From: Cellulomonas chengniuliangii
GTDB lineage: Bacteria > Actinomycetota > Actinomycetes > Actinomycetales > Cellulomonadaceae
Assembly (NCBI RefSeq): GCF_024508335.1
Contig: NZ_CP101988.1
Coordinates: forward strand, 1,736,001 to 1,800,000
Length of the DNA stretch: 64,000 bases
Reading direction: 5' to 3'
In this document: positions 1-64,000 of the stretch, one piece after another
How the letters are laid out: each line of letters opens with the position of its first letter
Numbering within the stretch: the stretch's first letter is position 1
The notes under the pieces: model-generated
Database searches by the model: none
Told to the model about the DNA's origin: nothing
Seen by the model: the letters and a program-made list of their open reading frames with translations, nothing else
Made by a program: the position numbers and the translations under genes

Positions 1-146
1 AGGTCGTCGCCCTGCTCGAGTCCCTTCCCGGGGTCGGCAAGGTCAAGGCCAGGGCCATCATGTCCGAGGTCGGCATCTCCGAGACGCGCCGCGTGCGCGG
101 CCTGGGCCCGCACCAGATCAAGGCGCTGGTCGACCGGTTCGGGTGA
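1..146 (+). CDS. mihF: Integration host factor, actinobacterial type (3' end only)
   Basis: This is the C-terminal 47 residues of a small nucleoid-associated protein whose start lies left of the window. The reading frame begins at base 3 and stops with TGA at 144-146. The segment LPGVGKVKAR followed by RRVRGLGPHQ is typical of the C-terminal DNA-binding part of mycobacterial mIHF and streptomycete sIHF, including a helix-hairpin-helix-like GVGK turn. In actinobacteria this gene usually precedes gmk, as it does here. The family binds and bends DNA and is often essential. The identification is firm although only part of the gene is visible. Confidence 0.92.
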   Translation, partial: VVALLESLPGVGKVKARAIMSEVGISETRRVRGLGPHQIKALVDRFG

Positions 147-148
147 GG

Positions 149-176
149 TAGCGTCAGTGGTTCCCCCCAACCACTG
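149..176 (+). promoter_or_regulatory. Candidate gmk promoter -10 box and leader hairpin
   Basis: TAGCGT at 149-154 fits an actinobacterial -10 box directly behind the mihF stop. It is followed by a hairpin with an 8-bp stem (155-162 pairing with 169-176) around a C-rich loop, just before the gmk leader. The hairpin could instead terminate mihF transcription. No -35 element is obvious. Confidence 0.35.
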
Positions 177-197
177 GCCCAGGAGTGCTGCAACGCC

Positions 198-767
198 ATG
201 ACGACGACGCCCGCCCGGCTCACCGTTCTCGCCGGACCGACCGCCGTCGGAAAGGGCACCGTGTCCGCCGACGTCCGGCAGCGGTACCCGGATCTGTGGC
301 TCTCCGTGTCTGCGACGACGAGGTCGCCGAGGCCCGGGGAGGTCGAGGGGGTCCACTACCACTTCGTGTCTGGCGCGGAGTTCGACTCGATGGTCGAGCG
401 CGGCGACATGCTCGAGTGGGCCGTGGTGCACGGGCGCAACCGCTACGGCACCCCGCGGGGCCCCGTCGAGCAGCACCTCGCGGCAGGTGAGCCGGTGCTC
501 CTCGAGCTCGACCTCCAGGGCGCGCGGCAGGTGCGCGCGAGCATGCCGGACGCCCAGTTCATCTTCCTCGCGCCGCCGAGCTGGGACGAGCTGGTCCGCC
601 GGCTGGTCGGCCGGGGGACCGAGGACGCCGAGGAGCGCGAGCGGCGCCTGCAGACAGCGCGCGTCGAGCTCGCGGCCGAGCCCGAGTTCGACCACACGAT
701 CATCAACGACGACGTCCAGCGGGCCACCGACGAGCTGGTCCACCTGATGGGACTGCCGACCGGGTAG
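198..767 (+). CDS. gmk: Guanylate kinase
   Basis: Guanylate kinase phosphorylates GMP (and dGMP) to the diphosphate with ATP in the cytoplasm, supplying GTP synthesis. The 189-residue product has the usual length. Its P-loop GPTAVGKG is at residues 13-20, and the GMP-binding region follows with [17 protein letters not shown] at about 39-55. The ATG at 198 gives a normal N-terminus. The order mihF-gmk-rpoZ-coaBC is the standard actinobacterial arrangement and supports the call. rpoZ starts about 40 bp downstream, so the genes are probably co-transcribed. Confidence 0.97.
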
Positions 768-807
768 CATGGCCTCAGTCCCACCCCTGCAACGTGCGGA
801 GTTCACC

Positions 808-1071
808 GTGTCCGGAACCGTCGCCGCCCCAGTCGGCATCACTGACCCGCCCATCGACCAGCTGCTCGAGCGCGCCGACTCCAAGTACGCGCTCGTCATC
901 TACTCGGCCAAGCGCGCGCGCCAGATCAACGCGTACTACTCGCAGCTCAACGAGGGCCTCCTGGAGTACGTCGGCCCGCTCGTCGAGACGCGCCCGCAGG
1001 AGAAGCCCCTGTCGATCGCCATGCGCGAGATCGACGGCGGCCTCCTGACGGTCGAGTCGACCGAGGCCTGA
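808..1071 (+). CDS. rpoZ: RNA polymerase omega subunit
   Basis: Omega is the small RNA polymerase subunit that helps fold and assemble beta-prime. The protein carries the conserved core [25 protein letters not shown] and [12 protein letters not shown] chose the GTG at 808 because it is preceded by GGAG at 798-801 with six bases of spacing and gives the N-terminus (M)SGTVAAPVG seen in streptomycete and mycobacterial homologues, 87 residues in all. An in-frame ATG at 769, directly after the gmk stop, would add 13 residues and cannot be excluded. It lies between gmk and coaBC as expected. Confidence 0.93.
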
Positions 1072-1112
1072 GCCGCCTCGCCCCCCGGGCAGGCGCCACG
1101 GCGGCGGACCAC

Positions 1113-2318
1113 ATGCGCATCGTCCTCGGCGTCTCCGGCGGCATCGCCGCCTACAAGTCCGCCCTGCTGCTGCGCCTGCTCACCGAGGCGGGCCATGACG
1201 TCCGGGTGGTCCCCACCCGCGCGTCGCTCGAGTTCGTCGGCGCCGCGACCTGGGAGGCGCTGTCCGGGCACCCGGTGAGCACCGAGGTCTTCGAGGACGT
1301 CGCGCACGTCCCGCACGTCGCGCTGGGCAAGTCGGCGGACCTCGTGGTGGTGGCCCCCGCGACCGCCGACCTGTTGTCGCGCGCAGCCACCGGGCGCGCT
1401 GACGACCTGCTCACCGCGACGCTGCTCACGGCCCGCTGCCCCGTGCTGCTCGTGCCCGCGATGCACACCGAAATGTGGGAGCACCCCGCCACCGTGGCGA
1501 ATGTGCGCACGCTGCGCGAGCGCGGGGCGCACGTGCTCGAGCCCGCCTCCGGCCGCCTGACCGGCGCGGACACGGGCCCGGGCCGGATGCCCGACCCCGA
1601 GGTGGTGGCCGCCGCGGCGCTCGCGCTCGTGGACCCGGCGCCGGACGCGCCCCCGCAGGACCTCGCCGGGAGGCACGTGGTCGTCTCCGCCGGGGGCACC
1701 CGTGAGCCGCTGGACCCCGTGCGCTACCTGGGCAACCGCTCCTCGGGCCGCCAGGGCCACGCCCTGGCGCAGGCCGCCCGGCGCCGCGGCGCCCGGGTGA
1801 CGTTGGTCGCCGCGAACGTGGGCCTGCCCGCGCTCGAGGGCGTCGAGACCGTGGCGGTCGAGACGACCGAGCAGCTGCGGGATGGCGTCCGCTCCGCCGC
1901 GAAGGACGCCGACGCGGTGGTCATGGCCGCCGCCGTGGCGGACTACCGTCCGGAGGCGAGCGCCACCTCCAAGATCAAGAAGTCGGGCGACGACCCGCTC
2001 GTCCTGCGCCTCGTGCAGAACCCCGACATCCTCGCCGAGCTCGCCTCCGAGCGACTCCGGCCGGGACAGGTCATCGTGGGGTTCGCCGCCGAGACCGGCG
2101 ACGACGGCGCCTCGGTGCTCGACCATGGCCGGGCCAAGGCGCTGCGCAAGGGCGCCGACCTGATGGTCGTCAACGCGGTGGGCGAGGGCCGCGGATTCGG
2201 CACGACGGACAACGAGGTCACGATCCTCGACCGCGACGCCGAGATCGTCGCCACGGCCAGTGGGTCGAAGGACACAGTCGCCGACGCTGTCTGGGATGCG
2301 GTACTCGCACATCTGTGA
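1113..2318 (+). CDS. coaBC: Bifunctional phosphopantothenoylcysteine decarboxylase / phosphopantothenate-cysteine ligase
   Basis: This bifunctional enzyme joins cysteine to 4'-phosphopantothenate and then decarboxylates the product, two successive steps to coenzyme A. The N-terminal flavoprotein decarboxylase half (about residues 1-190) starts with [13 protein letters not shown], has the catalytic-type His in HVPHVAL and the PAMHTEMW substrate motif. The C-terminal synthetase half begins near [24 protein letters not shown] and includes AAAVADYRP and the KIKK motif. At 401 residues it has full family length. It follows rpoZ by about 40 bp in a likely operon. Confidence 0.96.
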
Positions 2319-2331
2319 GGCCTGCCCGCAT

Positions 2332-2344
2332 TAGGCTGTTCGCC

Positions 2345-2345
<1 letters not shown>
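2332..2345 (+). promoter_or_regulatory. Leaderless -10 box for metK
   Basis: TAGGCT at 2332-2337 lies seven bases before the metK ATG at 2345, the spacing that places the transcription start on the start codon. No Shine-Dalgarno sequence precedes the ATG, so a leaderless mRNA is likely. Confidence 0.5.
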
Positions 2346-3553
<1,208 letters not shown>

Positions 3554-3620
3554 GCGCTCGGAGCGACGGTCGACGGCCGGATCGAGGAGGTCGTGGCAGC
3601 AACGCTCGGGAGGTTGAGAG

Positions 3621-5834
3621 GTGCCGGTGGACGGAGAGGGCGTCGCTCAGGGTGAGCAGCTGACCCTGCTCGACCTGCCCGCCGCGCCGGCGCCCAAGGG
3701 CCGTGCCCGGCTTGCCCGCGACGGGGTCCAGCCCGCCGCCGAGCTGCCGGTCGCCCGGGTGTGCGTCGACCTGCCGCCCGCCCACCTGGACCGGCCGTTC
3801 GAGTACGTGGTGCCCGCCGCGCTGAGCGACGCCGCGCAGCCCGGCACCCGGGTCAAGGTGCGGTTCGGCGGCCAGGATGTCGACGGCTACCTGCTCGAGC
3901 GCGCGGAGCAGGCGGAGCACGAGGGAACGCTGGCGCCGCTGCGCCGGGTCGTCTCGCCCGAGAGGGTCCTGACCCCGGAGGTGCGGGTGCTCGCACGAGC
4001 GGTCGCCGACCGTTACGCGGGGACACTCGCCGACGTGCTGCGCCTGGCGATCCCGGCGCGGCACGCCCGAGTCGAGGGCGCCCCCGCGGAGGCCCCACCC
4101 GCCACCGCGACTGCGGACGCCGACCGTGCCGACGCGCCCCGCCCCACGGTCGACGCCGAGCCGCCCTCCCGCGCGCCGGCGCCCTCGACCGCGTGGCAGC
4201 CCTACCGCGGTGGCCCGGCGTTCCTGCAGCACCTGACCGCCGGCGGCGCGCCGCGGGCTGTGCTGTCCGCGCTGCCTGGGCCAGCCGGGCAGCGTTGGCC
4301 CGACGCCCTCGCGCAGGCGGCCGCCGCGTGCGTCGCGGGCGGACGCGGGGTGCTGATCGTCGTCCCCGACGCCCGCGACGTCGTGCGGGTGTGCGAGGCC
4401 CTCGAGGCGTCGGGCATCGGCCCCTGGGCGGGCGGCGCCACGGGCGGGTTCGTCCGGCTCCTCGCCGATGACGGTCCGGCGCCCCGCTACCGCGCCTTCC
4501 TCGCCGCCCTGCGCGGCCAGGCCCGCGTCGTGGTGGGAACCCGTGCGGCGGCCTTCGCCCCGGTGGCCGATCTCGGCCTGGTGGTCTGCTGGGACGACGG
4601 CGACGACCTGCACGTGGAGCCGCGGACGCCGCACCCGCACGTGCGCGAGGTCCTCGCCCTGCGCGCGGCCCAGCAAGAGGCCGCCTTCCTGCTCGCCGGG
4701 CACGGCCGCACCGTCGAGGCACAGGCACTGGTCGAGCGCGGGTGGGCGCGGGAGGTGGCGGCCGAGCGGGCCGTGGTCCGCGCCCGCACCCCGCAGGTCC
4801 GCGCCCTGACCAGCGTCGAGCTCGCCCGCGAGGGGGCGGCTGGCGCCGCGCGGCTCCCCAGCCCGGCCATCCGCCTGATCCGCGAGCGCCTCGAGGCTGG
4901 CCCGGTGCTGGTCCAGGTGCCGCGCGCGGGGTACCTGCCGGTCGTGGCCTGCGGGAGGTGCCGCGCGGTCGCGCGGTGCGGAGCCTGCCACGGCGCCCTC
5001 GCGCTGGCGTCCGCGCAAGCGGTCCCGCAGTGCCAGTGGTGCGGGCGCCTCGCGACGGGCTGGCGGTGCCCCGAGTGCGGCGACGGCGGGTTGCGCTCGG
5101 TGCGTGTGGGCTCGGATCGCACGGCAGAGGAGCTGGGCCGGGCGTTCCCCGGGGTGGCGGTGCGGTCCTCAGGCGCCCGTGCCGCGACAGGCGTCCTCGC
5201 GACAGTCCCCGACTCGCCGGCGCTCGTGGTCGCCACGACCGGCGCGGAGCCGGTGTGCGAGGCGGGCTATGCGGCGGCCGTGCTGCTGGACGCGGGCGTC
5301 GGCTCGACGTCGACCTCGCTGAGCGCGGGCGAGGACGCGGTGCGCCGCTGGCTCGCCGCCGCGGCCCTGGTTCGGCCGCACGGAGAGGGTGGCGTGGTCG
5401 CGCTCGTCGGAGACGGCGCGCCCGGCCCCACGCAGGCGCTGGTCCGCTGGGACCCCGCAGGACTGGCCGCACGCGATCTGCTCGAGCGCCAGACGCTGGC
5501 GCTGCCCCCGGTCGTCCGGGTGGCCGCCGTGACCGGGACGCGCGAGGCAGTGCAGGCCGTCGTCGACCGCCTCGAGCTGCCGCCCGGCGGGGGGGTGCTG
5601 GGGCCTGTGCCGGTCGTCGGCGGGTCCTCGCAGATCGGCGTGGCGCGACGTGCGGGCGCAGCGCGCGGCGCCGCCCAAGAGACGCTCGACGCCGAGGTGC
5701 GGGTGCTGATCCGCGCCCCGCTCGCGGAGGGCCAGGCGATGGCCCGCACCCTCGCGGCGTCGCTCGCGGTGCGCAGCGCGCGCCATGAGGGCGGGATCGT
5801 CCGGGCGCAGGTGGACCCGGCGGAGATGCTGTGA
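3621..5834 (+). CDS. priA: Primosomal protein N' (PriA), actinobacterial form lacking helicase motifs
   Basis: PriA recognises stalled forks and starts replication restart. The 737-residue protein has the N-terminal DNA-binding domain (VCVDLPPAHLDRPFEYVVP, about residues 35-55) and the zinc-binding cysteine cluster CGRCRAVARCGACHG...CQWCGR...CPECGDGG at about 437-490. The Walker A GxGKT box is absent, and WDDGDD stands where a DEEH box is expected. Actinobacterial PriA proteins are known to lack recognisable helicase motifs, so this is normal for the group and the protein probably acts as a DNA-binding assembly factor. The GTG at 3621 follows GGAGG at 3609-3613. Its stop overlaps the next start. 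Confidence 0.92.
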   Translation: MPVDGEGVAQGEQLTLLDLPAAPAPKGRARLARDGVQPAAELPVARVCVDLPPAHLDRPFEYVVPAALSDAAQPGTRVKVRFGGQDVDGYLLERAEQAEHEGTLAPLRRVVSPERVLTPEVRVLARAVADRYAGTLADVLRLAIPARHARVEGAPAEAPPATATADADRADAPRPTVDAEPPSRAPAPSTAWQPYRGGPAFLQHLTAGGAPRAVLSALPGPAGQRWPDALAQAAAACVAGGRGVLIVVPDARDVVRVCEALEASGIGPWAGGATGGFVRLLADDGPAPRYRAFLAALRGQARVVVGTRAAAFAPVADLGLVVCWDDGDDLHVEPRTPHPHVREVLALRAAQQEAAFLLAGHGRTVEAQALVERGWAREVAAERAVVRARTPQVRALTSVELAREGAAGAARLPSPAIRLIRERLEAGPVLVQVPRAGYLPVVACGRCRAVARCGACHGALALASAQAVPQCQWCGRLATGWRCPECGDGGLRSVRVGSDRTAEELGRAFPGVAVRSSGARAATGVLATVPDSPALVVATTGAEPVCEAGYAAAVLLDAGVGSTSTSLSAGEDAVRRWLAAAALVRPHGEGGVVALVGDGAPGPTQALVRWDPAGLAARDLLERQTLALPPVVRVAAVTGTREAVQAVVDRLELPPGGGVLGPVPVVGGSSQIGVARRAGAARGAAQETLDAEVRVLIRAPLAEGQAMARTLAASLAVRSARHEGGIVRAQVDPAEML

Positions 5835-6451
5835 CGCGCGACCGGTCGCCGATCGAGGCGGTCGTCTTCGACCTGGGCAACGTCCTCGTCCAGTGGGACC
5901 CGTACCTCCCGTTCACGGGCCGCCTGACCCGGGACGAGGTCGACGCGCTCTTCGACGAGGTGGACTTCGCCGCGTTCAACCACCTGCAGGACGCTGGCCG
6001 GCCGTGGGCTGAGGCGCTCCAGGCGGTGCGCGAGCGCCACCCGCGTCACCTGGCGGCCCTGACCCTGTACCGCGACAACTTCGCGGCCTCGCTGCCCGGG
6101 CCGGTGCCGGGATCAGCCGCCGTGGTCGCGGACCTGCGGGCGGCGGGGGTGCGGCTGCTCGGGCTGACCAACTGGTCTGCCGAGACGTTCCACCACGCGG
6201 CGCCCGCGGCGCCGGCCATCGACCTGCTCGAGGACGTCCTGGTCTCCGGGGAGGTCTTGCTGGCGAAGCCGGACCCGCGGATCTTCCAGCTGCTCGCGGA
6301 CCGGTTCCGGCTGGTCCCGTCCCGGACGGTGTTCGTGGACGACTCCCCGGCGAACGTCGCCGCGGCGTCAGGGGAGGGGTTCGACGCGGTGCTGTTCACC
6401 GGCGCGACGGCGCTGCGGGGGGACCTGGCGGCTCGCGGCCTGCCGGTGTGA
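5831..6451 (+). CDS. HAD-family hydrolase
   Basis: This is a cytoplasmic haloacid-dehalogenase-superfamily phosphatase or dehalogenase of 206 residues. Motif I is VVFDLGNVLV (nucleophile Asp near residue 12), motif II is the LTNWSAE segment, motif III lies near LAKPDPRIF, and motif IV is VFVDDSPANV. The substrate cannot be read from the sequence. Its GTG start overlaps the priA stop by four bases, so translation is probably coupled. It resembles the YihX-type group of sugar-phosphate phosphatases. Confidence 0.85.
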   Translation: MTRDRSPIEAVVFDLGNVLVQWDPYLPFTGRLTRDEVDALFDEVDFAAFNHLQDAGRPWAEALQAVRERHPRHLAALTLYRDNFAASLPGPVPGSAAVVADLRAAGVRLLGLTNWSAETFHHAAPAAPAIDLLEDVLVSGEVLLAKPDPRIFQLLADRFRLVPSRTVFVDDSPANVAAASGEGFDAVLFTGATALRGDLAARGLPV

Positions 6452-6500
6452 CGCGTCACAGCCGACGCTCCGGGCGCGAGGCGGGGCCCGTGCGGGCACC

Positions 6501-6513
6501 TAGGATCGAGGGA
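6501..6513 (+). promoter_or_regulatory. Leaderless -10 box for fmt
   Basis: TAGGAT at 6501-6506 is six bases upstream of the fmt ATG at 6513, consistent with a leaderless transcript starting at or next to the start codon. Confidence 0.45.
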
Positions 6514-7508
6514 TGCGACTGCTCTTCGCCGGCACCCCCGAGGTGGCTGTTCCCGCGCTCGACGCCCTCCTCGACTCACGGCACGACGTGGTGGCGGTGC
6601 TGACCCGCCCGGACGCCCGATCCGGTCGTGGCCGCACGCTCGCCCCCAGCCCGGTGAAGCGGCGGGCCCTCGAGGCCGGCGTCGAGGTGCTGACACCGCC
6701 GAGCCCGCGGGACCCGGAGTTCCAGGCACGCCTGGCGGAGCTCGCCGTGCACGTGGCCCCGGTCGTCGCGTATGGGGCCCTGGTCCCCGCGGCGGCGCTG
6801 GGCATCCCGACGCACGGCTGGGTGAACCTGCACTTCTCGGTGCTCCCCGCGTGGCGGGGCGCCGCGCCGGTGCAGCGCGCCATCATCGCGGGCGACGAGG
6901 TCACGGGGGCGAGCACGTTCCTCCTCGAGGAGGGCCTGGACACCGGGCCGGTCTTCGGGACGCTGACCGAGACGATCCGTCCCCGGGACACCGCGGGCGA
7001 CCTGCTCGGGCGGTTGTCCGTGGCGGGCGCGAGCCTGCTGGCCCGCACGCTGGACGCCATCGAGGACGGGATCCTCAGCCCCGTCCCCCAACCACACGAC
7101 GGGGTGAGCCTGGCCCCGCGGCTCGAGGTCGAGGACGCACGGGTGCGGTGGGAGCACCCCGCGTACGCGGTGGACCGGCTCGTGCGCGGGTGCACGCCGG
7201 CGCCCGGCGCCTGGACGCTGCTGCCGGACGGGTCCCGTCTCGGGCTCGGACCGCTGACCGCTGACCCGGAGGTGACGGACCTGGCGCCAGGCGAGCTCCG
7301 CCTCGGCAAGCGGCACGTGCACGTGGGCACGGCCACCTCCGCGGTGCGGCTCGGCGAGGTCACTCCGGCCGGGAAGCGCACGATGGACGCGAGCGCCTGG
7401 GCGCGCGGCGCGCGGCTGGGCGACGGCTCCCCGTTGCGGGACGGCATCCGGCTGGGAGCCGCGGCGCCGGTCGACGACGACGCCGAGCGGGCGGAGGCTC
7501 AGGCGTGA
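6513..7508 (+). CDS. fmt: Methionyl-tRNA formyltransferase
   Basis: The enzyme formylates Met-tRNA(fMet) with 10-formyltetrahydrofolate for translation initiation. The 331-residue protein begins [20 protein letters not shown], contains the catalytic-type [21 protein letters not shown] segment around residues 108-128 and the [15 protein letters not shown] stretch that leads into the C-terminal tRNA-binding domain. It is followed by rsmB with a four-base overlap, a pairing common in bacteria. Confidence 0.96.
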
Positions 7509-9031
7509 GCGCCCCGGCAGGCCGGGGCCCGGGCTCCTCGCGCCGGGACGCGCGTGGGCGTGAGCGCGGGGCCGCGCGCGCCGATGGGCGCGGGGCCAGG
7601 ACGGCGAGCGCGCCGTCGCAGCGGAGGAGAGGCGCCGACGCCGCGCGCACGGCCGCGTTCGACGTGCTGCGCGCCGTGGGCGGGTCGGACTCCTACGCGA
7701 ACCTGGTGCTGCCGCCGCTGCTGCGGGAGCGGCGGATCGACGGCCGCGACGCGGGATTCGCGACCGAGCTGGCCTACGGGGCCCTGCGGCTGCAGGGCCG
7801 GTACGACGCCGTGATCGAGCAGTGCGCAGCGCGCCCGGTCGCCGCGATCGACGCTCCCGTGCTCGACGTGCTGCGGCTCGGCGCCCACCAGCTGCTCGGG
7901 ATGCGGGTGCCCCCGCACGCCGCCGTCTCGGAGACCGTGGGCCTGGCCCGCGAGCAGGTCGGGGCGGGCGCCGCGCAGTTCGTCAACGCCGTCCTGCGAG
8001 CGGTCAGCAAGGAGCCCCTCGAGGTGTGGCTCGAGCGCATCGGGGACGCCGCCGACCCTGCCGGCGAGGAGCCGCTCGAGCGGCTCGCGGTGGTCGAGAG
8101 CCACCCCACCTGGATCGTGCGGGCGCTGCGGGAGGCGCTGGTCGCCCATGGCCGTCCCGCCGACGAGATCGAGGCGCTGCTCCGGGCCGACAACGACGCC
8201 CCTCGGGTGACGCTGGTCGCGCGTCCCGGGCTCACGAGCTCCGCCGAGGTGGTGGCAGGCCTGCCGGAGAGCCGCCCCGGGCGGTGGGCGCCCACCGCCG
8301 TGGTGCTGGAGTCCGGCGACCCCGCCTCGCTCCCGGCAGTGCGCCGCGGCGCGGTGGGGGTCCAGGACGAGGGAAGCCAGCTGACCGCCCTGGCCCTGGC
8401 GCGGGTCCCGGTCGAGGGGCGCGACGAGCGGTGGCTCGACCTGTGCGCTGGCCCCGGTGGCAAGGCGGCGCTGCTCGCCGCTCTCGCCTCCGAGCGGGGT
8501 GCGCGGCTGGTCGCCAACGAGGTCCAGCCCCACCGCGCGCGACTCGTGGAACGCGCTCTGGCGGCGCTGCCCGCAGACGCGGTCGAGGCCGTGCGGGTGG
8601 GCGATGGGCGGATCGTGGGCGAGCAGGAGCCCGGCGCCTACGACCGGGTGCTGGTCGACGCGCCGTGCACGGGCCTGGGCGCGCTCCGCCGACGGCCCGA
8701 GGCGCGGTGGCGGCGGAGTCCGGCCGACCTGGCGGGCCTGGGCGAGCTGCAGAGGGCGCTGCTCGGCTCGGCCCTCGAGGCGGTCCGGGTCGGGGGAGTG
8801 GTCGCCTACGTCACCTGCTCACCGCACCTGGTCGAGACCCAGCTGGTGGTCAAGGACGCGTTGCGGGCGGCTGCCCGACGTGGCCTGGACGTCGAGGTCC
8901 TCGACGCGCGGGGGCCTCTTCGGGACATCGCCCCCGGCATCGACCTGGCCGACCGAGACGACGCACAGCTGTGGCCGCACGTCCACGGCACCGACGCGAT
9001 GCACCTGACGCTTCTGCGACGCCAGGGCTGA
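7505..9031 (+). CDS. rsmB: 16S rRNA m5C967 methyltransferase RsmB-like (NusB-fused)
   Basis: A SAM-dependent rRNA cytosine-C5 methyltransferase. An N-terminal NusB-like RNA-binding domain covers about residues 45-185 ([29 protein letters not shown]). The RsmB/RsmF catalytic domain follows, with the SAM-binding motif [17 protein letters not shown] near residue 315, [21 protein letters not shown] with the first catalytic Cys, and [12 protein letters not shown] with the second. The GTG start at 7505 overlaps fmt. The first 40 or so residues are Arg/Gly/Pro-rich and low in complexity, so a shorter N-terminus is possible. Confidence 0.93.
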
Positions 9032-9081
9032 CGGGCAGGGCGCTCCCGCGCGCCCCATCCTGCGGTGCGTGGCAGCGCGGA

Positions 9082-9094
9082 TACGCTGGTCAGG
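9082..9094 (+). promoter_or_regulatory. Leaderless -10 box for rpe
   Basis: TACGCT at 9082-9087 is six bases before the GTG start at 9094, fitting a leaderless transcript and supporting that start codon. Confidence 0.45.
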
Positions 9095-9768
9095 TGGCCG
9101 CACTCGTCAATCCCAGCATCCTGTCCGCAGATTTCGCGAACCTCGAGCGCGACCTCGCGGTGATCAGCGGCGCGGACTACGCGCACGTCGACGTGATGGA
9201 CAACCACTTCGTCCCCAACCTCACGCTCGGCCTGCCCGTGGTCCGGAGGATCGTCGAGGTGTCGCCAGTGCCCATCGACGTGCACCTGATGATCGAGGAC
9301 CCGGACCGCTGGGCCCCGCTGTACGCGGAGGCGGGCGCCGCGTCGGTCACGTTCCACGCCGAGGCGTCGCAGGCGCCGGTCCGCCTGGCCCGGGAGCTCC
9401 GGGCGCAAGGGGTCCGGGCCGCGGTGGCGCTGCGGCCGGCCACGCCCGTCGAGCCCTACCTGGACCTGCTGGACGAGCTCGACATGATCCTGGTCATGAC
9501 CGTGGAGCCCGGGTTCGGGGGCCAGGCGTTCATCGAGGGCACACTCGCGAAGATCCGGCGGGCGCGGGCCGCGATCGACGCGGTGGGCGCGTCCACGTGG
9601 ATCCAGGTCGACGGCGGGGTCTCCCGCGAGACGATCGCCACGATCGCCGCGGCCGGCGCCAACTGCTTCGTCGCGGGCTCGGCGGTGTACGGGGCGCCCG
9701 ACCCGGCCGCGGAGATCACCGCCCTGCGAGACCTCGCGGACGAGGCGACCGCCCGCACCGACGCCTGA
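9094..9768 (+). CDS. rpe: Ribulose-phosphate 3-epimerase
   Basis: The enzyme interconverts ribulose-5-phosphate and xylulose-5-phosphate in the pentose phosphate pathway. The protein of 224 residues is a TIM barrel starting (M)[20 protein letters not shown], with metal/catalytic motifs [30 protein letters not shown] and IQVDGGV, and the phosphate-binding [12 protein letters not shown] near the end. The GTG at 9094 was chosen because it gives the family N-terminus and has a -10 box six bases upstream. Ribulose-5-phosphate is also the substrate of the RibB activity encoded downstream. Confidence 0.95.
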
Positions 9769-9774
9769 CCCCTC

Positions 9775-9874
9775 CGACGCCCGGGCCACGCTCCTCCGCC
9801 CACAGCTCGACGCCGGGGACGACGGTGACACGGTGCTCGACGGGTGGGGCGTGCTCGACGGGTGGGGTCTGCAT
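9775..9874 (-). pseudogene. Possible remnant of an alpha/beta-hydrolase 5' end
   Basis: On the minus strand an ATG at 9874 is preceded by a good GGAGGAG ribosome-binding site. It opens a 53-codon frame beginning MQTPPVEHAPPVEHRVTVV and containing GVELWAEERGPG, which looks like the first strand of many alpha/beta hydrolases. The frame then runs antisense into the 3' end of rpe and loses any resemblance. I read it as a possible truncated gene start, but the match is short and could be chance. Confidence 0.3.
9833..9868. repeat. 18-bp tandem duplication downstream of rpe
   Basis: Two adjacent copies of an 18-bp unit (GTGCTCGACGGGTGGGG plus one variable base) occupy 9833-9850 and 9851-9868. They lie inside the possible hydrolase remnant, in the 306-bp stretch between rpe and the riboswitch (9769-10074), which otherwise holds nothing I recognise. 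Confidence 0.75.
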
Positions 9875-10074
9875 GGGACTCCTCCAGGATCGGCGGACGT
9901 GACGTCCTCTGACTTGGCGCCCCGACCTGGGCCTGTGGTCCTCCGCGCGGCGGATGCGCCCCCGGCCCTTCGGTTGACCCGGCCCCACCGTCCGGGGCAG
10001 GGGGAGGCGCCGGCTCGCGCGCCGCTGGCCGGAGGACCCACGCGCGTGTGGCATCATCGTCAGCAGAACGCACA

Positions 10075-10207
10075 CACGTGCTCCGGGGTCGGTGTAATTC
10101 CGAGCCGGCGGTGACAGTCCGCGACCCGGCCGCTCTTTCACAGAGCGTCCGGTTGACCTGGTGGAACTCCAGGACCGACGGTGAAAGTCCGGATGGGAGG
10201 AGACGTG
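10075..10207 (+). promoter_or_regulatory. FMN riboswitch (RFN element)
   Basis: This is a classic FMN-sensing aptamer upstream of the riboflavin operon. The conserved blocks are visible in order: CTCCGGGGTCGGTGTAATTC from 10081, CCGGCGGTGACAGTCCGCGA at 10105-10124, the variable arm, the GGTGGAACTCC loop at 10160-10170, and GACGGTGAAAGTCCGGATGG ending near 10197. The closing P1 stem pairs the ACGTG near 10076-10080 with ACGTG-containing sequence near 10203-10207. FMN binding would repress the rib genes downstream. Confidence 0.96.
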
Positions 10208-10265
10208 GCGGCGCGTGCCCTTCGGGGTCGCGTGCCGTGGGTGGCGGACGTCCCCGACGGGCGTT

Positions 10266-10306
10266 CGTCCTCCCGCTAGCCCCCGGAGCCCAAGCGGCAC
10301 GGGAGG
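10266..10306 (+). promoter_or_regulatory. Riboswitch expression platform sequestering the ribD ribosome-binding site
   Basis: CGTCCTCCC at 10266-10274 can pair with the ribD Shine-Dalgarno GGGAGG at 10301-10306. It can alternatively pair with GGGAGGA in the 3' part of the aptamer near 10196-10202. Two mutually exclusive pairings of one pyrimidine tract suggest control of translation initiation. No U-tract terminator is present. Confidence 0.5.
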
Positions 10307-10311
10307 CGGAT

Positions 10312-11403
10312 GTGGACCAGCTGGACCAGGCTCTGGAGAGCGCGATGGCGCGCGCGCTCGAGCTGGCGCTCCGCGGTCCCGCCCACGGCCCCAACCCGCG
10401 TGTCGGCTGCGTGCTGGTGAGCCCTGACGGGCATCCGCTCGGCGAGGGCTGGCACCGGGGCGCCGGCACCCCGCACGCCGAGGTCGCTGCGCTTGACGAC
10501 GCCCGGGGACGCGGCGCGGTTGTCCGCGGCGCCACCGCTGTCGTGACCCTCGAGCCCTGCGACCACACCGGCCGCACCGGCCCGTGCTCCCGTGCGCTGC
10601 TCGACGCGGGCGTCTCGCGCGTCGTGATCGCCGTGGCGGACCCGAACCCGGTCGCGGCAGGCGGGGCCGCGCGGCTGCGCGCGGCCGGCGTTGACGTGGT
10701 CGCCGGGGTCAGCGAGCAGGAGGGCCGCGCCGTGCTCGGCCCGTGGCTGCACGCCATCGAGCACGGGCGCCCGTTCGTGACGCTGAAGCTCGCGACGTCC
10801 CTCGACGGACGGGTGGCCGCCGCCGACGGCTCCAGCCGGTGGATCACGTCGCAGGCCTCGCGACGCGACGCCCACGTCCTGCGCGCGCAGGTGGACGCGA
10901 TCGCCGTGGGCTCTGGCACGGCCGTGACCGACGACCCCGCGTTGACGGCGCGCGACGAGGCCGGAGGGCTGGCGGACCACCAGCCGCTGCGCGTGGTGGT
11001 GGGCCGTCGGCCGGCGCCCGCCAACGGCAGGCTGCGCGGGCCGGGCGGAGAGCTGGTGCACGCGGCGACGCACGACCCGCGCGAGGTGCTGGCCCTGCTG
11101 CACGCCCGGGAGGTCCGGCACCTGCTCGTCGAGGGCGGCCCCACGATCGCCGCCGCGTTCCTGCGCGCCGGGCTGGTCGACGAGGTGCGCGCCTACGTGG
11201 CGCCCGTGTTCCTCGGCGCCGGACGCCCTGCGGTCGCCGACCTGGGCATCGGGTCCATCGACGGGGCGCTGCGGCTGGAGCCGCACGAGGTCCGCCGGCT
11301 CGGGCCAGACGTGCTGATCGTCAGCCGCCCGCGCCCGCACGACCCGCCCCCAGGCACGGCGCAGACAATTCATCTGGTCCGCACGCCCAGCGAGGAGAGC
11401 TGA
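10312..11403 (+). CDS. ribD: Bifunctional riboflavin biosynthesis deaminase/reductase
   Basis: RibD deaminates the pyrimidine intermediate derived from GTP and then reduces its ribosyl side chain. The 363-residue product has an N-terminal zinc deaminase domain with GTPHAEVAAL and the EPCDHTGRTGPCS zinc ligands, and a C-terminal reductase with FVTLKLATSLDGRVAA, SSRWITSQASRRDAH and the VEGGPTIAAAFL motif. I chose the GTG at 10312 because GGGAGGCGGA lies immediately upstream and is the site the riboswitch can mask. It overlaps ribE by one base (TGATG). Confidence 0.95.
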   Translation: MDQLDQALESAMARALELALRGPAHGPNPRVGCVLVSPDGHPLGEGWHRGAGTPHAEVAALDDARGRGAVVRGATAVVTLEPCDHTGRTGPCSRALLDAGVSRVVIAVADPNPVAAGGAARLRAAGVDVVAGVSEQEGRAVLGPWLHAIEHGRPFVTLKLATSLDGRVAAADGSSRWITSQASRRDAHVLRAQVDAIAVGSGTAVTDDPALTARDEAGGLADHQPLRVVVGRRPAPANGRLRGPGGELVHAATHDPREVLALLHAREVRHLLVEGGPTIAAAFLRAGLVDEVRAYVAPVFLGAGRPAVADLGIGSIDGALRLEPHEVRRLGPDVLIVSRPRPHDPPPGTAQTIHLVRTPSEES

Positions 11404-12014
11404 TGTTCACCGGAATCGTCGAAGAGGTCGGCGCCGTCGTCATGATCGAGGCGGCCGCCGGCCAGGGGGACGCCCGGGTGGCGGTCAAGGGGCCACTGGT
11501 GGCATCCGACGCGGCGCTGGGCGACTCGATCTGCGTGGCGGGCGTGTGCCTGACCGTCACCGGCCTCCCCGGCGATGGGACGTTCACGGCGGACGTCATG
11601 CCCGAGACGCTGCGGCGCACCGCCCTCGGCGACCTCGCGGCGGGGTCGCCGGTGAACCTGGAGCGCGCGCTGCGCGCTGACGCCCGCCTCGGCGGGCACA
11701 TCGTCCAGGGCCACGTGGACGGGGTCGCGGTGCTGCGCTCCCGCACCCCGGGCCCTCGCTGGGACGACCTGGTCTTCGAGGTCGGGCCGGAGCTGGCCCG
11801 GTACATCGCGGAGAAGGGATCGGTCGCGGTCTCCGGAGTCTCCCTGACCGTGACGCAGGTGTCGCAGGACTCGTTCGGGGTCTCGCTGATCCCGACGACG
11901 CTCGCCGCGACGACCCTGGGCGCCCTGGCCCCGGGCGCGCGGGTCAATGTGGAGGTCGATGTGCTCGCCAAGTACGTGGAACGGCTGCTGCAGGCGGGGG
12001 AGGCGGTCCGATGA
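11403..12014 (+). CDS. ribE: Riboflavin synthase alpha subunit
   Basis: The enzyme dismutates two 6,7-dimethyl-8-ribityllumazine molecules to riboflavin. The 203-residue protein shows the duplicated lumazine-binding fold: MFTGIVEEVGAV with VAGVCLTVT in the first half, and LGGHIVQGHVDGVA with VSGVSLTVTQV in the second. It has family length. Its ATG overlaps the ribD stop and its own stop overlaps the ribBA start, so the operon is tightly translationally coupled under the FMN riboswitch. Confidence 0.96.
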   Translation: MFTGIVEEVGAVVMIEAAAGQGDARVAVKGPLVASDAALGDSICVAGVCLTVTGLPGDGTFTADVMPETLRRTALGDLAAGSPVNLERALRADARLGGHIVQGHVDGVAVLRSRTPGPRWDDLVFEVGPELARYIAEKGSVAVSGVSLTVTQVSQDSFGVSLIPTTLAATTLGALAPGARVNVEVDVLAKYVERLLQAGEAVR

Positions 12015-13411
12015 GCGCGCCTGTTCTGGGAACCATCGAGCAGGCCCTCGACGCGCTGCGCGCGGGACGGCCTGTGCTCGTCGCGGACTCCCCAGACCGC
12101 GAGAACGAGGCCGATGTCATCCTCGCCGCCGCGTCCGCCACACCCGAGTGGGTGGCCTGGACCATCCGGCACTCCTCGGGCTACCTGTGCGCCCCCATGC
12201 CGGCCGCGCGCGCCGACGCCCTGCAGCTGCCCCTGATGGTGCCGCAGAGCGAGGACCCCCGCCGCACGGCGTACACGGTGACGGTCGACGCGGCCTCCGG
12301 CGTGACCACCGGGATCTCGGCTGCCGACCGCGCCCGCACGCTGCGGGTGCTGGCCGATCCGGCGTCCGGGCCGGAGAGCCTGATCCGGCCGGGGCACGTG
12401 CTGCCGCTGCGCGCGGTGCCCGGCGGCGTGCTGCACCGATCGGGCCACACCGAGGCCGCCGTGGACCTGTGCCGTCTCGCCGGGCTCGAGCCGGTGGGCG
12501 CCATCGCGGAGCTGGTCAACGACGACGGCACGATGGTGCGCCTCGACGAAGCCGCGCAGGTCGCCGCCGAGAACGGCCTCGTGCTGATCACCATCGCCGA
12601 CCTGGTGGCGTGGCGCACCCAGCACGGCGACGTCGTGGAGGCGGCCGACGCGGACGCGGACGCGCACGGCGCCGGCACGACGCCCCGGGTGCACGCGACG
12701 CACACGGCGTACCTGCCGACCAGGCACGGCGAGTTCCGCATCCACGGCTACCGCGACCTGCGCACCGGCTCCGAGCACGTGGCGCTCGTGGCGACGCAGG
12801 GCCTCGCCGAGCAGCCCGTGGTCCGGGTGCACTCGGAGTGCCTGACAGGCGACGCGTTCGGGTCGGCGCGCTGCGACTGCGGACCGCAGCTCGACGCCGC
12901 GCTCGAGCTCGCCGCGCGTGAGGGCGGCGCCGTCGTGTACCTGCGCGGCCACGAGGGCCGGGGGATCGGGCTCCTGGCCAAGGTCGCGGCCTACGCGCTG
13001 CAGGACGAGGGCCGGGACACCGTCGAGGCGAACCTCGACCTCGGCTGGCCGGCCGACCGACGCGAGTACGGCGCCGCCGCGGCGATCCTCGCGGACCTGG
13101 GCGTGCAGCGGGTCACGCTGCTCACCAACAACCCGGCGAAGGTCACAGGGCTGCGAGCCCACGGCATCGACGTCGTCCAGATCCGGGCGCTCGAGGTGGG
13201 CCGGACGCCGCACAACGAGGCGTACCTACGCACCAAGGCCACCTCGATGGGACACGTGCTGACGTTCCCGCCGGGCACCGAGCAGACCGAGCCGCTGCGG
13301 CTCGACCCGGTCGAGGCCGCACCGGCCGCGCCCGGCACCGACACCGGCGACCACGTCCTCGTCGAGGACGACCTGGGCGCTATCCCCACCAGCGAGGAGA
13401 TCAGGTCATGA
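12011..13411 (+). CDS. ribBA: Bifunctional 3,4-dihydroxy-2-butanone-4-phosphate synthase / GTP cyclohydrolase II
   Basis: The protein supplies both riboflavin precursors. The N-terminal DHBP synthase (about residues 1-205) carries [23 protein letters not shown], and [11 protein letters not shown] with [13 protein letters not shown]. The C-terminal GTP cyclohydrolase II (about 240-425) has [15 protein letters not shown] followed by RCDCGPQ zinc-binding cysteines and [11 protein letters not shown]. The tail after about residue 425 is Ala/Pro/Asp-rich. At 466 residues it is slightly longer than many homologues because of this tail. It overlaps ribE and ribH by four bases each. Confidence 0.96.
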
Positions 13412-13884
13412 GCGGCGCAGGAGCACCCACCCTGGACGTCGACGGCGCGGGACTGCGGGTGACCGTCGTCGCCGCCAGCTGGCACACCGTCGTCATGGAC
13501 GGGCTGATCGAGGGGGCGCGACGCGCCCTGGCGGCGGCGCGCGTGACGGACGTCACGTGGGTGCGTGTCCCCGGCACGTTCGAGCTGCCCGTCGCCGCCC
13601 GGCACGCAGCCGGCCACGCCGACGCCGTGGTCGCGCTCGGGGTGGTCATCCGGGGCGGCACCCCGCACTTCGACTACGTGTGCCAGGCCGCCGCGATGGG
13701 CCTGACGGACGTCGCGGTGCGCACCGGCGTTCCGGTCGGGTTCGGTGTCCTCACGTGCGATGACGAGGCGCAGGCGCTCGATCGCGCGGGGCTGCCGGGA
13801 TCGCACGAGGACAAGGGCGCGGAGGCCGCTGAGGCGGCCCTGGCGACGGTCGCGGCCCTGCGTGCGTCTAGGCTCCTGCCGTGA
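13408..13884 (+). CDS. ribH: 6,7-dimethyl-8-ribityllumazine synthase
   Basis: Lumazine synthase condenses the pyrimidine and butanone intermediates in the penultimate riboflavin step. The 158-residue protein contains [44 protein letters not shown] with the catalytic-type His, and [16 protein letters not shown]. It is the last rib gene of the operon. Its stop overlaps hisE, so the riboflavin and histidine genes are joined head to tail. Confidence 0.96.
13869..13881 (+). promoter_or_regulatory. Leaderless -10 box for hisE inside ribH
   Basis: TAGGCT at 13869-13874 lies six bases before the hisE GTG, inside the last codons of ribH. It could give hisE-hisG transcription independent of the FMN riboswitch. 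Confidence 0.45.
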
Positions 13885-14144
13885 AGACGTTCGACGCGCT
13901 GTTCGCTGAGCTGGCCCAGAAGGCCGCCACCCGCCCCGCCGGATCCGGCACTGTCACCGAGCTGGATGCCGGCGTCCATGCGATCGGCAAGAAGGTCGTC
14001 GAGGAGGCCGCCGAGGTCTGGATGGCCGCCGAGCACGAGGGTGACGAGCGCACCGCCGAGGAGATCTCGCAGCTGCTCTACCACCTGCAGGTGCTGATGC
14101 TCGCGAAGGGCCTGACCCTCGAGGACGTCTACGCCCACCTGTGA
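13881..14144 (+). CDS. hisE: Phosphoribosyl-ATP pyrophosphatase
   Basis: HisE hydrolyses phosphoribosyl-ATP to phosphoribosyl-AMP, the second step of histidine biosynthesis. The 87-residue all-alpha MazG-like protein contains [19 protein letters not shown] and the [13 protein letters not shown] helix with acidic metal ligands. The GTG overlaps the ribH stop by four bases and has its own putative -10 box. hisG follows after a hairpin. Confidence 0.94.
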
Positions 14145-14153
14145 CCGCGGCGA

Positions 14154-14186
14154 CCTGGCGCACCGCCCCGACGTGGGGGCGCCAGG
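14154..14186 (+). terminator. Hairpin between hisE and hisG
   Basis: CCTGGCGC at 14154-14161 pairs with GCGCCAGG at 14179-14186, with further GCCCC/GGGGG pairing inside. There is no U-tract. It may attenuate read-through into hisG or stabilise the upstream mRNA. Confidence 0.4.
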
Positions 14187-14243
14187 GCTCCGCCGCCCGG
14201 CCACACCCGTCTCTTCCACCGAACGACCCATCGTGAGGACCCC

Positions 14244-15095
14244 GTGCTGAGGATCGCTGTCCCCAACAAGGGCTCGCTGTCAGAGCCCGCCGCCGAGATG
14301 CTCCGCGAGGCGGGCTACCGCCAGCGCCGCGACTCCCGCGAGCTCGTGCTGCCCGACCCGGACAACGACGTCGAGTTCTTCTTCCTTCGCCCCCGCGACA
14401 TCGCGGTGTACGTGGGCGCCGGCACCGTCGACGTCGGCATCACCGGCCGCGACCTGCTCCTGGACTCCGAGTCGGCCGCGAGCGAGCACCTTCGCCTCGG
14501 GTTCGCCCGCTCGACGTTCCGGTTCGCGGCTCCCGCTGCCCAGGACCTCCAGGACGCCTCGGAGATCGCCGGGCGCCGGGTCGCCACGTCCTACCCGGTG
14601 CTCGTGCGCGCCTACCTGGCCGAGCGCGGCGTCGCCCCCTCGGAGATCGTGCGCCTCGACGGCGCCGTCGAGACCGCCATCCGGCTGGGCGTCGCCGACG
14701 TGATCGCGGACGTCGTCGAGACCGGCACGACGCTGCGCGCAGCCGGGCTGGCCATCTTCGGCGAGCCCATCCTGCGCTCCGAGGCCGTGCTCGTCCGGCG
14801 CTCGGACGGGGACGAGCCTGCGGGCCTGGACGTGCTGACCCGCCGCCTGCAGGGCGTCATGACGGCGCACGAGTACGTCCTGATGGACTACGACGTGCCG
14901 CTGGCCCTGGTCGACGAGGCCGTGGCGATCACCCCCGGCCTGGAGTCCCCGACGGTGTCCCCGTTGCACAACCGCGAGTGGGCCGCCGTGCGGGCGATGG
15001 TGCGGCGCTCCGACACGAACCGGGTCATGGACACGCTGTACGACCTGGGCGCGCGGGCCATCCTCGTGACGTCGATCCACGCCTGCCGGCTGTGA
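14244..15095 (+). CDS. hisG: ATP phosphoribosyltransferase (long form)
   Basis: HisG condenses ATP with PRPP in the first, feedback-controlled step of histidine synthesis. The 283-residue length and a C-terminal ACT-like regulatory domain (about residues 210-283) mark the long, HisZ-independent form. Catalytic-domain motifs include [28 protein letters not shown] and the PRPP loop [18 protein letters not shown]. The GTG start follows GTGAGGAC. Its stop overlaps the next gene by four bases. Confidence 0.95.
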
Positions 15096-15592
15096 CCGAG
15101 CACAGCCCTGGCGCGAGCCGGGGCGATGACGACCGGCCAGGGCTGGCCGACCTCTACGCGCCGTTCCGCCCCCGGTACGCCCGCCTCGTGACGCTCGGGC
15201 TCGCCGGGGTGGTCCTCGCGCTCACGGTGGTGCTCATCGTGACGTTCCCGCGGCTCGCGCCGGGCAGCGACGTGCTGGGCGACCAGGTCGGCTTCGGCCT
15301 GGTGGGCGGGGCGATCGCGCTGTTCTGCTGGCGGCAGGCGACCGTCTCGGCCCGGGTCGACCCGCAGGGCATCTCGGTGCGCAACCTCGTCTTCTCCCGG
15401 CGGCTCGAGTGGGCCGAGATCGTCTTGGTGCGCTTCGGCGAGGGGCGCCCGTGGGCGCAGCTCGACTTGGCGGACGGGGACACCCTCGCGGTGATGGGCG
15501 TGCAGCGCGCCGACGGCGCCAGGGCCGAGCGCGAGGCGCGCCGGCTGGCGACCCTGGTCGAGCTGCACAGCCGCACGCCCCGCGACGACTGA
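15092..15592 (+). CDS. PH domain-containing membrane protein
   Basis: A 166-residue protein of unknown function. After a charged 28-residue N-terminus there are two transmembrane helices ([19 protein letters not shown] at about 34-52 and the [13 protein letters not shown] stretch near 70-83). A cytoplasmic PH-like domain follows ([25 protein letters not shown]). Proteins of this type commonly follow hisG in actinobacteria. The GTG at 15092 overlaps the hisG stop, which supports this start over longer options. No link to histidine synthesis is evident. Confidence 0.8.
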
Positions 15593-15609
15593 CCGGACGG
15601 CCGGCGGCG

Positions 15610-16788
15610 TCAGGCCCGGCGACCGGCCGCGATCTCCTCGGCGTGCACGCCGGCGACCGCCGCGGCGAGGAACGCGCCCGGATCCGCCCCCAGGCCTCGG
15701 CCCATGGTGGACAGCCGCACCGGAGACGCGCCGAGGGCGGCGAGCAGCCCCTCGTCGGCGGACGTCTCCACCAGCCGGTGGCGTCCGGAGGGCGCGACGA
15801 GCCCGAGCGCCTGGGCCCGCACCCGCTCGCCGAGCTCGGCGAGCGTGGGCTGGCCCGACACGCCCTCCTGCGCGAGCCCGGTGGCGAACACCGGCACCAC
15901 GACGTCGGCCGGCGCCAGGGCGACCCGGCCGTACGCCGTGAGCGAGTGGTGGGAGACCCCGAGGTGGCGCTCCCGTGGGTCCGCCCCGGACACCCGCAGC
16001 GACGCGACAGGCGTCCCGCGCAGCGTCGCCGCGGCGTTGACCGCCTCGCCTGCCGCGACGCCGGAGAACCCCCACCGCGTCCCGGTGCCCAGGTTGCCGG
16101 GGCCCTGCGCGACCACCACGAGGTCCGCGTCGACCACGTGCCGGGCGGCCAGCAACCCGGTGTGCACCGTGACGGCCTCCAGGTCCCCGCCGAACGCCTG
16201 CCCCGTGGTGACGCACGCCTCGATCCAGCCCGCGGACCGCAGCCCCGCCACCGCCTGGGAGAACCACGCGGGGAGCGCACCGCCGTCGGTCATCACGTAG
16301 GCGACCCGGGGCGCCGGCCGGCCGGCGCGCGCGGCCGCGTGCCGTGCGCCGGCGACGATCGCGGGCAGGGCGGAGTGCAGGTCGGCGACGACCACCGGCA
16401 GGCCGGCGAGGTCGTCGGCGTCCCGCAGCACGTCGTGGTGCGGCGACTCCTGGTCGTCCACGCCCAACACCATCTCCTGCAACGGGGTGTACCGGGCCTT
16501 GACGAGGTGCCCGGGACCCGGCTCAGCGTCTGCCGGGAGCGTGTCGACAGGCGCCACGACCATCGCGTAGCCCCCGGTGCCGAGCCCGCGCGCCAAGGCC
16601 GTGACGTTGAGCAGCACCCGCTCGCCCACCGCGGGGAGACCGACCAGGCCGGGGTAGGCGAGGGCGCGCACCGTCCCGCCGGGAGGCAGGCCGCCGACGC
16701 CCTCTCCCTCGAGGGAGGCCTCGAGCTCCGCCGCACCCGGCCAGCGCCGACCGTGCGACACCACGACTGCTGAACGCCAGGTGATCAC
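15610..16788 (-). CDS. DUF3866 family protein
   Basis: A 392-residue actinobacterial protein of the DUF3866 family, function unknown. It starts MITWRSAVVVSHGRRWPGA and has the family features ALAYPGLVGLPAVGERVLLNVTAL, KARYTPLQEMVLGVDDQESPHHD and QGPGNLGTGTRWGFSGV. It looks cytoplasmic, with no signal or membrane segments. It is transcribed divergently from pafB across 33 bp, an arrangement repeated in related genomes, and converges on the PH-domain gene with only 17 bp between stops. Confidence 0.82.
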   Translation of the reverse strand: MITWRSAVVVSHGRRWPGAAELEASLEGEGVGGLPPGGTVRALAYPGLVGLPAVGERVLLNVTALARGLGTGGYAMVVAPVDTLPADAEPGPGHLVKARYTPLQEMVLGVDDQESPHHDVLRDADDLAGLPVVVADLHSALPAIVAGARHAAARAGRPAPRVAYVMTDGGALPAWFSQAVAGLRSAGWIEACVTTGQAFGGDLEAVTVHTGLLAARHVVDADLVVVAQGPGNLGTGTRWGFSGVAAGEAVNAAATLRGTPVASLRVSGADPRERHLGVSHHSLTAYGRVALAPADVVVPVFATGLAQEGVSGQPTLAELGERVRAQALGLVAPSGRHRLVETSADEGLLAALGASPVRLSTMGRGLGADPGAFLAAAVAGVHAEEIAAGRRA

Positions 16789-16808
16789 CGGATCACGCTA
16801 CCGGCCAC

Positions 16809-16822
16809 TAGCGTGGTGCCGA
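16809..16822 (+). promoter_or_regulatory. Leaderless -10 box for pafB
   Basis: TAGCGT at 16809-16814 is seven bases ahead of the pafB ATG at 16822, inside the 33-bp divergent gap with the DUF3866 gene. Confidence 0.45.
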
Positions 16823-17877
16823 TGCCAGAACAGATCCATCCCGCCGAACGGCTGCTCAACCTGGTCATCGCGTTGGTCAACACCTCCGCGCGCATGACCA
16901 AGGAGCAGATCCGCACGAGCGTCGCCGGCTACGGCGACGCTCCGTCCGACGACGCCTTCGAGCGGATGTTCGAGCGCGACAAGGACACGCTGCGCGAGCT
17001 CGGCATCCCAATCCTCACGGTCACAGGCGCCGGCCACGGCGACGACATCGGGTACCGGATCGACCAGGAGGCGTACGCGCTGCCGCCCATCGAGCTGACG
17101 CCCGCCGAACTGGGCGCCCTGTCGTTGGCCGCCCAGTTCTGGCAAGACCAGTCGGTGCGGACCGACACCACCCGGGCGCTCACCAAGCTGCGCGCGGTGG
17201 GCGACGCGCCTGAGGCCGCAGACCTGGTGGCCGGCCTCGCCCCCCGGGTGCGCGCCGCCGGCGACAGCTTCGGCCCGCTGCTCGAGGCCGTCCACGCGCG
17301 GCGGGTCGTGTCGTTCACCTACCGCGCGGCCAGCACGGGGGAGGTCCGCACCCGCTCGGTCGAGCCGTGGCGGCTGCTGGCCCGGCGCGGCGGCTGGTTC
17401 CTCGTGGGGCACGACCGCGAGCGTGGCGAGGCCCGCTCGTTCCGGCTGAGCCGCATCGAGGGGCGCGTCCGCGCCGACGGGCCCGAGGGCGCGTTCGACC
17501 CTCCGCGCCCCGACCTCGTCGACGCAGCCACGAGGGCGTGGAGCGGTGGCTCCCAGCAGGTGGCGGTGCTCGCGGTGCGCCCCGAGCGCGCGGAGGCGCT
17601 GCGGGCCCGCGCCTTGCCCGCCGCGGCGTCCGGCGCCGATGCGGATGCGGCCGATGGCGTCGAACTGCGCGACCCGGCCGTCGCGGCGGTGGTGGCCGAC
17701 CGCGACGTGCTCCATGTGCCCTTCACCTCGCTCGGCGAGATGGCGGAGGACGTGCTGGGGTACGGGGACGCCGTCGTGGTGCTCGACCCACCCCCGTTGC
17801 GGCAGGCCGTGCTGCGGCTGCTTCGGGTGGCCGCCGACCTGCACCCCGCCGAGCATGGAGGCGCATCCCGTGGCTGA
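16822..17877 (+). CDS. pafB: WYL-domain transcriptional regulator PafB
   Basis: PafB forms a heterodimer with PafC that activates the SOS-independent DNA-damage response of actinobacteria. The 351-residue protein has an N-terminal winged-helix part (AERLLNLVIALVNTSARMTKEQI) and a WYL domain near residues 155-230 (ARRVVSFTYRAASTGEVRTRSVEPWRLLARRGGWFLVGHD). I used the ATG at 16822 rather than a GTG nine bases upstream because a -10 box lies seven bases before it. It overlaps pafC by eight bases. Confidence 0.92.
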   Translation: MPEQIHPAERLLNLVIALVNTSARMTKEQIRTSVAGYGDAPSDDAFERMFERDKDTLRELGIPILTVTGAGHGDDIGYRIDQEAYALPPIELTPAELGALSLAAQFWQDQSVRTDTTRALTKLRAVGDAPEAADLVAGLAPRVRAAGDSFGPLLEAVHARRVVSFTYRAASTGEVRTRSVEPWRLLARRGGWFLVGHDRERGEARSFRLSRIEGRVRADGPEGAFDPPRPDLVDAATRAWSGGSQQVAVLAVRPERAEALRARALPAAASGADADAADGVELRDPAVAAVVADRDVLHVPFTSLGEMAEDVLGYGDAVVVLDPPPLRQAVLRLLRVAADLHPAEHGGASRG

Positions 17878-18856
17878 GCGGGCGAGTGAGCGGCTGCTGC
17901 GGCTGCTCGGCATGATCACCTACCTGGACCGGCACGCGGGCGTGCCCGTCGAGCAGGTCGCGGCGCACTTCGGGGTGACGCCGCGCCAGGTGATCGACGA
18001 CGTCGACACCCTGTGGATGACGGGCACCCCCGGGTACTACCCGCACGACCTCATCGACTTCGACGCCGCCTCGTACGAGGAGGGCGTGGTGCGGCTCACC
18101 GAGGCGCGGGGCATGACCCGGCCGCTGCGCCTGGGCACCCGTGAGGCGGTGGCCCTCGTGGCGGCGCTGCGCGCGATGCGCGAGGCGCTGGACCCGAGCC
18201 TCGACGCTGAGCGGGCCCAAGTGCTGGCCTCGGCCCTCGAGAAGCTCACCGCGGCGACCGGCGAGGCCGCGGCAGGCGTGGACGTGCGCTTGGCTGTCGA
18301 CGGCGCCCCGCAGGTCGTGGCGGCCATCGGCTTGGCGCTGCAGCAGGGGCGCCGGATGTGGATGCGGTACGTCAACGCCTCCGACGTCGCGAGCGAGCGG
18401 GAGGTGGACCCCATCCGCCTGGTCACCTCGGACGAGCGCTCGTACCTGCTCGCCTGGTGCCTCCGCGCAGGCGGCGAGCGCCTGTTCCGCGTGGACCGGG
18501 TCGTGGCGGCGCGGGTCCTGGACACGCCCGCCGAGCCGCACGCGGTGAGCGACCGCGCGACCGAGTTCCGGCCGGACCGGTCGGAGGGCCTGGTGACGCT
18601 CGTCGTGCGGAGCCGTGCCCGCTGGATCGCGGAGAGCGTGCCCGTCGAGGCAGTGCGGAACCATCCCGACGGCTCGTTCGAGGTCGACCTGCGGGTCGCG
18701 AACGTCGCATGGCTCCGGCACCTGGTGCTCAGCGCCGCGGAGGACGTCATCGAGGTCCGCCCGCCCGAGGTGGCAGCCGCTGTGGCGGACATGGCACGGG
18801 CGGCGCTCGACGCGTACGGGCCTCTCGCCGACCGCGACATGCCGACGGGCCGGTAG
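17870..18856 (+). CDS. pafC: WYL-domain transcriptional regulator PafC
   Basis: The partner of PafB, 328 residues. The N-terminal HTH (SERLLRLLGMITYLDRHAGVPVEQVAAHFGVTPRQVIDDVDTLW) is followed by the WYL region around residues 160-215 (GRRMWMRYVNASDVASEREVDPIRLVTSDERSYLLAWC). The GTG at 17870 has GGAGG at 17857-17861. An ATG at 17855 would add five residues. In related genomes pafBC precede tatA-tatC, as here. Confidence 0.92.
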   Translation: MAERASERLLRLLGMITYLDRHAGVPVEQVAAHFGVTPRQVIDDVDTLWMTGTPGYYPHDLIDFDAASYEEGVVRLTEARGMTRPLRLGTREAVALVAALRAMREALDPSLDAERAQVLASALEKLTAATGEAAAGVDVRLAVDGAPQVVAAIGLALQQGRRMWMRYVNASDVASEREVDPIRLVTSDERSYLLAWCLRAGGERLFRVDRVVAARVLDTPAEPHAVSDRATEFRPDRSEGLVTLVVRSRARWIAESVPVEAVRNHPDGSFEVDLRVANVAWLRHLVLSAAEDVIEVRPPEVAAAVADMARAALDAYGPLADRDMPTGR

Positions 18857-18886
18857 CAGCGGCGCCTGGCTCGACGGTCGTCACAC

Positions 18887-18899
18887 TAGGGTGGTCGCG
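18887..18899 (+). promoter_or_regulatory. Leaderless -10 box for the small membrane protein gene
   Basis: TAGGGT at 18887-18892 lies six bases before the GTG at 18899, consistent with a leaderless transcript. Confidence 0.45.
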
Positions 18900-19225
18900 T
18901 GCTCTGGTTCTTCGTGTGGACGGCCCTCGCCCTGGGGACGCTGCTCGGCGCGTTCTGGCTCGGGCGAGACCTGTGGCGCAAGGGCATCGCCCTGCTCGAG
19001 GAGCTCGGCCGCGCGGCCGAGGTGCTCGGCGTGCTGGCCGAGCGCACAGCCGAGCTGGCGGACGCCGCTGCGGCGGCCGCGCCGGCTCGCCCACAGTTGC
19101 TGGACGACCCCGCCACGCACCGCGTCACCGTCGACCGGTTGCGCGAGGAGCGGGCCGAACGGGCCGCGCTGCGCGCGGAGCGCCATCGTCAGACCTTCGC
19201 GCGCTGGCGGGCCTACAGCCGCTGA
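18899..19225 (+). CDS. Small membrane-anchored coiled-coil protein of unknown function
   Basis: A 108-residue protein with one N-terminal membrane helix (LWFFVWTALALGTLLGAFWLG, about residues 2-22). A charged, Ala/Glu/Arg-rich helical tail follows (LLEELGRAAEVLGVLAERTAELA and a second segment rich in RAERxALRAE). The layout suggests a membrane anchor with a cytoplasmic coiled coil. It sits between pafC and tatA and is preceded by its own -10 box. I do not recognise a named family. Confidence 0.72.
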   Translation: MLWFFVWTALALGTLLGAFWLGRDLWRKGIALLEELGRAAEVLGVLAERTAELADAAAAAAPARPQLLDDPATHRVTVDRLREERAERAALRAERHRQTFARWRAYSR

Positions 19226-19316
19226 GCGGCCACGACGCGGGACCAAGGGCGGCGTGGCGGCGCCACCGCAGGCGGTTAGTATCTGGGCACCACGAAGGTT
19301 CCGAGGGAGACATCCG

Positions 19317-19622
19317 ATGAACGCGCTCAAGCCCATGCACATCTTGGTCCTGGTGATCGTCGTGCTGCTCCTCTTCGGGGCGAAGCGGCTTCCCGACCTC
19401 GCCAGGAGCGTCGGCCAGTCGTTGAAGATCTTCAAGAACGAGGTCAAGGACCTCACGGACGACAACGACGTCCGTCCGATCCCCACCACGGCCGCCCCCG
19501 TGGCAGCCCCGCCGGCGAGCGTGGCTCCCGCGCCGCAGGCCGTCGACCCAGGCACGCCCGCGACGCCCGCTGATCGGCCGGCGCAGACGCCTCCGGCCGG
19601 GGGCGACCAGCACACGAGCTGA
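19317..19622 (+). CDS. tatA: Sec-independent protein translocase subunit TatA
   Basis: TatA oligomerises to form the channel for folded twin-arginine substrates. The 101-residue protein has one membrane helix (MHILVLVIVVLLLFGAKRLP, about residues 7-26), the FGAKRLP hinge, an amphipathic helix (ARSVGQSLKIFKNEVK), and a long Pro/Ala/Thr-rich tail. The ATG at 19317 follows GAGGGAGA, and TAGTAT at 19277-19282 is a likely -10 box. tatC follows five bases after the stop. Confidence 0.94.
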   Translation: MNALKPMHILVLVIVVLLLFGAKRLPDLARSVGQSLKIFKNEVKDLTDDNDVRPIPTTAAPVAAPPASVAPAPQAVDPGTPATPADRPAQTPPAGGDQHTS

Positions 19623-19627
19623 CCCTG

Positions 19628-20485
19628 ATGAGCGACAAGGCCCGTCGGCAGGCAGCCGGCGGCCGGATGCCGCTGCGCGAGCACCTCGTCGAGCTCCGCA
19701 AGCGGGTCTTCCTGGCCGCCTGCGGCCTTGTCGTCGGCGCGATCGGCGGCTGGCTGCTGTTCGATCCCGTCTTCCATGCCCTCCAGGAGCCGCTGCTCAA
19801 CGCCGCGGAGGCCCGTGGGGCCAGCGCGTCGGTGAACTTCGGCGGCCTGGCGAGCGCGTTCGACATGCGGCTGAAGGTCTCGTTCTTCCTCGGCGCGATC
19901 CTGACCAGCCCGTGGTGGCTCTTCCAGCTGTGGGCCTTCGTGACCCCAGGGCTCACCCGCCGTGAGCGCGGCTACGCGGTGGGCTTCGTGGGGGCCGCCG
20001 CGCCGCTGTTCCTCGCCGGGTCCTGCCTCGCCTGGACCACGATGCCCACGGCCGTGCGCGTCATGACTGACTTCATCCCGGAGCAGGCCACGAACCTCAT
20101 CGACGCGCAGAACTACCTCAGCTTCGTCATGCGCTTCGTCCTGGCGTTCGGCGTGGCGTTCGTGCTGCCGGTGATCATGGTGGCGCTCAACATGGCAGGG
20201 GTCGTGCGCGCCTCCACCTGGGCGAAGGGCTGGCGGTGGGCCGTCATGCTCGCCTTCGTGTTCGCCGCGGTGATGACCCCCACCCCGGACGCGATCACCA
20301 TGGTCATCATGGCGCTGCCGATCTGCGGGCTGTACTTCATCGCCCTGGGCCTGTGCCTCCTCCACGACCGCCGCGTCGACAAGGCGCGGGTCGCCGCCGG
20401 CCTGCCGCGGCTTGACGGCACCATGGCCGACGAGCCGGCCGGCACCCCGGCCTCCGTCCACTCCGAGGAGCCCGGGCCTGCATGA
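19628..20485 (+). CDS. tatC: Sec-independent protein translocase subunit TatC
   Basis: TatC is the membrane receptor for twin-arginine signal peptides. The 285-residue protein begins with the cytoplasmic motif MPLREHLVELRKRVFLAA and has six predicted membrane helices, the FVTPGLTRRERGY loop, and the FVMRFVLAFGVAFVLPVIM helix with its adjoining conserved segment. It follows tatA closely, and its stop overlaps the next gene by four bases. The tail is Ala/Pro/Glu-rich. Confidence 0.95.
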   Translation: MSDKARRQAAGGRMPLREHLVELRKRVFLAACGLVVGAIGGWLLFDPVFHALQEPLLNAAEARGASASVNFGGLASAFDMRLKVSFFLGAILTSPWWLFQLWAFVTPGLTRRERGYAVGFVGAAAPLFLAGSCLAWTTMPTAVRVMTDFIPEQATNLIDAQNYLSFVMRFVLAFGVAFVLPVIMVALNMAGVVRASTWAKGWRWAVMLAFVFAAVMTPTPDAITMVIMALPICGLYFIALGLCLLHDRRVDKARVAAGLPRLDGTMADEPAGTPASVHSEEPGPA

Positions 20486-21396
20486 CCCACGTCGGTGTCG
20501 TCGCCAACCCCACCGCGGGGCGGGGGCGGGGCGCGAGGGCCGGCGCCCGCGCCGTGGAGCTGCTGCGCCGCAGCGGCCACCACGTCGAGGACCTGTCCGC
20601 CAGCGACCTGGAGTCCGCGAGCGCACGGGCTCGCCATGCCTCGGTCCGAGGCCTCGACGCCCTCGTCGTGGTGGGCGGAGACGGCATGGTGAACCTGGGA
20701 GCGAATGTCGTCGCGGAGACGGACCTGCCGTTGGGCATCGTCGCCGTAGGGTCGGGCAATGACCTGGCGCGCGCGATCGGCCTGCCCCGTGGTGACGTCG
20801 AGGCGTCGGTGCGCGCCATCGAGCACGGCTTGGCGCAGGGGCCTCGCAAGATCGACGCGGTGAGCGCCGGGCCGCCGAGGCACACGACCCGGACGTGGTA
20901 CCTCGGCGCGCTCTCGTGCGGCGTTGACGCGGCCGTGAACGCCCGCGCCAACGCGATGCGCTGGCCCGGCGGCAGCGGGCGGTACGTGCGCGCCCTGGCC
21001 GCCGAGCTGCGGACGTTCTCCCCGTACGGGTACCGGGTCACGCTCGACGACGTGGTGTGGGAGTCGGCGGGGTGCGTGGTCGCCGTGGCGAACTCCCCGT
21101 GGTTCGGCGGCGGTGTGAAGATCGCGCCCGACGCGCTGCTCGACGACGGCTTGCTGGACGTGGTGGTCGCCGGGCCGTTCACCCGCGGCGGTGTCGTGCG
21201 GGTCTTCCCGGGGATGTACGCCGGCCGGCATGTGCGCCATCCCGCGGTCCAGGTCTTCCGCACCCGGACGGCGCTCATCGAGCCGGTGCCGATGCTCGGC
21301 CCGGCGCCACCCGACGCGTACGCCGACGGCGAGCGGCTGGGCCCCTCGCCGCTGCTGGCGCAGGTGCACCCGGGCGCCGTGCAGGTGCTCGCCTGA
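20482..21396 (+). CDS. Diacylglycerol kinase family lipid kinase
   Basis: A 304-residue soluble enzyme of the DAGK/sphingosine-kinase superfamily. Motifs are GVVANPTAGRGRG near the N-terminus, VVVGGDGMVNLGANVV around residues 69-84, and GIVAVGSGNDLARAIG around 89-104, which form the nucleotide site. The C-terminal beta-sandwich contains SPWFGGGVKIAPDALLDDGLLDVVV. Family members phosphorylate diacylglycerol or related lipids at the membrane. The true acceptor is unknown. It overlaps tatC by four bases. Confidence 0.88.
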   Translation: MTHVGVVANPTAGRGRGARAGARAVELLRRSGHHVEDLSASDLESASARARHASVRGLDALVVVGGDGMVNLGANVVAETDLPLGIVAVGSGNDLARAIGLPRGDVEASVRAIEHGLAQGPRKIDAVSAGPPRHTTRTWYLGALSCGVDAAVNARANAMRWPGGSGRYVRALAAELRTFSPYGYRVTLDDVVWESAGCVVAVANSPWFGGGVKIAPDALLDDGLLDVVVAGPFTRGGVVRVFPGMYAGRHVRHPAVQVFRTRTALIEPVPMLGPAPPDAYADGERLGPSPLLAQVHPGAVQVLA

Positions 21397-21405
21397 CCCG
21401 TCGCC

Positions 21406-21419
21406 TAGGGTTGAGGACG
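21406..21419 (+). promoter_or_regulatory. Leaderless -10 box for the helY-type helicase
   Basis: TAGGGT at 21406-21411 is seven bases upstream of the GTG at 21419 and supports that start codon. Confidence 0.45.
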
Positions 21420-24280
21420 TGGCAGGTCGTCTGGAGCAGTCCCCGGCAGAGCGGTACGCCGCAGCCCGTCGACGCGCGGCGAGCGCCGACAGCGAGCTGA
21501 CGCGGTTCCGCGAGGTGCTCGACTTCCCGCTGGACGACTTCCAAGTCGAGGCGTGCGAGGCCGTCGAGCGAGGCAGCGGCGTGCTGGTCGCCGCGCCCAC
21601 GGGCGCGGGCAAGACCGTGATCGGCGAGTTCGCGGTCCACCTGGCGCTCGCCACAGGGCGCAAGGCGTTCTACACCACGCCGATCAAGGCGCTGTCGAAC
21701 CAGAAGTACGGGGACCTCGTGGCGCGGCACGGCGCCGAGAACGTGGGGCTGCTCACCGGTGACACCTCGGTCAACGGCGACGCCCCCGTGGTGGTCATGA
21801 CCACCGAGGTGCTGCGCAACATGCTGTACGCCGGGTCCGGCGCGCTCGTGGGCCTGGGCTACGTGGTGATGGACGAGGTGCACTACTTGGCCGACCGGTT
21901 CCGCGGCCCGGTGTGGGAGGAGGTGATCCTCCACCTGCCCGACGACGTGCAGCTCGTGTCGCTCTCGGCGACGGTGTCCAACGCCGAGGAGTTCGGCGAG
22001 TGGCTGACGGCGGTGCGGGGCGACACAGCGGTGGTGGTGAGCGAGCACCGTCCCGTGCCCCTGGGCCAGCATGTGCTGGCACGCGGGGCGCTGCACGACC
22101 TGTACGCGGGCCACGTCGACCCCACCGACCCGGGGGTCAACCCCCCGATCAACCCAGAGCTCGCCCGCGTGGTCCGTCGGGACCGTGAGGACGGCGCGGC
22201 GCAGCACGGTCGGCGCGGCCCTGGCGACCGGGGGTACCGGGGGCGCGGGCACGGTGTCCGGGCGCAGGGCGGCGGCCAGGGGAAGGGCCGCCCGACGCCC
22301 CGGTTCATGGTGGTGGACCTGCTCGAGGAGGCCGGCCTGCTGCCCGCCATCGCGTTCATCTTCTCCCGGGCAGGGTGCGAGGGCGCCGTCGCGCAGTGCG
22401 TCGCCGCCGGCCTGCGGTTGACGGACCAGGAGCAGGAGGCCGAGATCCGCCGCGTGGTGGAGCAGCGCTGCGCCTCGATCCCGCCCGAGGACCTCGGGGT
22501 CCTCGGGTACTGGGGGTTCCTGGACGCGCTCTCCCGGGGCATCGCCGCGCACCATGCGGGGATGCTCCCGCTGTTCAAAGAGACCGTCGAGGACCTCTTC
22601 GCCCGTGGCCTGGTCCGGGTGGTGTTCGCGACCGAGACCCTGGCGCTGGGCATCAACATGCCGGCGCGCTCCGTGGTGCTGGAGAGGCTCGTCAAGTGGG
22701 ACGGGTCGCGGCATGTCGAGATCACGCCGGGGGAGTACACCCAGCTCACCGGCCGAGCCGGCCGTCGCGGCATCGACGTCGAGGGCCATGCCGTGGTGGT
22801 CGACCACCCGGCGCTCGATCTGGTGGCCCTGGCCGGCTTGGCGTCCAAGCGCCTGTACCCGCTGCGCTCGAGCTTCCGCCCCACGTACAACATGGCGGTG
22901 AACCTGGTCTCCCAGGTGGGCCGTCCCCGTGCCCGCGAGGTCCTGGAGACCTCCTTCGCGCAGTTCCAGGCTGACCGGGGCGTCGTGGGACTGGCACGGC
23001 AGGCCCAGGCGCACTCGGAGGCCCTGGAGGGGTACGCCGAGGCCATGCAGTGCCACCTCGGCGACTTCCGCGAGTACGCCGCCCTGCGCAGGGCCATCTC
23101 CGACCGGGAGCGCGCGCTGTCCACGGAGGCCGCGGCGGCGCGCCGCCGGGAGGTCGGGCGGTCGCTCGAAGGGCTGCGGGTCGGGGATGTCGTCGAGATC
23201 CGCGCTGGACGGCGATCCGGGCACGCCGTGGTGCTCGACCCGGGGTCGGCCGCGGGGTTCGAGGGCCCTCGGCCCACCGTGCTCTCCACGGACCACCATG
23301 TGCGGCGCCTCGGGGTCGAGGACGTCGGCGAGGGCGTGCGCAAGGTCGGGTTCCTCCGGGTGCCGAAGTCGTTCAACGGCCGCACCGCCTCTGGTCGACG
23401 CGAGCTGGCGGCCACCCTGAGGCGCTCGCTCGCCGACCAGGGAGTCGCCGCGCCTGACGGCGGGCGCGGCGGTGGGCGCAAGCCCGGCAGCCGCCGCGCG
23501 CGGGCCGGCGGCGCGGAGGACGCGGTGCTGCTCGACCTACGGCGCCAGCTGCGGGCCCACCCGTGCCACGGCTGCCCCGAGCGGGAGGACCACGCCCGCT
23601 GGGCGGAGCGCTGGTCCAGGCTCAGCCGCGAGCACGACGCGCTGGTGGCGCGGATCTCCGGTCGCACCGGCTCCATCGCCAAGGTGTTCGACCGGATCTG
23701 CGACGTCCTCCTGCAGCTCGGGTACCTGGTCACCGTGACGGACGACGACGGGCAGTCCCGCACCGTCGTCACCGACGAGGGCCGGTGGCTGCGGCGGATC
23801 TACGCGGAGAACGACCTGCTCGTCGCCGAGTGCCTGCGGCGGGGCGCCTGGGCGGGCTTGGACGCGCCGGCCCTGGCGGCGGCCGTCTCGACGGTCGTGT
23901 ACTCGGCGCGCAGGGACGACCGGGAGGGCAGTCCCGCGATCCCCGGCGGCCCGGCCGGCCCTCTGGGACGGGCCCTCGACGAGACCGTGCGCATCTGGTC
24001 CGAGCTGGACGACATCGAGGCAGCCCACCGGCTCGAGGCGACGGGCGCCATCGACCTCGGCCTGGTGATGCCCGTGCACCTGTGGGCCTCGGGGCGCTCG
24101 CTCGACTCGGTGCTGCGCGGCACCGAGCTCGCCGCGGGGGATTTCGTGCGCTGGTGCAAGCAGGTCATCGACCTGCTGGACCAGCTCGCGCAGGCGGCCC
24201 CAGACCAGCGGCTGCGGCGGACCGCGAGCCGTGCGGTGCTGGCGCTCCGTCGGGGGGTCGTCGCGTACTCCTCGCTATGA
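21419..24280 (+). CDS. helY: HelY-type DEAD/DEAH-box RNA helicase (Ski2/Mtr4-like)
   Basis: A 953-residue superfamily 2 helicase, probably acting on RNA. Motif I is APTGAGKT near residue 60, motif II is DEVH, motif III SATVSN, motif IV region AFIFSRAGCEGA, and motif VI QLTGRAGRRG near residue 445. The C-terminal half matches the actinobacterial HelY type and ends with a DSH-like helical region (IDLLDQLAQAAPDQ). Between the RecA domains, at about residues 255-290, there is an Arg/Gly-rich insert. The usual neighbours pafBC-tatAC precede it. Confidence 0.92.
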   Translation: MAGRLEQSPAERYAAARRRAASADSELTRFREVLDFPLDDFQVEACEAVERGSGVLVAAPTGAGKTVIGEFAVHLALATGRKAFYTTPIKALSNQKYGDLVARHGAENVGLLTGDTSVNGDAPVVVMTTEVLRNMLYAGSGALVGLGYVVMDEVHYLADRFRGPVWEEVILHLPDDVQLVSLSATVSNAEEFGEWLTAVRGDTAVVVSEHRPVPLGQHVLARGALHDLYAGHVDPTDPGVNPPINPELARVVRRDREDGAAQHGRRGPGDRGYRGRGHGVRAQGGGQGKGRPTPRFMVVDLLEEAGLLPAIAFIFSRAGCEGAVAQCVAAGLRLTDQEQEAEIRRVVEQRCASIPPEDLGVLGYWGFLDALSRGIAAHHAGMLPLFKETVEDLFARGLVRVVFATETLALGINMPARSVVLERLVKWDGSRHVEITPGEYTQLTGRAGRRGIDVEGHAVVVDHPALDLVALAGLASKRLYPLRSSFRPTYNMAVNLVSQVGRPRAREVLETSFAQFQADRGVVGLARQAQAHSEALEGYAEAMQCHLGDFREYAALRRAISDRERALSTEAAAARRREVGRSLEGLRVGDVVEIRAGRRSGHAVVLDPGSAAGFEGPRPTVLSTDHHVRRLGVEDVGEGVRKVGFLRVPKSFNGRTASGRRELAATLRRSLADQGVAAPDGGRGGGRKPGSRRARAGGAEDAVLLDLRRQLRAHPCHGCPEREDHARWAERWSRLSREHDALVARISGRTGSIAKVFDRICDVLLQLGYLVTVTDDDGQSRTVVTDEGRWLRRIYAENDLLVAECLRRGAWAGLDAPALAAAVSTVVYSARRDDREGSPAIPGGPAGPLGRALDETVRIWSELDDIEAAHRLEATGAIDLGLVMPVHLWASGRSLDSVLRGTELAAGDFVRWCKQVIDLLDQLAQAAPDQRLRRTASRAVLALRRGVVAYSSL

Positions 24281-24300
24281 CAGCGTTATCGTGAGCACTC

Positions 24301-25944
24301 GTGACCTCAACCCTGTATCGCCACGGAGTGGTGCACTCACCTGCGGACCCGTTCGCCGAAGCGCTGCTGGTCGAGGACGGAGTGGTCGCCTGGATCGGCG
24401 CCGACGACACCGCTGACGGCATCGCGCGCCGCGCCGACGAGGTCGTGGACCTCGACGGGGCCCTGGTGGCCCCGGGTTTCGTGGACGCCCACGCGCACCT
24501 GCTGGAGACCGGCTTCGCGCTCGACGGGGTGGCGCTCGACCGCGCCGCGGGGGTGCGGTCCCTCGCCGACGCCCTCGCCGCCGTCCACGACGCCGTGCAG
24601 CGCCTCAGGGGCGGCGAGCCGTTGCTCGGCCATGGCTGGGACGAGCAAGCCTGGCCCGAGGGGCGCGCCCCGCGCCTCGACGAGCTCGACCAGGCCGCCG
24701 GCGGCGCGCCCGTGTACCTGGCCCGCGTCGACGCCCACTCCGCCGTGGTCTCATCCTCGTTCGCGGACGCCGCGGGCCTGCGCGGCCTGCCGGGCTGGTC
24801 CGATGACGGCCGGGTCGAGCGGGAGGCCCACCATGCCGCCCGCGCGCTCGCCAGGGACGTCAGCCCGGAGCGCCGTGACGAGCTCACGCTCCGGGCGATG
24901 CGGGCCGCCGCCGCGGCCGGCATCGTCTCGATCCACGAGCAGAGCGCGCCATTCATCGACACCCGCGAGGGCCTCGCCCGGTTGATCGCGATGACCGCGG
25001 AGCCGTCGAGCGGGCTGCCGCATGTGGTCGGCTACCGCGGCGAGCTGTGCGTCACGAGCGACGACGCGCACGAGCTCGCCGCCGCGATCCCCGGGCTGAC
25101 GGGCATTGGCGGAGACCTGTCGGTGGACGGCTCGCTCGGCTCGCGGACCGCGGCCTTGCGCGCCCCGTACGCTGAGGTCCTCCCGGGCTCGGAGCACGCG
25201 AACGGCGTCCTCCACCTGAGCGCCGAGCAGATCTGCAACCACCTCGGCTCGGTGACGCGCGCAGGTTTGCAGGGCGGGTTCCACGTCATCGGCGACCGCG
25301 CCATGGACGAGCTGATGATCGGCCTGCGGGCCGCAGTCGACGTCGAGGGCGTCGACGCGATCCGCGGCGCGGGCCACCGCGTCGAGCACGCCGAGATGAT
25401 CGACGCCCACGCGCTGGCCACGCTCGTGCTGCTGGGCGTGCGGCTGAGCGTGCAGCCCGCGTTCGACGCGGCGTGGGGCGGCCCGGACGGCATGTACGCC
25501 GCCCGCTTGGGGGCTGGTCGGGCCGCGGGCCTCAACCCCCTCGCGGACCTCGCGGCCGCGGGTGTGCCGTTGGCCTTCGGCTCGGACGCCCCCGTGACGC
25601 CCTTCGACCCGTGGGGCGCGGTGCGCGCGGCCATCACCCATCACGCCGTCGACCAGCGCATCTCGGCGCGCGCCGCCTTCCGCGCCCACACCCGTGGCGG
25701 GTGGCGGGCAGCCGGGCTCGAGCACACCGGGGCCGGCGAGATCCGGGTGGGATCGCCCGCCCACCTGGCGATCTGGCGGGCTGAGCACCTCGCCGTCCAG
25801 GGCGCCGACGGGCGCATGTCCGCGTGGAGCACCGACGTGCGGGCCGGGACCCCGCTGCTCCCCGTCCTGGAGCCCGGCAGCCCGTCGCCGACCTGCCTGC
25901 GCACCGTCCGCGGCGGGGTCGTGCTGCACGACGCGCTCGGCTGA
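24301..25944 (+). CDS. Amidohydrolase family protein (YtcJ-like)
   Basis: A 547-residue metal-dependent hydrolase with an N- and C-terminal beta-sandwich around a TIM barrel. Visible metal-site motifs are APGFVDAHAHLLE at about residues 56-68, a His in SIHEQSAPF, GGFHVIGDRAMDE, HRVEHAEMID, and the late Asp in LAFGSDAPVTPFDP. The length and motifs match YtcJ-like amidohydrolases, whose natural substrates are mostly unknown. The GTG start is eight bases after a TATCGT box. A strong hairpin follows the stop. Confidence 0.87.
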   Translation: MTSTLYRHGVVHSPADPFAEALLVEDGVVAWIGADDTADGIARRADEVVDLDGALVAPGFVDAHAHLLETGFALDGVALDRAAGVRSLADALAAVHDAVQRLRGGEPLLGHGWDEQAWPEGRAPRLDELDQAAGGAPVYLARVDAHSAVVSSSFADAAGLRGLPGWSDDGRVEREAHHAARALARDVSPERRDELTLRAMRAAAAAGIVSIHEQSAPFIDTREGLARLIAMTAEPSSGLPHVVGYRGELCVTSDDAHELAAAIPGLTGIGGDLSVDGSLGSRTAALRAPYAEVLPGSEHANGVLHLSAEQICNHLGSVTRAGLQGGFHVIGDRAMDELMIGLRAAVDVEGVDAIRGAGHRVEHAEMIDAHALATLVLLGVRLSVQPAFDAAWGGPDGMYAARLGAGRAAGLNPLADLAAAGVPLAFGSDAPVTPFDPWGAVRAAITHHAVDQRISARAAFRAHTRGGWRAAGLEHTGAGEIRVGSPAHLAIWRAEHLAVQGADGRMSAWSTDVRAGTPLLPVLEPGSPSPTCLRTVRGGVVLHDALG

Positions 25945-25992
25945 CTCAGGCCGGCGGCGCAGGGCCAGGTTGACGACCCGGCTCGTGCCTCG

Positions 25993-26040
25993 ACGTGGAG
26001 AGGGGCCCGTCAGCGCTTGCTGCCGGGCCCCTCTCCACGT
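25993..26040. terminator. Bidirectional terminator hairpin
   Basis: Perfect 17-bp inverted repeat (ACGTGGAGAGGGGCCCG at 25993-26009 and its complement at 26024-26040) between the convergent amidohydrolase and aroD genes. It has no T-run on either side. Confidence 0.85.
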
Positions 26041-26046
26041 GGTCGG

Positions 26047-26808
26047 TCAGTGGGCGTGCACCACGTCCAGCGTCGCCCGCAGCGCCTCGATCGCGACCTG
26101 GCCAGGGGCCGACGGGCGGCCCACGGCGCCGAACGTCGCCGACGACCCGAAGACGCCCCCAGCGAGCCGCGACACGACGCCCTGGCCGGCCATCGACATC
26201 GTGATCAGCGGCTGGTCGGTGCGCTGGGACACGGCCCAGGTGGCGCCCAGCAGCTCGAGCACATCGCCGGGGGTGCGGGGCATCACGGCGATCTTGAGGA
26301 TGTCCGCGCCCCGTTCGGCCATAGTCATCAGCCGCGACTCGAGCTCGGTCTGGGGCGGGGTGCCGTCGAAGTCGTGGTTCGAGGCGACGACGGGCACGCT
26401 GGCCGCGTGGGCGAGGTCGATGAGGGTGCGGACGGCCTCGGCGTCGCGGAAGATCTCCACGTCGATCAGGTCGGCCACGCCGGCGTCGAGCACACCTCGG
26501 TACAGGTCGACGTACTGCTCCGAGGTCACGGTGGCCGCCCCTCCCTCGTCCGACGTGCGGACGGTGACTAGGAGAGGCAGGTCGCCGAGGGCCTCGCGCA
26601 AGCGCAGCCCCGCGTCGAGGACGGCGGCGGGGCCGTCGGTGGTGGCGGCGGTGAGCAGGTCGACCCGCCACTCGACGACGTCGGGCCCGGCGGCCACCAC
26701 CGTGGCGGCGTCGGCGACGAGCTCGTCGGCGTTCGGAGACGTGAGGGGGACGATGACCTTGGGCAGGCCCTCGCCAAAGGTCACTCCGCGTGCGGTGACG
26801 GTGGTCAT
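26047..26808 (-). CDS. aroD: 3-dehydroquinate dehydratase, type I
   Basis: A Schiff-base-forming class I enzyme that interconverts 3-dehydroquinate and 3-dehydroshikimate. The 253-residue product has the family length and all key residues: E46-W-R48, His145 in NHDF, Lys172 in LKIAVMP, and the SMAGQG...R substrate loop near the C-terminus. Actinobacteria normally use the unrelated type II enzyme (AroQ) for aromatic amino acid synthesis, so a type I enzyme beside a YdiB-type dehydrogenase points to a dedicated quinate/shikimate role. It is probably co-transcribed with the upstream dehydrogenase, 16 bp away. Confidence 0.93.
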   Translation of the reverse strand: MTTVTARGVTFGEGLPKVIVPLTSPNADELVADAATVVAAGPDVVEWRVDLLTAATTDGPAAVLDAGLRLREALGDLPLLVTVRTSDEGGAATVTSEQYVDLYRGVLDAGVADLIDVEIFRDAEAVRTLIDLAHAASVPVVASNHDFDGTPPQTELESRLMTMAERGADILKIAVMPRTPGDVLELLGATWAVSQRTDQPLITMSMAGQGVVSRLAGGVFGSSATFGAVGRPSAPGQVAIEALRATLDVVHAH

Positions 26809-26824
26809 GCGGGGCTCCTGGGGA

Positions 26825-27703
26825 TCAGTCGAACAGGTGGGCGCGGACGTAGTCGACCGGCATCGGTTGACCGGTCCACAGCTCGAAGGCGGCGGCGCCC
26901 TGGTGGAGCATCATGCCGAAGCCATTCATCGTGGCGCATCCCGCGGCCTCGGCCTGCTCGAGGAAGAGGGTGCGGGCCGGGCTGTAGACCACGTCGGAGA
27001 CGAACAGGTCGGGGCGCAGCACGTCGAGGGCGGGGAGCGGGGAGACGCCCACGAGCTTGCCCATGCCGACGTTGGTGGCGTTGGCGAGCACGACGGAGCC
27101 GGCCACGGACTCGCGGAAGGCGTCGACGTCGTCGAGCTCGCGCAGGGTCGCCCGGGCGTTGGTGTGCGTGCGGATCTTCTCGACGGTCGACTCGCCGATG
27201 GACCACACGGCGTCGCGCCGGTTGTAGATGTCGATCTCGGCGACGCCGTCCAGGGCGGCCTGGATGGCGATCGCGGTGCCCGCCCCGCCAGCGCCGATGA
27301 GGGTGATGCGCTTGCCGGCGGGGTCGACGCCGGACTCGCGCAGCGCGGTCATGTACCCGGTGCCGTCGGTGACGTGGCCGGTCAGGACGCCGTTGTCGTT
27401 GACGACGGTGTTGCAGGCGCCGACGAGCTCAGCGGCGGGGGAGAGGTGGTCGAGCAACGGGATGATCGCGATCTTGTTCGGCATCGAGACGTTCCAACCG
27501 CGGACCCGCAGGGCGCGCAGGCCGGCGACGGATTCGGCCAGCGCGTCGGAGTCGACCTCGAACGCGAGGTAGGCGTAGTCGAGGTCCAGCTTGGCCAGGG
27601 CGAGGTTGTGCATCCGGGGGGACATGCTGTGCCGGATGGGGTAAGCGATCAGACCCAGCAGCTCGGTGTGGCCAGTGATCGCTCGGGGCTGTCCGTCAGT
27701 CAT
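26825..27703 (-). CDS. ydiB: Quinate/shikimate dehydrogenase, YdiB type
   Basis: An NAD(P)-linked oxidoreductase for shikimate/3-dehydroshikimate and probably quinate/3-dehydroquinate. The 292-residue protein has the substrate-binding ELLGLIAYPIRHSMSP at about residues 14-29, NVSMPNK with the catalytic Lys, TDGTGYM with the catalytic Asp, and the dinucleotide loop GAGGAGTA. NRRD follows strand 2, as in E. coli YdiB and unlike the NRT of AroE. The ATG at 27703 follows GAGGAAG. It is transcribed divergently from tetR1 and upstream of aroD. Confidence 0.9.
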   Translation of the reverse strand: MTDGQPRAITGHTELLGLIAYPIRHSMSPRMHNLALAKLDLDYAYLAFEVDSDALAESVAGLRALRVRGWNVSMPNKIAIIPLLDHLSPAAELVGACNTVVNDNGVLTGHVTDGTGYMTALRESGVDPAGKRITLIGAGGAGTAIAIQAALDGVAEIDIYNRRDAVWSIGESTVEKIRTHTNARATLRELDDVDAFRESVAGSVVLANATNVGMGKLVGVSPLPALDVLRPDLFVSDVVYSPARTLFLEQAEAAGCATMNGFGMMLHQGAAAFELWTGQPMPVDYVRAHLFD

Positions 27704-27751
27704 CGGTGCTTCCTCGACTTGTCGTAGAGCCACGGTCGGGCCGAGGCTCGA

Positions 27752-27773
27752 TGAACGTACTTGATAGTTCATT
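27752..27773. promoter_or_regulatory. Candidate operator between ydiB and tetR1
   Basis: ATGAAC at 27752-27757 and GTTCAT at 27768-27773 form a 6-bp inverted repeat with a 10-bp spacer. It lies in the AT-richer divergent gap, 48 bp upstream of ydiB. It resembles the GAAC/GTTC elements elsewhere in the cluster but matches the 11-bp consensus poorly. Confidence 0.45.
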
Positions 27774-27863
27774 ATCGGACCGCAAAGCGGGTCCATGCGG
27801 GTCGATAGTCCTGCGAGGATGATCGCGTGGCGCGGGCGTCTCCGTGCCGGAGGGAGCGCTGCA

Positions 27864-28547
27864 GTGCCTGGACCGAGTGTCAGCCCAGTGGAGAACCGCG
27901 GCGGGGCGGCGAAGACCCGTGACGCGGAGCGCACGCGGCGGGAGATCCTGGACGCCGCGATTGAGGAGTTCTCCGAGCGCGGGCTGCTCGGCGCGCGCGT
28001 CGACGCGATCGCCGAGCGGATCGACACCACGAAGCGGATGATCTACTACTACTTCGGCAGCAAGGACGGCCTCTACCGGTCCGCCCTCGTGGAGTCCTAC
28101 CGGCGCACCCGCGAGCGGGAGCAGCAGCTCGGCCTGGAGGCGGTGGATCCGGAGGAGGCGTTGCGGACCCTCGTCCGCTCGACGTTGTGCCATGACGCGC
28201 GCAACGAGCCCTTCGTGCGGCTGGTGATGTTCGAGAACCTCAACAACGGTGGCGCGATCCATACCATGGACGAGGAGGTGCGCGCGATGAACCAGGTCGC
28301 GCACACCATCCTCGATGACATCCTGGCCCGAGGGCGCGCATCCGGGGCCTTCCGCGACGGCCCGGACGCCCCGAGCGCGCTCGACGTGCACCAGGTCATC
28401 AGCGCGCTGGCGTTCTTCCGGACCGCCAACCGGTCGACCTTCCGCGAGCTGTTCGGCCGCGACATGCTGGGCGACGAGTCGCGCGACCATGTCCGCCAGC
28501 TCGTGGAGGACACCGTGATGCGCCTGGTGCTCGCCGATCCCCGCTGA
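27864..28547 (+). CDS. TetR-family regulator of the quinate/shikimate cluster (paralogue 1)
   Basis: A TetR/AcrR-type repressor of 227 residues. The N-terminal HTH is REILDAAIEEFSERGLLGARVDAIAERIDTTKRMIYYYFGSKDGLY. The ligand domain contains RLVMFENLNNGGAIHTMDEEVRAMN and ends VHQVISALAFFRTANRSTFRELFGRDMLGDE. I chose the GTG at 27864 because GGAGGG lies nine bases upstream and the product is exactly as long as its paralogue at 43218-43901. Earlier in-frame starts exist at 27795 and 27819. Divergent transcription from ydiB-aroD suggests it controls those genes. Confidence 0.88.
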   Translation: MPGPSVSPVENRGGAAKTRDAERTRREILDAAIEEFSERGLLGARVDAIAERIDTTKRMIYYYFGSKDGLYRSALVESYRRTREREQQLGLEAVDPEEALRTLVRSTLCHDARNEPFVRLVMFENLNNGGAIHTMDEEVRAMNQVAHTILDDILARGRASGAFRDGPDAPSALDVHQVISALAFFRTANRSTFRELFGRDMLGDESRDHVRQLVEDTVMRLVLADPR

Positions 28548-28574
28548 GGCGGCTCCCGCCTCCCCGTTTCTCAA

Positions 28575-28605
28575 CCGTGCCCCGGACTTGAAGTCCGGGG
28601 CACGG
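28575..28605 (+). terminator. Terminator hairpin after tetR1
   Basis: CCGTGCCCCGGAC pairs with GTCCGGGGCACGG around a TTGAA loop, a perfect 13-bp stem shortly after the tetR1 stop. Confidence 0.75.
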
Positions 28606-28659
28606 TCACATCCCCTCCGGGACCTACTGCCCACATCGGGCCGGGCTAGATGGAGCACC

Positions 28660-28682
28660 GTACTAACTAGAACGTTAAGTAC
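28660..28682. promoter_or_regulatory. Candidate TetR operator upstream of the dienoyl-CoA reductase-like gene
   Basis: GTACTAAC at 28660-28667 and GTTAAGTAC at 28674-28682 form an imperfect inverted repeat with a six-base spacer. Read on the minus strand, 28670-28660 is CTAGTTAGTAC, matching nine of eleven positions of the CTGGTTCGTAC element seen upstream of the acyl-CoA dehydrogenase operon. It sits 27 bp before the GTG start at 28710, where a repressor would block transcription. Confidence 0.55.
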
Positions 28683-28709
28683 CGGCTCTGCCGCTGGAAA
28701 GGACCACCC

Positions 28710-30809
28710 GTGAGCCTCGTGACCCCGATGCCGCCCTCTGCCCGGACACCCATCGGTCGGACCACCCGTCCCATCGCCCCCCTCGCCGTCCAGGTGGAGC
28801 GCCGCGACCCGGCGCCCGCGACCCCGGCACTCCTGTCGCCGCTGCGGGTGCGCGGCATGACGCTGCGCAACCGCGTCGTGATGCCGCCGATGGGCACGAA
28901 CTTCGCGCTGCCCGACGGCACGGTGTCGGACACCCAGCTCGACTATTACGAGCAGCGCGCCCGCGGCGGCACAGGGCTGATCATCGTCGAGAACATCTGC
29001 GTGACGTTCCCGGCCGGGTCCAACGGCACCACCCAGCTGCGCATCGACCACGACCGGTACGTCCCGCGGCTGTGGGAGCTCACCGAGCGCATGCACCGCC
29101 ACGGCAGCAAGGCCGCGATCCAGCTCAACCACTCCGGCGCCTCGGCGAACCCCCGGCGGACCGGGACGCCCGCGGTGTCGTCGTCCGACCAGCCCTCCAA
29201 GCCCGGCGGGACGATCCCCGTCCCCCTGGACGTCCAGGAGATCGCCTCGATCGTCCAGGACTTCGCCGACGCGGCCGCCCGCGCCCGCCGCGCCGGGTTC
29301 GACGCCGTCGAGCTGCACGCCGGGCACTCGTACCTGCTCAGCCAGTTCCTCTCGCCGCTGTACAACCACCGCACCGACGAGTACGGCGGCAGCCTCGCCG
29401 GGCGGGCCCGGCTCATCCGCGAGGTGCTCGCCGCGGTGCGCGGCGCCGTCGGCGAGACGATCCCGGTGATGCTGCGCATCAGCGCCGACGAGCTCGTCGC
29501 GGGCGGCAACACCATCGAGGACTCCCTGGCGATCATGGAGCTGCTCGTGGACGAGGTCGACATCATCGACGTCTCCGCGGGCCTGGCGATGAACCTGCAG
29601 TACCAGATCGACCGGATGGACCTGCCCGACGGGTGGCGTTCGGGCATGGCCCGCCGCTTCCGCGAGAAGTTCAACCTCCCGACCATCACCTGCGGGAACG
29701 TGCGCGACCCCCTCGTGGCCGAGCGCATCGTCGCCGAGGGGGACAGCGACCTGGTGGCCATGGGCCGCGGGCTCATCGCCGAGCCGTGGTGGGTGCGCAA
29801 GGTGGCCGAGGGGCGCGCCGACACCATCCTCGAGTGCGTCTCCTGCAACATCGGCTGCGCCGACCACCGCATCCGCCTCGACCGGCCGATCCGCTGCTCG
29901 ATCAACCCCGACATCGTCCAGCACGAGGCCTTCATGCGCCGCCGGGTCACCAGCCCGACCCGGGTGGTCGTGGTCGGCGGTGGAGTCGGCGGGCTCGAGG
30001 CGGCCTGCACCGCCGCCGAGGTCGGCTGCGATGTCGTCCTGTTCGAGTCGCGCGACGTCGTCGGCGGCACGGTCGGCGAGGCTGTGCGACTGCCCGCCAA
30101 GCGCCGCATCGCGATCTTCCTCGACTACCTGGTCCGGCGTGCCGCCCGCGCGGGCGTCGACGTGCGGACCGGGACGCACGCCACCCCTGCGCTCGTCGCG
30201 TCGCTGCTGCCGGACGTGGTGGTCAACGCCACCGGGGCGGCGCCGCTGCTGCCCCCGATCCCCGGCCTGCGCGAGCGGGTGGATGTGCCGGGCTCCGGCG
30301 TCCGCTCGATCACCGACGTGATGGCGCACGCGTCCGAGCTCGAGGAGCTGCGGGGCCAGCACGTCGTGGTCGTGGGGGCCGGCGCGGTCGGGCTCGACGT
30401 CGTCGAGGTGTGCACCCAGCTGGACGCGCGTGTCACGCTCGTCGAGCGCCTGCCCGCGATCGCCGCAGACCTCGACCTCATCACCGCGATGCAGTCCCAC
30501 GAGATGATCGAGCGCCATGGCGTCGAGGTGCGCACCGGGACCTCGCTCGTCGAGGTCGGGGACGGCTGGGTGGACGTGCGGACCGGCGACGGCCCCGTCG
30601 AGCGGATCGAGTCGGCGACGACGTTCGTCTGCTTGGGGATGCGCCCGAACGTCGAGTCCTACGCGGCGCTGAGCGAGCACTTCGCCGGCACCGACGTGCG
30701 GGTGCTCGACATCGGCGACTCCGCCGGCGTGGGGAAGATCATCGACGCGACCGCCGCTGGCCGCGACGTGCTGCTCGCCCTGGAGACGCGCGGCGTCCTG
30801 GCGCCCTGA
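28710..30809 (+). CDS. NADH:flavin oxidoreductase / 2,4-dienoyl-CoA reductase-like enzyme (FMN, FAD, 4Fe-4S)
   Basis: A 699-residue flavo-iron-sulfur enzyme of the old-yellow-enzyme superfamily, like FadH and the bile-acid enzymes BaiCD/BaiH. The N-terminal FMN TIM barrel (about residues 40-370) contains [30 protein letters not shown] and [15 protein letters not shown] cysteine cluster CVSCNIGC plus a later CSINP Cys at about 375-395 would bind 4Fe-4S. FAD- and NAD-binding domains follow ([14 protein letters not shown] and [15 protein letters not shown]). It probably reduces C=C bonds conjugated to a carbonyl or CoA thioester, but its substrate is unproven. GGAAAGGA precedes the GTG start. 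Confidence 0.9.
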
Positions 30810-30835
30810 CGACGAGGGACGACCGACACCCGGGC

Positions 30836-30877
30836 ACGGCCCCGGCTGGCCGCGAGCACGCGGCCAGCCGGGGCCGT
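30836..30877. terminator. Strong hairpin terminator, first of a tandem pair
   Basis: Perfect 19-bp inverted repeat (30836-30854 with 30859-30877) around an AGCA loop, directly after the dienoyl-CoA reductase-like gene. Confidence 0.85.
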
Positions 30878-30922
30878 AGTCGTCCCCCCAACGTCCCCCC
30901 GACGCGCGGCCCCCGAGGGCAG

Positions 30923-30970
30923 AGACGCCGAGGCCCCGCCGTCACGCAGGACGGCGGGGCCTCGGCGTCT
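30923..30970. terminator. Strong hairpin terminator, second of a tandem pair
   Basis: Perfect 20-bp inverted repeat (30923-30942 with 30951-30970) around an eight-base loop, directly after the etfA stop on the minus strand. It separates the two convergent operons. Confidence 0.85.
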
Positions 30971-30981
30971 GCCGCTAGTGG

Positions 30982-31959
30982 TCAGCCGCGACGGGCCCGG
31001 ACCGCCGCCGTGAGGGCCGGCACGATCTCGAACAGGTCGCCCACCACACCGACGTCGGCCACCTCGAAGATCGGGGCGCCCGCGTCAGAGTTGATCGCGA
31101 CGATGACCTTCGAGGAGGACATGCCCGCGAGGTGCTGGCTCGCGCCAGAGATGCCGCAGGCCAGGTAGACGTCCGGGCTCACCTTCTTGCCGGAGATGCC
31201 CACCTCGAGGTGCACCGGGACCCAGCCCGCGTCCGCCGCGGGCCGCGAGGCGCCCACGGCGGCAACCGGGCCGAGCGCGTCGGCGAGATCGCGCAGCACG
31301 CTGAAGCCGTCGGCGCCGCCCATGGCCCGGCCACCAGAGACCACGACCCGAGCGTCCTCCAGTGCCGTCTCCCCGTCGGTCTCGGTCACGACGCGCTCGA
31401 GCACGCTCGTGCGAGGCGGCTCCGGCGCCGCCACGTCCTCGACCACGACGGTCGGCGTCGCGCCACCGGAGTCGGCGGCGCTCAGGGCGCCGGCGGCCAC
31501 AGTCACGACCTGCACGCCGGCCGGGATGGCGCAGCGCACCACCTGGGCGCCGCCCAGTACGTCCTTGGTCAGGACGAGCCGGCCGTCCGCGCCGAGCTCG
31601 ACGCGGGTCGCCCCGGTCACGAGCCCGGTCGCCAGCCGCGCGGCGAGCCGTGGGGCGAGGTCGTTGCCGCGCGTGGTCGCGGCGAACAGCACCGCGTCCG
31701 GGGTGTGCCGGCCCACGAGCTCCGCGAGCGCGGTGACGTGCGTCTGGGGGTCGTATTCGGCGTAGGCCGCGCCGGACACCAGGCGGACTGTCGTGGCGCC
31801 GGCGGCCCCCGCCGAGGCTGCCAGCCCTTCGACGCCGTCTCCGATCAGCACGGCGGTCACATCGCCGCCCAGGCGGGCGGCCTCGCTGACCAGGGCGAGA
31901 GAAGCGTCGGACGCAGTCTGCTGCGACTGCTCGACGAGGATCCACAGGGCGGGGCTCAT
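30982..31959 (-). CDS. etfA: Electron transfer flavoprotein alpha subunit (FixB/YdiR-like)
   Basis: EtfA carries FAD and, with EtfB, passes electrons between acyl-CoA dehydrogenases and an ETF:quinone oxidoreductase. The 325-residue protein has the N-terminal EtfB-like fold and the C-terminal FAD domain with [64 protein letters not shown] and [22 protein letters not shown]. The ATG at 31959 follows AAGGAGA. It is the last gene of a minus-strand run beginning at 39882. Confidence 0.94.
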
Positions 31960-31969
31960 GTCTGTCTCC

Positions 31970-32743
31970 TTACAGGACGCCGGCGCTGACCAGCGCGGCG
32001 ACCAGCTCGTCGGCGATCTCTTCGGGCGTGCCGCTGATGCGCACACCGGGCTCGCGCGGCGGGCGCGCGGTGATGTCGAGCACCGTGGTGGTCGCACCGG
32101 CGCCCGCGGCGTCGATGCCGAGGTCCGCGGCGGTCAGGACGTCGAAGGACGCCTTGTTCGCGGCGAGCTTGCTCTTGACCGAGGGGTACCGAGGGGTGTT
32201 GACGTACTCGTCGACGGTCACGACACCCGGCAGCGTGATCCGGATGCGCGCGTGGCCGTCCTCCAGCACCTGGCGGCAGACGAGGGCGTCGCCGTCCGCC
32301 TCGATCTCGGTGACGTTGGTGACCTGCGGCAGGCCCAGCAACTCGGCGACCATGGCGGGGACGGACGAGGTCCCACCGTCGAAGGACCGGGCGCCGGCGA
32401 GCACCAGGTCGAACTCCCCGAGCCGCCTCGCGGCGGCCGCGAGCACCTGGGCGGTGCCCCACGCGTCCGCGCCCACGAGGGCGTCGTCGTTGATGTGCAC
32501 GCCGCGGGTGGCTCCGACGCTCACGCACTCCTTGAGCGCCGCCTTGGCGGACGCGGGGCCCATGGTCAGCACCGTGACGGCGCCTCCCTGTGCCTCGACG
32601 AGCTGGACCGCTGCCTCGAGGGCGTTGCGGTCCACGGGGTCGGTCACGGCGCCGCCGGTGGACCTGTCGATCGTGTGCTCGGCCGTCAGGCGCACGTCGG
32701 CGAGCTCGCCGGGCACCTGCTTGACCAGGACGAGGATGTCCAT
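31970..32743 (-). CDS. etfB: Electron transfer flavoprotein beta subunit (FixA/YdiQ-like)
   Basis: The AMP-binding partner of EtfA, 257 residues. It starts [19 protein letters not shown] and contains the [14 protein letters not shown] segment, a [29 protein letters not shown] motif and [32 protein letters not shown], all typical of ETF beta. The ATG at 32743 was preferred to one 33 bases upstream because it gives the family N-terminus and follows AGGAC. It is adjacent to etfA in the acyl-CoA dehydrogenase operon. Confidence 0.93.
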
Positions 32744-32772
32744 CTGTCCTACTTCTTTCTCTTGCGGGTGGG

Positions 32773-34509
32773 TCACCGTCGAGCGTTCTGCGGTGCGTGT
32801 GACATCGGGGGAGGCTGTGCGGCAGGCCCCGGAGGTGACGGGGGCGTCCCGGCCAGGGCCGCGGCCCGCGCGCGCAACTCGTCCTTGCGGACCTTTCCTG
32901 CAGGGCTGAGCGGGAGCTGGTCCACGACCACCACCCGCGCGGGGATCTTGTACTTGGCCAGGCCGTTCGCCAGGAAGAGCGCGCGCAGGCTCGCCACCGT
33001 CACCAGCGGTGGGTCGGCCCTCGGGTCGTCAGTGGTCACGAACGCGCAGACCACCTCGCCCAGGCGCCGGTCGGGCATCGCCACGACGGCGGCGTCACGG
33101 ACCCCGGGATGCTCTCGGACTGCGGCCTCGACCGCGGCCGCGGAGATGTTCTCGCCGCCGCGGATGATGACGTCCTTGCACCGGCCGACGATCCGCAGGT
33201 AGCCGTCGGCGTCCTGGGTGCACAGGTCCCCGCTGTAATACCACCCGTCCGCGTCCAGCACCGCGGCCGTCAGCTCGGGCTCGCCGAGGTACCCGAGGAA
33301 CACCTGTGGGCCGCGGGACGCCTCCTCGCCGACGACGCCGGGCGGGACCGGCTGTCGGGTGGCGGGGTCAACGACGCGCACCTCGACGCCGGCGACCGGG
33401 CGGCCGTCGGTGGACACCACGCGCTCCTCGGGATCGTCGGGCGTGGTCAAGGCGTGCGGTGCGCTCTCGGTCGAGCCGTAGACGCTCAGCAGCCGCACGC
33501 CATGCTCGAGCGCCCGCCGGGAGAGCTGCCGGGGAACGGGGGAGCCGCCGCAGCACAGGAAGCGCAGCTCGGGGGTCAGGCTGGTGGTGTCGGGGCAGGA
33601 GTCGAGCAGGCACGTGATGACGCTGGCCGCCGCCATGCCGCAGGTGCAGCGCTCCGCGTTGATCATGGCCAGCGCGGCCGGGCCGGTGGGCACGTCCAGC
33701 AGCACGGAGGCGCCGCCGACGAGGAAGGGCAGCGTCAGCCCGTGCAGGTAGCCCGTGGCGTGCCCCAGCGGCGCCGGCATGAACAAGCGGTCGGTGTGGT
33801 CGATGCCCAGCGCCCGCGCGAACGCCGTCTCGCCGGCGATCACGTTGTCGTGGGAGAGCAGCACCCCCTTGGGCCGGGCCTCGCTGCCGGAGGTGAAGAG
33901 CACCGCGGCCACGTCCGTGCCCCGGCCAGGCGTGTGGTCGGACTCGGGCAAGGGAGGGCATGAGCCGACCACCTGGTCGAAGGTCTGCCACGCCTCGCTG
34001 TCGGAGGGTGTGGGGGCGCAGGGGCCGGGCTCTTCCACGGGTCCGACGACCAGCACGGCGGCCAGGGAGTCGAGCTCGGCCAGCATGCGTGCAGCGGTGG
34101 CCCGGTACTCGTTCCCACGGAACTCGTGGGGGATCACCAGCACCCGGCTGCGGCACCGCGTCAGCACGTGGCGCAGCTCGGCCTCCCGGTAGGCGGTGAG
34201 CACGGGGTTGACCACCGCGCCCACGTTCAGGCAGGCGACGTTCACGCACAGGAACTCGGCCCAGGACGGCAGATGGATGGACACGACGTCGCCCGGCCGC
34301 ACCCCGGACCTGCGCAGGAAGGTGGCGATCGCCGCGGCCCGCTCCGCGACCTCGCCGTAGGTCAGCCGGGCGCCCCGGCTGTCCACCACGGCCAAGGCCT
34401 CGGGGGCGGACTGGAGCGAGCGCTGCCAGTGGTCGGCGAGGGAGGAGTCGCCCCACCACCCGTCCGCGCGGAACCGCGCGGCCCTGCGCTCGTCGACCTC
34501 CACCTGCAT
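32773..34509 (-). CDS. Acyl-CoA ligase (FadK/CaiC-like AMP-forming synthetase)
   Basis: An ANL-superfamily enzyme that forms an acyl-adenylate and then a CoA thioester. The 578-residue protein shows LFTSGSEARPKGVLLSH (variant P-loop with Ser-Glu-Ala in place of Thr-Thr-Gly), LSVYGSTES, GWYYSGDL, RIVGRCKDVIIRGGENI and LPLSPAGKVRKDEL with the catalytic Lys. In E. coli the counterpart beside ydiQRST is fadK (ydiD), and CaiC plays the same part for carnitine. Context suggests it activates shikimate or a derivative. The ATG at 34509 is five bases after the fixX stop. Confidence 0.88.
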   Translation of the reverse strand: MQVEVDERRAARFRADGWWGDSSLADHWQRSLQSAPEALAVVDSRGARLTYGEVAERAAAIATFLRRSGVRPGDVVSIHLPSWAEFLCVNVACLNVGAVVNPVLTAYREAELRHVLTRCRSRVLVIPHEFRGNEYRATAARMLAELDSLAAVLVVGPVEEPGPCAPTPSDSEAWQTFDQVVGSCPPLPESDHTPGRGTDVAAVLFTSGSEARPKGVLLSHDNVIAGETAFARALGIDHTDRLFMPAPLGHATGYLHGLTLPFLVGGASVLLDVPTGPAALAMINAERCTCGMAAASVITCLLDSCPDTTSLTPELRFLCCGGSPVPRQLSRRALEHGVRLLSVYGSTESAPHALTTPDDPEERVVSTDGRPVAGVEVRVVDPATRQPVPPGVVGEEASRGPQVFLGYLGEPELTAAVLDADGWYYSGDLCTQDADGYLRIVGRCKDVIIRGGENISAAAVEAAVREHPGVRDAAVVAMPDRRLGEVVCAFVTTDDPRADPPLVTVASLRALFLANGLAKYKIPARVVVVDQLPLSPAGKVRKDELRARAAALAGTPPSPPGPAAQPPPMSHAPQNARR

Positions 34510-34514
34510 GGCGC

Positions 34515-34820
34515 TCAGCCCTGCCGGTAGCTGACGCCGGCGCCTGTCGCGGGGTAGTTCCACGAGTAGCCCTCCGCGCCGAGGCGCAGCCGCTCGCAGA
34601 CCAAGCGGCAGTTGCCGCACTCCAGGCAGCCGACGTGGTCGAACCGCATCTGGTCGGCCGCCTCGTCCCACACGTAGCGCTGGGCCGGGCAGGACGTCAC
34701 GCACGCCCGGTCGGAGGGGCACGTGCGGCAGGCCTGCGGGTCGATCACGATGTGCGCGTTGTGCTCATCGGTCTCGAAGCGTGTGGTGGCGAGCAGCTCG
34801 TCGACTGACTTGCGGGTCAT
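34515..34820 (-). CDS. fixX: Ferredoxin-like protein FixX/YdiT type
   Basis: A 101-residue ferredoxin-like electron carrier that works with FixC. Cysteines lie at 31, 34, 40 and 44 (CRTC...CVTSCP) and again at 65, 68, 71 and 75 (GCLECGNCRLVC). The second group is the usual 4Fe-4S set of FixX. The extra cysteines at 31 and 34 may or may not bind metal. The ATG overlaps the fixC stop (ATGA), so the two are translationally coupled, which supports the FixCX pairing. Confidence 0.9.
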   Translation of the reverse strand: MTRKSVDELLATTRFETDEHNAHIVIDPQACRTCPSDRACVTSCPAQRYVWDEAADQMRFDHVGCLECGNCRLVCERLRLGAEGYSWNYPATGAGVSYRQG

Positions 34821-36106
34821 AGCGTCTTCATCCCCTTCAGCAGCGATCGGGCGGTCGAGAACGGCTTGCGCACCTTGCGCGCGGTGCGCCAGACGGTCGA
34901 GCCGACCGGGCGCACCGGCTCGGCGCCGACGTGGTAGAGGTCGGTCATGAGGTCCACGGCGAGCTTCGGGTAGACGGTGAACAGGTCGGGCGTGCCCGAC
35001 ATCCACGCGTGGCCGCCACGCAACGTGCGGAAGTCCTGCAGCAGCCCCTCGTCGAGCCGGCGCCGGTAGCCGGCGAGCCCGGTCGGCCCGGTGTCGCCTG
35101 CCTCGACCGCCTCGACGACCGTGTCCGCCGCGGCGATGCCGCTCATCACGGCGTAGTCCATGCCGCGGATGGTGAAGCCGCGGTTGAGGCACAGCCCGGC
35201 CGCGTCGCCGCAGATGAGCCAGCCGTCTCCGGACATCTGGGGCAGCGTGTCGTATCCGCCCTCGTACACGAGGTGCGCGCCGTACTCGAGGAGCTCGGCG
35301 TCGCCGACGTAACGGCGCAGGGCCGGGTGCTCCTGGAGGTCCTGCGCGGTCGCCAGCAGCGACCGGCCGGACTTCGCCCACGCCGCGGAGTCCACCACGA
35401 GCCCGAGGGAGACGGACTCGTTGTTGGTGTAGGCGAAGACGCCGCCGAACACCCCGTGGGTGGGGTCGCCCATGCCGAGCAGCGCGGCGCCCTCGCCGGG
35501 CTGGACTCCAAACCGCTGCTCGACCTCCGCGGCCGGCATCCCGAACACGAACTTGGCCCCGACCGCGACGTCGTGCGGGTCGAGCGGCCGGATCAGACCG
35601 GCACGCTCGAGGAGCAGGGGGTTGATCCCCTCGCAGTCGATGACGACGCTCGCCTCGAGTTGTTCGTCGCCCGTGGTGACGCCGCAGACGCGCCCGTCGC
35701 GGATGATCAGGCCGTCGACCGTGGTCTCGGTGACGATCATCGCGCCCGCCTCCTCGGCCTGCTCCGCGAGCCAGGCCAGGAGCGGGGCGGCGAGCACGGT
35801 GTACGACTCCTCCTCGACGCTCGTGAGCGTGGAGTCGACGTTGACGGCGTCCTGCTCGGTGAGCAGCGAGATGATCTCTCGCTTCACCTCGCGCTGGACG
35901 GGCGCCTCGCGCCACCGGTCGCCCAGCAGGGCTTGCAGGGCGTAGGCGTAGATCCGCCCGCCGGTCAGGTTCTTCGCGCCGCAGACCTGCCCGCGCTCCA
36001 CCACCAGCACGGACTTGTCCGCCTGCGCCAGCCGGTAGGCGGCCGCCAGTCCCGCGAACCCGCCGCCGACCACGATCGCGTCGAACGCGTCCTCGTCAGC
36101 CATCAC
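34817..36106 (-). CDS. fixC: FixC/YdiS-type flavoprotein (ETF:quinone oxidoreductase-like)
   Basis: A 429-residue FAD protein of the electron-transfer-flavoprotein dehydrogenase family that links EtfAB to the quinone pool. The FAD-binding motif DAIVVGGGFAGLAAAYRLAQ is at residues 8-27. Then come VCGAKNLTGGRIYAYAL, the second FAD contact GDGWLICGDAAGLCLNRGFTIRGMDYA near 285-310, and a basic C-terminus. As in bacterial FixC the 4Fe-4S domain is a separate protein, FixX, encoded next. The start is MMADED, and the second Met is an alternative. Confidence 0.92.
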   Translation of the reverse strand: MMADEDAFDAIVVGGGFAGLAAAYRLAQADKSVLVVERGQVCGAKNLTGGRIYAYALQALLGDRWREAPVQREVKREIISLLTEQDAVNVDSTLTSVEEESYTVLAAPLLAWLAEQAEEAGAMIVTETTVDGLIIRDGRVCGVTTGDEQLEASVVIDCEGINPLLLERAGLIRPLDPHDVAVGAKFVFGMPAAEVEQRFGVQPGEGAALLGMGDPTHGVFGGVFAYTNNESVSLGLVVDSAAWAKSGRSLLATAQDLQEHPALRRYVGDAELLEYGAHLVYEGGYDTLPQMSGDGWLICGDAAGLCLNRGFTIRGMDYAVMSGIAAADTVVEAVEAGDTGPTGLAGYRRRLDEGLLQDFRTLRGGHAWMSGTPDLFTVYPKLAVDLMTDLYHVGAEPVRPVGSTVWRTARKVRKPFSTARSLLKGMKTL

Positions 36107-36161
36107 CGATCACCACCTCTCGTCGCACCGCGGCCGCTGCCGGGTGCCCAGCAGAACGGAC

Positions 36162-37304
<1,143 letters not shown>

Positions 37305-37371
37305 GGCGCACTCTCCTCGCAAAGTCGTGCCCCGGGGGATGGGGCGGGGGATTGGGGGTGGTGCGGGCCGG

Positions 37372-38592
37372 TCAGTCCCGGGCGGCCGCGTGCACGGCGC
37401 CCTCGGCCAGCAGCGCCGCGATGTCGGCCGCGTCGTAGCCGAGTTCGGCCAGAACCTCGGGGGTGTCGGCGCCCTGGGGGCGGGACAGCCGCAATGCCGG
37501 GTCGCCCTGGCCGCGGAAGCGCACCGGGTTCGTCGGCAGCATCCGCTCCGCGCCGTTGGGGTAGGTGAGGGTGCGCAGCACGTCGTTGGCGATGGCCTGC
37601 GGGTCGGAGTAGACGTCCTGCGGCAGCTGGCACTTCGCCATCGGCACGTCGTGCTCGCCGAACAGGGCAAGCCAGTGCTCGGCGGGCCTCGTCGCGAAGG
37701 CCTCGTCGAGGATGTCGACCACCTCGCCGTTGCGGCCGGTCTCGTTGACGGCGGTGCACACGCCCAGCACGGGGTCGCCGACGAGGTCGTCGCGTCCGAT
37801 GAGCCGCATGACCTTGTCGAAGTCCCGGTCGTACTCGGGGGCGCACAGGGCCATCAAGCCGGAGTCGGAGCCGAGGTACGTGTTGTTGAAGGGGTTGATG
37901 ACCTCGCGGCGGTTCTTCGGGTAGGTCGCGCCGTACTGGGCGGCGACCATCGCCTGGTTGAGCATGAAGACGCCCGAGTGGAACAGGTTGGCGGTGACGT
38001 AGTCGCCGTGGCCGGTCTGCTCGCGCTGGTGCAGGGCGGCCAGAACGCCGGCGAGCAGGACGAACGAGACCTGGAAGTCCCCGTAGCCGCTCGGGGGGAG
38101 CATGGGACGGCTGCTGGAGTCGCGGGTCGTGGCGAGCACGCCCGCGCGGGACATGTAGGTGGTCATGTCGAAGCCGGCGGCGTCCTTGAGGGGCCCGTTC
38201 TCGCCGAAGCCGAGCACCTGGGCCATCACGAGCCGCGGGAAGCGCTCGCGCAGCGTGTCGTAGTCGTAGCCCAGCTTGGCGAGGGAGCGCACCCGCGTGC
38301 TGGTCACGAAGACGTCGGCGTCGGCGAGCAGGCGGTCCATCACCTCGCGGCCGCGGGGCTGGCGCAGGTCGACGGTGACGAACCGCTTGTTCATGTTCGC
38401 CATGTCGAAGCCGGGGTTCTCGTCATCGGTGCAGGGCGTGCCGAAGACCGTGCCCTGGGTCCGGCCCGGGTCGCCGCGCGGTGGCTCGACCTTGATGACG
38501 TCCGCGCCCCACTCGCCCATGATCCGGGGGGTGGTGGGCGCGGCCAGGAACGCGGTCATGTCGACGACCTTGACTCCGGCCAACGGCTGCAT
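37372..38592 (-). CDS. Class III CoA-transferase (CaiB/BaiF family)
   Basis: A 406-residue enzyme that moves CoA between carboxylic acids. It begins MQPLAGVKVVDMTAFLAAPTTPRIMGEWGADVIKVEPPRGDPGR, typical of the family. GFDMTTYMSRAG near residue 140 holds the probable catalytic Asp. ANLFHSGVFMLNQ and the NPFNNTYLGSDSGLMAL segment follow. It may shuttle CoA from product to substrate, saving ATP used by the ligase downstream. E. coli uses a different class of transferase, YdiF, at this place. Confidence 0.89.
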   Translation of the reverse strand: MQPLAGVKVVDMTAFLAAPTTPRIMGEWGADVIKVEPPRGDPGRTQGTVFGTPCTDDENPGFDMANMNKRFVTVDLRQPRGREVMDRLLADADVFVTSTRVRSLAKLGYDYDTLRERFPRLVMAQVLGFGENGPLKDAAGFDMTTYMSRAGVLATTRDSSSRPMLPPSGYGDFQVSFVLLAGVLAALHQREQTGHGDYVTANLFHSGVFMLNQAMVAAQYGATYPKNRREVINPFNNTYLGSDSGLMALCAPEYDRDFDKVMRLIGRDDLVGDPVLGVCTAVNETGRNGEVVDILDEAFATRPAEHWLALFGEHDVPMAKCQLPQDVYSDPQAIANDVLRTLTYPNGAERMLPTNPVRFRGQGDPALRLSRPQGADTPEVLAELGYDAADIAALLAEGAVHAAARD

Positions 38593-38638
38593 CTGGTGTC
38601 TCTCCTTCGAGTCGTGCGATGAGCGAGAACCACCCCGA

Positions 38639-38678
38639 GCTGGCGGGGCCGGAACCGGGGGAGCCCGGCCCCGCCAGC
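38639..38678 (-). terminator. Intra-operon hairpin between the second acyl-CoA dehydrogenase and the CoA-transferase
   Basis: GCTGGCGGGGCCGG at 38639-38652 pairs perfectly with 38665-38678 over a 12-base loop. It is in the 108-bp gap and has no T-run. It may attenuate transcription or set different mRNA levels for the first gene. Confidence 0.5.
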
Positions 38679-38700
38679 GCGGGTGATCAGGTGCGGACGA

Positions 38701-39882
38701 TCAGAAGGTGTATCCGTCGTTCGCGATGAGCCCACGCGCGGCCGTGATGCGCTGCACGGTGGGGGGGCCCTCCTCGAGCCACATCGCGCGGCAGTCGCGG
38801 TACAGGCGCTCGACCGGGCCGTAGGCGCAGTTCTCGAAGTAGCCGATGCCGCCGAGGATCTCGAGCATGTTGTCCGAGACGAGCTTGACGGTGCGGATCG
38901 AGAAGAGCTTGCACATGGCCGCGTAGGTGTCGGCCTCCTCGCCGCGGTCGTAGCGGTCCGCGGTGTCGTGGACCATCTGGCGCAGCGCGTAGATGTGCGT
39001 GCCCGACTCGGCGATCATGTGCTGGATCTCCTGGCGGGTGGCCAGCTTCTTGCCGAAGGTCACGCGGTCCTTGGCACGAGCAATCGAGATCTCCAGCATG
39101 CGCTGGGCCATGCCGAGGTTGGAGTCGGCGATGTGCGCCCGGGACAGGCCCAGGGAGAACATCGCGACGTGGTAGCCCTCGCCGACCTCGCCGAGGCGGT
39201 ACTTGTCGGGCACCCGGCAGTCCGTGAACCGCAGGCCTGCGTGGCCGGCGCCACGGCAGCCCATCATGTGCTCCATCTCGACGATCTCGTAGCCCGGAGC
39301 GTCGGTGGGGACGAAGAACGCCGTGAGGCGGCTGTCCTTGTCGGCCGTGGGGTCGGTCAGCGTGATGAGGTAGGTGCCGTCGGAGCAGTCCGTGTGCGAG
39401 ATGAGGGTCTTCTCGCCGTTGATGACCCACTCGTCGCCGTCGCGGACCGCCGTCGTCTTGATGTCGGCGCCGGAGCCGGCCTCCTCCTCGGTCAGCGCGA
39501 AGTTGACGAAGAGGGTCTTGTCCTGGAAGCGGGGCATGGCCCAGCTCTTGAGCTCGTCCTGGCCGAAGTCGTCCATGATGCGCCAGTTGAGACCGGCAGC
39601 GTGGTGCAGGTGCATGCGCATGCCGCCGGGGCCGCGCGAGAACTCCTCCTGGACCTGGAAGATCTGCTTGGTCGACAGACCCCAGCCGCCGTGCTCGACG
39701 GGCATGTAGAACCGGTACAGGTTGTGCTTCTTGGCGAGCTCGAAGAACTCGTCGGGGAAGACGTTGGTGTGCTCGATCTCCTTCTGCATCTCGTCGAACG
39801 GGCCTTCGGCCAGCTCGCGGATCTCCTGCAGATAGGCCTGGAACTCTTCGTCGTCGACCGGCTTGTGATCCAACATCGGCAT
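38701..39882 (-). CDS. Acyl-CoA dehydrogenase (second of two, first gene of the operon)
   Basis: A 393-residue FAD enzyme clearly diverged from its neighbour at 36162-37304. Motifs are FALTEEEAGSGADIKTTA, INGEKTLISHTD, RVTFGKKLATRQEIQHMIAE and ILGGIGYFENCAYGPVERLYRDCRAMWLEEG. The last contains Glu residues near the usual catalytic position. Its substrate is unknown, but two different dehydrogenases in one operon suggest two successive redox steps on a CoA-bound ring. It starts at MPMLDHKP with GAGGATG-like sequence upstream, about 107 bp downstream of the operator at 39978-39999. Confidence 0.9.
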   Translation of the reverse strand: MPMLDHKPVDDEEFQAYLQEIRELAEGPFDEMQKEIEHTNVFPDEFFELAKKHNLYRFYMPVEHGGWGLSTKQIFQVQEEFSRGPGGMRMHLHHAAGLNWRIMDDFGQDELKSWAMPRFQDKTLFVNFALTEEEAGSGADIKTTAVRDGDEWVINGEKTLISHTDCSDGTYLITLTDPTADKDSRLTAFFVPTDAPGYEIVEMEHMMGCRGAGHAGLRFTDCRVPDKYRLGEVGEGYHVAMFSLGLSRAHIADSNLGMAQRMLEISIARAKDRVTFGKKLATRQEIQHMIAESGTHIYALRQMVHDTADRYDRGEEADTYAAMCKLFSIRTVKLVSDNMLEILGGIGYFENCAYGPVERLYRDCRAMWLEEGPPTVQRITAARGLIANDGYTF

Positions 39883-39977
39883 CCTCCTTGGGCGGGGCGC
39901 TGCGTCCCGCCGACGGCGGGATCTCTCGTGGCGGTCGTCTCGTCAGCGGTGACGGCGGGACGGCCTCGATATCGCCT

Positions 39978-39999
39978 GTAGGAACTCACTGGTTCGTAC
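39978..39999. promoter_or_regulatory. Candidate TetR operator for the acyl-CoA dehydrogenase-etf operon
   Basis: GTAGGAAC and GTTCGTAC form an inverted repeat with a six-base spacer. The 11-mer CTGGTTCGTAC at 39989-39999 is the reference copy of the element shared across the cluster. It is the only such element found between the operon start at 39882 and the terminator at 40122. Confidence 0.6.
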
Positions 40000-40121
40000 A
40001 AAGCATGTCCAGTCTGCAGCCACGCTCGACCTCACGACGGGACCAAGGTCCTCGCACGCCGGGAAGATGCCTCCCTAGACCGTCGGCGCGACCCCGTGGG
40101 CCGGGCAACAGGCAACCGGCA

Positions 40122-40162
40122 ACGTCGATCCCGGGCAGCGGACCGCTGCCCGGGATCGACGT
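40122..40162 (-). terminator. Terminator hairpin after the first MFS carrier gene
   Basis: Perfect 20-bp inverted repeat (40122-40141 with 40143-40162), 17 bp beyond the stop of the MFS gene on the minus strand. Confidence 0.8.
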
Positions 40163-40178
40163 GAGGGTCGTCGCCGCG

Positions 40179-41453
40179 TCAGGACGCGAGCGGCGCCACC
40201 TGCGGCTCCGTGACAGCGCGCGCGGACCCCAGGATGTGTTGGTGGCGGTAGCGGACGAAGAGGCCCAACAGAGCGGCCGCCACCGCCACGCCCACGCCCA
40301 TGCCGAGCACCTGGCGGTAGCTCGAGACAGCGTTGCTCGCGTCGCCCACGAGCAAGCCGGACACGTAGGGGAGGGCGAAGGCGGCCGCGCCTGAGGCCAG
40401 TCCCACCATGGAGGTCACCACGCCCTTGCGGAGCGGGAAGAACTCCGCCAGCACCACCACGGTGAGCTGGAAGAGGCCGCCCGCGGCCGAGAACCCGATC
40501 ACGAAGGCACAGGCATGGAAAGCCCCAGGGTTCGTCGACAACAGCAGGCCCACGTAGGCCAGCCCTGCCACGACCGGGTTGACCGACAGGATCGTCACCG
40601 GCCGGACGAAGCGCGCGACCAGGGTCGCGGTGACGAACACCCCGATGAACGAGCCGATCGAGTACGACGACACGAGCGAGCGCCCGGCGCTCTCCGACAT
40701 GCCGGCGAGGTGGACGCCCAGCATCGGCAGCGTGTTCTGGGCCAGCCAGAACATCGCGGTCGCGCAGAAGCCGTACAACACGAGCGCCGCGCCGTCAATG
40801 CCGACGCAGGAGCGGGCGGCCGGCGCCGCTGCGCGCTCGGCGGCCTGGGCAGCGGCGTCGAGCTCCGCGCGCTGGGCCGCGGCCAGCGCGCGGTAGTCCG
40901 GAAACGGGGCGCGCAATTGGATGGCGAACAGGACCGCCAGGATGACGATGAGCGCGATCATCGGGGCGCCCCAGGCGATGCCAGCCGCGGCGACACCCGT
41001 CACCACGAGCGGCAGCGCCAGCTGGCCCAGGGAGATCGCAGCCTTCACCAGCACGTTCGCGCTGCCTGCGACCTTGGGGAAGATCTCCATCAAGGTCGGG
41101 TAGTTCCCGGTGTCGCCGACCGCGTTCGCCAGGCCGAAGAACAGCGCCAGCGCGAAGCCGACCTGCCAGTTCGGGCTCACCAAGAGCCCACCGAGGAAGA
41201 TCATCACCATCACGAGGCCCGTCAGCACCGACAGGCGCCGGCCGAACCGGTCGGAGAGGAACCCAGCGAAGGACGGCCCGATGATCTTGCCGATGCCGAC
41301 GCCGGAGATCGCCTGCAGGACCTGGCCCTCGGTGGCTCCCCACTGGAGCTGAAGGTGCGAGCTGTGCTGCGACATGATGATGACGACCATGCCGTAGACG
41401 ATGAAGTAGAGGTAGATCACCATGGCCGTGGCCATGCAGGGGGTGCGCCTCAC
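40179..41453 (-). CDS. MFS transporter, YdiM/YdiN-like (paralogue 1)
   Basis: A 424-residue major facilitator with about 12 membrane helices and a cytoplasmic loop near residues 185-215. The MFS signature GFLSDRFGRRLSVLTG is at about 64-79. The NYPTLMEIFPKVAGSANVLVKAAISLGQLALPLV stretch and GFSAAGGLFQLTVVVLAEFFPLRKG closely follow E. coli YdiM/YdiN, carriers encoded next to ydiB-aroD. Uptake of quinate, shikimate or a relative, or export of the reduced product, is inferred. It has its own terminator and a separate upstream region with a candidate operator half-site. Confidence 0.88.
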   Translation of the reverse strand: MRRTPCMATAMVIYLYFIVYGMVVIIMSQHSSHLQLQWGATEGQVLQAISGVGIGKIIGPSFAGFLSDRFGRRLSVLTGLVMVMIFLGGLLVSPNWQVGFALALFFGLANAVGDTGNYPTLMEIFPKVAGSANVLVKAAISLGQLALPLVVTGVAAAGIAWGAPMIALIVILAVLFAIQLRAPFPDYRALAAAQRAELDAAAQAAERAAAPAARSCVGIDGAALVLYGFCATAMFWLAQNTLPMLGVHLAGMSESAGRSLVSSYSIGSFIGVFVTATLVARFVRPVTILSVNPVVAGLAYVGLLLSTNPGAFHACAFVIGFSAAGGLFQLTVVVLAEFFPLRKGVVTSMVGLASGAAAFALPYVSGLLVGDASNAVSSYRQVLGMGVGVAVAAALLGLFVRYRHQHILGSARAVTEPQVAPLAS

Positions 41454-41543
41454 GATTGCCTCTCGAACTTGGAACGTGACCCGGCAGCGGCAAAGGCTCT
41501 CCTGGACAGTTGCCCAAGTTATGGGGTCGCTGGGGCCCTTGAC

Positions 41544-41601
41544 GTAGGACCAGCGGCGGCCGACGGCTCCCTTTTGCGCCGTCGACCCCGCTGGTCCGTA
41601 C
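41544..41601. promoter_or_regulatory. Hairpin containing a candidate operator half-site between the two MFS genes
   Basis: An imperfect inverted repeat pairs 41544-41566 with 41579-41601 over a 12-base loop and probably terminates the upstream MFS gene. Its right arm includes CTGGTCCGTAC at 41591-41601, ten of eleven positions identical to the element at 39989. It may double as an operator for the downstream MFS gene, whose start is at 41453. Confidence 0.5.
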
Positions 41602-41615
41602 TCATAGCGATGCGG

Positions 41616-42872
41616 TCAGTTGGCGGCGGTCAACTCGGGCGAGGTGATCTCCGCGACGTCGTGGCCGAAGACGATCCGGTGGCGGATGTTGACCAGCACG
41701 CCGAGCAGCGCCGAGATCACGGCCACACCGATGCCGAGCCAGACCACCCCGCGGTACGGCCCGACCAGGGCCGCGCCCTCGGCGTCGCCGAGGATGACAC
41801 CGGTCAGGAACGGGAGGAGGAACGCCGCGACACCCGAGGCCAGGCCGATGAGCGAGGTCACCAGGCCCTTGCGGGCCGGGAAGAACTCGGCCAGGACGAC
41901 GACCGTGAGCTGGAAGAGGCCACCGGCGGCGAAGAAGCCGACGAGGAAGGACGAGACGCGGTACACGGACGGGCTGTCGGAGGTGAGCAGCAGGACGTAG
42001 GCGATCGTGGTGATGATCGGATTGACGACCAGCAGACGCACGGGCTTGACCCAGCGGGCCACCAGGCCCGCGTTGGTGAACACGCCGATCAGCGAACCGG
42101 TCGCGTAGAGCGACACCAGCGTCTTGGCGCCAGCCTCGCCCATCCCGGCGATGTGCTCGCCCATGCCCGGCAGCGAGTTCTGCGCGAGCCAGAAGGTGCC
42201 GACCGAGGTGAAGCCGAAGAACACCAGGGCAGCGCCCTCGACCCAGATCTTCGCGCCGGCCTTCTCGCCGATGACCGCGGTGACGGCCAGCGCCTTGGCC
42301 TTCGCCTCGGCCGCGAGCGCCTTGTGGTCCGGGAACTTGAGGAAGCAGACGAGGATGAAGCACAGGCCGATCGCTGTGGCCGCGCCGTAGAAGGAGGTCT
42401 TCCAGAACAGGCCGCCGGCGACGAGGATCGGGAGCAGGAGCTGGCCGATGGCGATCGCGGCCTTGACGAGCAGGTTGGCCGAACCGGCCTTCTTCGGGAA
42501 CGCCTCCATCAGGGCCGGGTAGGCGCCGACGTCGAGGATGGCGTTGGCCAGGCCGAACCACACCGACAGCACGAAGCCGACCTTGTAGTTGGGGCTGTTC
42601 ACCATGCCGGCGAAGTAGACGACGCTCATGAGCAGCGAGGTCAGCAGCATGGCCTTGCGACCGAACTTGTCAGACACGAAGCCCGCGAACGCCGGGCCGA
42701 TGATCTTGCCGATGCCGACGCCGGAGATGGCGAACGCGATCTGTCCGTCCGTCGCCCCCCACATCTCCATCAACGAGCTCTTGTTCTGAGACACGATGAT
42801 GAGGGCCATCCCATACAGGATGAAGTAGAAGTAGATCGATCCCGCAGTAGGGATGTACGGGTTTCTCCGCAT
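41616..42872 (-). CDS. MFS transporter, YdiM/YdiN-like (paralogue 2)
   Basis: A 418-residue paralogue of the carrier at 40179-41453, with the same 12-helix layout. It begins MRRNPYIPTAGSIYFYFILYGMALI and contains GFVSDKFGRKAMLL, AYPALMEAFPKKAGSANLLVKAAIAIGQLLLP and GFFAAGGLFQLTVVVLAEFFPARKG. The ATG at 42872 follows AGGAAGG and gives the same N-terminus as paralogue 1. Two carriers could divide import and export, or quinate and shikimate. It is transcribed from a region containing a GTTCGAAC palindrome. Confidence 0.88.
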   Translation of the reverse strand: MRRNPYIPTAGSIYFYFILYGMALIIVSQNKSSLMEMWGATDGQIAFAISGVGIGKIIGPAFAGFVSDKFGRKAMLLTSLLMSVVYFAGMVNSPNYKVGFVLSVWFGLANAILDVGAYPALMEAFPKKAGSANLLVKAAIAIGQLLLPILVAGGLFWKTSFYGAATAIGLCFILVCFLKFPDHKALAAEAKAKALAVTAVIGEKAGAKIWVEGAALVFFGFTSVGTFWLAQNSLPGMGEHIAGMGEAGAKTLVSLYATGSLIGVFTNAGLVARWVKPVRLLVVNPIITTIAYVLLLTSDSPSVYRVSSFLVGFFAAGGLFQLTVVVLAEFFPARKGLVTSLIGLASGVAAFLLPFLTGVILGDAEGAALVGPYRGVVWLGIGVAVISALLGVLVNIRHRIVFGHDVAEITSPELTAAN

Positions 42873-43062
42873 GACGACCTTCCTGGTGTGCCGTGCCGTG
42901 GGGGGGACGAGGTACTGCCAGAGCACATCGGGCGGAACCCGGAGGCGCCGTCCGCTGTCCTAGTGCCCCGCTCGGGCTGCCGCGTTCCCGCAGTTCCACC
43001 AAAGGACGACGACGTCGTGCGGTGTCTGTGCGGAGCCGTGCAGTAGGGCGATCAGGGACTCC

Positions 43063-43073
43063 CTAGTTCGAAC
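43063..43073. promoter_or_regulatory. Candidate TetR operator upstream of the second MFS carrier
   Basis: CTAGTTCGAAC matches nine of eleven positions of the shared cluster element and includes the perfect palindrome GTTCGAAC at 43066-43073. It is about 190 bp upstream of the MFS start at 42872, within the 345-bp gap 42873-43217 that otherwise holds only the tetR2 terminator and a short hairpin at 43141-43162. Confidence 0.5.
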
Positions 43074-43174
43074 ATTGTTGCCCCGGCGAATCACCCGCCA
43101 CGGGGCCCTTGGTCCCTACTGGGATAGGCGAAGCGTCAGAGACCGCTCGCCGCATAGCGGTCGGCAGTCGGGCC

Positions 43175-43208
43175 CGGGATCGCGCGCCTGGCGCGCCGCC
43201 GATCCCGT
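43175..43208 (-). terminator. Terminator hairpin after tetR2
   Basis: CGGGATCG and CGATCCCG close a GC-rich hairpin with an inner GCGCGC pair, 10 bp beyond the tetR2 stop on the minus strand. Confidence 0.6.
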
Positions 43209-43217
43209 GGGGAGCCG

Positions 43218-43901
43218 TCAGGCGGCCAGATCCGCCAGCACGAAGCGCAGCACGACGTCCTCGATCATCGTCCGCACGTGGGGGGACTCCTGCTCGCCCA
43301 GCATGTCCCGGTCGAACAGCTCCCGGAACGTCGCGCGGTTCGCCACCCGCTGGAACGCCAGGGCGGATATCACCTGCTGCACGTCCAGCGCGGTCGGGGC
43401 GCCTGGCCCGCCGCGGAACACCCCGGACTCGCGACCACGCCGCAGTATGTCGTCGATGATCGTCAGCGCCGTGCGGTTGGCGGCCTTGCTCTCCTCCGTC
43501 ATCAGGTGGATGGCGCCTTGGGGGAGGGTGTTCTCGAAGACGACCAGGCGGACGAACGCCGGGTTCTGCTCGTGGTGCAGCACGTTAGACCGCACGAGCA
43601 GCCGCAGGGCCTCCTGCGGCTCGAAGGAGTCGAGGTGGAGATTGACCTCGGTCTCTCGGATCTGCCGGTAGGCGTGGAGCAACGCTGCCGCGTACAACTC
43701 CTCCTTGCCGCTGAAGTAGTAGTAGATCATCCGCTTGGTGACGTTGGTCCGCTCGGCGATCGCGTCGACGCGCCCCGCCAGCAGCCCGTTGGCGGAGAAC
43801 TCGTCGATGGCCGCCTCGAGGATCTGCCGTCGGGTGCCCTCGGGGTCGCGACGTGCTGCCACGGTCTGGCGTCGGGACTGCGCGACGTCGGCTGTGGTCA
43901 T
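43218..43901 (-). CDS. TetR-family regulator of the quinate/shikimate cluster (paralogue 2)
   Basis: A 227-residue TetR-type regulator strongly similar along its whole length to the one at 27864-28547. Shared stretches include RVDAIAER...TKRMIYYYF in the HTH, EALRxLVRS, FVRLVxFEN, GAIHxM, LDVxQVISALAFxR and RDMLG. Near-identical recognition helices (VTKRMIYYYF against TTKRMIYYYF) imply similar operators. The ATG at 43901 gives the paralogue-matched N-terminus. It is divergent from aroK, and the gap contains a copy of the candidate operator. Confidence 0.9.
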   Translation of the reverse strand: MTTADVAQSRRQTVAARRDPEGTRRQILEAAIDEFSANGLLAGRVDAIAERTNVTKRMIYYYFSGKEELYAAALLHAYRQIRETEVNLHLDSFEPQEALRLLVRSNVLHHEQNPAFVRLVVFENTLPQGAIHLMTEESKAANRTALTIIDDILRRGRESGVFRGGPGAPTALDVQQVISALAFQRVANRATFRELFDRDMLGEQESPHVRTMIEDVVLRFVLADLAA

Positions 43902-44010
43902 GTCACGGGCTCCCCAGGTGGACGGCGCTGCGGCGAGATCGAGCGGCGAATATGGTCCTGCGCACGATAGTCGACCAGATGCGGCGCGTCGGGACTCCTC
44001 GCCCCGTCGG

Positions 44011-44028
44011 GTACGAACTGGTCCATAC
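44011..44028. promoter_or_regulatory. Candidate TetR operator between tetR2 and aroK
   Basis: GTACGAAC and GTCCATAC form an inverted repeat with a two-base spacer. CTGGTCCATAC at 44018-44028 matches nine of eleven positions of the shared element. The site lies 110 bp before tetR2 and 75 bp before aroK, so it could control both. Confidence 0.55.
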
Positions 44029-44103
44029 AATCGACCCGACCGTGCTGTCCACATCACCCAGCGCCCGACGTCGACCGACGGGCTCACCGGAGGCGAACCG
44101 CCG

Positions 44104-44745
44104 ATGTCCACCAGTCCCGCCCCCTCCCGCCGCCTCGCACCGGTGGCCCCGCCGGAGCGAGGGCCGCTCCTCGTGCTGTGCGGTCCGATGGGATCTGGCA
44201 AGACGTCCGTCGGCAGCGTGCTCGGCCGGCGCTGGGACGTCGCGCTGCGCGACACAGACGAGGATGTCGAGGACACGGCGGGCACGACGATCGCCGACAT
44301 CTTCCTGCACCGTGGCGAGGAGGAGTTCCGGCGGCTCGAGCACGAGGCCGTCGAGCGCGCCCTCGTCGAGCACGATGGCATCCTCGCCCTCGGCGGCGGA
44401 GCCGTCCTGCACGAGGACACCCAGGCCGAGCTCGCCGCGTACGCGCGCGGCGGCGGGATCGTCACCTTCCTCGACGTGTCGATCGAGTACGCCGCGCCCC
44501 GGGTGGGCCTGGGCGAGGCGCGGCCGCTGCTCATGGGAGACCCGTACCAGCGCTGGCGCGACATCATGGACGCCCGCCGGCCGGTGTACGAGGCGGTGTC
44601 CACCATGCGCACCCTCACCGACGGAATGACCCCGCAAGAGGTCGCCCGGGAGATCGAGCGTCGCCTGCGCGTCGCCGCCCGTGACAAGGCCCGGGCCCAG
44701 CAGGCGGCACGCGGGCACGCGCACGGCCACGGGCACGGGCACTGA
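44104..44745 (+). CDS. aroK: Shikimate kinase with a His-rich C-terminal tail
   Basis: Shikimate kinase phosphorylates shikimate with ATP, the entry to chorismate. The 213-residue protein contains the P-loop GPMGSGKT at 27-34, D50-T-D52 and Arg76 for shikimate binding, GGG at 97-99, and ARPLL with RRPVYEAV in the lid and adenine regions. It is longer than the usual 165-175 residues owing to an N-terminal extension of about 20 residues and a tail ending HGHAHGHGHGH. In actinobacteria aroK normally sits with aroB/aroC. Here it stands alone beside tetR2. It may be the genome's only copy or a second, pathway-linked one. GGAGG precedes the ATG. Confidence 0.9.
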   Translation: MSTSPAPSRRLAPVAPPERGPLLVLCGPMGSGKTSVGSVLGRRWDVALRDTDEDVEDTAGTTIADIFLHRGEEEFRRLEHEAVERALVEHDGILALGGGAVLHEDTQAELAAYARGGGIVTFLDVSIEYAAPRVGLGEARPLLMGDPYQRWRDIMDARRPVYEAVSTMRTLTDGMTPQEVAREIERRLRVAARDKARAQQAARGHAHGHGHGH

Positions 44746-44777
44746 CGGGCACTGACGGGCGCTGACGGGCACTGACG
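44741..44777. repeat. 10-bp tandem repeat over the aroK stop codon
   Basis: ACTGACGGGC is repeated almost four times (44741-44777, one copy with G for A). The TGA stop of aroK lies in the first copy. Slippage here would change the downstream spacer but hardly the protein. Confidence 0.75.
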
Positions 44778-44977
44778 TCGCCCAACCGCCCGGCCGGGCG
44801 TGACGCGGGGGCCCTGGCAGCCGCCTCGCCCCGCCGTCGCGCAGAATCACCCGGACGGCGCAACGCCGGACGGCCCGGCCGACACTCCGTGCGACACGCC
44901 GAGTGGGCGCCGCCGATGTCGGATAAATGGGTGCGCCGCCGCCTGCGCGGACACCCCTGAGCAGCACCGTCGCCCGC

Positions 44978-45005
44978 TTGACAGCCCTTCCCGAGGCGGT
45001 AGGTT
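44978..45005 (+). promoter_or_regulatory. Sigma-70-like promoter upstream of lnt
   Basis: TTGACA at 44978-44983 and TAGGTT at 45000-45005 are separated by 16 bp. It is the best -35/-10 pair noticed in the window. It lies in the 450-bp stretch between aroK and lnt (44746-45196), where I find no convincing gene. Confidence 0.55.
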
Positions 45006-45184
45006 CTGCAGGTGTTCCGCATCTGCGGATGATCGGTCGGTCGAGCGGAGACGCGCGATCCGCCGCCCGCGGACCAGGACCCGGCTGGGCCCGCGTGTTC
45101 AGTAGAAAACGGATGTCGTCGCCACGCGACGGCACCCGGCACGAAGGACACGCGGGCCGGTCGGCCCTGGATGATGCGCTGACG

Positions 45185-45197
45185 TACCCTGCTTCGG
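45185..45197 (+). promoter_or_regulatory. Leaderless -10 box for lnt
   Basis: TACCCT at 45185-45190 is six bases before the GTG at 45197, supporting that start and a second, leaderless transcript. Confidence 0.45.
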
Positions 45198-46762
45198 TGC
45201 CCCTTCGCGAGCCCTCCCGCTGGTCGACGCTGATCCTCGCGCTCGTCGGCGGCGTCCTCACCTGGGCCGCATTCCCCGACGTCGGCTGGTGGGGCACGGC
45301 GTACCTGGGCGTGGCCACCCTGTTCCTCGCGATGCGCCGCGACAGCGCCTGGTGGAACGCGCTCGTCGGGCTCGTGTGGGGCGTGACGTTCTTCGCGCCG
45401 CACATCACCTGGGCGGACTTCGCCGTCGGGCGGGCGCCCTGGCTCGCGCTGGCCGTGGTCGAGGCCTGCTATGTGGCGCTGCTCGGCGCCGCGTGGGCGT
45501 GGGCACGCCGGGGGAACGCGGTGTGGCGCAGCGCCGGCCTGCAGCTCGTCGTCTTCGTGATCCTGTGGGTCGCCATGGAGGAGCTGCGCTCGGCGTGGCC
45601 GTTCGGCGGCTTCCCCTGGGGCCGGCTGGCCTTCTCGCAGTCGTCCTCGCCGCTGCTCGCCTTCGCGTCGATCGCCGGGGCGCCGCTGGTGACCGCGGTG
45701 GTCGTGGCCGTCGGGGTGCTGCTGGCCCAGTCCTGGACCGCCGCGCGGAGCGGCGCCATCGGGGTCGCGGGCCTGCGTGGAGTAGTGGCCGTCGTCCTGG
45801 TCGCAGCGGGGGCGCTCATCCCGCTCGACAGCCGCGCACAGACCGGGGAGCTGCGCGTGGGCGCCGTGCAGGGCAACGTGCCGACCCCCGGGCTGGAGGC
45901 CTTCGCCCAGCGCCGCGAGGTTCTCGACAACCACATCGCCGGCACGCACGCGCTGCTCGAGCGCGTCGAGCCCGGCCAGCTGGACCTGGTCGTGTGGCCG
46001 GAGAACGGCACGGACATCGACCCGCAGGTCGACGCGGAGGCAGCGGCGCTCATCGACGACGCCGCCCGCGCCGTGGACGCCCCGATACTGGTGGGCACAG
46101 TCGAGTACCCGCCCACCGGCGGCCGCTACAACACCGCGGTGCTCTGGGAGCCCGGCGTCGGCGTCGTCGCCGAGTACTCCAAGCAGCACCCGGCGCCGTT
46201 CGCCGAGTACATCCCGATGCGGGAGTTCTTCCGCACGTTCTCCCCGGCTGTGGACCTGGTCACCACGGACATGGTCGCGGGCACGGAGGTGGGCGTGGTG
46301 CCCGTGGAGTCGCCGCGTCTCGACCGCACGGTCCTGGTGGGCGACGTGATCTGCTTCGAGGTCGCCTACGACAGCCTCGTCCGGGACGCGGTGCGGGCCG
46401 GCGCCGAGGTCATCGTCGTGCAGACGAACAACGCGAGCTTCGGCTACACCGCCGAGTCCACCCAGCAGCTGGCCATGTCCCGGCTGCGCGCGGTCGAGCT
46501 CGGACGGGCGACTGTGCAGATCTCCACGGTGGGGGTCAGCGCCGTCATCGCGCCCAACGGCGCGGTCACCCAGCAGACGGGCCTCTTCACGGCGGACCAG
46601 CTCATCGCTACGCTGCCGCTGCGCGACTCCCTCACGCCAGCCGCCCGGCTCGGCGGCTGGCCCGCGTGGATCGCTGACGCTCTGGCTGTGTGCGTCGTCG
46701 TCACCGGGATGGCCGGTGCGCGTCGCATCCGGCGCGACGACCGCCCCGAGGGAGCACGATGA
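45197..46762 (+). CDS. lnt: Apolipoprotein N-acyltransferase
   Basis: Lnt adds the third acyl chain to bacterial lipoproteins at the membrane. The 521-residue protein has an N-terminal block of membrane helices (STLILALVGGVLTWAAFPDVGWWGTAYLGVATLFL onward to about residue 215) and then a nitrilase-fold domain. The catalytic triad is visible as Glu in VVWPENGTD, Lys in EYSKQHPAPFAEYIP and Cys in GDVICFEVAYD. An in-frame ATG at 45113 would add 28 residues. I prefer 45197 because a -10 box lies six bases upstream. It overlaps the mannosyltransferase gene by four bases. Confidence 0.92.
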   Translation: MPLREPSRWSTLILALVGGVLTWAAFPDVGWWGTAYLGVATLFLAMRRDSAWWNALVGLVWGVTFFAPHITWADFAVGRAPWLALAVVEACYVALLGAAWAWARRGNAVWRSAGLQLVVFVILWVAMEELRSAWPFGGFPWGRLAFSQSSSPLLAFASIAGAPLVTAVVVAVGVLLAQSWTAARSGAIGVAGLRGVVAVVLVAAGALIPLDSRAQTGELRVGAVQGNVPTPGLEAFAQRREVLDNHIAGTHALLERVEPGQLDLVVWPENGTDIDPQVDAEAAALIDDAARAVDAPILVGTVEYPPTGGRYNTAVLWEPGVGVVAEYSKQHPAPFAEYIPMREFFRTFSPAVDLVTTDMVAGTEVGVVPVESPRLDRTVLVGDVICFEVAYDSLVRDAVRAGAEVIVVQTNNASFGYTAESTQQLAMSRLRAVELGRATVQISTVGVSAVIAPNGAVTQQTGLFTADQLIATLPLRDSLTPAARLGGWPAWIADALAVCVVVTGMAGARRIRRDDRPEGAR

Positions 46763-47550
46763 CGTCCGAACTCCAGCCGCCCAGAGTCCTCGTGGTGGTC
46801 CCCACCTATGACGAGCGCGCCACCCTTCCCGGCGCCCTGGCGCGGCTGCGGGAGCACGCGCCCGCGGTCGACGTGCTGGTGGTGGACGACGGGTCGCCCG
46901 ACGGCACCGGCGAGATCGCGGAGGCGATCGCCGCGGAGGACGCCGAGCGCCACGGTCGCGTCGCGGTGCACGTCATGCATCGGGCGGACAAGCAAGGGCT
47001 CGGCACGGCGTACGTCGCCGGGTTCCGGTGGGCGCTCGAGCGCGGCTACGACGTCATCGTGGAGATGGACGCCGACGGCTCGCACCGCGCCGAGGACCTG
47101 CCCGCGCTGCTCGCCGCGGTCGACGGCGCCGACCTGGTGCTCGGCTCGCGATGGGTGCCGGGGGGCGCGGTGGTGAACTGGCCGCTCAGCCGGCAGCTGC
47201 TCTCGCGGGGCGGCAACACGTACACGCGGCTCGTGCTCGGCCTGCCGTTGCGAGATGCCACCGGGGGGTTCCGCGCGTACCGCGCACCGATGCTGGGCAG
47301 GCTGCCGCTCGACGAGGTCGAGTCGCACGGCTACTGCTTCCAGGTGGACATGGCCTGGCGGGTGATCCGCGCCGGCGGCATCGCCGTGGAAGTGCCGATC
47401 ACGTTCGTCGAGCGCGAGTTGGGCGAGTCCAAGATGAGCCGGGACATCGTGCTCGAGGCGCTGGGCAAGGTCACGGTGTGGGGCGCGCAGCACCGGCTCC
47501 AGCAGGTGCGCTCGGCCCTCCGCCGAGCCCTGCGGCCCGCGAAGCCCTAG
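46759..47550 (+). CDS. Polyprenol monophosphomannose synthase
   Basis: A GT2 glycosyltransferase that moves mannose from GDP-mannose to polyprenyl phosphate, the donor for lipoglycan synthesis and protein O-mannosylation. The 263-residue protein contains VVVPTYDERATLPGAL, VVDDGSPDGTGEIAE, the EMDADGSHRAEDLP metal motif and ATGGFRAYRAP. It has no membrane helices, as in the catalytic half of mycobacterial Ppm1. The overlap with lnt mirrors the Ppm1/Lnt fusion of mycobacteria, here as two genes. Confidence 0.92.
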   Translation: MTSELQPPRVLVVVPTYDERATLPGALARLREHAPAVDVLVVDDGSPDGTGEIAEAIAAEDAERHGRVAVHVMHRADKQGLGTAYVAGFRWALERGYDVIVEMDADGSHRAEDLPALLAAVDGADLVLGSRWVPGGAVVNWPLSRQLLSRGGNTYTRLVLGLPLRDATGGFRAYRAPMLGRLPLDEVESHGYCFQVDMAWRVIRAGGIAVEVPITFVERELGESKMSRDIVLEALGKVTVWGAQHRLQQVRSALRRALRPAKP

Positions 47551-47560
47551 AGGCCCCGAG

Positions 47561-47606
47561 CATGACGACGGGCGCCGGTCCACATGGACCGGCGCCCGTC
47601 GTCATG
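47561..47606. terminator. Bidirectional terminator hairpin between dpm and rbpA
   Basis: Perfect palindrome with 22-bp arms (47561-47582 and 47585-47606) between the convergent genes. It is very GC-rich and has no T-run. Confidence 0.85.
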
Positions 47607-47616
47607 CTGGGGAGCG

Positions 47617-47961
47617 TCAGGCGCTGCGGCGCAGCTTCCCGGCGCGGAGCAGGTCAAGCCGCTCGTCGAGCAGTTCCTCGAGCTCCTTGACAGTGCGGCG
47701 CTCGAGCAGCATGTCCCAGTGGGTGCGCGGCGGCTTGCCGCCCTTGGGCTCAGGCTTCGAGGCGTCGCGCAGAAGCGCCTCCTCGCCGCAACGGCACTCC
47801 CAGGTGACCGGGACGTCCGCCTCGACAGAGAAGGGCAGGATGATGGTGTGCCCGTTGGGGCAGTCGTAGTGCGCCTGGAGACGGGGCGCGAAGTCGACGC
47901 CGTCCTCTGTCTCCATGCTGTGTGAACCGATGCGCATTCCGCGCAGGGACCGGTTCGACAT
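47617..47961 (-). CDS. rbpA: RNA polymerase-binding protein RbpA
   Basis: RbpA binds the principal sigma factor and RNA polymerase and stabilises open promoter complexes in actinobacteria. The 114-residue protein starts MSNRSLRGMRIGSHSMETEDGV and has the zinc-type core with CPNGH and CRCGEE, then KPPRTHWDMLLERRTVKELEELLDERLDLL, the sigma-interaction helix. The ATG at 47961 follows GGAGG. It is monocistronic, converging on the mannosyltransferase gene. Confidence 0.96.
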   Translation of the reverse strand: MSNRSLRGMRIGSHSMETEDGVDFAPRLQAHYDCPNGHTIILPFSVEADVPVTWECRCGEEALLRDASKPEPKGGKPPRTHWDMLLERRTVKELEELLDERLDLLRAGKLRRSA

Positions 47962-48166
47962 CTGGGACCTCCGTGCCGTTGCCTGATGAAACTCTTCCGC
48001 AGGGCACAACGCCCGACCCGGCCCTGGTGTTCCATAGTGCCGTGAAGGTCTCGTGAACGCGCGACGAGCTTGGGGCCCGATGTGAGGGGTTTCCCGCCTG
48101 TCCGTCACCTTTTCGGGAGGCTGCGGGAGAACGGCGCTGTGACCAGCCACACAGCATAGCGCGGGC

Positions 48167-48667
48167 TCACCACCGCCCGCGCACCACCCCTGCCCGGCGG
48201 GGTCCGACGGCCACCTCCGCGCGGATCCTGAGCCCTTCGTGGGCGGCCAGCGCGCGCAGCAGGTGCGACCACCCTCGCTCGAAGGCGCCGTCGGCGCCGC
48301 CCTCGTCGCGGACGTACCCGATCACGACCGAACCGCCTGGCGCCGCGTGCTCGACCACGGAGGCCAGGACCCGCACGAGCAGCAGGCCGACCGTCCGGGA
48401 CGGCGCGATGGTCGCGTGCTCGATGGGGAGCACGACGGGCAGCGGCCGGTCCTCGGCGTCGAGCACCAGGAACCACAGGGCCGCCGGCCCGCCGCGTCGG
48501 CCGCCCAGGGCGCCGAGCAGCGCCTCGAGGAGAGCGGCGTCTGAGGGGTCCGGGGGACCGACCTCCTCCGCATGGCGGCCTGGCGAGGGGAGCCCGTAGT
48601 GGAACGGGTCGTCCGACGGGGTGGGCGGGTGGGGCCGGGGCTCGGGAGCATCGTGATCGTTCGTCAT
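48167..48667 (-). CDS. Conserved-looking hypothetical protein
   Basis: A 166-residue protein I do not recognise. A Pro/His-rich N-terminus (about 35 residues) is followed by an alpha/beta-like region with ALWFLVLDAEDRPLPVVLPIEHATIAPS, GLLLVRVLASVVEHAAPGGSVVIGYVRDEGG, and a C-terminus rich in Arg and Gly. No membrane segments or catalytic motifs stand out. It lies between the rbpA upstream region and the ABC exporter, both on the minus strand. Confidence 0.6.
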   Translation of the reverse strand: MTNDHDAPEPRPHPPTPSDDPFHYGLPSPGRHAEEVGPPDPSDAALLEALLGALGGRRGGPAALWFLVLDAEDRPLPVVLPIEHATIAPSRTVGLLLVRVLASVVEHAAPGGSVVIGYVRDEGGADGAFERGWSHLLRALAAHEGLRIRAEVAVGPRRAGVVRGRW

Positions 48668-48776
48668 GCGGCCACCGTTCGCGTCGGCCCTGACGCGTTC
48701 CGCCAGCGTGGCTACGGGGCTGTTGACGACCCCGCCGCGCTCCGGGACCGAGGGTGGACGGCCCGCGGCGGGCCGC

Positions 48777-50957
48777 TCACTCCTGCCGCGCCGGCTGGGT
48801 GAGCACGACCCCGTCGGTGAACATCACCCCGTCGCTGAACCGGGCCTGGACGCGCCCCCCGCCGAACTGCTCCGCGTACAGGCGGGCGTACAGGCCGTCG
48901 GGCGCGGCGACGAGCTGCTGGTGCGTGCCGCGCTCGACGACCCTCCCGTCGTCCACCACGAAGATGACGTCCGCGTCGATGATCGTGGAGAGGCGGTGCG
49001 CGATCGCCAACGTGGTGCGGCGCTTGAGGACACGCGCCAGCGCGTCCTGCACGAGCCGCTCGGAGGAGGTGTCGAGGGCCGACGTGGCCTCGTCGAGGAT
49101 GAGGATCCGCGGGTCCTTGAGGAGCACTCTCGCGATCGCGACGCGCTGCTTCTCCCCACCCGAGAGGCGGTAGCCCCGCTCGCCGACGACGGTGTCGTAC
49201 CCGGACTCGAAGGAGACGATGCGGTCATGAATGTTGGCCGCGCGGCAGGCCTCCTCGAGCTCGGCGTCGGTGGCGTCGGGTCGGGCGTACCGCAGGTTCT
49301 GGGCGATCGTCGCGTGGAAGAGGTAGGGGTCCTGGGTCACTACGCCGACGGTGTCGGCCAGGCTCGACAACGTGACGTCCCGGATGTCGTGGCCGTCGAT
49401 CCGCACCGCGCCCCGGTCGACCTCGTACAGCCTCGGCACCAGGTGGCTCAACGTGGTCTTCCCCGCCCCGGACGGGCCGACGAACGCGGCGAGCTGGCCC
49501 GGCTCGACCTCGATCGACACGTCGCGCACCGCCCAGGCGCGGCGGCCGGTCGTGCTGGCGCCCGCTGCCGTGCGGCGGTTGTCCCGCGGCGCCGGCCGCG
49601 GCAGGCCGCGCGGCATCCCGCCACCCCCGTGGCCAGCGCTCGGCACGCCGAAGCCCATCATGGCCCCCCGCATGCCACCGCCCATGCCCGACCCGCGGCC
49701 CGGGGACGCGACAGGGGCGGGCTCCTGGAGCTGCGGTGGAGACGGGTAACGGAACCACACCTGCTCGAACGAGACGCGTCCCTGCGTGGTGGCCGGGTCG
49801 AGCGCGACCGCGCCTGGGCGGTCGCCGATCGCGGGCTCCATGTCGAGGTACTCGAAGATCCGCCGGAACAAGGCGAGCGAGGTCTGCACGTCGAGGGCGA
49901 CTCGCATCAACGACACGACCGGCATCAGCAGCCGCGCCTGGAGCGTCGAGAACGCGACGAGGGTGCCCGCGGTCAGCGCGCCCGCCCCGGCGCCGCCCGT
50001 GATCATGTACCCGGCGGCCAGGTACACCAGGGCGGGGGTGATCGCCATGAAGGCGTTGACCACCCCGAAGAACCCCTGGCCGGCCATCGCCTGCCGGACC
50101 TGGAGCACCACCTGGCGGTCGTTCTCCTCGCGGTACCGGGCGATCTCCGCGTCGGAGCGGTTGAACACCTTGGTCAGCAGCACCCCGGAGACGCTCAGCG
50201 CCTCCTCGGTGATCGCCGTCATGTCGGCGAGCGACTCCTGGGTGGCACGCGCGATCAGCTGCCTGCGGGCGCCCACGCGGCGTTGCATCACCACGAACAC
50301 GGGCAGGAGCGCGACGGCGACGATCGTCAGCTGCCAGCTCAGCAGCAGCATCGCGACGAGCGAGGCGATCACCGTCACGACGTTGGACAGGATCGAGGAG
50401 GCGGTGGTGGTGAGCACCGACCGCACGCCGCCCACGTCGTTCGCGAGACGCGACTGGATCGAGCCCGTCTTCGTGGCGGTGAAGAAGGCCAGCTCCATGC
50501 GCTCGAGATGGGCGAACAGCCGCCCTCGCAGGTCCGCCATCGCGAGGTTGCCGACCTTGGTGGTGAGGTAGGTCTGCCCCACGCCGATCGCCGAGCTGAG
50601 CAGCGGCACGAGGATCATCGCGCCGACGAGCCACAGCAGCAGCCGCAGGTCCACCACGCCAGACGCGGGGAACAGCGCGTCGTCGAACACCCGCTGGGTC
50701 AGGAAGGGCGTGATGATGCCGAGCCCGGCGCCGACCAGGATCGACAGCACCACCAGGGCGAGCGCTCCCCGGTAGGGCGTCAACAGCGCGCCGATCCGGC
50801 GCAGCAGGGCGCCCGAGGAGCTGGGGTTGGCGGGCGTGCCCGCCCTCGGCGAGGGGGCGGCTGGAGCCTCAGCAGGGGAGTCGGCGGCCAGCAGGTGGGA
50901 GGGCGGGTCCGACGGCGCCGGTGGGACAGAGTGCTGCGGGGGAGTCGGACCGGTCAT
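48777..50957 (-). CDS. ABC exporter, fused permease and ATPase
   Basis: A 726-residue half-transporter. After a Pro/Ala-rich N-terminus of about 45 residues comes a six-helix exporter domain (about 55-345). The ATPase has Walker A GPSGAGKTT, Q-loop VTQDPYLF, signature LSGGEKQRVAIARVLL, Walker B ILILDEATSAL and the H-loop AHRLSTI. Between the first ATPase strand (VWFRYPSPP) and AVRDVSIEVEPGQ there is a Gly/Met/Pro/Arg-rich insert of roughly 60 residues, unusual for the family. The substrate is unknown. Homodimerisation is expected. Confidence 0.9.
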   Translation of the reverse strand: MTGPTPPQHSVPPAPSDPPSHLLAADSPAEAPAAPSPRAGTPANPSSSGALLRRIGALLTPYRGALALVVLSILVGAGLGIITPFLTQRVFDDALFPASGVVDLRLLLWLVGAMILVPLLSSAIGVGQTYLTTKVGNLAMADLRGRLFAHLERMELAFFTATKTGSIQSRLANDVGGVRSVLTTTASSILSNVVTVIASLVAMLLLSWQLTIVAVALLPVFVVMQRRVGARRQLIARATQESLADMTAITEEALSVSGVLLTKVFNRSDAEIARYREENDRQVVLQVRQAMAGQGFFGVVNAFMAITPALVYLAAGYMITGGAGAGALTAGTLVAFSTLQARLLMPVVSLMRVALDVQTSLALFRRIFEYLDMEPAIGDRPGAVALDPATTQGRVSFEQVWFRYPSPPQLQEPAPVASPGRGSGMGGGMRGAMMGFGVPSAGHGGGGMPRGLPRPAPRDNRRTAAGASTTGRRAWAVRDVSIEVEPGQLAAFVGPSGAGKTTLSHLVPRLYEVDRGAVRIDGHDIRDVTLSSLADTVGVVTQDPYLFHATIAQNLRYARPDATDAELEEACRAANIHDRIVSFESGYDTVVGERGYRLSGGEKQRVAIARVLLKDPRILILDEATSALDTSSERLVQDALARVLKRRTTLAIAHRLSTIIDADVIFVVDDGRVVERGTHQQLVAAPDGLYARLYAEQFGGGRVQARFSDGVMFTDGVVLTQPARQE

Positions 50958-51027
50958 ACGCCCAGTCTGGCCCCCGCGTGCGCGTCGACGAGCACAGGCG
51001 CGCACGCTTCGGCCGGGCGCGGGCCCA

Positions 51028-51900
51028 TCAGGGGAGTGAGGACCGGTCCCCCTGTGCCAGCGCGCCGCGCACGACGGTCGCCTCGCGGTCCGGGTCTTGC
51101 ACGAGCGAGGGCGACAGCCCGGCACGGCCCAGGGCCTCGAGCAGCGTCGGGGCCTGCGCGCTGCCCGCCTCCATGAGGACCTCGCCGCCAGGGGCGAGCC
51201 ATCGTGGCGCGAGGGCGGCCACCCGCAGCAGCAGGTCGAGCCCTTCCGGCCCGCCGTCCAGAGCGGCCCTCGGCTCGTGCTGGCGCGCCTCCGGGGGCAT
51301 CAGGCGCAGAGCCCGCGTGGGCACGTAGGGGGCGTTGGCGGTGAGGACGTCGACCGCTCCGCGCAGCCGCGTGGGCAAGGGCCCGTCGAGGTCGCCCTGG
51401 TAGACGCGGCCGGCCGGCGGCGGGATGTTCTGCCGCGCGCACCGCACGGCGGCGGGGTCGATGTCGATCGCGTGCAGCTCGATCGCCGGCCGTGCGGACG
51501 CCACAGCCATCCCGACGGCGCCCGACCCGCAGCACAGGTCCACGACCCGAGCGGGCCGCAGGGCTCCCCGTGCCGCGAGCGCGGCGAGGGCCAGCTCCAC
51601 GAGGAGCTCGGTGCGGCGGCGGGGGACGAAGACGCCCGGGTGCACGAGCACCCGGTGGCCGAGGAAGGAGGCCCATCCGAGGACGTGCTCGAGCGGGGCG
51701 CCCTCGACCCGTCGGGCGGTGAGCTCGGCCAGGTGGACGGGCGACCGGGCCTCGGCGCGCAGCAGGGCGGCCTCGTCCTCGGCGAAGACGCACCCGGCGG
51801 CCCTGAGCGCGGCCACGAGCTCGGACGCGGGTGGCCAGCCGTCCGCGCCCGACGCTTCCGCCGCCGTGGGCGGTGAGACGGCGAGCGGGTCCTCAGGCAT
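51028..51900 (-). CDS. PrmC-related protein-(glutamine-N5) methyltransferase, substrate unknown
   Basis: A 290-residue SAM-dependent methyltransferase with an N-terminal helical domain and PrmC-like catalytic domain. Motifs are PLEHVLGWASFLGHRVLVHPGVFVPRRRTELLVE, VVDLCCGSGAVGMAVA, and ANAPYVP where release-factor methyltransferase PrmC has NPPY. The NAPY variant fits a PrmC-related group of unknown substrate, so release factors should not be assumed. The ATG at 51900 lies in a direct repeat shared with the end of the upstream gene. Confidence 0.82.
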   Translation of the reverse strand: MPEDPLAVSPPTAAEASGADGWPPASELVAALRAAGCVFAEDEAALLRAEARSPVHLAELTARRVEGAPLEHVLGWASFLGHRVLVHPGVFVPRRRTELLVELALAALAARGALRPARVVDLCCGSGAVGMAVASARPAIELHAIDIDPAAVRCARQNIPPPAGRVYQGDLDGPLPTRLRGAVDVLTANAPYVPTRALRLMPPEARQHEPRAALDGGPEGLDLLLRVAALAPRWLAPGGEVLMEAGSAQAPTLLEALGRAGLSPSLVQDPDREATVVRGALAQGDRSSLP

Positions 51901-51920
51901 GGGTGTCCTCAGGCATGGGT
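51890..51920. repeat. 15-bp direct repeat at a gene junction
   Basis: Two identical 15-bp copies (TCCTCAGGCATGGGT) at 51890-51904 and 51906-51920. One holds the start codon of the methyltransferase and the other the stop codon of the glutamate-cysteine-ligase-like gene. Confidence 0.8.
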
Positions 51921-53027
51921 GGCGTCGACCGCGCGCTGCACGAGCTCCTGGTCGTCGGCGCCGTCGAGGCGCCACCCGCGCTGCCGCATGGCGCCGTTGC
52001 CGCGGCGCAGCACCTCGTCGAACTGGGCGGCGACCCATTCCCGGTCCCCGGCGGCGTCCAGCGCCGGCCCGACGTGGTCGAGCAGCACCTGGACCGCCTC
52101 GACGGCGGGGATCGGGCGCAGCGTGGCAGGGCTCAGCAGGTCGCCCGTGAGGCCAGACCGCGCCGCCCGCCAGGCCGCCAGGCGCAGCGCCTCCGTCCGC
52201 GGCTCCGGCCCCAGCGCCGCGCCGCCGGAGAGCGAGGCGTCGAGCGCGGTGTCGGCGAGGGCCCGCACCAGCACGCCTTGGAGGACGGCGTCGGCGGCGT
52301 CGAGGCACACGTCGGGCACGCGGACCTCGACGGTGGGGTAGGCGGGGGAGAGGCGGGCGTCGAAGTAGACCATCCCGGGGTCGAGGATCGTCCCGCTCGA
52401 GACCAGGTCGTCGACCAGCGCGTGGTAGGTGGCGGCGTCGCCGAACGGCCCAGTGGGCCCGGCGGTGGGCCACCGCCCCCAGACCTGGGAGCGGTAGCTC
52501 GCGTAGGCCGTGTCCTCGCCGTGCCAGTAGGGGCTGTTCGCGCTCAACGCGAGGAGCAGTGGCGTCCAGCGGCGGAGGTGGTCGATGACCCGGACCCCCT
52601 CCTCGTCGTCGGCGACCTCGACGTGGATGTGGCATCCGCACGTCAGCTGCTCGCGCGCGATCTCGCCGAACTCGTCGCGGATGGCGCGGGCGCGCTGGTT
52701 CACGATGACGGTGGGATCCCCGCCGGTGGGCGCCGTGCCCAGCGCGACGACGCGCGCCCCCACGTGCTGCGCGGAGGCGTCGGCCCGGGCGCGGCCTGCG
52801 CGGACCTCGGCCAGGATGTCGGTCACGGTGGAGCGCGGCCGGGTGGACGTCTCGACCTGCTCCTGCGTGAACTCCTTCTCCAGGCGCCCTCCTGGCGGGT
52901 CGTCGACCGACTCGTCGGCGGCATGGGCCGCTGCGTGCTGCAGCGCCGGGGCCGCGACAGCACGCAGCGTCCCGTCGGGAGACACGAGCAGGAACTCTTC
53001 TTCAATCCCTATGCGGCGCACCACCAC
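51909..53027 (-). CDS. Carboxylate-amine ligase of the glutamate-cysteine ligase 2 family (YbdK-like)
   Basis: A 372-residue ATP-grasp-like ligase. It begins RRIGIEEEFLLVSPDG with the metal-binding Glu residues and has LEKEFTQEQVETSTRP, GCHIHVEVADDEEGVRVIDHLRRW and LLALSANSPYWHGEDTAYASYR, all family hallmarks. Members ligate glutamate to cysteine weakly or have unknown physiological partners, so glutathione or ergothioneine synthesis is not established. It is upstream of the PrmC-like gene in the same direction, separated by the direct repeat. Confidence 0.87.
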   Translation of the reverse strand: MVVRRIGIEEEFLLVSPDGTLRAVAAPALQHAAAHAADESVDDPPGGRLEKEFTQEQVETSTRPRSTVTDILAEVRAGRARADASAQHVGARVVALGTAPTGGDPTVIVNQRARAIRDEFGEIAREQLTCGCHIHVEVADDEEGVRVIDHLRRWTPLLLALSANSPYWHGEDTAYASYRSQVWGRWPTAGPTGPFGDAATYHALVDDLVSSGTILDPGMVYFDARLSPAYPTVEVRVPDVCLDAADAVLQGVLVRALADTALDASLSGGAALGPEPRTEALRLAAWRAARSGLTGDLLSPATLRPIPAVEAVQVLLDHVGPALDAAGDREWVAAQFDEVLRRGNGAMRQRGWRLDGADDQELVQRAVDATHA

Positions 53028-53056
53028 AGTGTGGAGGGAGTGCGCGCCCCTGTCGC

Positions 53057-53115
53057 GCCGGATATTACTTTACTGACATATTGTCCATTATTGGCATTTC
53101 CTTTACCAACGGGCG
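53057..53115. promoter_or_regulatory. AT-rich promoter region with a 22-bp motif also found at 58483-58504
   Basis: This short island is far richer in A and T than its surroundings and lies just upstream of the YbdK-like gene on the minus strand. Positions 53074-53095 match 20 of 22 bases of the reverse complement of 58483-58504. The core here is the near-palindrome ATATTGTCCATTAT. A promoter with an operator is the simplest reading. Confidence 0.5.
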
Positions 53116-53211
53116 CACAACCGTCGCCACCTCCCACGCGCTGCTGGCGCTGTGGTCGGGCAGCCCGGGAGCGACGGCGCAATTCGGGCGCGCGGTGGGG
53201 GGGCGGGGCCG

Positions 53212-53694
53212 TCAGGACAAGAACGTGGTGATCGCCTCGACGACGAGGTCGTGGTCATCGCCCTGCGGGAGGCCCGAGACCGTCACCGTGCCGACCGGAC
53301 CCACGTCCTTGACCCGCACCGGGAAGCAGCCCCCGTGCGCCGCGTAGCGCTGCACCGGCAGGTCGTGCTGCTCGGCGAACGTCGTGCCGTCCGCCCGCGC
53401 CCGCGTCCCCACCAGGTACGACGACGCCCCGAACCGCTCCGTCACGCGCACCTTGCGGTCCACCCAGGTGTCGTTGTCAGGCGTGGTCCCCGGCAACGAG
53501 GCGTGGAACAGCTGGTGGCGGCCACGGCGCACGTCGATCGTCACCGGCAGCGAGCGCTCCTGTGCGATCTCGACCAGGAGGCACCCCAGCCGCCAGGCGT
53601 CGTCGTTGTCGAAACGCGTGAAGACCAGCGTCCGCTCCTGCTCCTCGAGCGTCGCGACGAGTTGCACCAGCTCGAGATTCGTTGTCAGGCTCAT
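53212..53694 (-). CDS. UPF0303 / heme-degrading-domain family protein
   Basis: A 160-residue protein of the HbpS/DUF336-like family annotated in databases as heme-degrading-domain or UPF0303. It begins MSLTTNLELVQLVATLEEQERTLVF and has FDNDDAWRLGCLLVEIA, VTIDVRRGRHQLFHASLPGTTPDND and QRYAAHGGCFPVRVKDVGPVGTVTVSGLPQGDDHDLVV. It looks cytoplasmic. The biochemical role is uncertain. It is divergent from the UvrA-like gene. Confidence 0.85.
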   Translation of the reverse strand: MSLTTNLELVQLVATLEEQERTLVFTRFDNDDAWRLGCLLVEIAQERSLPVTIDVRRGRHQLFHASLPGTTPDNDTWVDRKVRVTERFGASSYLVGTRARADGTTFAEQHDLPVQRYAAHGGCFPVRVKDVGPVGTVTVSGLPQGDDHDLVVEAITTFLS

Positions 53695-53862
53695 CCCTCG
53701 ATCATGGCCGCGCCAGCCATCGCAGTCGAGCGGGCACGCGGGACGCCCGGGCAGCCCTAGTAGTTCGTGCGGGTCGCCGTGGCGCGAGCGTTGCCCCGCG
53801 CGCCCCCGCGCGGTAGAACCAGACCTCTCGCACGTCGCCGACGACCGACCGATGGAGACACC

Positions 53863-56253
<2,391 letters not shown>

Positions 56254-56279
56254 CGCCTCGGTGGGTCACGCCGGACGAC

Positions 56280-56315
56280 CCAGGGGCGCGACGCCGGATG
56301 GCGCCGCGCCCCTGG
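56280..56315. terminator. Bidirectional terminator hairpin between the UvrA-like and xylanase genes
   Basis: CCAGGGGCGCG at 56280-56290 pairs with CGCGCCCCTGG at 56305-56315, a perfect 11-bp stem between convergent stops. Confidence 0.7.
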
Positions 56316-56337
56316 TGCACGAGCCCTGGGTGAGGGA

Positions 56338-57981
<1,644 letters not shown>

Positions 57982-58482
57982 GCCACTCACACCGCCGGAC
58001 GGCGCCAGCGGGCTGCCCGACGAGCGGCTTCCACGACGCCGTGCGCAGAAGTCGGGCCGCCTGTGCGCAGCCGTCGAACCGCGACGGGGGAGTGGCGCAT
58101 CCGCGCGGGCGGGCAACCGTCCACCTGGTCGGCGAGGTCACCGTGCCAGCGTCGGCTCTGCCTTCTGCCGGGTTCCACATCGGTCCCACTCGTCCACAGC
58201 GGCCAGGCGCTCAGACCGCGCCAGCCTCGATGCCCGGCGGCGTCGCAGAACGGCTCGCTCCGCAGCTCCCGTGCGGGCCCCGTCGCAGATCCGGGTCAGC
58301 TCGCCCTCCGCGCCATCCACGAGGCTCCTGGCCCGTGCAGGCTGGCCTCCATGTCGACCGCGCGACTCGCCCAGGCTCTCCAGGCCGAATCCTCAGGCGC
58401 CGGTCTGCCGTGGGCTCGGCGGCTGGTGGACTCCCAGCACGAGCTCAAGCCTGTGGCCCGCTTCCCACCAGCACACCCCTCA

Positions 58483-58504
58483 GCCGATAATGGACATTAT
58501 GTCA
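58483..58504. promoter_or_regulatory. 22-bp AT-rich motif, inverted copy of that at 53074-53095
   Basis: The motif contains the perfect palindrome ATAATG-GA-CATTAT at 58487-58500 and the overlapping odd palindrome GACATTATGTC. Its reverse complement matches 20 of 22 bases of 53074-53095. No gene start lies close by, so the target is unclear. Confidence 0.5.
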
Positions 58505-58700
58505 TTTCACGTCTGAGAGAGCCGCTTCTCTCCTCCCCAGGCCACTGACGCGCCCCATGATGGCAAGCCGCCGAGTCCCCGGCCAGGGGGCCGTCAGCCA
58601 CCCTGCCCCTGGGAGGCGGCGAGACTTCACGAGCAGCGGACGTCGCGGCGCAGCCTCTCCAGCGCGTCCGGCGTCAACTGACGGCCGCATGGCAACCCGA

Positions 58701-58733
58701 TGCATGAAATACGACAAGTCGTGTTTTCATGCA
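58701..58733. repeat. AT-rich inverted repeat downstream of the GNAT gene
   Basis: TGCATGAAATACGAC at 58701-58715 and the near-complement of it at 58718-58733 flank an AA loop and differ by one substitution/insertion. It lies 56 bp beyond the GNAT stop and could be its terminator, an operator, or an old mobile-element end. Confidence 0.55.
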
Positions 58734-58788
58734 GATTGCAGCCCTGTGTCGTCAGGGCGCAGACGGCGCCTGCCCTTCGCAGGAGCGC

Positions 58789-59286
58789 TCAGTGCCCCTG
58801 GAGCGCGCACTCGAACCGCACCTCGGAGCGCGCCGGGTCCCGAGGATGAGGCTGGCTCGCGCCCGTCGGGACGAACCCGAACCCCGTGTACAGCGCGCAC
58901 GCCGCGTCATTGTCATCGACCACCCAGAGCGACAGGGTCGTGGCGCCTGTCCCGACAGCCTCGTCAGCGACCCGACGCAGGAGCGCGCCGCCTATCCCCT
59001 GGCTCCTGTAGCCGGGATCAACCCACAGGCTGACCACGTGCCTGTCGTCCACAGGCGACCCCGGCTCGGTGATCATGCAGACGAGCCCGACAGGCGCCAC
59101 CTCGGACGCGGTGCGGGCGACGAACCAGTGGCTCGATCGCAGGCGCATCCGCCAGTGGGACTCCTGGAAGCGCTGGTCCCTCGCGAGCGACGCGCCGAAC
59201 GCCTGAGGGCTCTGCCACAGCGCGCGCAGACGGATGTCGCGAAGCACCTCCCACTCGTCCTCGGACAACTGCTCAACTCTGACCAT
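58789..59286 (-). CDS. GNAT family N-acetyltransferase
   Basis: A 165-residue acetyl-CoA-dependent acetyltransferase. The acetyl-CoA motif A is VVSLWVDPGYRSQGIGGALLRRVADEAV (about residues 84-111), followed by LSLWVVDDNDAACALYTGFGFVPTG. The N-terminus VRVEQLSEDEWEVLRDIRLRALWQSPQAFGAS is typical of the family. I start at the ATG at 59286. A longer frame from 59367 adds 27 residues without resemblance. The acceptor is unknown. Confidence 0.85.
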   Translation of the reverse strand: MVRVEQLSEDEWEVLRDIRLRALWQSPQAFGASLARDQRFQESHWRMRLRSSHWFVARTASEVAPVGLVCMITEPGSPVDDRHVVSLWVDPGYRSQGIGGALLRRVADEAVGTGATTLSLWVVDDNDAACALYTGFGFVPTGASQPHPRDPARSEVRFECALQGH

Positions 59287-59399
59287 CGGGTCAGCATGCC
59301 CGATTCGGGAGCGTCGCCACTCCCCCGACTCGCCGTTGCGGCGCACAGCCTCGTCGCGGACGGACACGGCTGCGGCAGCACGGCCCGGAGTCGCGGCGG

Positions 59400-59624
59400 T
59401 CAGGCCCCGTCGACGTCCAGAGAGCTGGGCTCAGCGAGCGGGCGGCCATCAGCGGCCAGGTCGTCGCCGCCGTCCGAACGCCTCCCCGGGTATGGCCCCA
59501 CCGCGTGCTGGTCCGGCGGCTCAGAGCCCGGGCCGGCCTCGTCGGGAGTGTCCTCGTCGGGGATGGGCTCCTGGGCTGGGCGGTCGGGCGCAGCGTCCGG
59601 GTCCAGTGGCTCGGGAATCGTCAT
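59400..59624 (-). CDS. Small acidic Pro-rich protein
   Basis: A 74-residue protein with many Asp, Glu and Pro residues (PEPLDPDAAPDRPAQEP, PDEDTPDEAGPGSEPPDQ) and no recognisable domain. It is probably disordered. A good GGAGG lies six bases before the ATG at 59624, which is the main reason to regard it as real. It is between the GNAT gene and the metallo-beta-lactamase-fold gene, all on the minus strand. Confidence 0.5.
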   Translation of the reverse strand: MTIPEPLDPDAAPDRPAQEPIPDEDTPDEAGPGSEPPDQHAVGPYPGRRSDGGDDLAADGRPLAEPSSLDVDGA

Positions 59625-59663
59625 CACGCACCTCCGGTTCGGCGGCCGGCGAGAGGTGGCCTC

Positions 59664-60317
59664 TCAGAGCACCGGCAGCGCGTCCGCCGCGGGCAGCCGG
59701 TGATACTCCACGTCGGGGCACAGCTGGTGGACGAGGCGGTCGACCAGCGCTTTGCCAGCCGGGCTCAGCGTCGCGTCGTGGATCGGCACGACCGTGCGCG
59801 GCGCGATCTCATGGATGAAGTCGACAGCCTCCACGATCTTCATCCACGGGCCCGCCACCGGGGCGAGCAGCGTGCCCACCACGCGATCGGCGGGAACGGT
59901 GAACGAGTCCCCGGGATGGAGCAGGGCGCCGTCGATCAGGTACGCGACGTTCACCACCCTGGGGATCGTGGGGTAGACGACGGCATGCCACTCCCCCAGC
60001 ACCTCGACGTCGAACCCGACCGCCTCGATGCGCGCACCAGCGGTCACGCCATGGAGTCGCTCGTCGCCCGCCGTCCCGTCCGACAGCGCGATGATGACCG
60101 AGGGCGGCCCCCAGACCTGCAGGTCAGGGTCGACGTCCAGCGACTGGCGCAGCATGGACATGTCGACATGGTCGCTGTGCTCGTGCGTGACCAGCACCCC
60201 CGCGGCGCCGGTGAGGGCATCGGGGGCGCTCAGGCGGCCGGGGTCGATCACCAGCCGCATCCCGTCCCGCTCGAGCCGGATGCAAGAGTGCCCCCACGCG
60301 GTCAGTTCGCTCGCCAT
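59664..60317 (-). CDS. Metallo-beta-lactamase-fold hydrolase
   Basis: A 217-residue cytoplasmic metal-dependent hydrolase. The zinc motif is THEHSDHVD at about residues 45-53, with GHSCIRLERDGMRLVIDPG before it, LLHPGDSF as the second His/Asp site and VVPIHDATLSP near the end. The layout resembles UlaG-like and N-acyl-phosphatidylethanolamine-type enzymes with unknown substrates. The ATG at 60317 was chosen over one 36 bases upstream because the protein then begins at the first beta strand. Confidence 0.86.
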   Translation of the reverse strand: MASELTAWGHSCIRLERDGMRLVIDPGRLSAPDALTGAAGVLVTHEHSDHVDMSMLRQSLDVDPDLQVWGPPSVIIALSDGTAGDERLHGVTAGARIEAVGFDVEVLGEWHAVVYPTIPRVVNVAYLIDGALLHPGDSFTVPADRVVGTLLAPVAGPWMKIVEAVDFIHEIAPRTVVPIHDATLSPAGKALVDRLVHQLCPDVEYHRLPAADALPVL

Positions 60318-60387
60318 CACCCCAGCATCAGGGGGCGCGGGCCAGCGCGCCAATGGGCGTGAGCCGCATCGGCGCGCTGGCGTCCGA

Positions 60388-63300
60388 TCAGGAGATGACC
60401 ATCACCAGGTCGCCGCCCTCGAGCTGCTGCACCGCGCCGATCGCGAGGCGCTGCACCTTCCCGGCGACGGGCGTGGTGATGGCGGCCTCCATCTTCATGG
60501 CCTCCACTGTCGCCACCGTCTGCCCGGCCTCGACCGACTGGCCCTCCTGGACCACCGGCGTCACGGCCCCGGCGAACGGGGCGGCGATCTGGCCGGGGTT
60601 CCCGGGGTCGGCCTTCTCGGCCGCGGCCACGTCCACCTCGACGGTCCTGTCGCGGACCTGGATCGGGCGGATCTGCCCGTTGAGCGTGAACATGACGGTC
60701 CGCATGCCGCGCACGTCAGGCTCGCCGACGGCCTCGAGGCCCACCAGCAGGCGCACGCCCTTGCCGAGCTCGATGTCCACCTCGTCGCCGTTGGTCATGC
60801 CGTACAGGTAGCGCGTCGTGTCGAGCACGCTGACGTCCCCGTAGGAGCCGCGAAACGCCTGGAACTCCTTGGTGGGGCCGGAGAACAGCAGGTGGTTCAA
60901 CCGGTCGCGACGCGTCGCGGAGTCCGCTGCCAGGTCCTGGCGGTCCTGGTCGGAGAGCGGCGTGACCGAGGCGCGCACGGTGCGACCAGCGAGGGCCTTG
61001 GAGCGGAACGGCTCCGGCCAGCCGCCGGGCGGGTCGCCCAGCTCGCCGGACAGGAAGCCGACCACCGAGTCCGGGATGTCGTAGGACTGCGGGTTCTCCG
61101 CGAAGTCGGCGGGATCCGCGTGCCGGGCCACCAGGTGCAGCGCGAGGTCGCCGACCACCTTGGAGGACGGGGTGACCTTCACCAGGCGGCCGAGGATGCG
61201 GTCCGCCGCGGCGTACGTCTCCTCGATCTGCTCGAACCGGCCGCCGAGGCCCAGCGCGATGGCCTGCTGGCGCAGGTTCGACAGCTGGCCGCCGGGGATC
61301 TCGTGGTCGTAGACCCGCCCTGTGGGGCCGGGCAGGCCGGACTCGAACGGGCGGTAGAGCCGGCGGACGGCCTCCCAGTACGGCTCGAGGTCGCAGACCG
61401 CGCGCAGGTCCAGCCCGGTGTCGCGCGGCGTGTGCTCGAGCCCCGCGACGAGCGCCGACATCGACGGCTGGCTGGTGGTGCCGGCCATCGCCGCGCTGGC
61501 GGCGTCGACCGCGTCGACGCCTGCCTCGACGGCCGCCATCAGCGTGGCCAGCTGGCCGCCGGTGGTGTCGTGCGTGTGCAGGTGCACGGGCAGGTCGAAC
61601 CGCTCACGCAGCGCGGTGACGAGCTTGGTCGCCGCAGCGGGACGCAGCAGCCCGGCCATGTCCTTGATGGCGAGCACGTGCGCGCCGGCCTCGACGATCC
61701 GGTCGGCGAGCCGCAGGTAGTAGTCGAGCGTGTACAGGTCCTCGGCCGGGCTCAGCAGGTTCCCCGTGTAGCAGAGGGCGACCTCGGCGATCGGGGTGCC
61801 CGCCTCGCGGACGGCGTCGATCGCCGGGCGCATCTGCTCGACGTCGTTGAGCGCGTCGAAGATCCGGAAGATGTCGATGCCGGTGGCCGTGGCCTCGCGG
61901 ACGAACGCCGCGGTGACCTCGGTGGGGTACGGCGTGTAGCCGACCGTGTTGCGGCCGCGAAGCAGCATCTGCAGGGCGAGGTTGGGCATGGCCTCCCGCA
62001 GGGACGCCAGACGCTCCCACGGGTCCTCGCCGAGGAAGCGCAGCGCGACGTCGTACGTGGCGCCTCCCCAGGCCTCAACCGAGAGCAGTTGCGGCAGCAC
62101 GCGTGCCTCGGTGGCGCTCACCGCGAGCAGGTCGTGCGTGCGGACCCGGGTGGCGAGCAGCGACTGGTGGGCGTCGCGGAAGGTGGTGTCTGTCACCGCG
62201 ACGGCCGTCTGCTCGCGCAGCGACCTCGCGAAGCCCTCGGGTCCCAGCTCCAGGAGCCGCTGCCGGCTCCCCGCCGGGGCCGGGCTCGCGAGGTCGACGG
62301 TCGGCAGTTTGAGGCGCGGGTCGACGGCGTCGCTCGGACGGGCGCCGTGCGGCCGGTTGACCGTGACGTCACCCAGGTAGGACAGCAGCCGGGTGCCGCG
62401 GTCCGCGCTCTCGCGCGCGGCGAGCAGCTCAGGACGCTCGTCGATGAAGGAGGTCGAGATCCGCCCGGCGGCGAACTCCGGGTCGGCGAGGACGGCCTGC
62501 AGGAACGGGATGTTGGTCCGGATCCCGCGGATCCGGAACTCGGCGAGGGCGCGACGGGCTCGGCGCACCGCCGTCGGGTAGTCACGGCCACGGCACGTGA
62601 GCTTGACCAGCATCGAGTCGAAGTGGCCGGAGATCTCCGAGCCCGCCGACGCCGTCGCGCCGTCGAGCCGCACCCCGGCGCCGCCCGGCGAGCGGTACGC
62701 GACGATCCGGCCGGTGTCGGGACGGAAGCCGTTGGACGGGTCCTCGGTGGTGATGCGGGTCTGCAGCGCCGAGCCGTTGATGCGGATCGAGTCCTGGTCG
62801 ATGCCGAGGTCCGCCAGCGTCTCCCCCGCGGCGATGCGCATCTGCGACGAGACGAGGTCGATGTCGGTGACCTCCTCGGTCACGGTGTGCTCGACCTGGA
62901 TGCGGGGGTTCATCTCGATGAACACGTGCTGGCCCGCGCGCTCGCCGACGGTGTCGAGGAGGAACTCGACGGTGCCGGCATTCTGGTAGCCGATGCTCCG
63001 GGCGAACTTCACCGCGTCGCGGCACAGCGCGTCACGGGTCTCGGGGTCGAGGTCCGGCGCCGGCGCGATCTCGACGACCTTCTGGTGGCGACGCTGCAGC
63101 GAGCAGTCGCGCTCGTAGAGGTGCACCACGTTGCCGGCGCCGTCGGCGAGGATCTGCACCTCGATGTGGCGCGGGCGCAGCACGGCGCGCTCCAGGAACA
63201 CCGTGGGGTCGCCGAACGCGGCGTCCGCCTCGCGCATCGCCGCGGACAGCGCCTCTGGGAGCTCGGCCGGCGTGGCGACCCGGCGCATGCCGCGCCCACC

Positions 63301-63789
63301 GCCACCGGCGACGGCCTTGACGAAGATCGGGAATCCGACCTCCTCGGCGGCGGCGATCAGCTCGTCGACGTCAGAGGACGGCGCGGAGGACGGCAGCACG
63401 GGCAGGCCGGCGTCGCGGGCAGCCTTCAGCGCGCGCACCTTGTTGCCGGCGAGCTCCAGGACCTCCGGCGGCGGGCCGATGAAGGTCAGCCCGGCGGCGA
63501 TGGCCGCGCGGGCGAACTCGGGGTTCTCCGAGAGGAAGCCGTAGCCCGGGTAGATGGCGTCCGCGCCGGAGTCGGCGGCGACGCGGATGATCTCGTCGAT
63601 GTCCAGGTAGGCACGGACCGGATGACCAGCGGTCCCGATCGGGTACGCCTCGTCCGCCTTCAACCGGTGCTCGGAGTTCCGGTCCTCTTGGGGGAAGACC
63701 GCTACTGTCCGCGCGCCCAGCTCATAGGCGGCGCGGAATGCGCGCACTGCGATCTCAGCGCGGTTCGCGACGAGCACCTTAGAGAACAC
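60388..63789 (-). CDS. pyc: Pyruvate carboxylase
   Basis: This biotin enzyme carboxylates pyruvate to oxaloacetate and refills the TCA cycle. The 1133-residue single chain holds the biotin carboxylase domain (MFSKVLVANRAEIAVRAFRA; KAVAGGGGRGMRRV; HVFIEMNPRIQVEHTVTEEV; to about residue 450). The carboxyltransferase barrel follows (VTDTTFRDAHQSLLATRVR; LHTHDTTGGQLATL; metal His pair; about 530-1000). The biotinyl domain has VEAMKMEA near the C-terminus. The length matches the family. A TACGGT box (minus strand, 63824-63819) and a GGATGGGG sequence precede the ATG. It is divergent from the ParA-like gene. Confidence 0.97.
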   Translation of the reverse strand: MFSKVLVANRAEIAVRAFRAAYELGARTVAVFPQEDRNSEHRLKADEAYPIGTAGHPVRAYLDIDEIIRVAADSGADAIYPGYGFLSENPEFARAAIAAGLTFIGPPPEVLELAGNKVRALKAARDAGLPVLPSSAPSSDVDELIAAAEEVGFPIFVKAVAGGGGRGMRRVATPAELPEALSAAMREADAAFGDPTVFLERAVLRPRHIEVQILADGAGNVVHLYERDCSLQRRHQKVVEIAPAPDLDPETRDALCRDAVKFARSIGYQNAGTVEFLLDTVGERAGQHVFIEMNPRIQVEHTVTEEVTDIDLVSSQMRIAAGETLADLGIDQDSIRINGSALQTRITTEDPSNGFRPDTGRIVAYRSPGGAGVRLDGATASAGSEISGHFDSMLVKLTCRGRDYPTAVRRARRALAEFRIRGIRTNIPFLQAVLADPEFAAGRISTSFIDERPELLAARESADRGTRLLSYLGDVTVNRPHGARPSDAVDPRLKLPTVDLASPAPAGSRQRLLELGPEGFARSLREQTAVAVTDTTFRDAHQSLLATRVRTHDLLAVSATEARVLPQLLSVEAWGGATYDVALRFLGEDPWERLASLREAMPNLALQMLLRGRNTVGYTPYPTEVTAAFVREATATGIDIFRIFDALNDVEQMRPAIDAVREAGTPIAEVALCYTGNLLSPAEDLYTLDYYLRLADRIVEAGAHVLAIKDMAGLLRPAAATKLVTALRERFDLPVHLHTHDTTGGQLATLMAAVEAGVDAVDAASAAMAGTTSQPSMSALVAGLEHTPRDTGLDLRAVCDLEPYWEAVRRLYRPFESGLPGPTGRVYDHEIPGGQLSNLRQQAIALGLGGRFEQIEETYAAADRILGRLVKVTPSSKVVGDLALHLVARHADPADFAENPQSYDIPDSVVGFLSGELGDPPGGWPEPFRSKALAGRTVRASVTPLSDQDRQDLAADSATRRDRLNHLLFSGPTKEFQAFRGSYGDVSVLDTTRYLYGMTNGDEVDIELGKGVRLLVGLEAVGEPDVRGMRTVMFTLNGQIRPIQVRDRTVEVDVAAAEKADPGNPGQIAAPFAGAVTPVVQEGQSVEAGQTVATVEAMKMEAAITTPVAGKVQRLAIGAVQQLEGGDLVMVIS

Positions 63790-63818
63790 GACTCACCCCA
63801 TCCGTTTGGTTCGGGAGC

Positions 63819-63824
63819 ACCGTA
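63819..63824 (-). promoter_or_regulatory. Candidate -10 box for pyc
   Basis: On the minus strand this reads TACGGT, about 30 bases before the pyc ATG, leaving room for a short leader with the purine-rich GGATGGGGTGAG. Confidence 0.35.
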
Positions 63825-63945
63825 GCGGCTGCCCTCCGCACGGGCCGTCGGCAACCGCATGCCGAAACAGCGCCCCGCCCGCTCCCCCGGCAGATCTTGC
63901 CATGTCGGCTTTCGTTCGCGTTTTCGTGCTCAGCCGACGCCCCGC

Positions 63946-63958
63946 TACCGTGAGCCCG
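63946..63958 (+). promoter_or_regulatory. Leaderless -10 box for the ParA-like gene
   Basis: TACCGT at 63946-63951 is six bases before the GTG at 63958, the same spacing as at the other leaderless starts in this window. Confidence 0.45.
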
Positions 63959-64000
63959 TGCTGGTCTTGGGTGTGTGCAGTCTCAAAGGTGGAGTAGGCA
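63958..64000 (+). CDS. ParA-like ATPase (5' end only)
   Basis: Only 14 codons are visible, reading (M)LVLGVCSLKGGVG. This is the first beta strand and the start of the deviant Walker A box KGGVGK(T) of ParA/Soj/MinD-type ATPases, which act in chromosome, plasmid or cell-division positioning. The GTG is used because a -10 box lies six bases upstream. The rest lies beyond the window, so subfamily cannot be judged. Confidence 0.7.
   Translation, partial: MLVLGVCSLKGGVG

What the first reader, a model, noticed from the sequence alone, without database searches (positions are those of the whole stretch)
26047..44745. Candidate CoA-dependent quinate/shikimate redox pathway in an actinobacterium
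One 18.7-kb region joins a type I dehydroquinate dehydratase, a YdiB-type quinate/shikimate dehydrogenase, shikimate kinase and two YdiM/YdiN-like carriers with an acyl-CoA ligase, a CoA-transferase, two acyl-CoA dehydrogenases, EtfAB, FixC, FixX and an Fe-S dienoyl-CoA reductase-like enzyme. The same functional set occurs in E. coli around ydiB-aroD and ydiOQRST-fadK. Genes of the known aerobic route (3-dehydroshikimate dehydratase, protocatechuate ring cleavage) are absent. I infer that shikimate or a relative is converted to a CoA thioester and then reduced as an electron sink, or dehydrogenated towards an aromatic acid, with electrons passing through ETF and FixCX to or from quinones. The actinobacterial arrangement, with added enzymes, may be undescribed.
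Basis: partly seen in the sequence, partly recalled or inferred. Interest (0 to 1): 0.9.

Follow-up and report, generated by a model that had tools for sequence, protein, structure and literature searches.

The report
CoA-linked quinate/shikimate reduction gene cluster
A bacterium related to Cellulomonas carries a co-regulated gene set, shared in parts with gut, bee-gut, food and acetogenic anaerobes, that probably takes up the plant acids quinate and shikimate, attaches coenzyme A and reduces their ring as an electron sink, a conversion whose genes seem not to have been assigned.

Summary
In detail: 16 genes at 26047-44745 match the families named, in an actinobacterium closest to Cellulomonas. 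The cluster is real: a second genus carries it in nearly the same order, while its CaiB-like gene (E<=1e-60) is found in only 2 of 150 family genomes. The acyl-CoA core recurs in Propionibacterium, Halanaerobium, lactobacilli, Bifidobacterium asteroides, Clostridium ljungdahlii and acetogens; Oscillospiraceae and Eggerthellaceae keep parts of it. An AroD+YdiB module, often with the same OYE reductase, lies near it in several lineages. A shared 18-bp dyad stands at six intergenic places across the cluster, including before shikimate kinase, so it is probably one regulon. Two corrections: AroD is the genome's only detected DHQ dehydratase, hence also biosynthetic; and the 'CoA-transferase' lacks the class III catalytic aspartate in all 52 sequences aligned (Thr/Ser/Val), so it is probably not an ordinary CoA-transferase. 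Best reading: shikimate-type acids are activated to CoA thioesters and reduced through ETF-FixCX. Substrate and direction are inferred. If right, it supplies candidate genes for bacterial reduction of quinate, including the gut route whose enzymes a 2024 paper calls mostly unknown.

The parts
26047..26808 (-). AroD, type I 3-dehydroquinate dehydratase; only DHQ dehydratase found in the genome
   Evidence: TIGR01093 217.6 bits; PF01487; no PF01220 in genome
26825..27703 (-). YdiB-like quinate/shikimate dehydrogenase, separate from the AroE-like gene elsewhere
   Evidence: 47% to E. coli YdiB; second Shikimate_dh_N gene at genome position 1698846, 30% identical; alignment
27753..27770 (.). operator-like dyad between YdiB and TetR1 (10 of 14 positions)
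27888..28547 (+). TetR-family regulator 1
   Evidence: PF17938/PF00440
28660..28677 (.). operator-like dyad before OYE (11 of 14)
28710..30809 (+). Fe-S flavoenzyme of the OYE/FadH/BaiCD type
   Evidence: BaiCD model 467 bits; Cys motif from residue 376; closest solved chains NCR (6qkg) and 2,4-dienoyl-CoA reductase (1ps9)
30982..31959 (-). EtfA/FixB
   Evidence: PF01012, PF00766
31970..32743 (-). EtfB/FixA
   Evidence: PF01012
32773..34509 (-). acyl-CoA ligase, FadK-like; second-best model is cyclohexanecarboxylate-CoA ligase
   Evidence: NF004758 596 bits, TIGR03208 371 bits, both below cut-off; 44% to FadK
34515..34820 (-). FixX ferredoxin-like
   Evidence: PRK15449 54 bits, below cut-off; CxxCxxCxxxC
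34817..36103 (-). FixC, ETF-quinone oxidoreductase-like
   Evidence: PRK10015 375 bits, below cut-off; 43% to YdiS
36162..37304 (-). ACAD1, acyl-CoA dehydrogenase/enoyl-CoA reductase (acryloyl-CoA reductase-like), catalytic Glu present
   Evidence: NF042972 364 bits, below cut-off; MEGT motif
37372..38592 (-). CaiB/BaiF-fold protein (PF02515) lacking the class III catalytic Asp (Thr200)
   Evidence: fold search
38701..39876 (-). ACAD2, signature acyl-CoA dehydrogenase homologue with EEGPP motif
   Evidence: fold search
39982..39999 (.). operator-like dyad before the ACAD2 operon (12 of 14); aligned with the same dyad in four relatives
40179..41435 (-). MFS carrier 1 (YdiN/YdiM-like)
   Evidence: 33% to YdiN
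41584..41601 (.). operator-like dyad before MFS1 (10 of 14)
41616..42926 (-). MFS carrier 2 (YdiN/YdiM-like)
   Evidence: 36% to YdiN
43056..43073 (.). operator-like dyad before MFS2 (11 of 14)
43218..43901 (-). TetR-family regulator 2
   Evidence: PF17938/PF00440
44011..44028 (.). operator-like dyad between TetR2 and AroK (12 of 14)
44104..44745 (+). second shikimate kinase, aligning along its length with solved shikimate kinases
   Evidence: PF01202 122 bits; alignment; another copy at genome position 1713490

Best explanation
The locus is one TetR-type regulon for uptake and CoA-dependent reduction of quinate/shikimate-type hydroaromatic acids as an electron sink. Proposed route: MFS carriers import the acid. 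YdiB and AroD interconvert quinate, 3-dehydroquinate, 3-dehydroshikimate and shikimate. The FadK-like ligase makes the CoA thioester of shikimate or a relative. ACAD1, fed by EtfAB and FixCX from the quinone pool (by EtfAB alone in relatives without FixCX), reduces the C=C conjugated to the thioester. The Asp-less CaiB-fold protein and ACAD2 act on the CoA esters in further elimination or reduction of ring hydroxyls, and the OYE reduces a conjugated enone or dienoyl intermediate. Products would be dihydroshikimate, dihydroxycyclohexane- or finally cyclohexanecarboxylate; shikimate + 8[H] gives cyclohexanecarboxylate + 3 H2O. The extra shikimate kinase, and AroD, also let imported shikimate feed aromatic biosynthesis. 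Shown here: gene identities, conservation, co-occurrence, shared operator-like dyad, residue patterns. Inferred: substrate, order of steps, direction, products.
For: Whole cluster in another genus of the family in nearly the same order (one carrier instead of two, turned round), ACAD2 90%, CaiB-like 80%. CaiB-like (E<=1e-60) in 2 of 150 family genomes; OYE at >=47% identity in the same 2 of 150 (a third match at E<=1e-100 is 38%). Core ACAD2-CaiB-ACAD1-EtfB-EtfA-ligase in Halanaerobium, Lactiplantibacillus, Agrilactobacillus, B. asteroides, C. ljungdahlii and Acetobacterium. AroD within the fetched stretch in 5 of 76 ACAD2 loci, and on the same contig 11-14 kb away in 4 more: C. denverensis, P. 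acidifaciens, Halanaerobium, Agrilactobacillus. OYE at >=47% in 11 of 32 ACAD2 genomes, all 11 with type I AroD, against 10 of the 21 without that OYE (Fisher P 0.003, threshold chosen after seeing the gap, not corrected for kinship). Operator dyad: 6 of 8 window hits lie in the cluster's intergenic DNA (2.8% of the window), 5 of 7 without the site used to derive it; 298 shuffled dyads gave at most 3 there. YdiB and AroK are extra copies. Nearest solved chains of the OYE include 2,4-dienoyl-CoA reductase; the second-best ligase model is cyclohexanecarboxylate-CoA ligase. No protocatechuate dioxygenase family member in the genome.
Against: No substrate was tested. AroD is the only DHQ dehydratase found, so part of the association could reflect biosynthesis; the 10 other family genomes with type I AroD showed neither YdiB nor the acyl-CoA genes in the 13-20 kb read around it, and an AroK beside it in 2. 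11 of 32 ACAD2 genomes lack type I AroD, and many Eggerthellaceae loci show no ACAD1, AroD or YdiB nearby, so ACAD2 may serve other acids there. The AroD-linked label does not cluster on the ACAD2 tree (8 changes; shuffled mean 9.0; 128 of 500 shuffles as low). The total of 8 dyad sites is not itself unusual: 20 simulated sequences gave a mean of 3.9 and up to 8; only the placing and the four sites at 11 or more are. In the relatives few sites reach 11 outside the ACAD2 promoter. No enoyl-CoA hydratase or other known dehydratase lies in the window cluster, so hydroxyl removal rests on a guess. Ligase and ACAD models are all below equivalog cut-offs. Both ACADs keep the catalytic Glu, which fits either direction.
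Confidence: 0.62

Rival explanations
1. Same substrates and CoA chemistry but run towards aromatisation: shikimoyl-CoA is dehydrogenated or dehydrated to a benzoate or hydroxybenzoate thioester, with electrons passed through ETF-FixCX to quinones.
For: ACAD1 and ACAD2 keep the Glu base that E. coli CaiA and YdiO lack; the cyclohexane-1-carbonyl-CoA dehydrogenase model is the second-best ACAD1 hit, and 7p98, titled cyclohex-1-ene-1-carboxyl-CoA dehydrogenase, is among the solved relatives of both ACADs.
Against: No aromatic-acid degradation gene among the cluster genes, no PF00775 in the genome; most Bacillota loci with the core show no FixCX in the stretch, where an oxidative route lacks an evident acceptor; the OYE is of a reductase type.
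Confidence: 0.17
2. Two unrelated functions lie side by side: a biosynthetic aroD with extra aroE/aroK-like genes, and an acyl-CoA module for another carboxylic acid (fatty, carnitine-type or cyclic).
For: AroD is the only DHQ dehydratase found; type II is missing from 12 of 12 family genomes that have type I; ACAD2 occurs without type I AroD in 11 of 32 genomes.
Against: Shared dyad across both halves; AroD+YdiB with the OYE near the same acyl-CoA genes in Cellulomonas, Propionibacterium, Halanaerobium, Agrilactobacillus and Oscillospiraceae; no thiolase, hydratase, CaiD or CaiT among the window cluster genes.
Confidence: 0.14
3. A carnitine-reduction-like system (caiABC + fixABCX) or anaerobic beta-oxidation acting on fatty acyl-CoA.
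For: FixABCX, ligase, ACAD and CaiB-fold protein are all present.
Against: CaiB-like 24% to CaiB and ACADs 25-28% to CaiA; no CaiD, CaiE or CaiT among the cluster genes; catalytic Asp of CaiB missing; coupling to YdiB, AroD and AroK.
Confidence: 0.05

Closest known systems
E. coli ydiMN-ydiB-aroD-ydiFO-ydiQRST-fadK locus (L002)
   Same: AroD, YdiB, YdiM/N-type carriers, FixABCX, FadK-like ligase and an ACAD in one region, matched by the window proteins. Most of these E. coli products are annotated as putative.
   Different: No annotated CaiB-fold protein or OYE, one ACAD instead of two and of the type without the Glu, a regulator (YdiP) that is not TetR-type (recalled), no shikimate kinase in the stretch.
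E. coli carnitine reduction caiTABCDE + fixABCX (L003)
   Same: Logic: CoA activation, flavin enoyl-CoA reductase, ETF-FixCX.
   Different: Low identity; CaiB-like protein lacks catalytic Asp; no CaiD/E/T.
Reduction of quinate/shikimate by lactobacilli to dihydroshikimate and 3,4-dihydroxycyclohexanecarboxylate (recalled from 1950s-1970s Biochem J work; nothing seen, two guessed DOIs not held)
   Same: Expected substrate and reductive direction; four Lactobacillaceae loci carry the core and their genomes AroD+YdiB.
   Different: I know of no gene assignment; CoA route not shown.
Cyclohexanecarboxyl-CoA formation from shikimate in Streptomyces (ansatrienin/phoslactomycin; recalled, sequences not compared)
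   Same: Shikimate reduced and dehydrated to a cyclohexane acid at CoA level.
   Different: Biosynthetic starter unit; gene homology not tested here.
Bile-acid Fe-S flavoenzyme BaiCD and the solved OYE chain NCR (6qkg)
   Same: Best NCBIfam model and nearest solved chain for the OYE.
   Different: Score far below the BaiCD cut-off (467 against 825 bits).
Acryloyl-CoA/caffeyl-CoA reductase-Etf complexes
   Same: ACAD1 and EtfAB match AcrC, AcrA/AcrB models and CarC.
   Different: Below the cut-off (364 against 640 for ACAD1); extra FixCX here.

Membership tests
Type III (CaiB/BaiF) CoA-transferase | PF02515 fold | tested here: met
   290 bits, cut-off 23.3; best Foldseek matches are class III transferases (model pLDDT 74, rmsd about 18 over the whole chain, as expected for one chain of an interlocked dimer, which is recalled)
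Type III (CaiB/BaiF) CoA-transferase | Catalytic Asp (Asp169 of CaiB/Frc) | tested here: not met
   Thr200 in window; 0 of 52 sequences, window included, has Asp (43 T, 2 S, 1 V among 46 close rows; 5 V, 1 S among 6 distant); the four different PDB proteins aligned have Asp
Acyl-CoA dehydrogenase (ACAD1, ACAD2) | Three-domain ACAD with catalytic Glu near the C-terminus | tested here: met
   Pfam domains; Glu in both window proteins and in 11 of 11 chosen homologues of each in the alignment
E. coli ydi-type locus | AroD + YdiB + YdiM/N + FixABCX + FadK + ACAD | tested here: met
E. coli ydi-type locus | YdiF-type CoA-transferase and YdiO-type ACAD | tested here: not met
   None of the 20 window proteins compared matches YdiF; ACADs 27-31% to YdiO and with the Glu that YdiO lacks
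Carnitine reduction (cai) | CaiD hydratase, CaiT antiporter | tested here: not met
   No such family among the 20 proteins scanned, from Mtr4-like helicase to GT2; none matches CaiD
Aerobic quinate catabolism (qui/qsu to protocatechuate) | Protocatechuate dioxygenase | tested here: not met
   PF00775 absent from genome
Aerobic quinate catabolism (qui/qsu to protocatechuate) | 3-dehydroshikimate dehydratase | not tested
   no genome search made; only not seen among the annotated cluster genes
YdiB quinate/shikimate dehydrogenase | YdiB-clade sequence distinct from AroE | tested here: met
   47% to YdiB, 30% to own AroE-like gene, shares SMPNK motif with YdiB; but 430.1 bits against a cut-off of 431 for NF001313 and 301 against 349 for the YdiB model; no tree made
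YdiB quinate/shikimate dehydrogenase | Activity on quinate | not testable with these tools
   -
Electron-bifurcating FixABCX | Bifurcation of electrons | not testable with these tools
   subunits present; mechanism not tested

The most novel reading that the evidence does not exclude
This is the unassigned bacterial pathway for reductive dehydroxylation of quinate and shikimate at the CoA level. It is shared by Cellulomonas, lactobacilli, bee-gut Bifidobacterium, acetogenic clostridia and gut Oscillospiraceae, and it would explain microbial formation of alicyclic acids (and, through the host, hippurate) from coffee and plant quinate. Its CaiB-fold protein, which has lost the catalytic aspartate in every homologue aligned, would not be a CoA-transferase but a new type of hydroaromatic acyl-CoA lyase or isomerase that removes ring hydroxyls, working beside ACAD2.
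Probability: 0.3. Interest if true: 0.9.

Novelty: new variant of a known kind. Interest (0 to 1): 0.8.

Why it matters
A 2024 Nature Microbiology paper on coffee and Lawsonibacter (PMC11602726, passages read) says that knowledge of the enzymes which degrade quinic acid in the gut is mostly lacking, and cites a proposal of two routes, oxidation to protocatechuic acid and reduction to hexahydrobenzoic acid. A bee-gut study (PMC5726620, passages read) found quinate used by several gut bacteria. The gene set here is a concrete, testable candidate for the reductive route: it looks co-regulated and recurs with AroD and YdiB across two phyla. It also suggests a role for the still putatively annotated E. 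coli ydi locus, and exposes an Asp-less branch of the class III CoA-transferase fold whose chemistry should differ from the textbook one.

Tried and rejected
Rejected: AroD as a dedicated catabolic marker. Searches show type I and type II enzymes excluding each other in 150 genomes (12 with type I, 136 with type II, none with both, 2 with neither, one of these only 89% complete), so AroD alone proves nothing, and 10 of the 12 type I genomes show no cluster near AroD. Rejected: plain CoA-transferase; carnitine system and beta-oxidation. Considered: insertion beside a tRNA; none at 20000-50000. The cluster has different surroundings in the second genus (the four flanking proteins used as queries were not matched in the 33 kb read there), which fits horizontal transfer, but no empty site was compared.

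This is not proof of absence from print. Structure models of the CaiB-like protein (pLDDT 74.0) and ACAD2 (74.6) confirmed the folds but told nothing of substrate. A weak Desulfoferrod_N match (below cut-off) in a small protein near the core of anaerobes was not pursued.

Limits of the counts: one search kept the best 80 of 132 relatives, found by two peptide patterns, so the 76 loci are a sample weighted to well-conserved homologues; flanks were at most 10 kb and often shorter. Searches used 32 of the 76 loci, chosen by me to span lineages. In some searches only the best 4 and 7 candidates of most genomes were scored. Of the 27 AroD matches, 20 stretches were fetched. In one search, rows under 300 aligned residues or under 30% identity were dropped. 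In one search the homologues were picked from 11 loci each at 45% identity or more. In one search C. citrea was labelled AroD-linked although its AroD lies on another contig of the same genome. The binomial P (1.3e-8) treats positions as independent, allows 6 bases of overhang at interval ends, and its consensus was drawn partly from the site at 39982. The site at 36154 overlaps the end of the ACAD1 reading frame and was counted as coding.

Full report
What is there. Read along the window: AroD, YdiB-like, TetR1, an Fe-S OYE flavoenzyme, EtfA, EtfB, FadK-like ligase, FixX, FixC, ACAD1, a CaiB/BaiF-fold protein, ACAD2, two MFS carriers, TetR2 and a shikimate kinase (16 genes). Against the E. 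coli proteins of two loci the best matches are to ydi/aroD/fadK for most (YdiB 47%, AroD 44%, FadK 44%, YdiS 43%, YdiN 33-36%, YdiO 31% for ACAD1). FixX is closest to the fix-operon FixX (37%, YdiT 34%), the CaiB-like protein is only 24% to CaiB, and ACAD2 25% to CaiA.

Where it occurs. The window lies in a single-contig genome of 3.57 Mb. Named relatives of ACAD2 include Cellulomonas denverensis, Cellulomonas sp. RIT-PI-Y and C. citrea (85-92%). The CaiB-like protein occurs at E<=1e-60 in 2 of 150 genomes of the family, the window's own and one of another genus, and in 16 of 396 genomes of the phylum sample, the own genome included. In the second genus the set is present in nearly the same order, including TetR1, TetR2, OYE, YdiB, AroD and AroK, with one carrier instead of two and that one turned round. 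The window's flanking genes were not matched beside it there, and the six other same-genus genomes in the sample lack the CaiB-like gene at that threshold, so the cluster looks horizontally acquired.

The core crosses phyla. A scan of the genome collection with an ACAD2 alignment returned 76 loci (best 80 of 132 relatives kept). Mapping the window and E. coli proteins onto them shows ACAD2-CaiB-ACAD1-EtfB-EtfA-ligase in this order in Halanaerobium, Lactiplantibacillus, Agrilactobacillus, Bifidobacterium asteroides, Clostridium ljungdahlii and Acetobacterium. In Cellulomonas FixC, FixX and the ligase stand between ACAD1 and EtfBA; in Propionibacterium acidifaciens the ligase and a TetR gene come before a FixABCX set. 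The Oscillospiraceae loci L059 and L090 have ACAD1, ACAD2, CaiB-like, OYE, YdiB, AroD and ligase, but no Etf gene was matched in the stretch. Eggerthellaceae often keep ACAD2, the CaiB-like protein and the ligase without ACAD1. The ACAD2 tree nests B. asteroides among lactobacilli (100/99 for the clade, 94/86 for the inner fork), a sign of transfer.

The link to quinate/shikimate enzymes. AroD lies in the fetched stretch in 5 of 76 loci (Oscillospiraceae-type two, Slackia two, Eubacterium one) and YdiB-type genes in 8 of 76. Reaching into the whole genomes of 32 chosen loci, type I AroD is present in 21. Stretches around 20 of the 27 AroD matches show that in C. denverensis, P. acidifaciens, Halanaerobium and Agrilactobacillus the AroD+YdiB+OYE module lies on the same contig, with AroD 11-14 kb from ACAD2; identity of contig was judged by equal contig length. 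In C. ljungdahlii and C. thailandense the same module (AroD, two YdiB, OYE at 49-54%, YdiM/N-type carriers) is present on a contig other than the one that brought in ACAD2; in Lactiplantibacillus AroD+YdiB occur, and no OYE at E<=1e-100 was found in those genomes. The OYE at >=47% identity is found in 11 of the 32 genomes, all with AroD, and in the family only in the same two genomes as the CaiB-like gene (2 of 150; a third match is 38%). The two modules thus tend to travel together, but not always: 11 of 32 ACAD2 genomes have no type I AroD, and AroD linkage does not cluster on the ACAD2 tree (8 changes, shuffled mean 9.0).

One regulon. Aligning promoter regions of the Cellulomonas relatives showed a dyad GTAC-NN-ACTAGT-NN-GTAC before ACAD2. 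The exact 18-mer with up to 3 mismatches occurs twice in the window against 0.00 expected. At 10 or more of 14 positions there are 8 sites in the window; 6 lie in the 1,786 bases of intergenic DNA of the cluster: before YdiB/TetR1, OYE, ACAD2, MFS1, MFS2 and TetR2/AroK. Leaving out the site used for derivation, 5 of 7 remain. Of 20 simulated sequences of the same second-order composition the mean was 3.9 sites (largest 8) at this threshold, so the number alone is not remarkable; at 11 or more the mean was 0.3 (largest 2) against 4 observed, all in the cluster's intergenic DNA. 298 shuffled dyads had at most 3 sites there. This ties shikimate kinase, YdiB-AroD, the OYE and the acyl-CoA operon to one control, most likely TetR1/TetR2 (inferred). 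In the relatives, sites at 11 or more were seen mainly before ACAD2 (five genomes with the window), not before OYE or YdiB.

First, AroD is not simply catabolic. The genome has no detectable type II DHQ dehydratase. In 150 family genomes 12 have type I, 136 have type II, none has both and two have neither. AroD is therefore very likely also the biosynthetic enzyme. By contrast YdiB and the cluster's shikimate kinase are second copies; a more distant AroE-like gene and another shikimate kinase lie elsewhere, and the cluster kinase aligns along its length with solved shikimate kinases. Second, the 'CoA-transferase' has Thr at the position of the catalytic Asp169. Among 52 sequences (window included) aligned over at least 300 residues none has Asp, while the aligned solved class III enzymes have it. 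PDB titles listed include Asp169 mutants of formyl-CoA transferase and CaiB. The family is otherwise well conserved (72 invariant positions among 46 close rows), so it is unlikely to be decaying; it probably does other chemistry on CoA esters.

Other residues. Both ACADs keep the catalytic Glu (MEGT in ACAD1, EEGPP in ACAD2, 11 of 11 chosen homologues each), whereas E. coli CaiA and YdiO have Gly there. ACAD2 has a GPGGMRMHLH segment invariant in nine sequences, in the region that lines the acyl pocket in other ACADs (recalled), which would suit a hydroxylated substrate. The OYE has the CxxCxxxC...C motif, and its nearest solved chains are NCR and 2,4-dienoyl-CoA reductase; that NCR is 2-naphthoyl-CoA reductase is recalled.

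How it most likely works. Uptake by the YdiM/N-type carriers; quinate-shikimate interconversion by YdiB and AroD; thioester formation by the ligase; reduction of the ring C=C by ACAD1 with EtfAB and FixCX; further loss and reduction of ring functions by the CaiB-fold protein, ACAD2 and OYE. Gene identities and linkage are shown; substrate, order and direction are inferred. The reductive direction is favoured because many relatives are, by their names, fermentative or acetogenic anaerobes, because the OYE is a reductase type, and because reduction of quinate by lactobacilli is a recalled classical observation. Aromatisation remains the main rival.

Known context. E. coli ydi is the nearest described locus but lacks the CaiB-fold protein, the OYE and the second ACAD, and has a different ACAD type. 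Carnitine reduction is the nearest understood mechanism. Shikimate to cyclohexanecarboxyl-CoA in Streptomyces (recalled) is the nearest chemistry; its genes were not compared. The literature searches named in Tried and rejected found no gene assignment in the listings of the open library held. PMC11602726 (passages) states that knowledge of the enzymes for gut quinic-acid degradation is mostly lacking.

Verdict. A real, conserved and probably co-regulated cluster; a good candidate for CoA-dependent reduction of quinate/shikimate-type acids. New variant of a known kind, interest 0.8.

Noticed in passing
window 37372-38592: CaiB/BaiF-fold protein with Thr/Ser/Val instead of the catalytic Asp in all 52 sequences aligned, across Actinomycetota and Bacillota.
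   Followed up: partly
150 family genomes: Type I and type II dehydroquinate dehydratases exclude each other; type I stands in for type II in 12 genomes of 4 genera.
   Followed up: partly
L065:17140-17667 and similar positions in 42 of the 77 stretches compared: Small Cys-rich protein (weak, below-cut-off Desulfoferrod_N match in one member, none in another) beside the core in anaerobes, not grouped from loci L047-L052.
   Followed up: no
L056, L061: Lactiplantibacillus dongliensis and Bifidobacterium asteroides share GlcD-like oxidase, LysR-like regulator, MFS, core and a hotdog thioesterase in nearly the same order; the ACAD2 tree suggests transfer between them.
   Followed up: partly
L090, L081: Gut Oscillospiraceae/Eubacterium MAG loci add a tripartite-tricarboxylate-like transporter (by sequence look, no HMM run) beside the quinate/shikimate genes.
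   Followed up: no
L028-L046 (family f27, probably Eggerthellaceae) and Eggerthellaceae loci among L077-L122: Several ACAD2-, YdiO- and CaiB-like paralogues per stretch, suggesting a range of acyl-CoA-linked respiratory reductases.
   Followed up: no
window 56338-57744: Partial similarity to a bifunctional xylanase/feruloyl esterase (163 bits, cut-off 1200), fitting a plant-biomass lifestyle.
   Followed up: no
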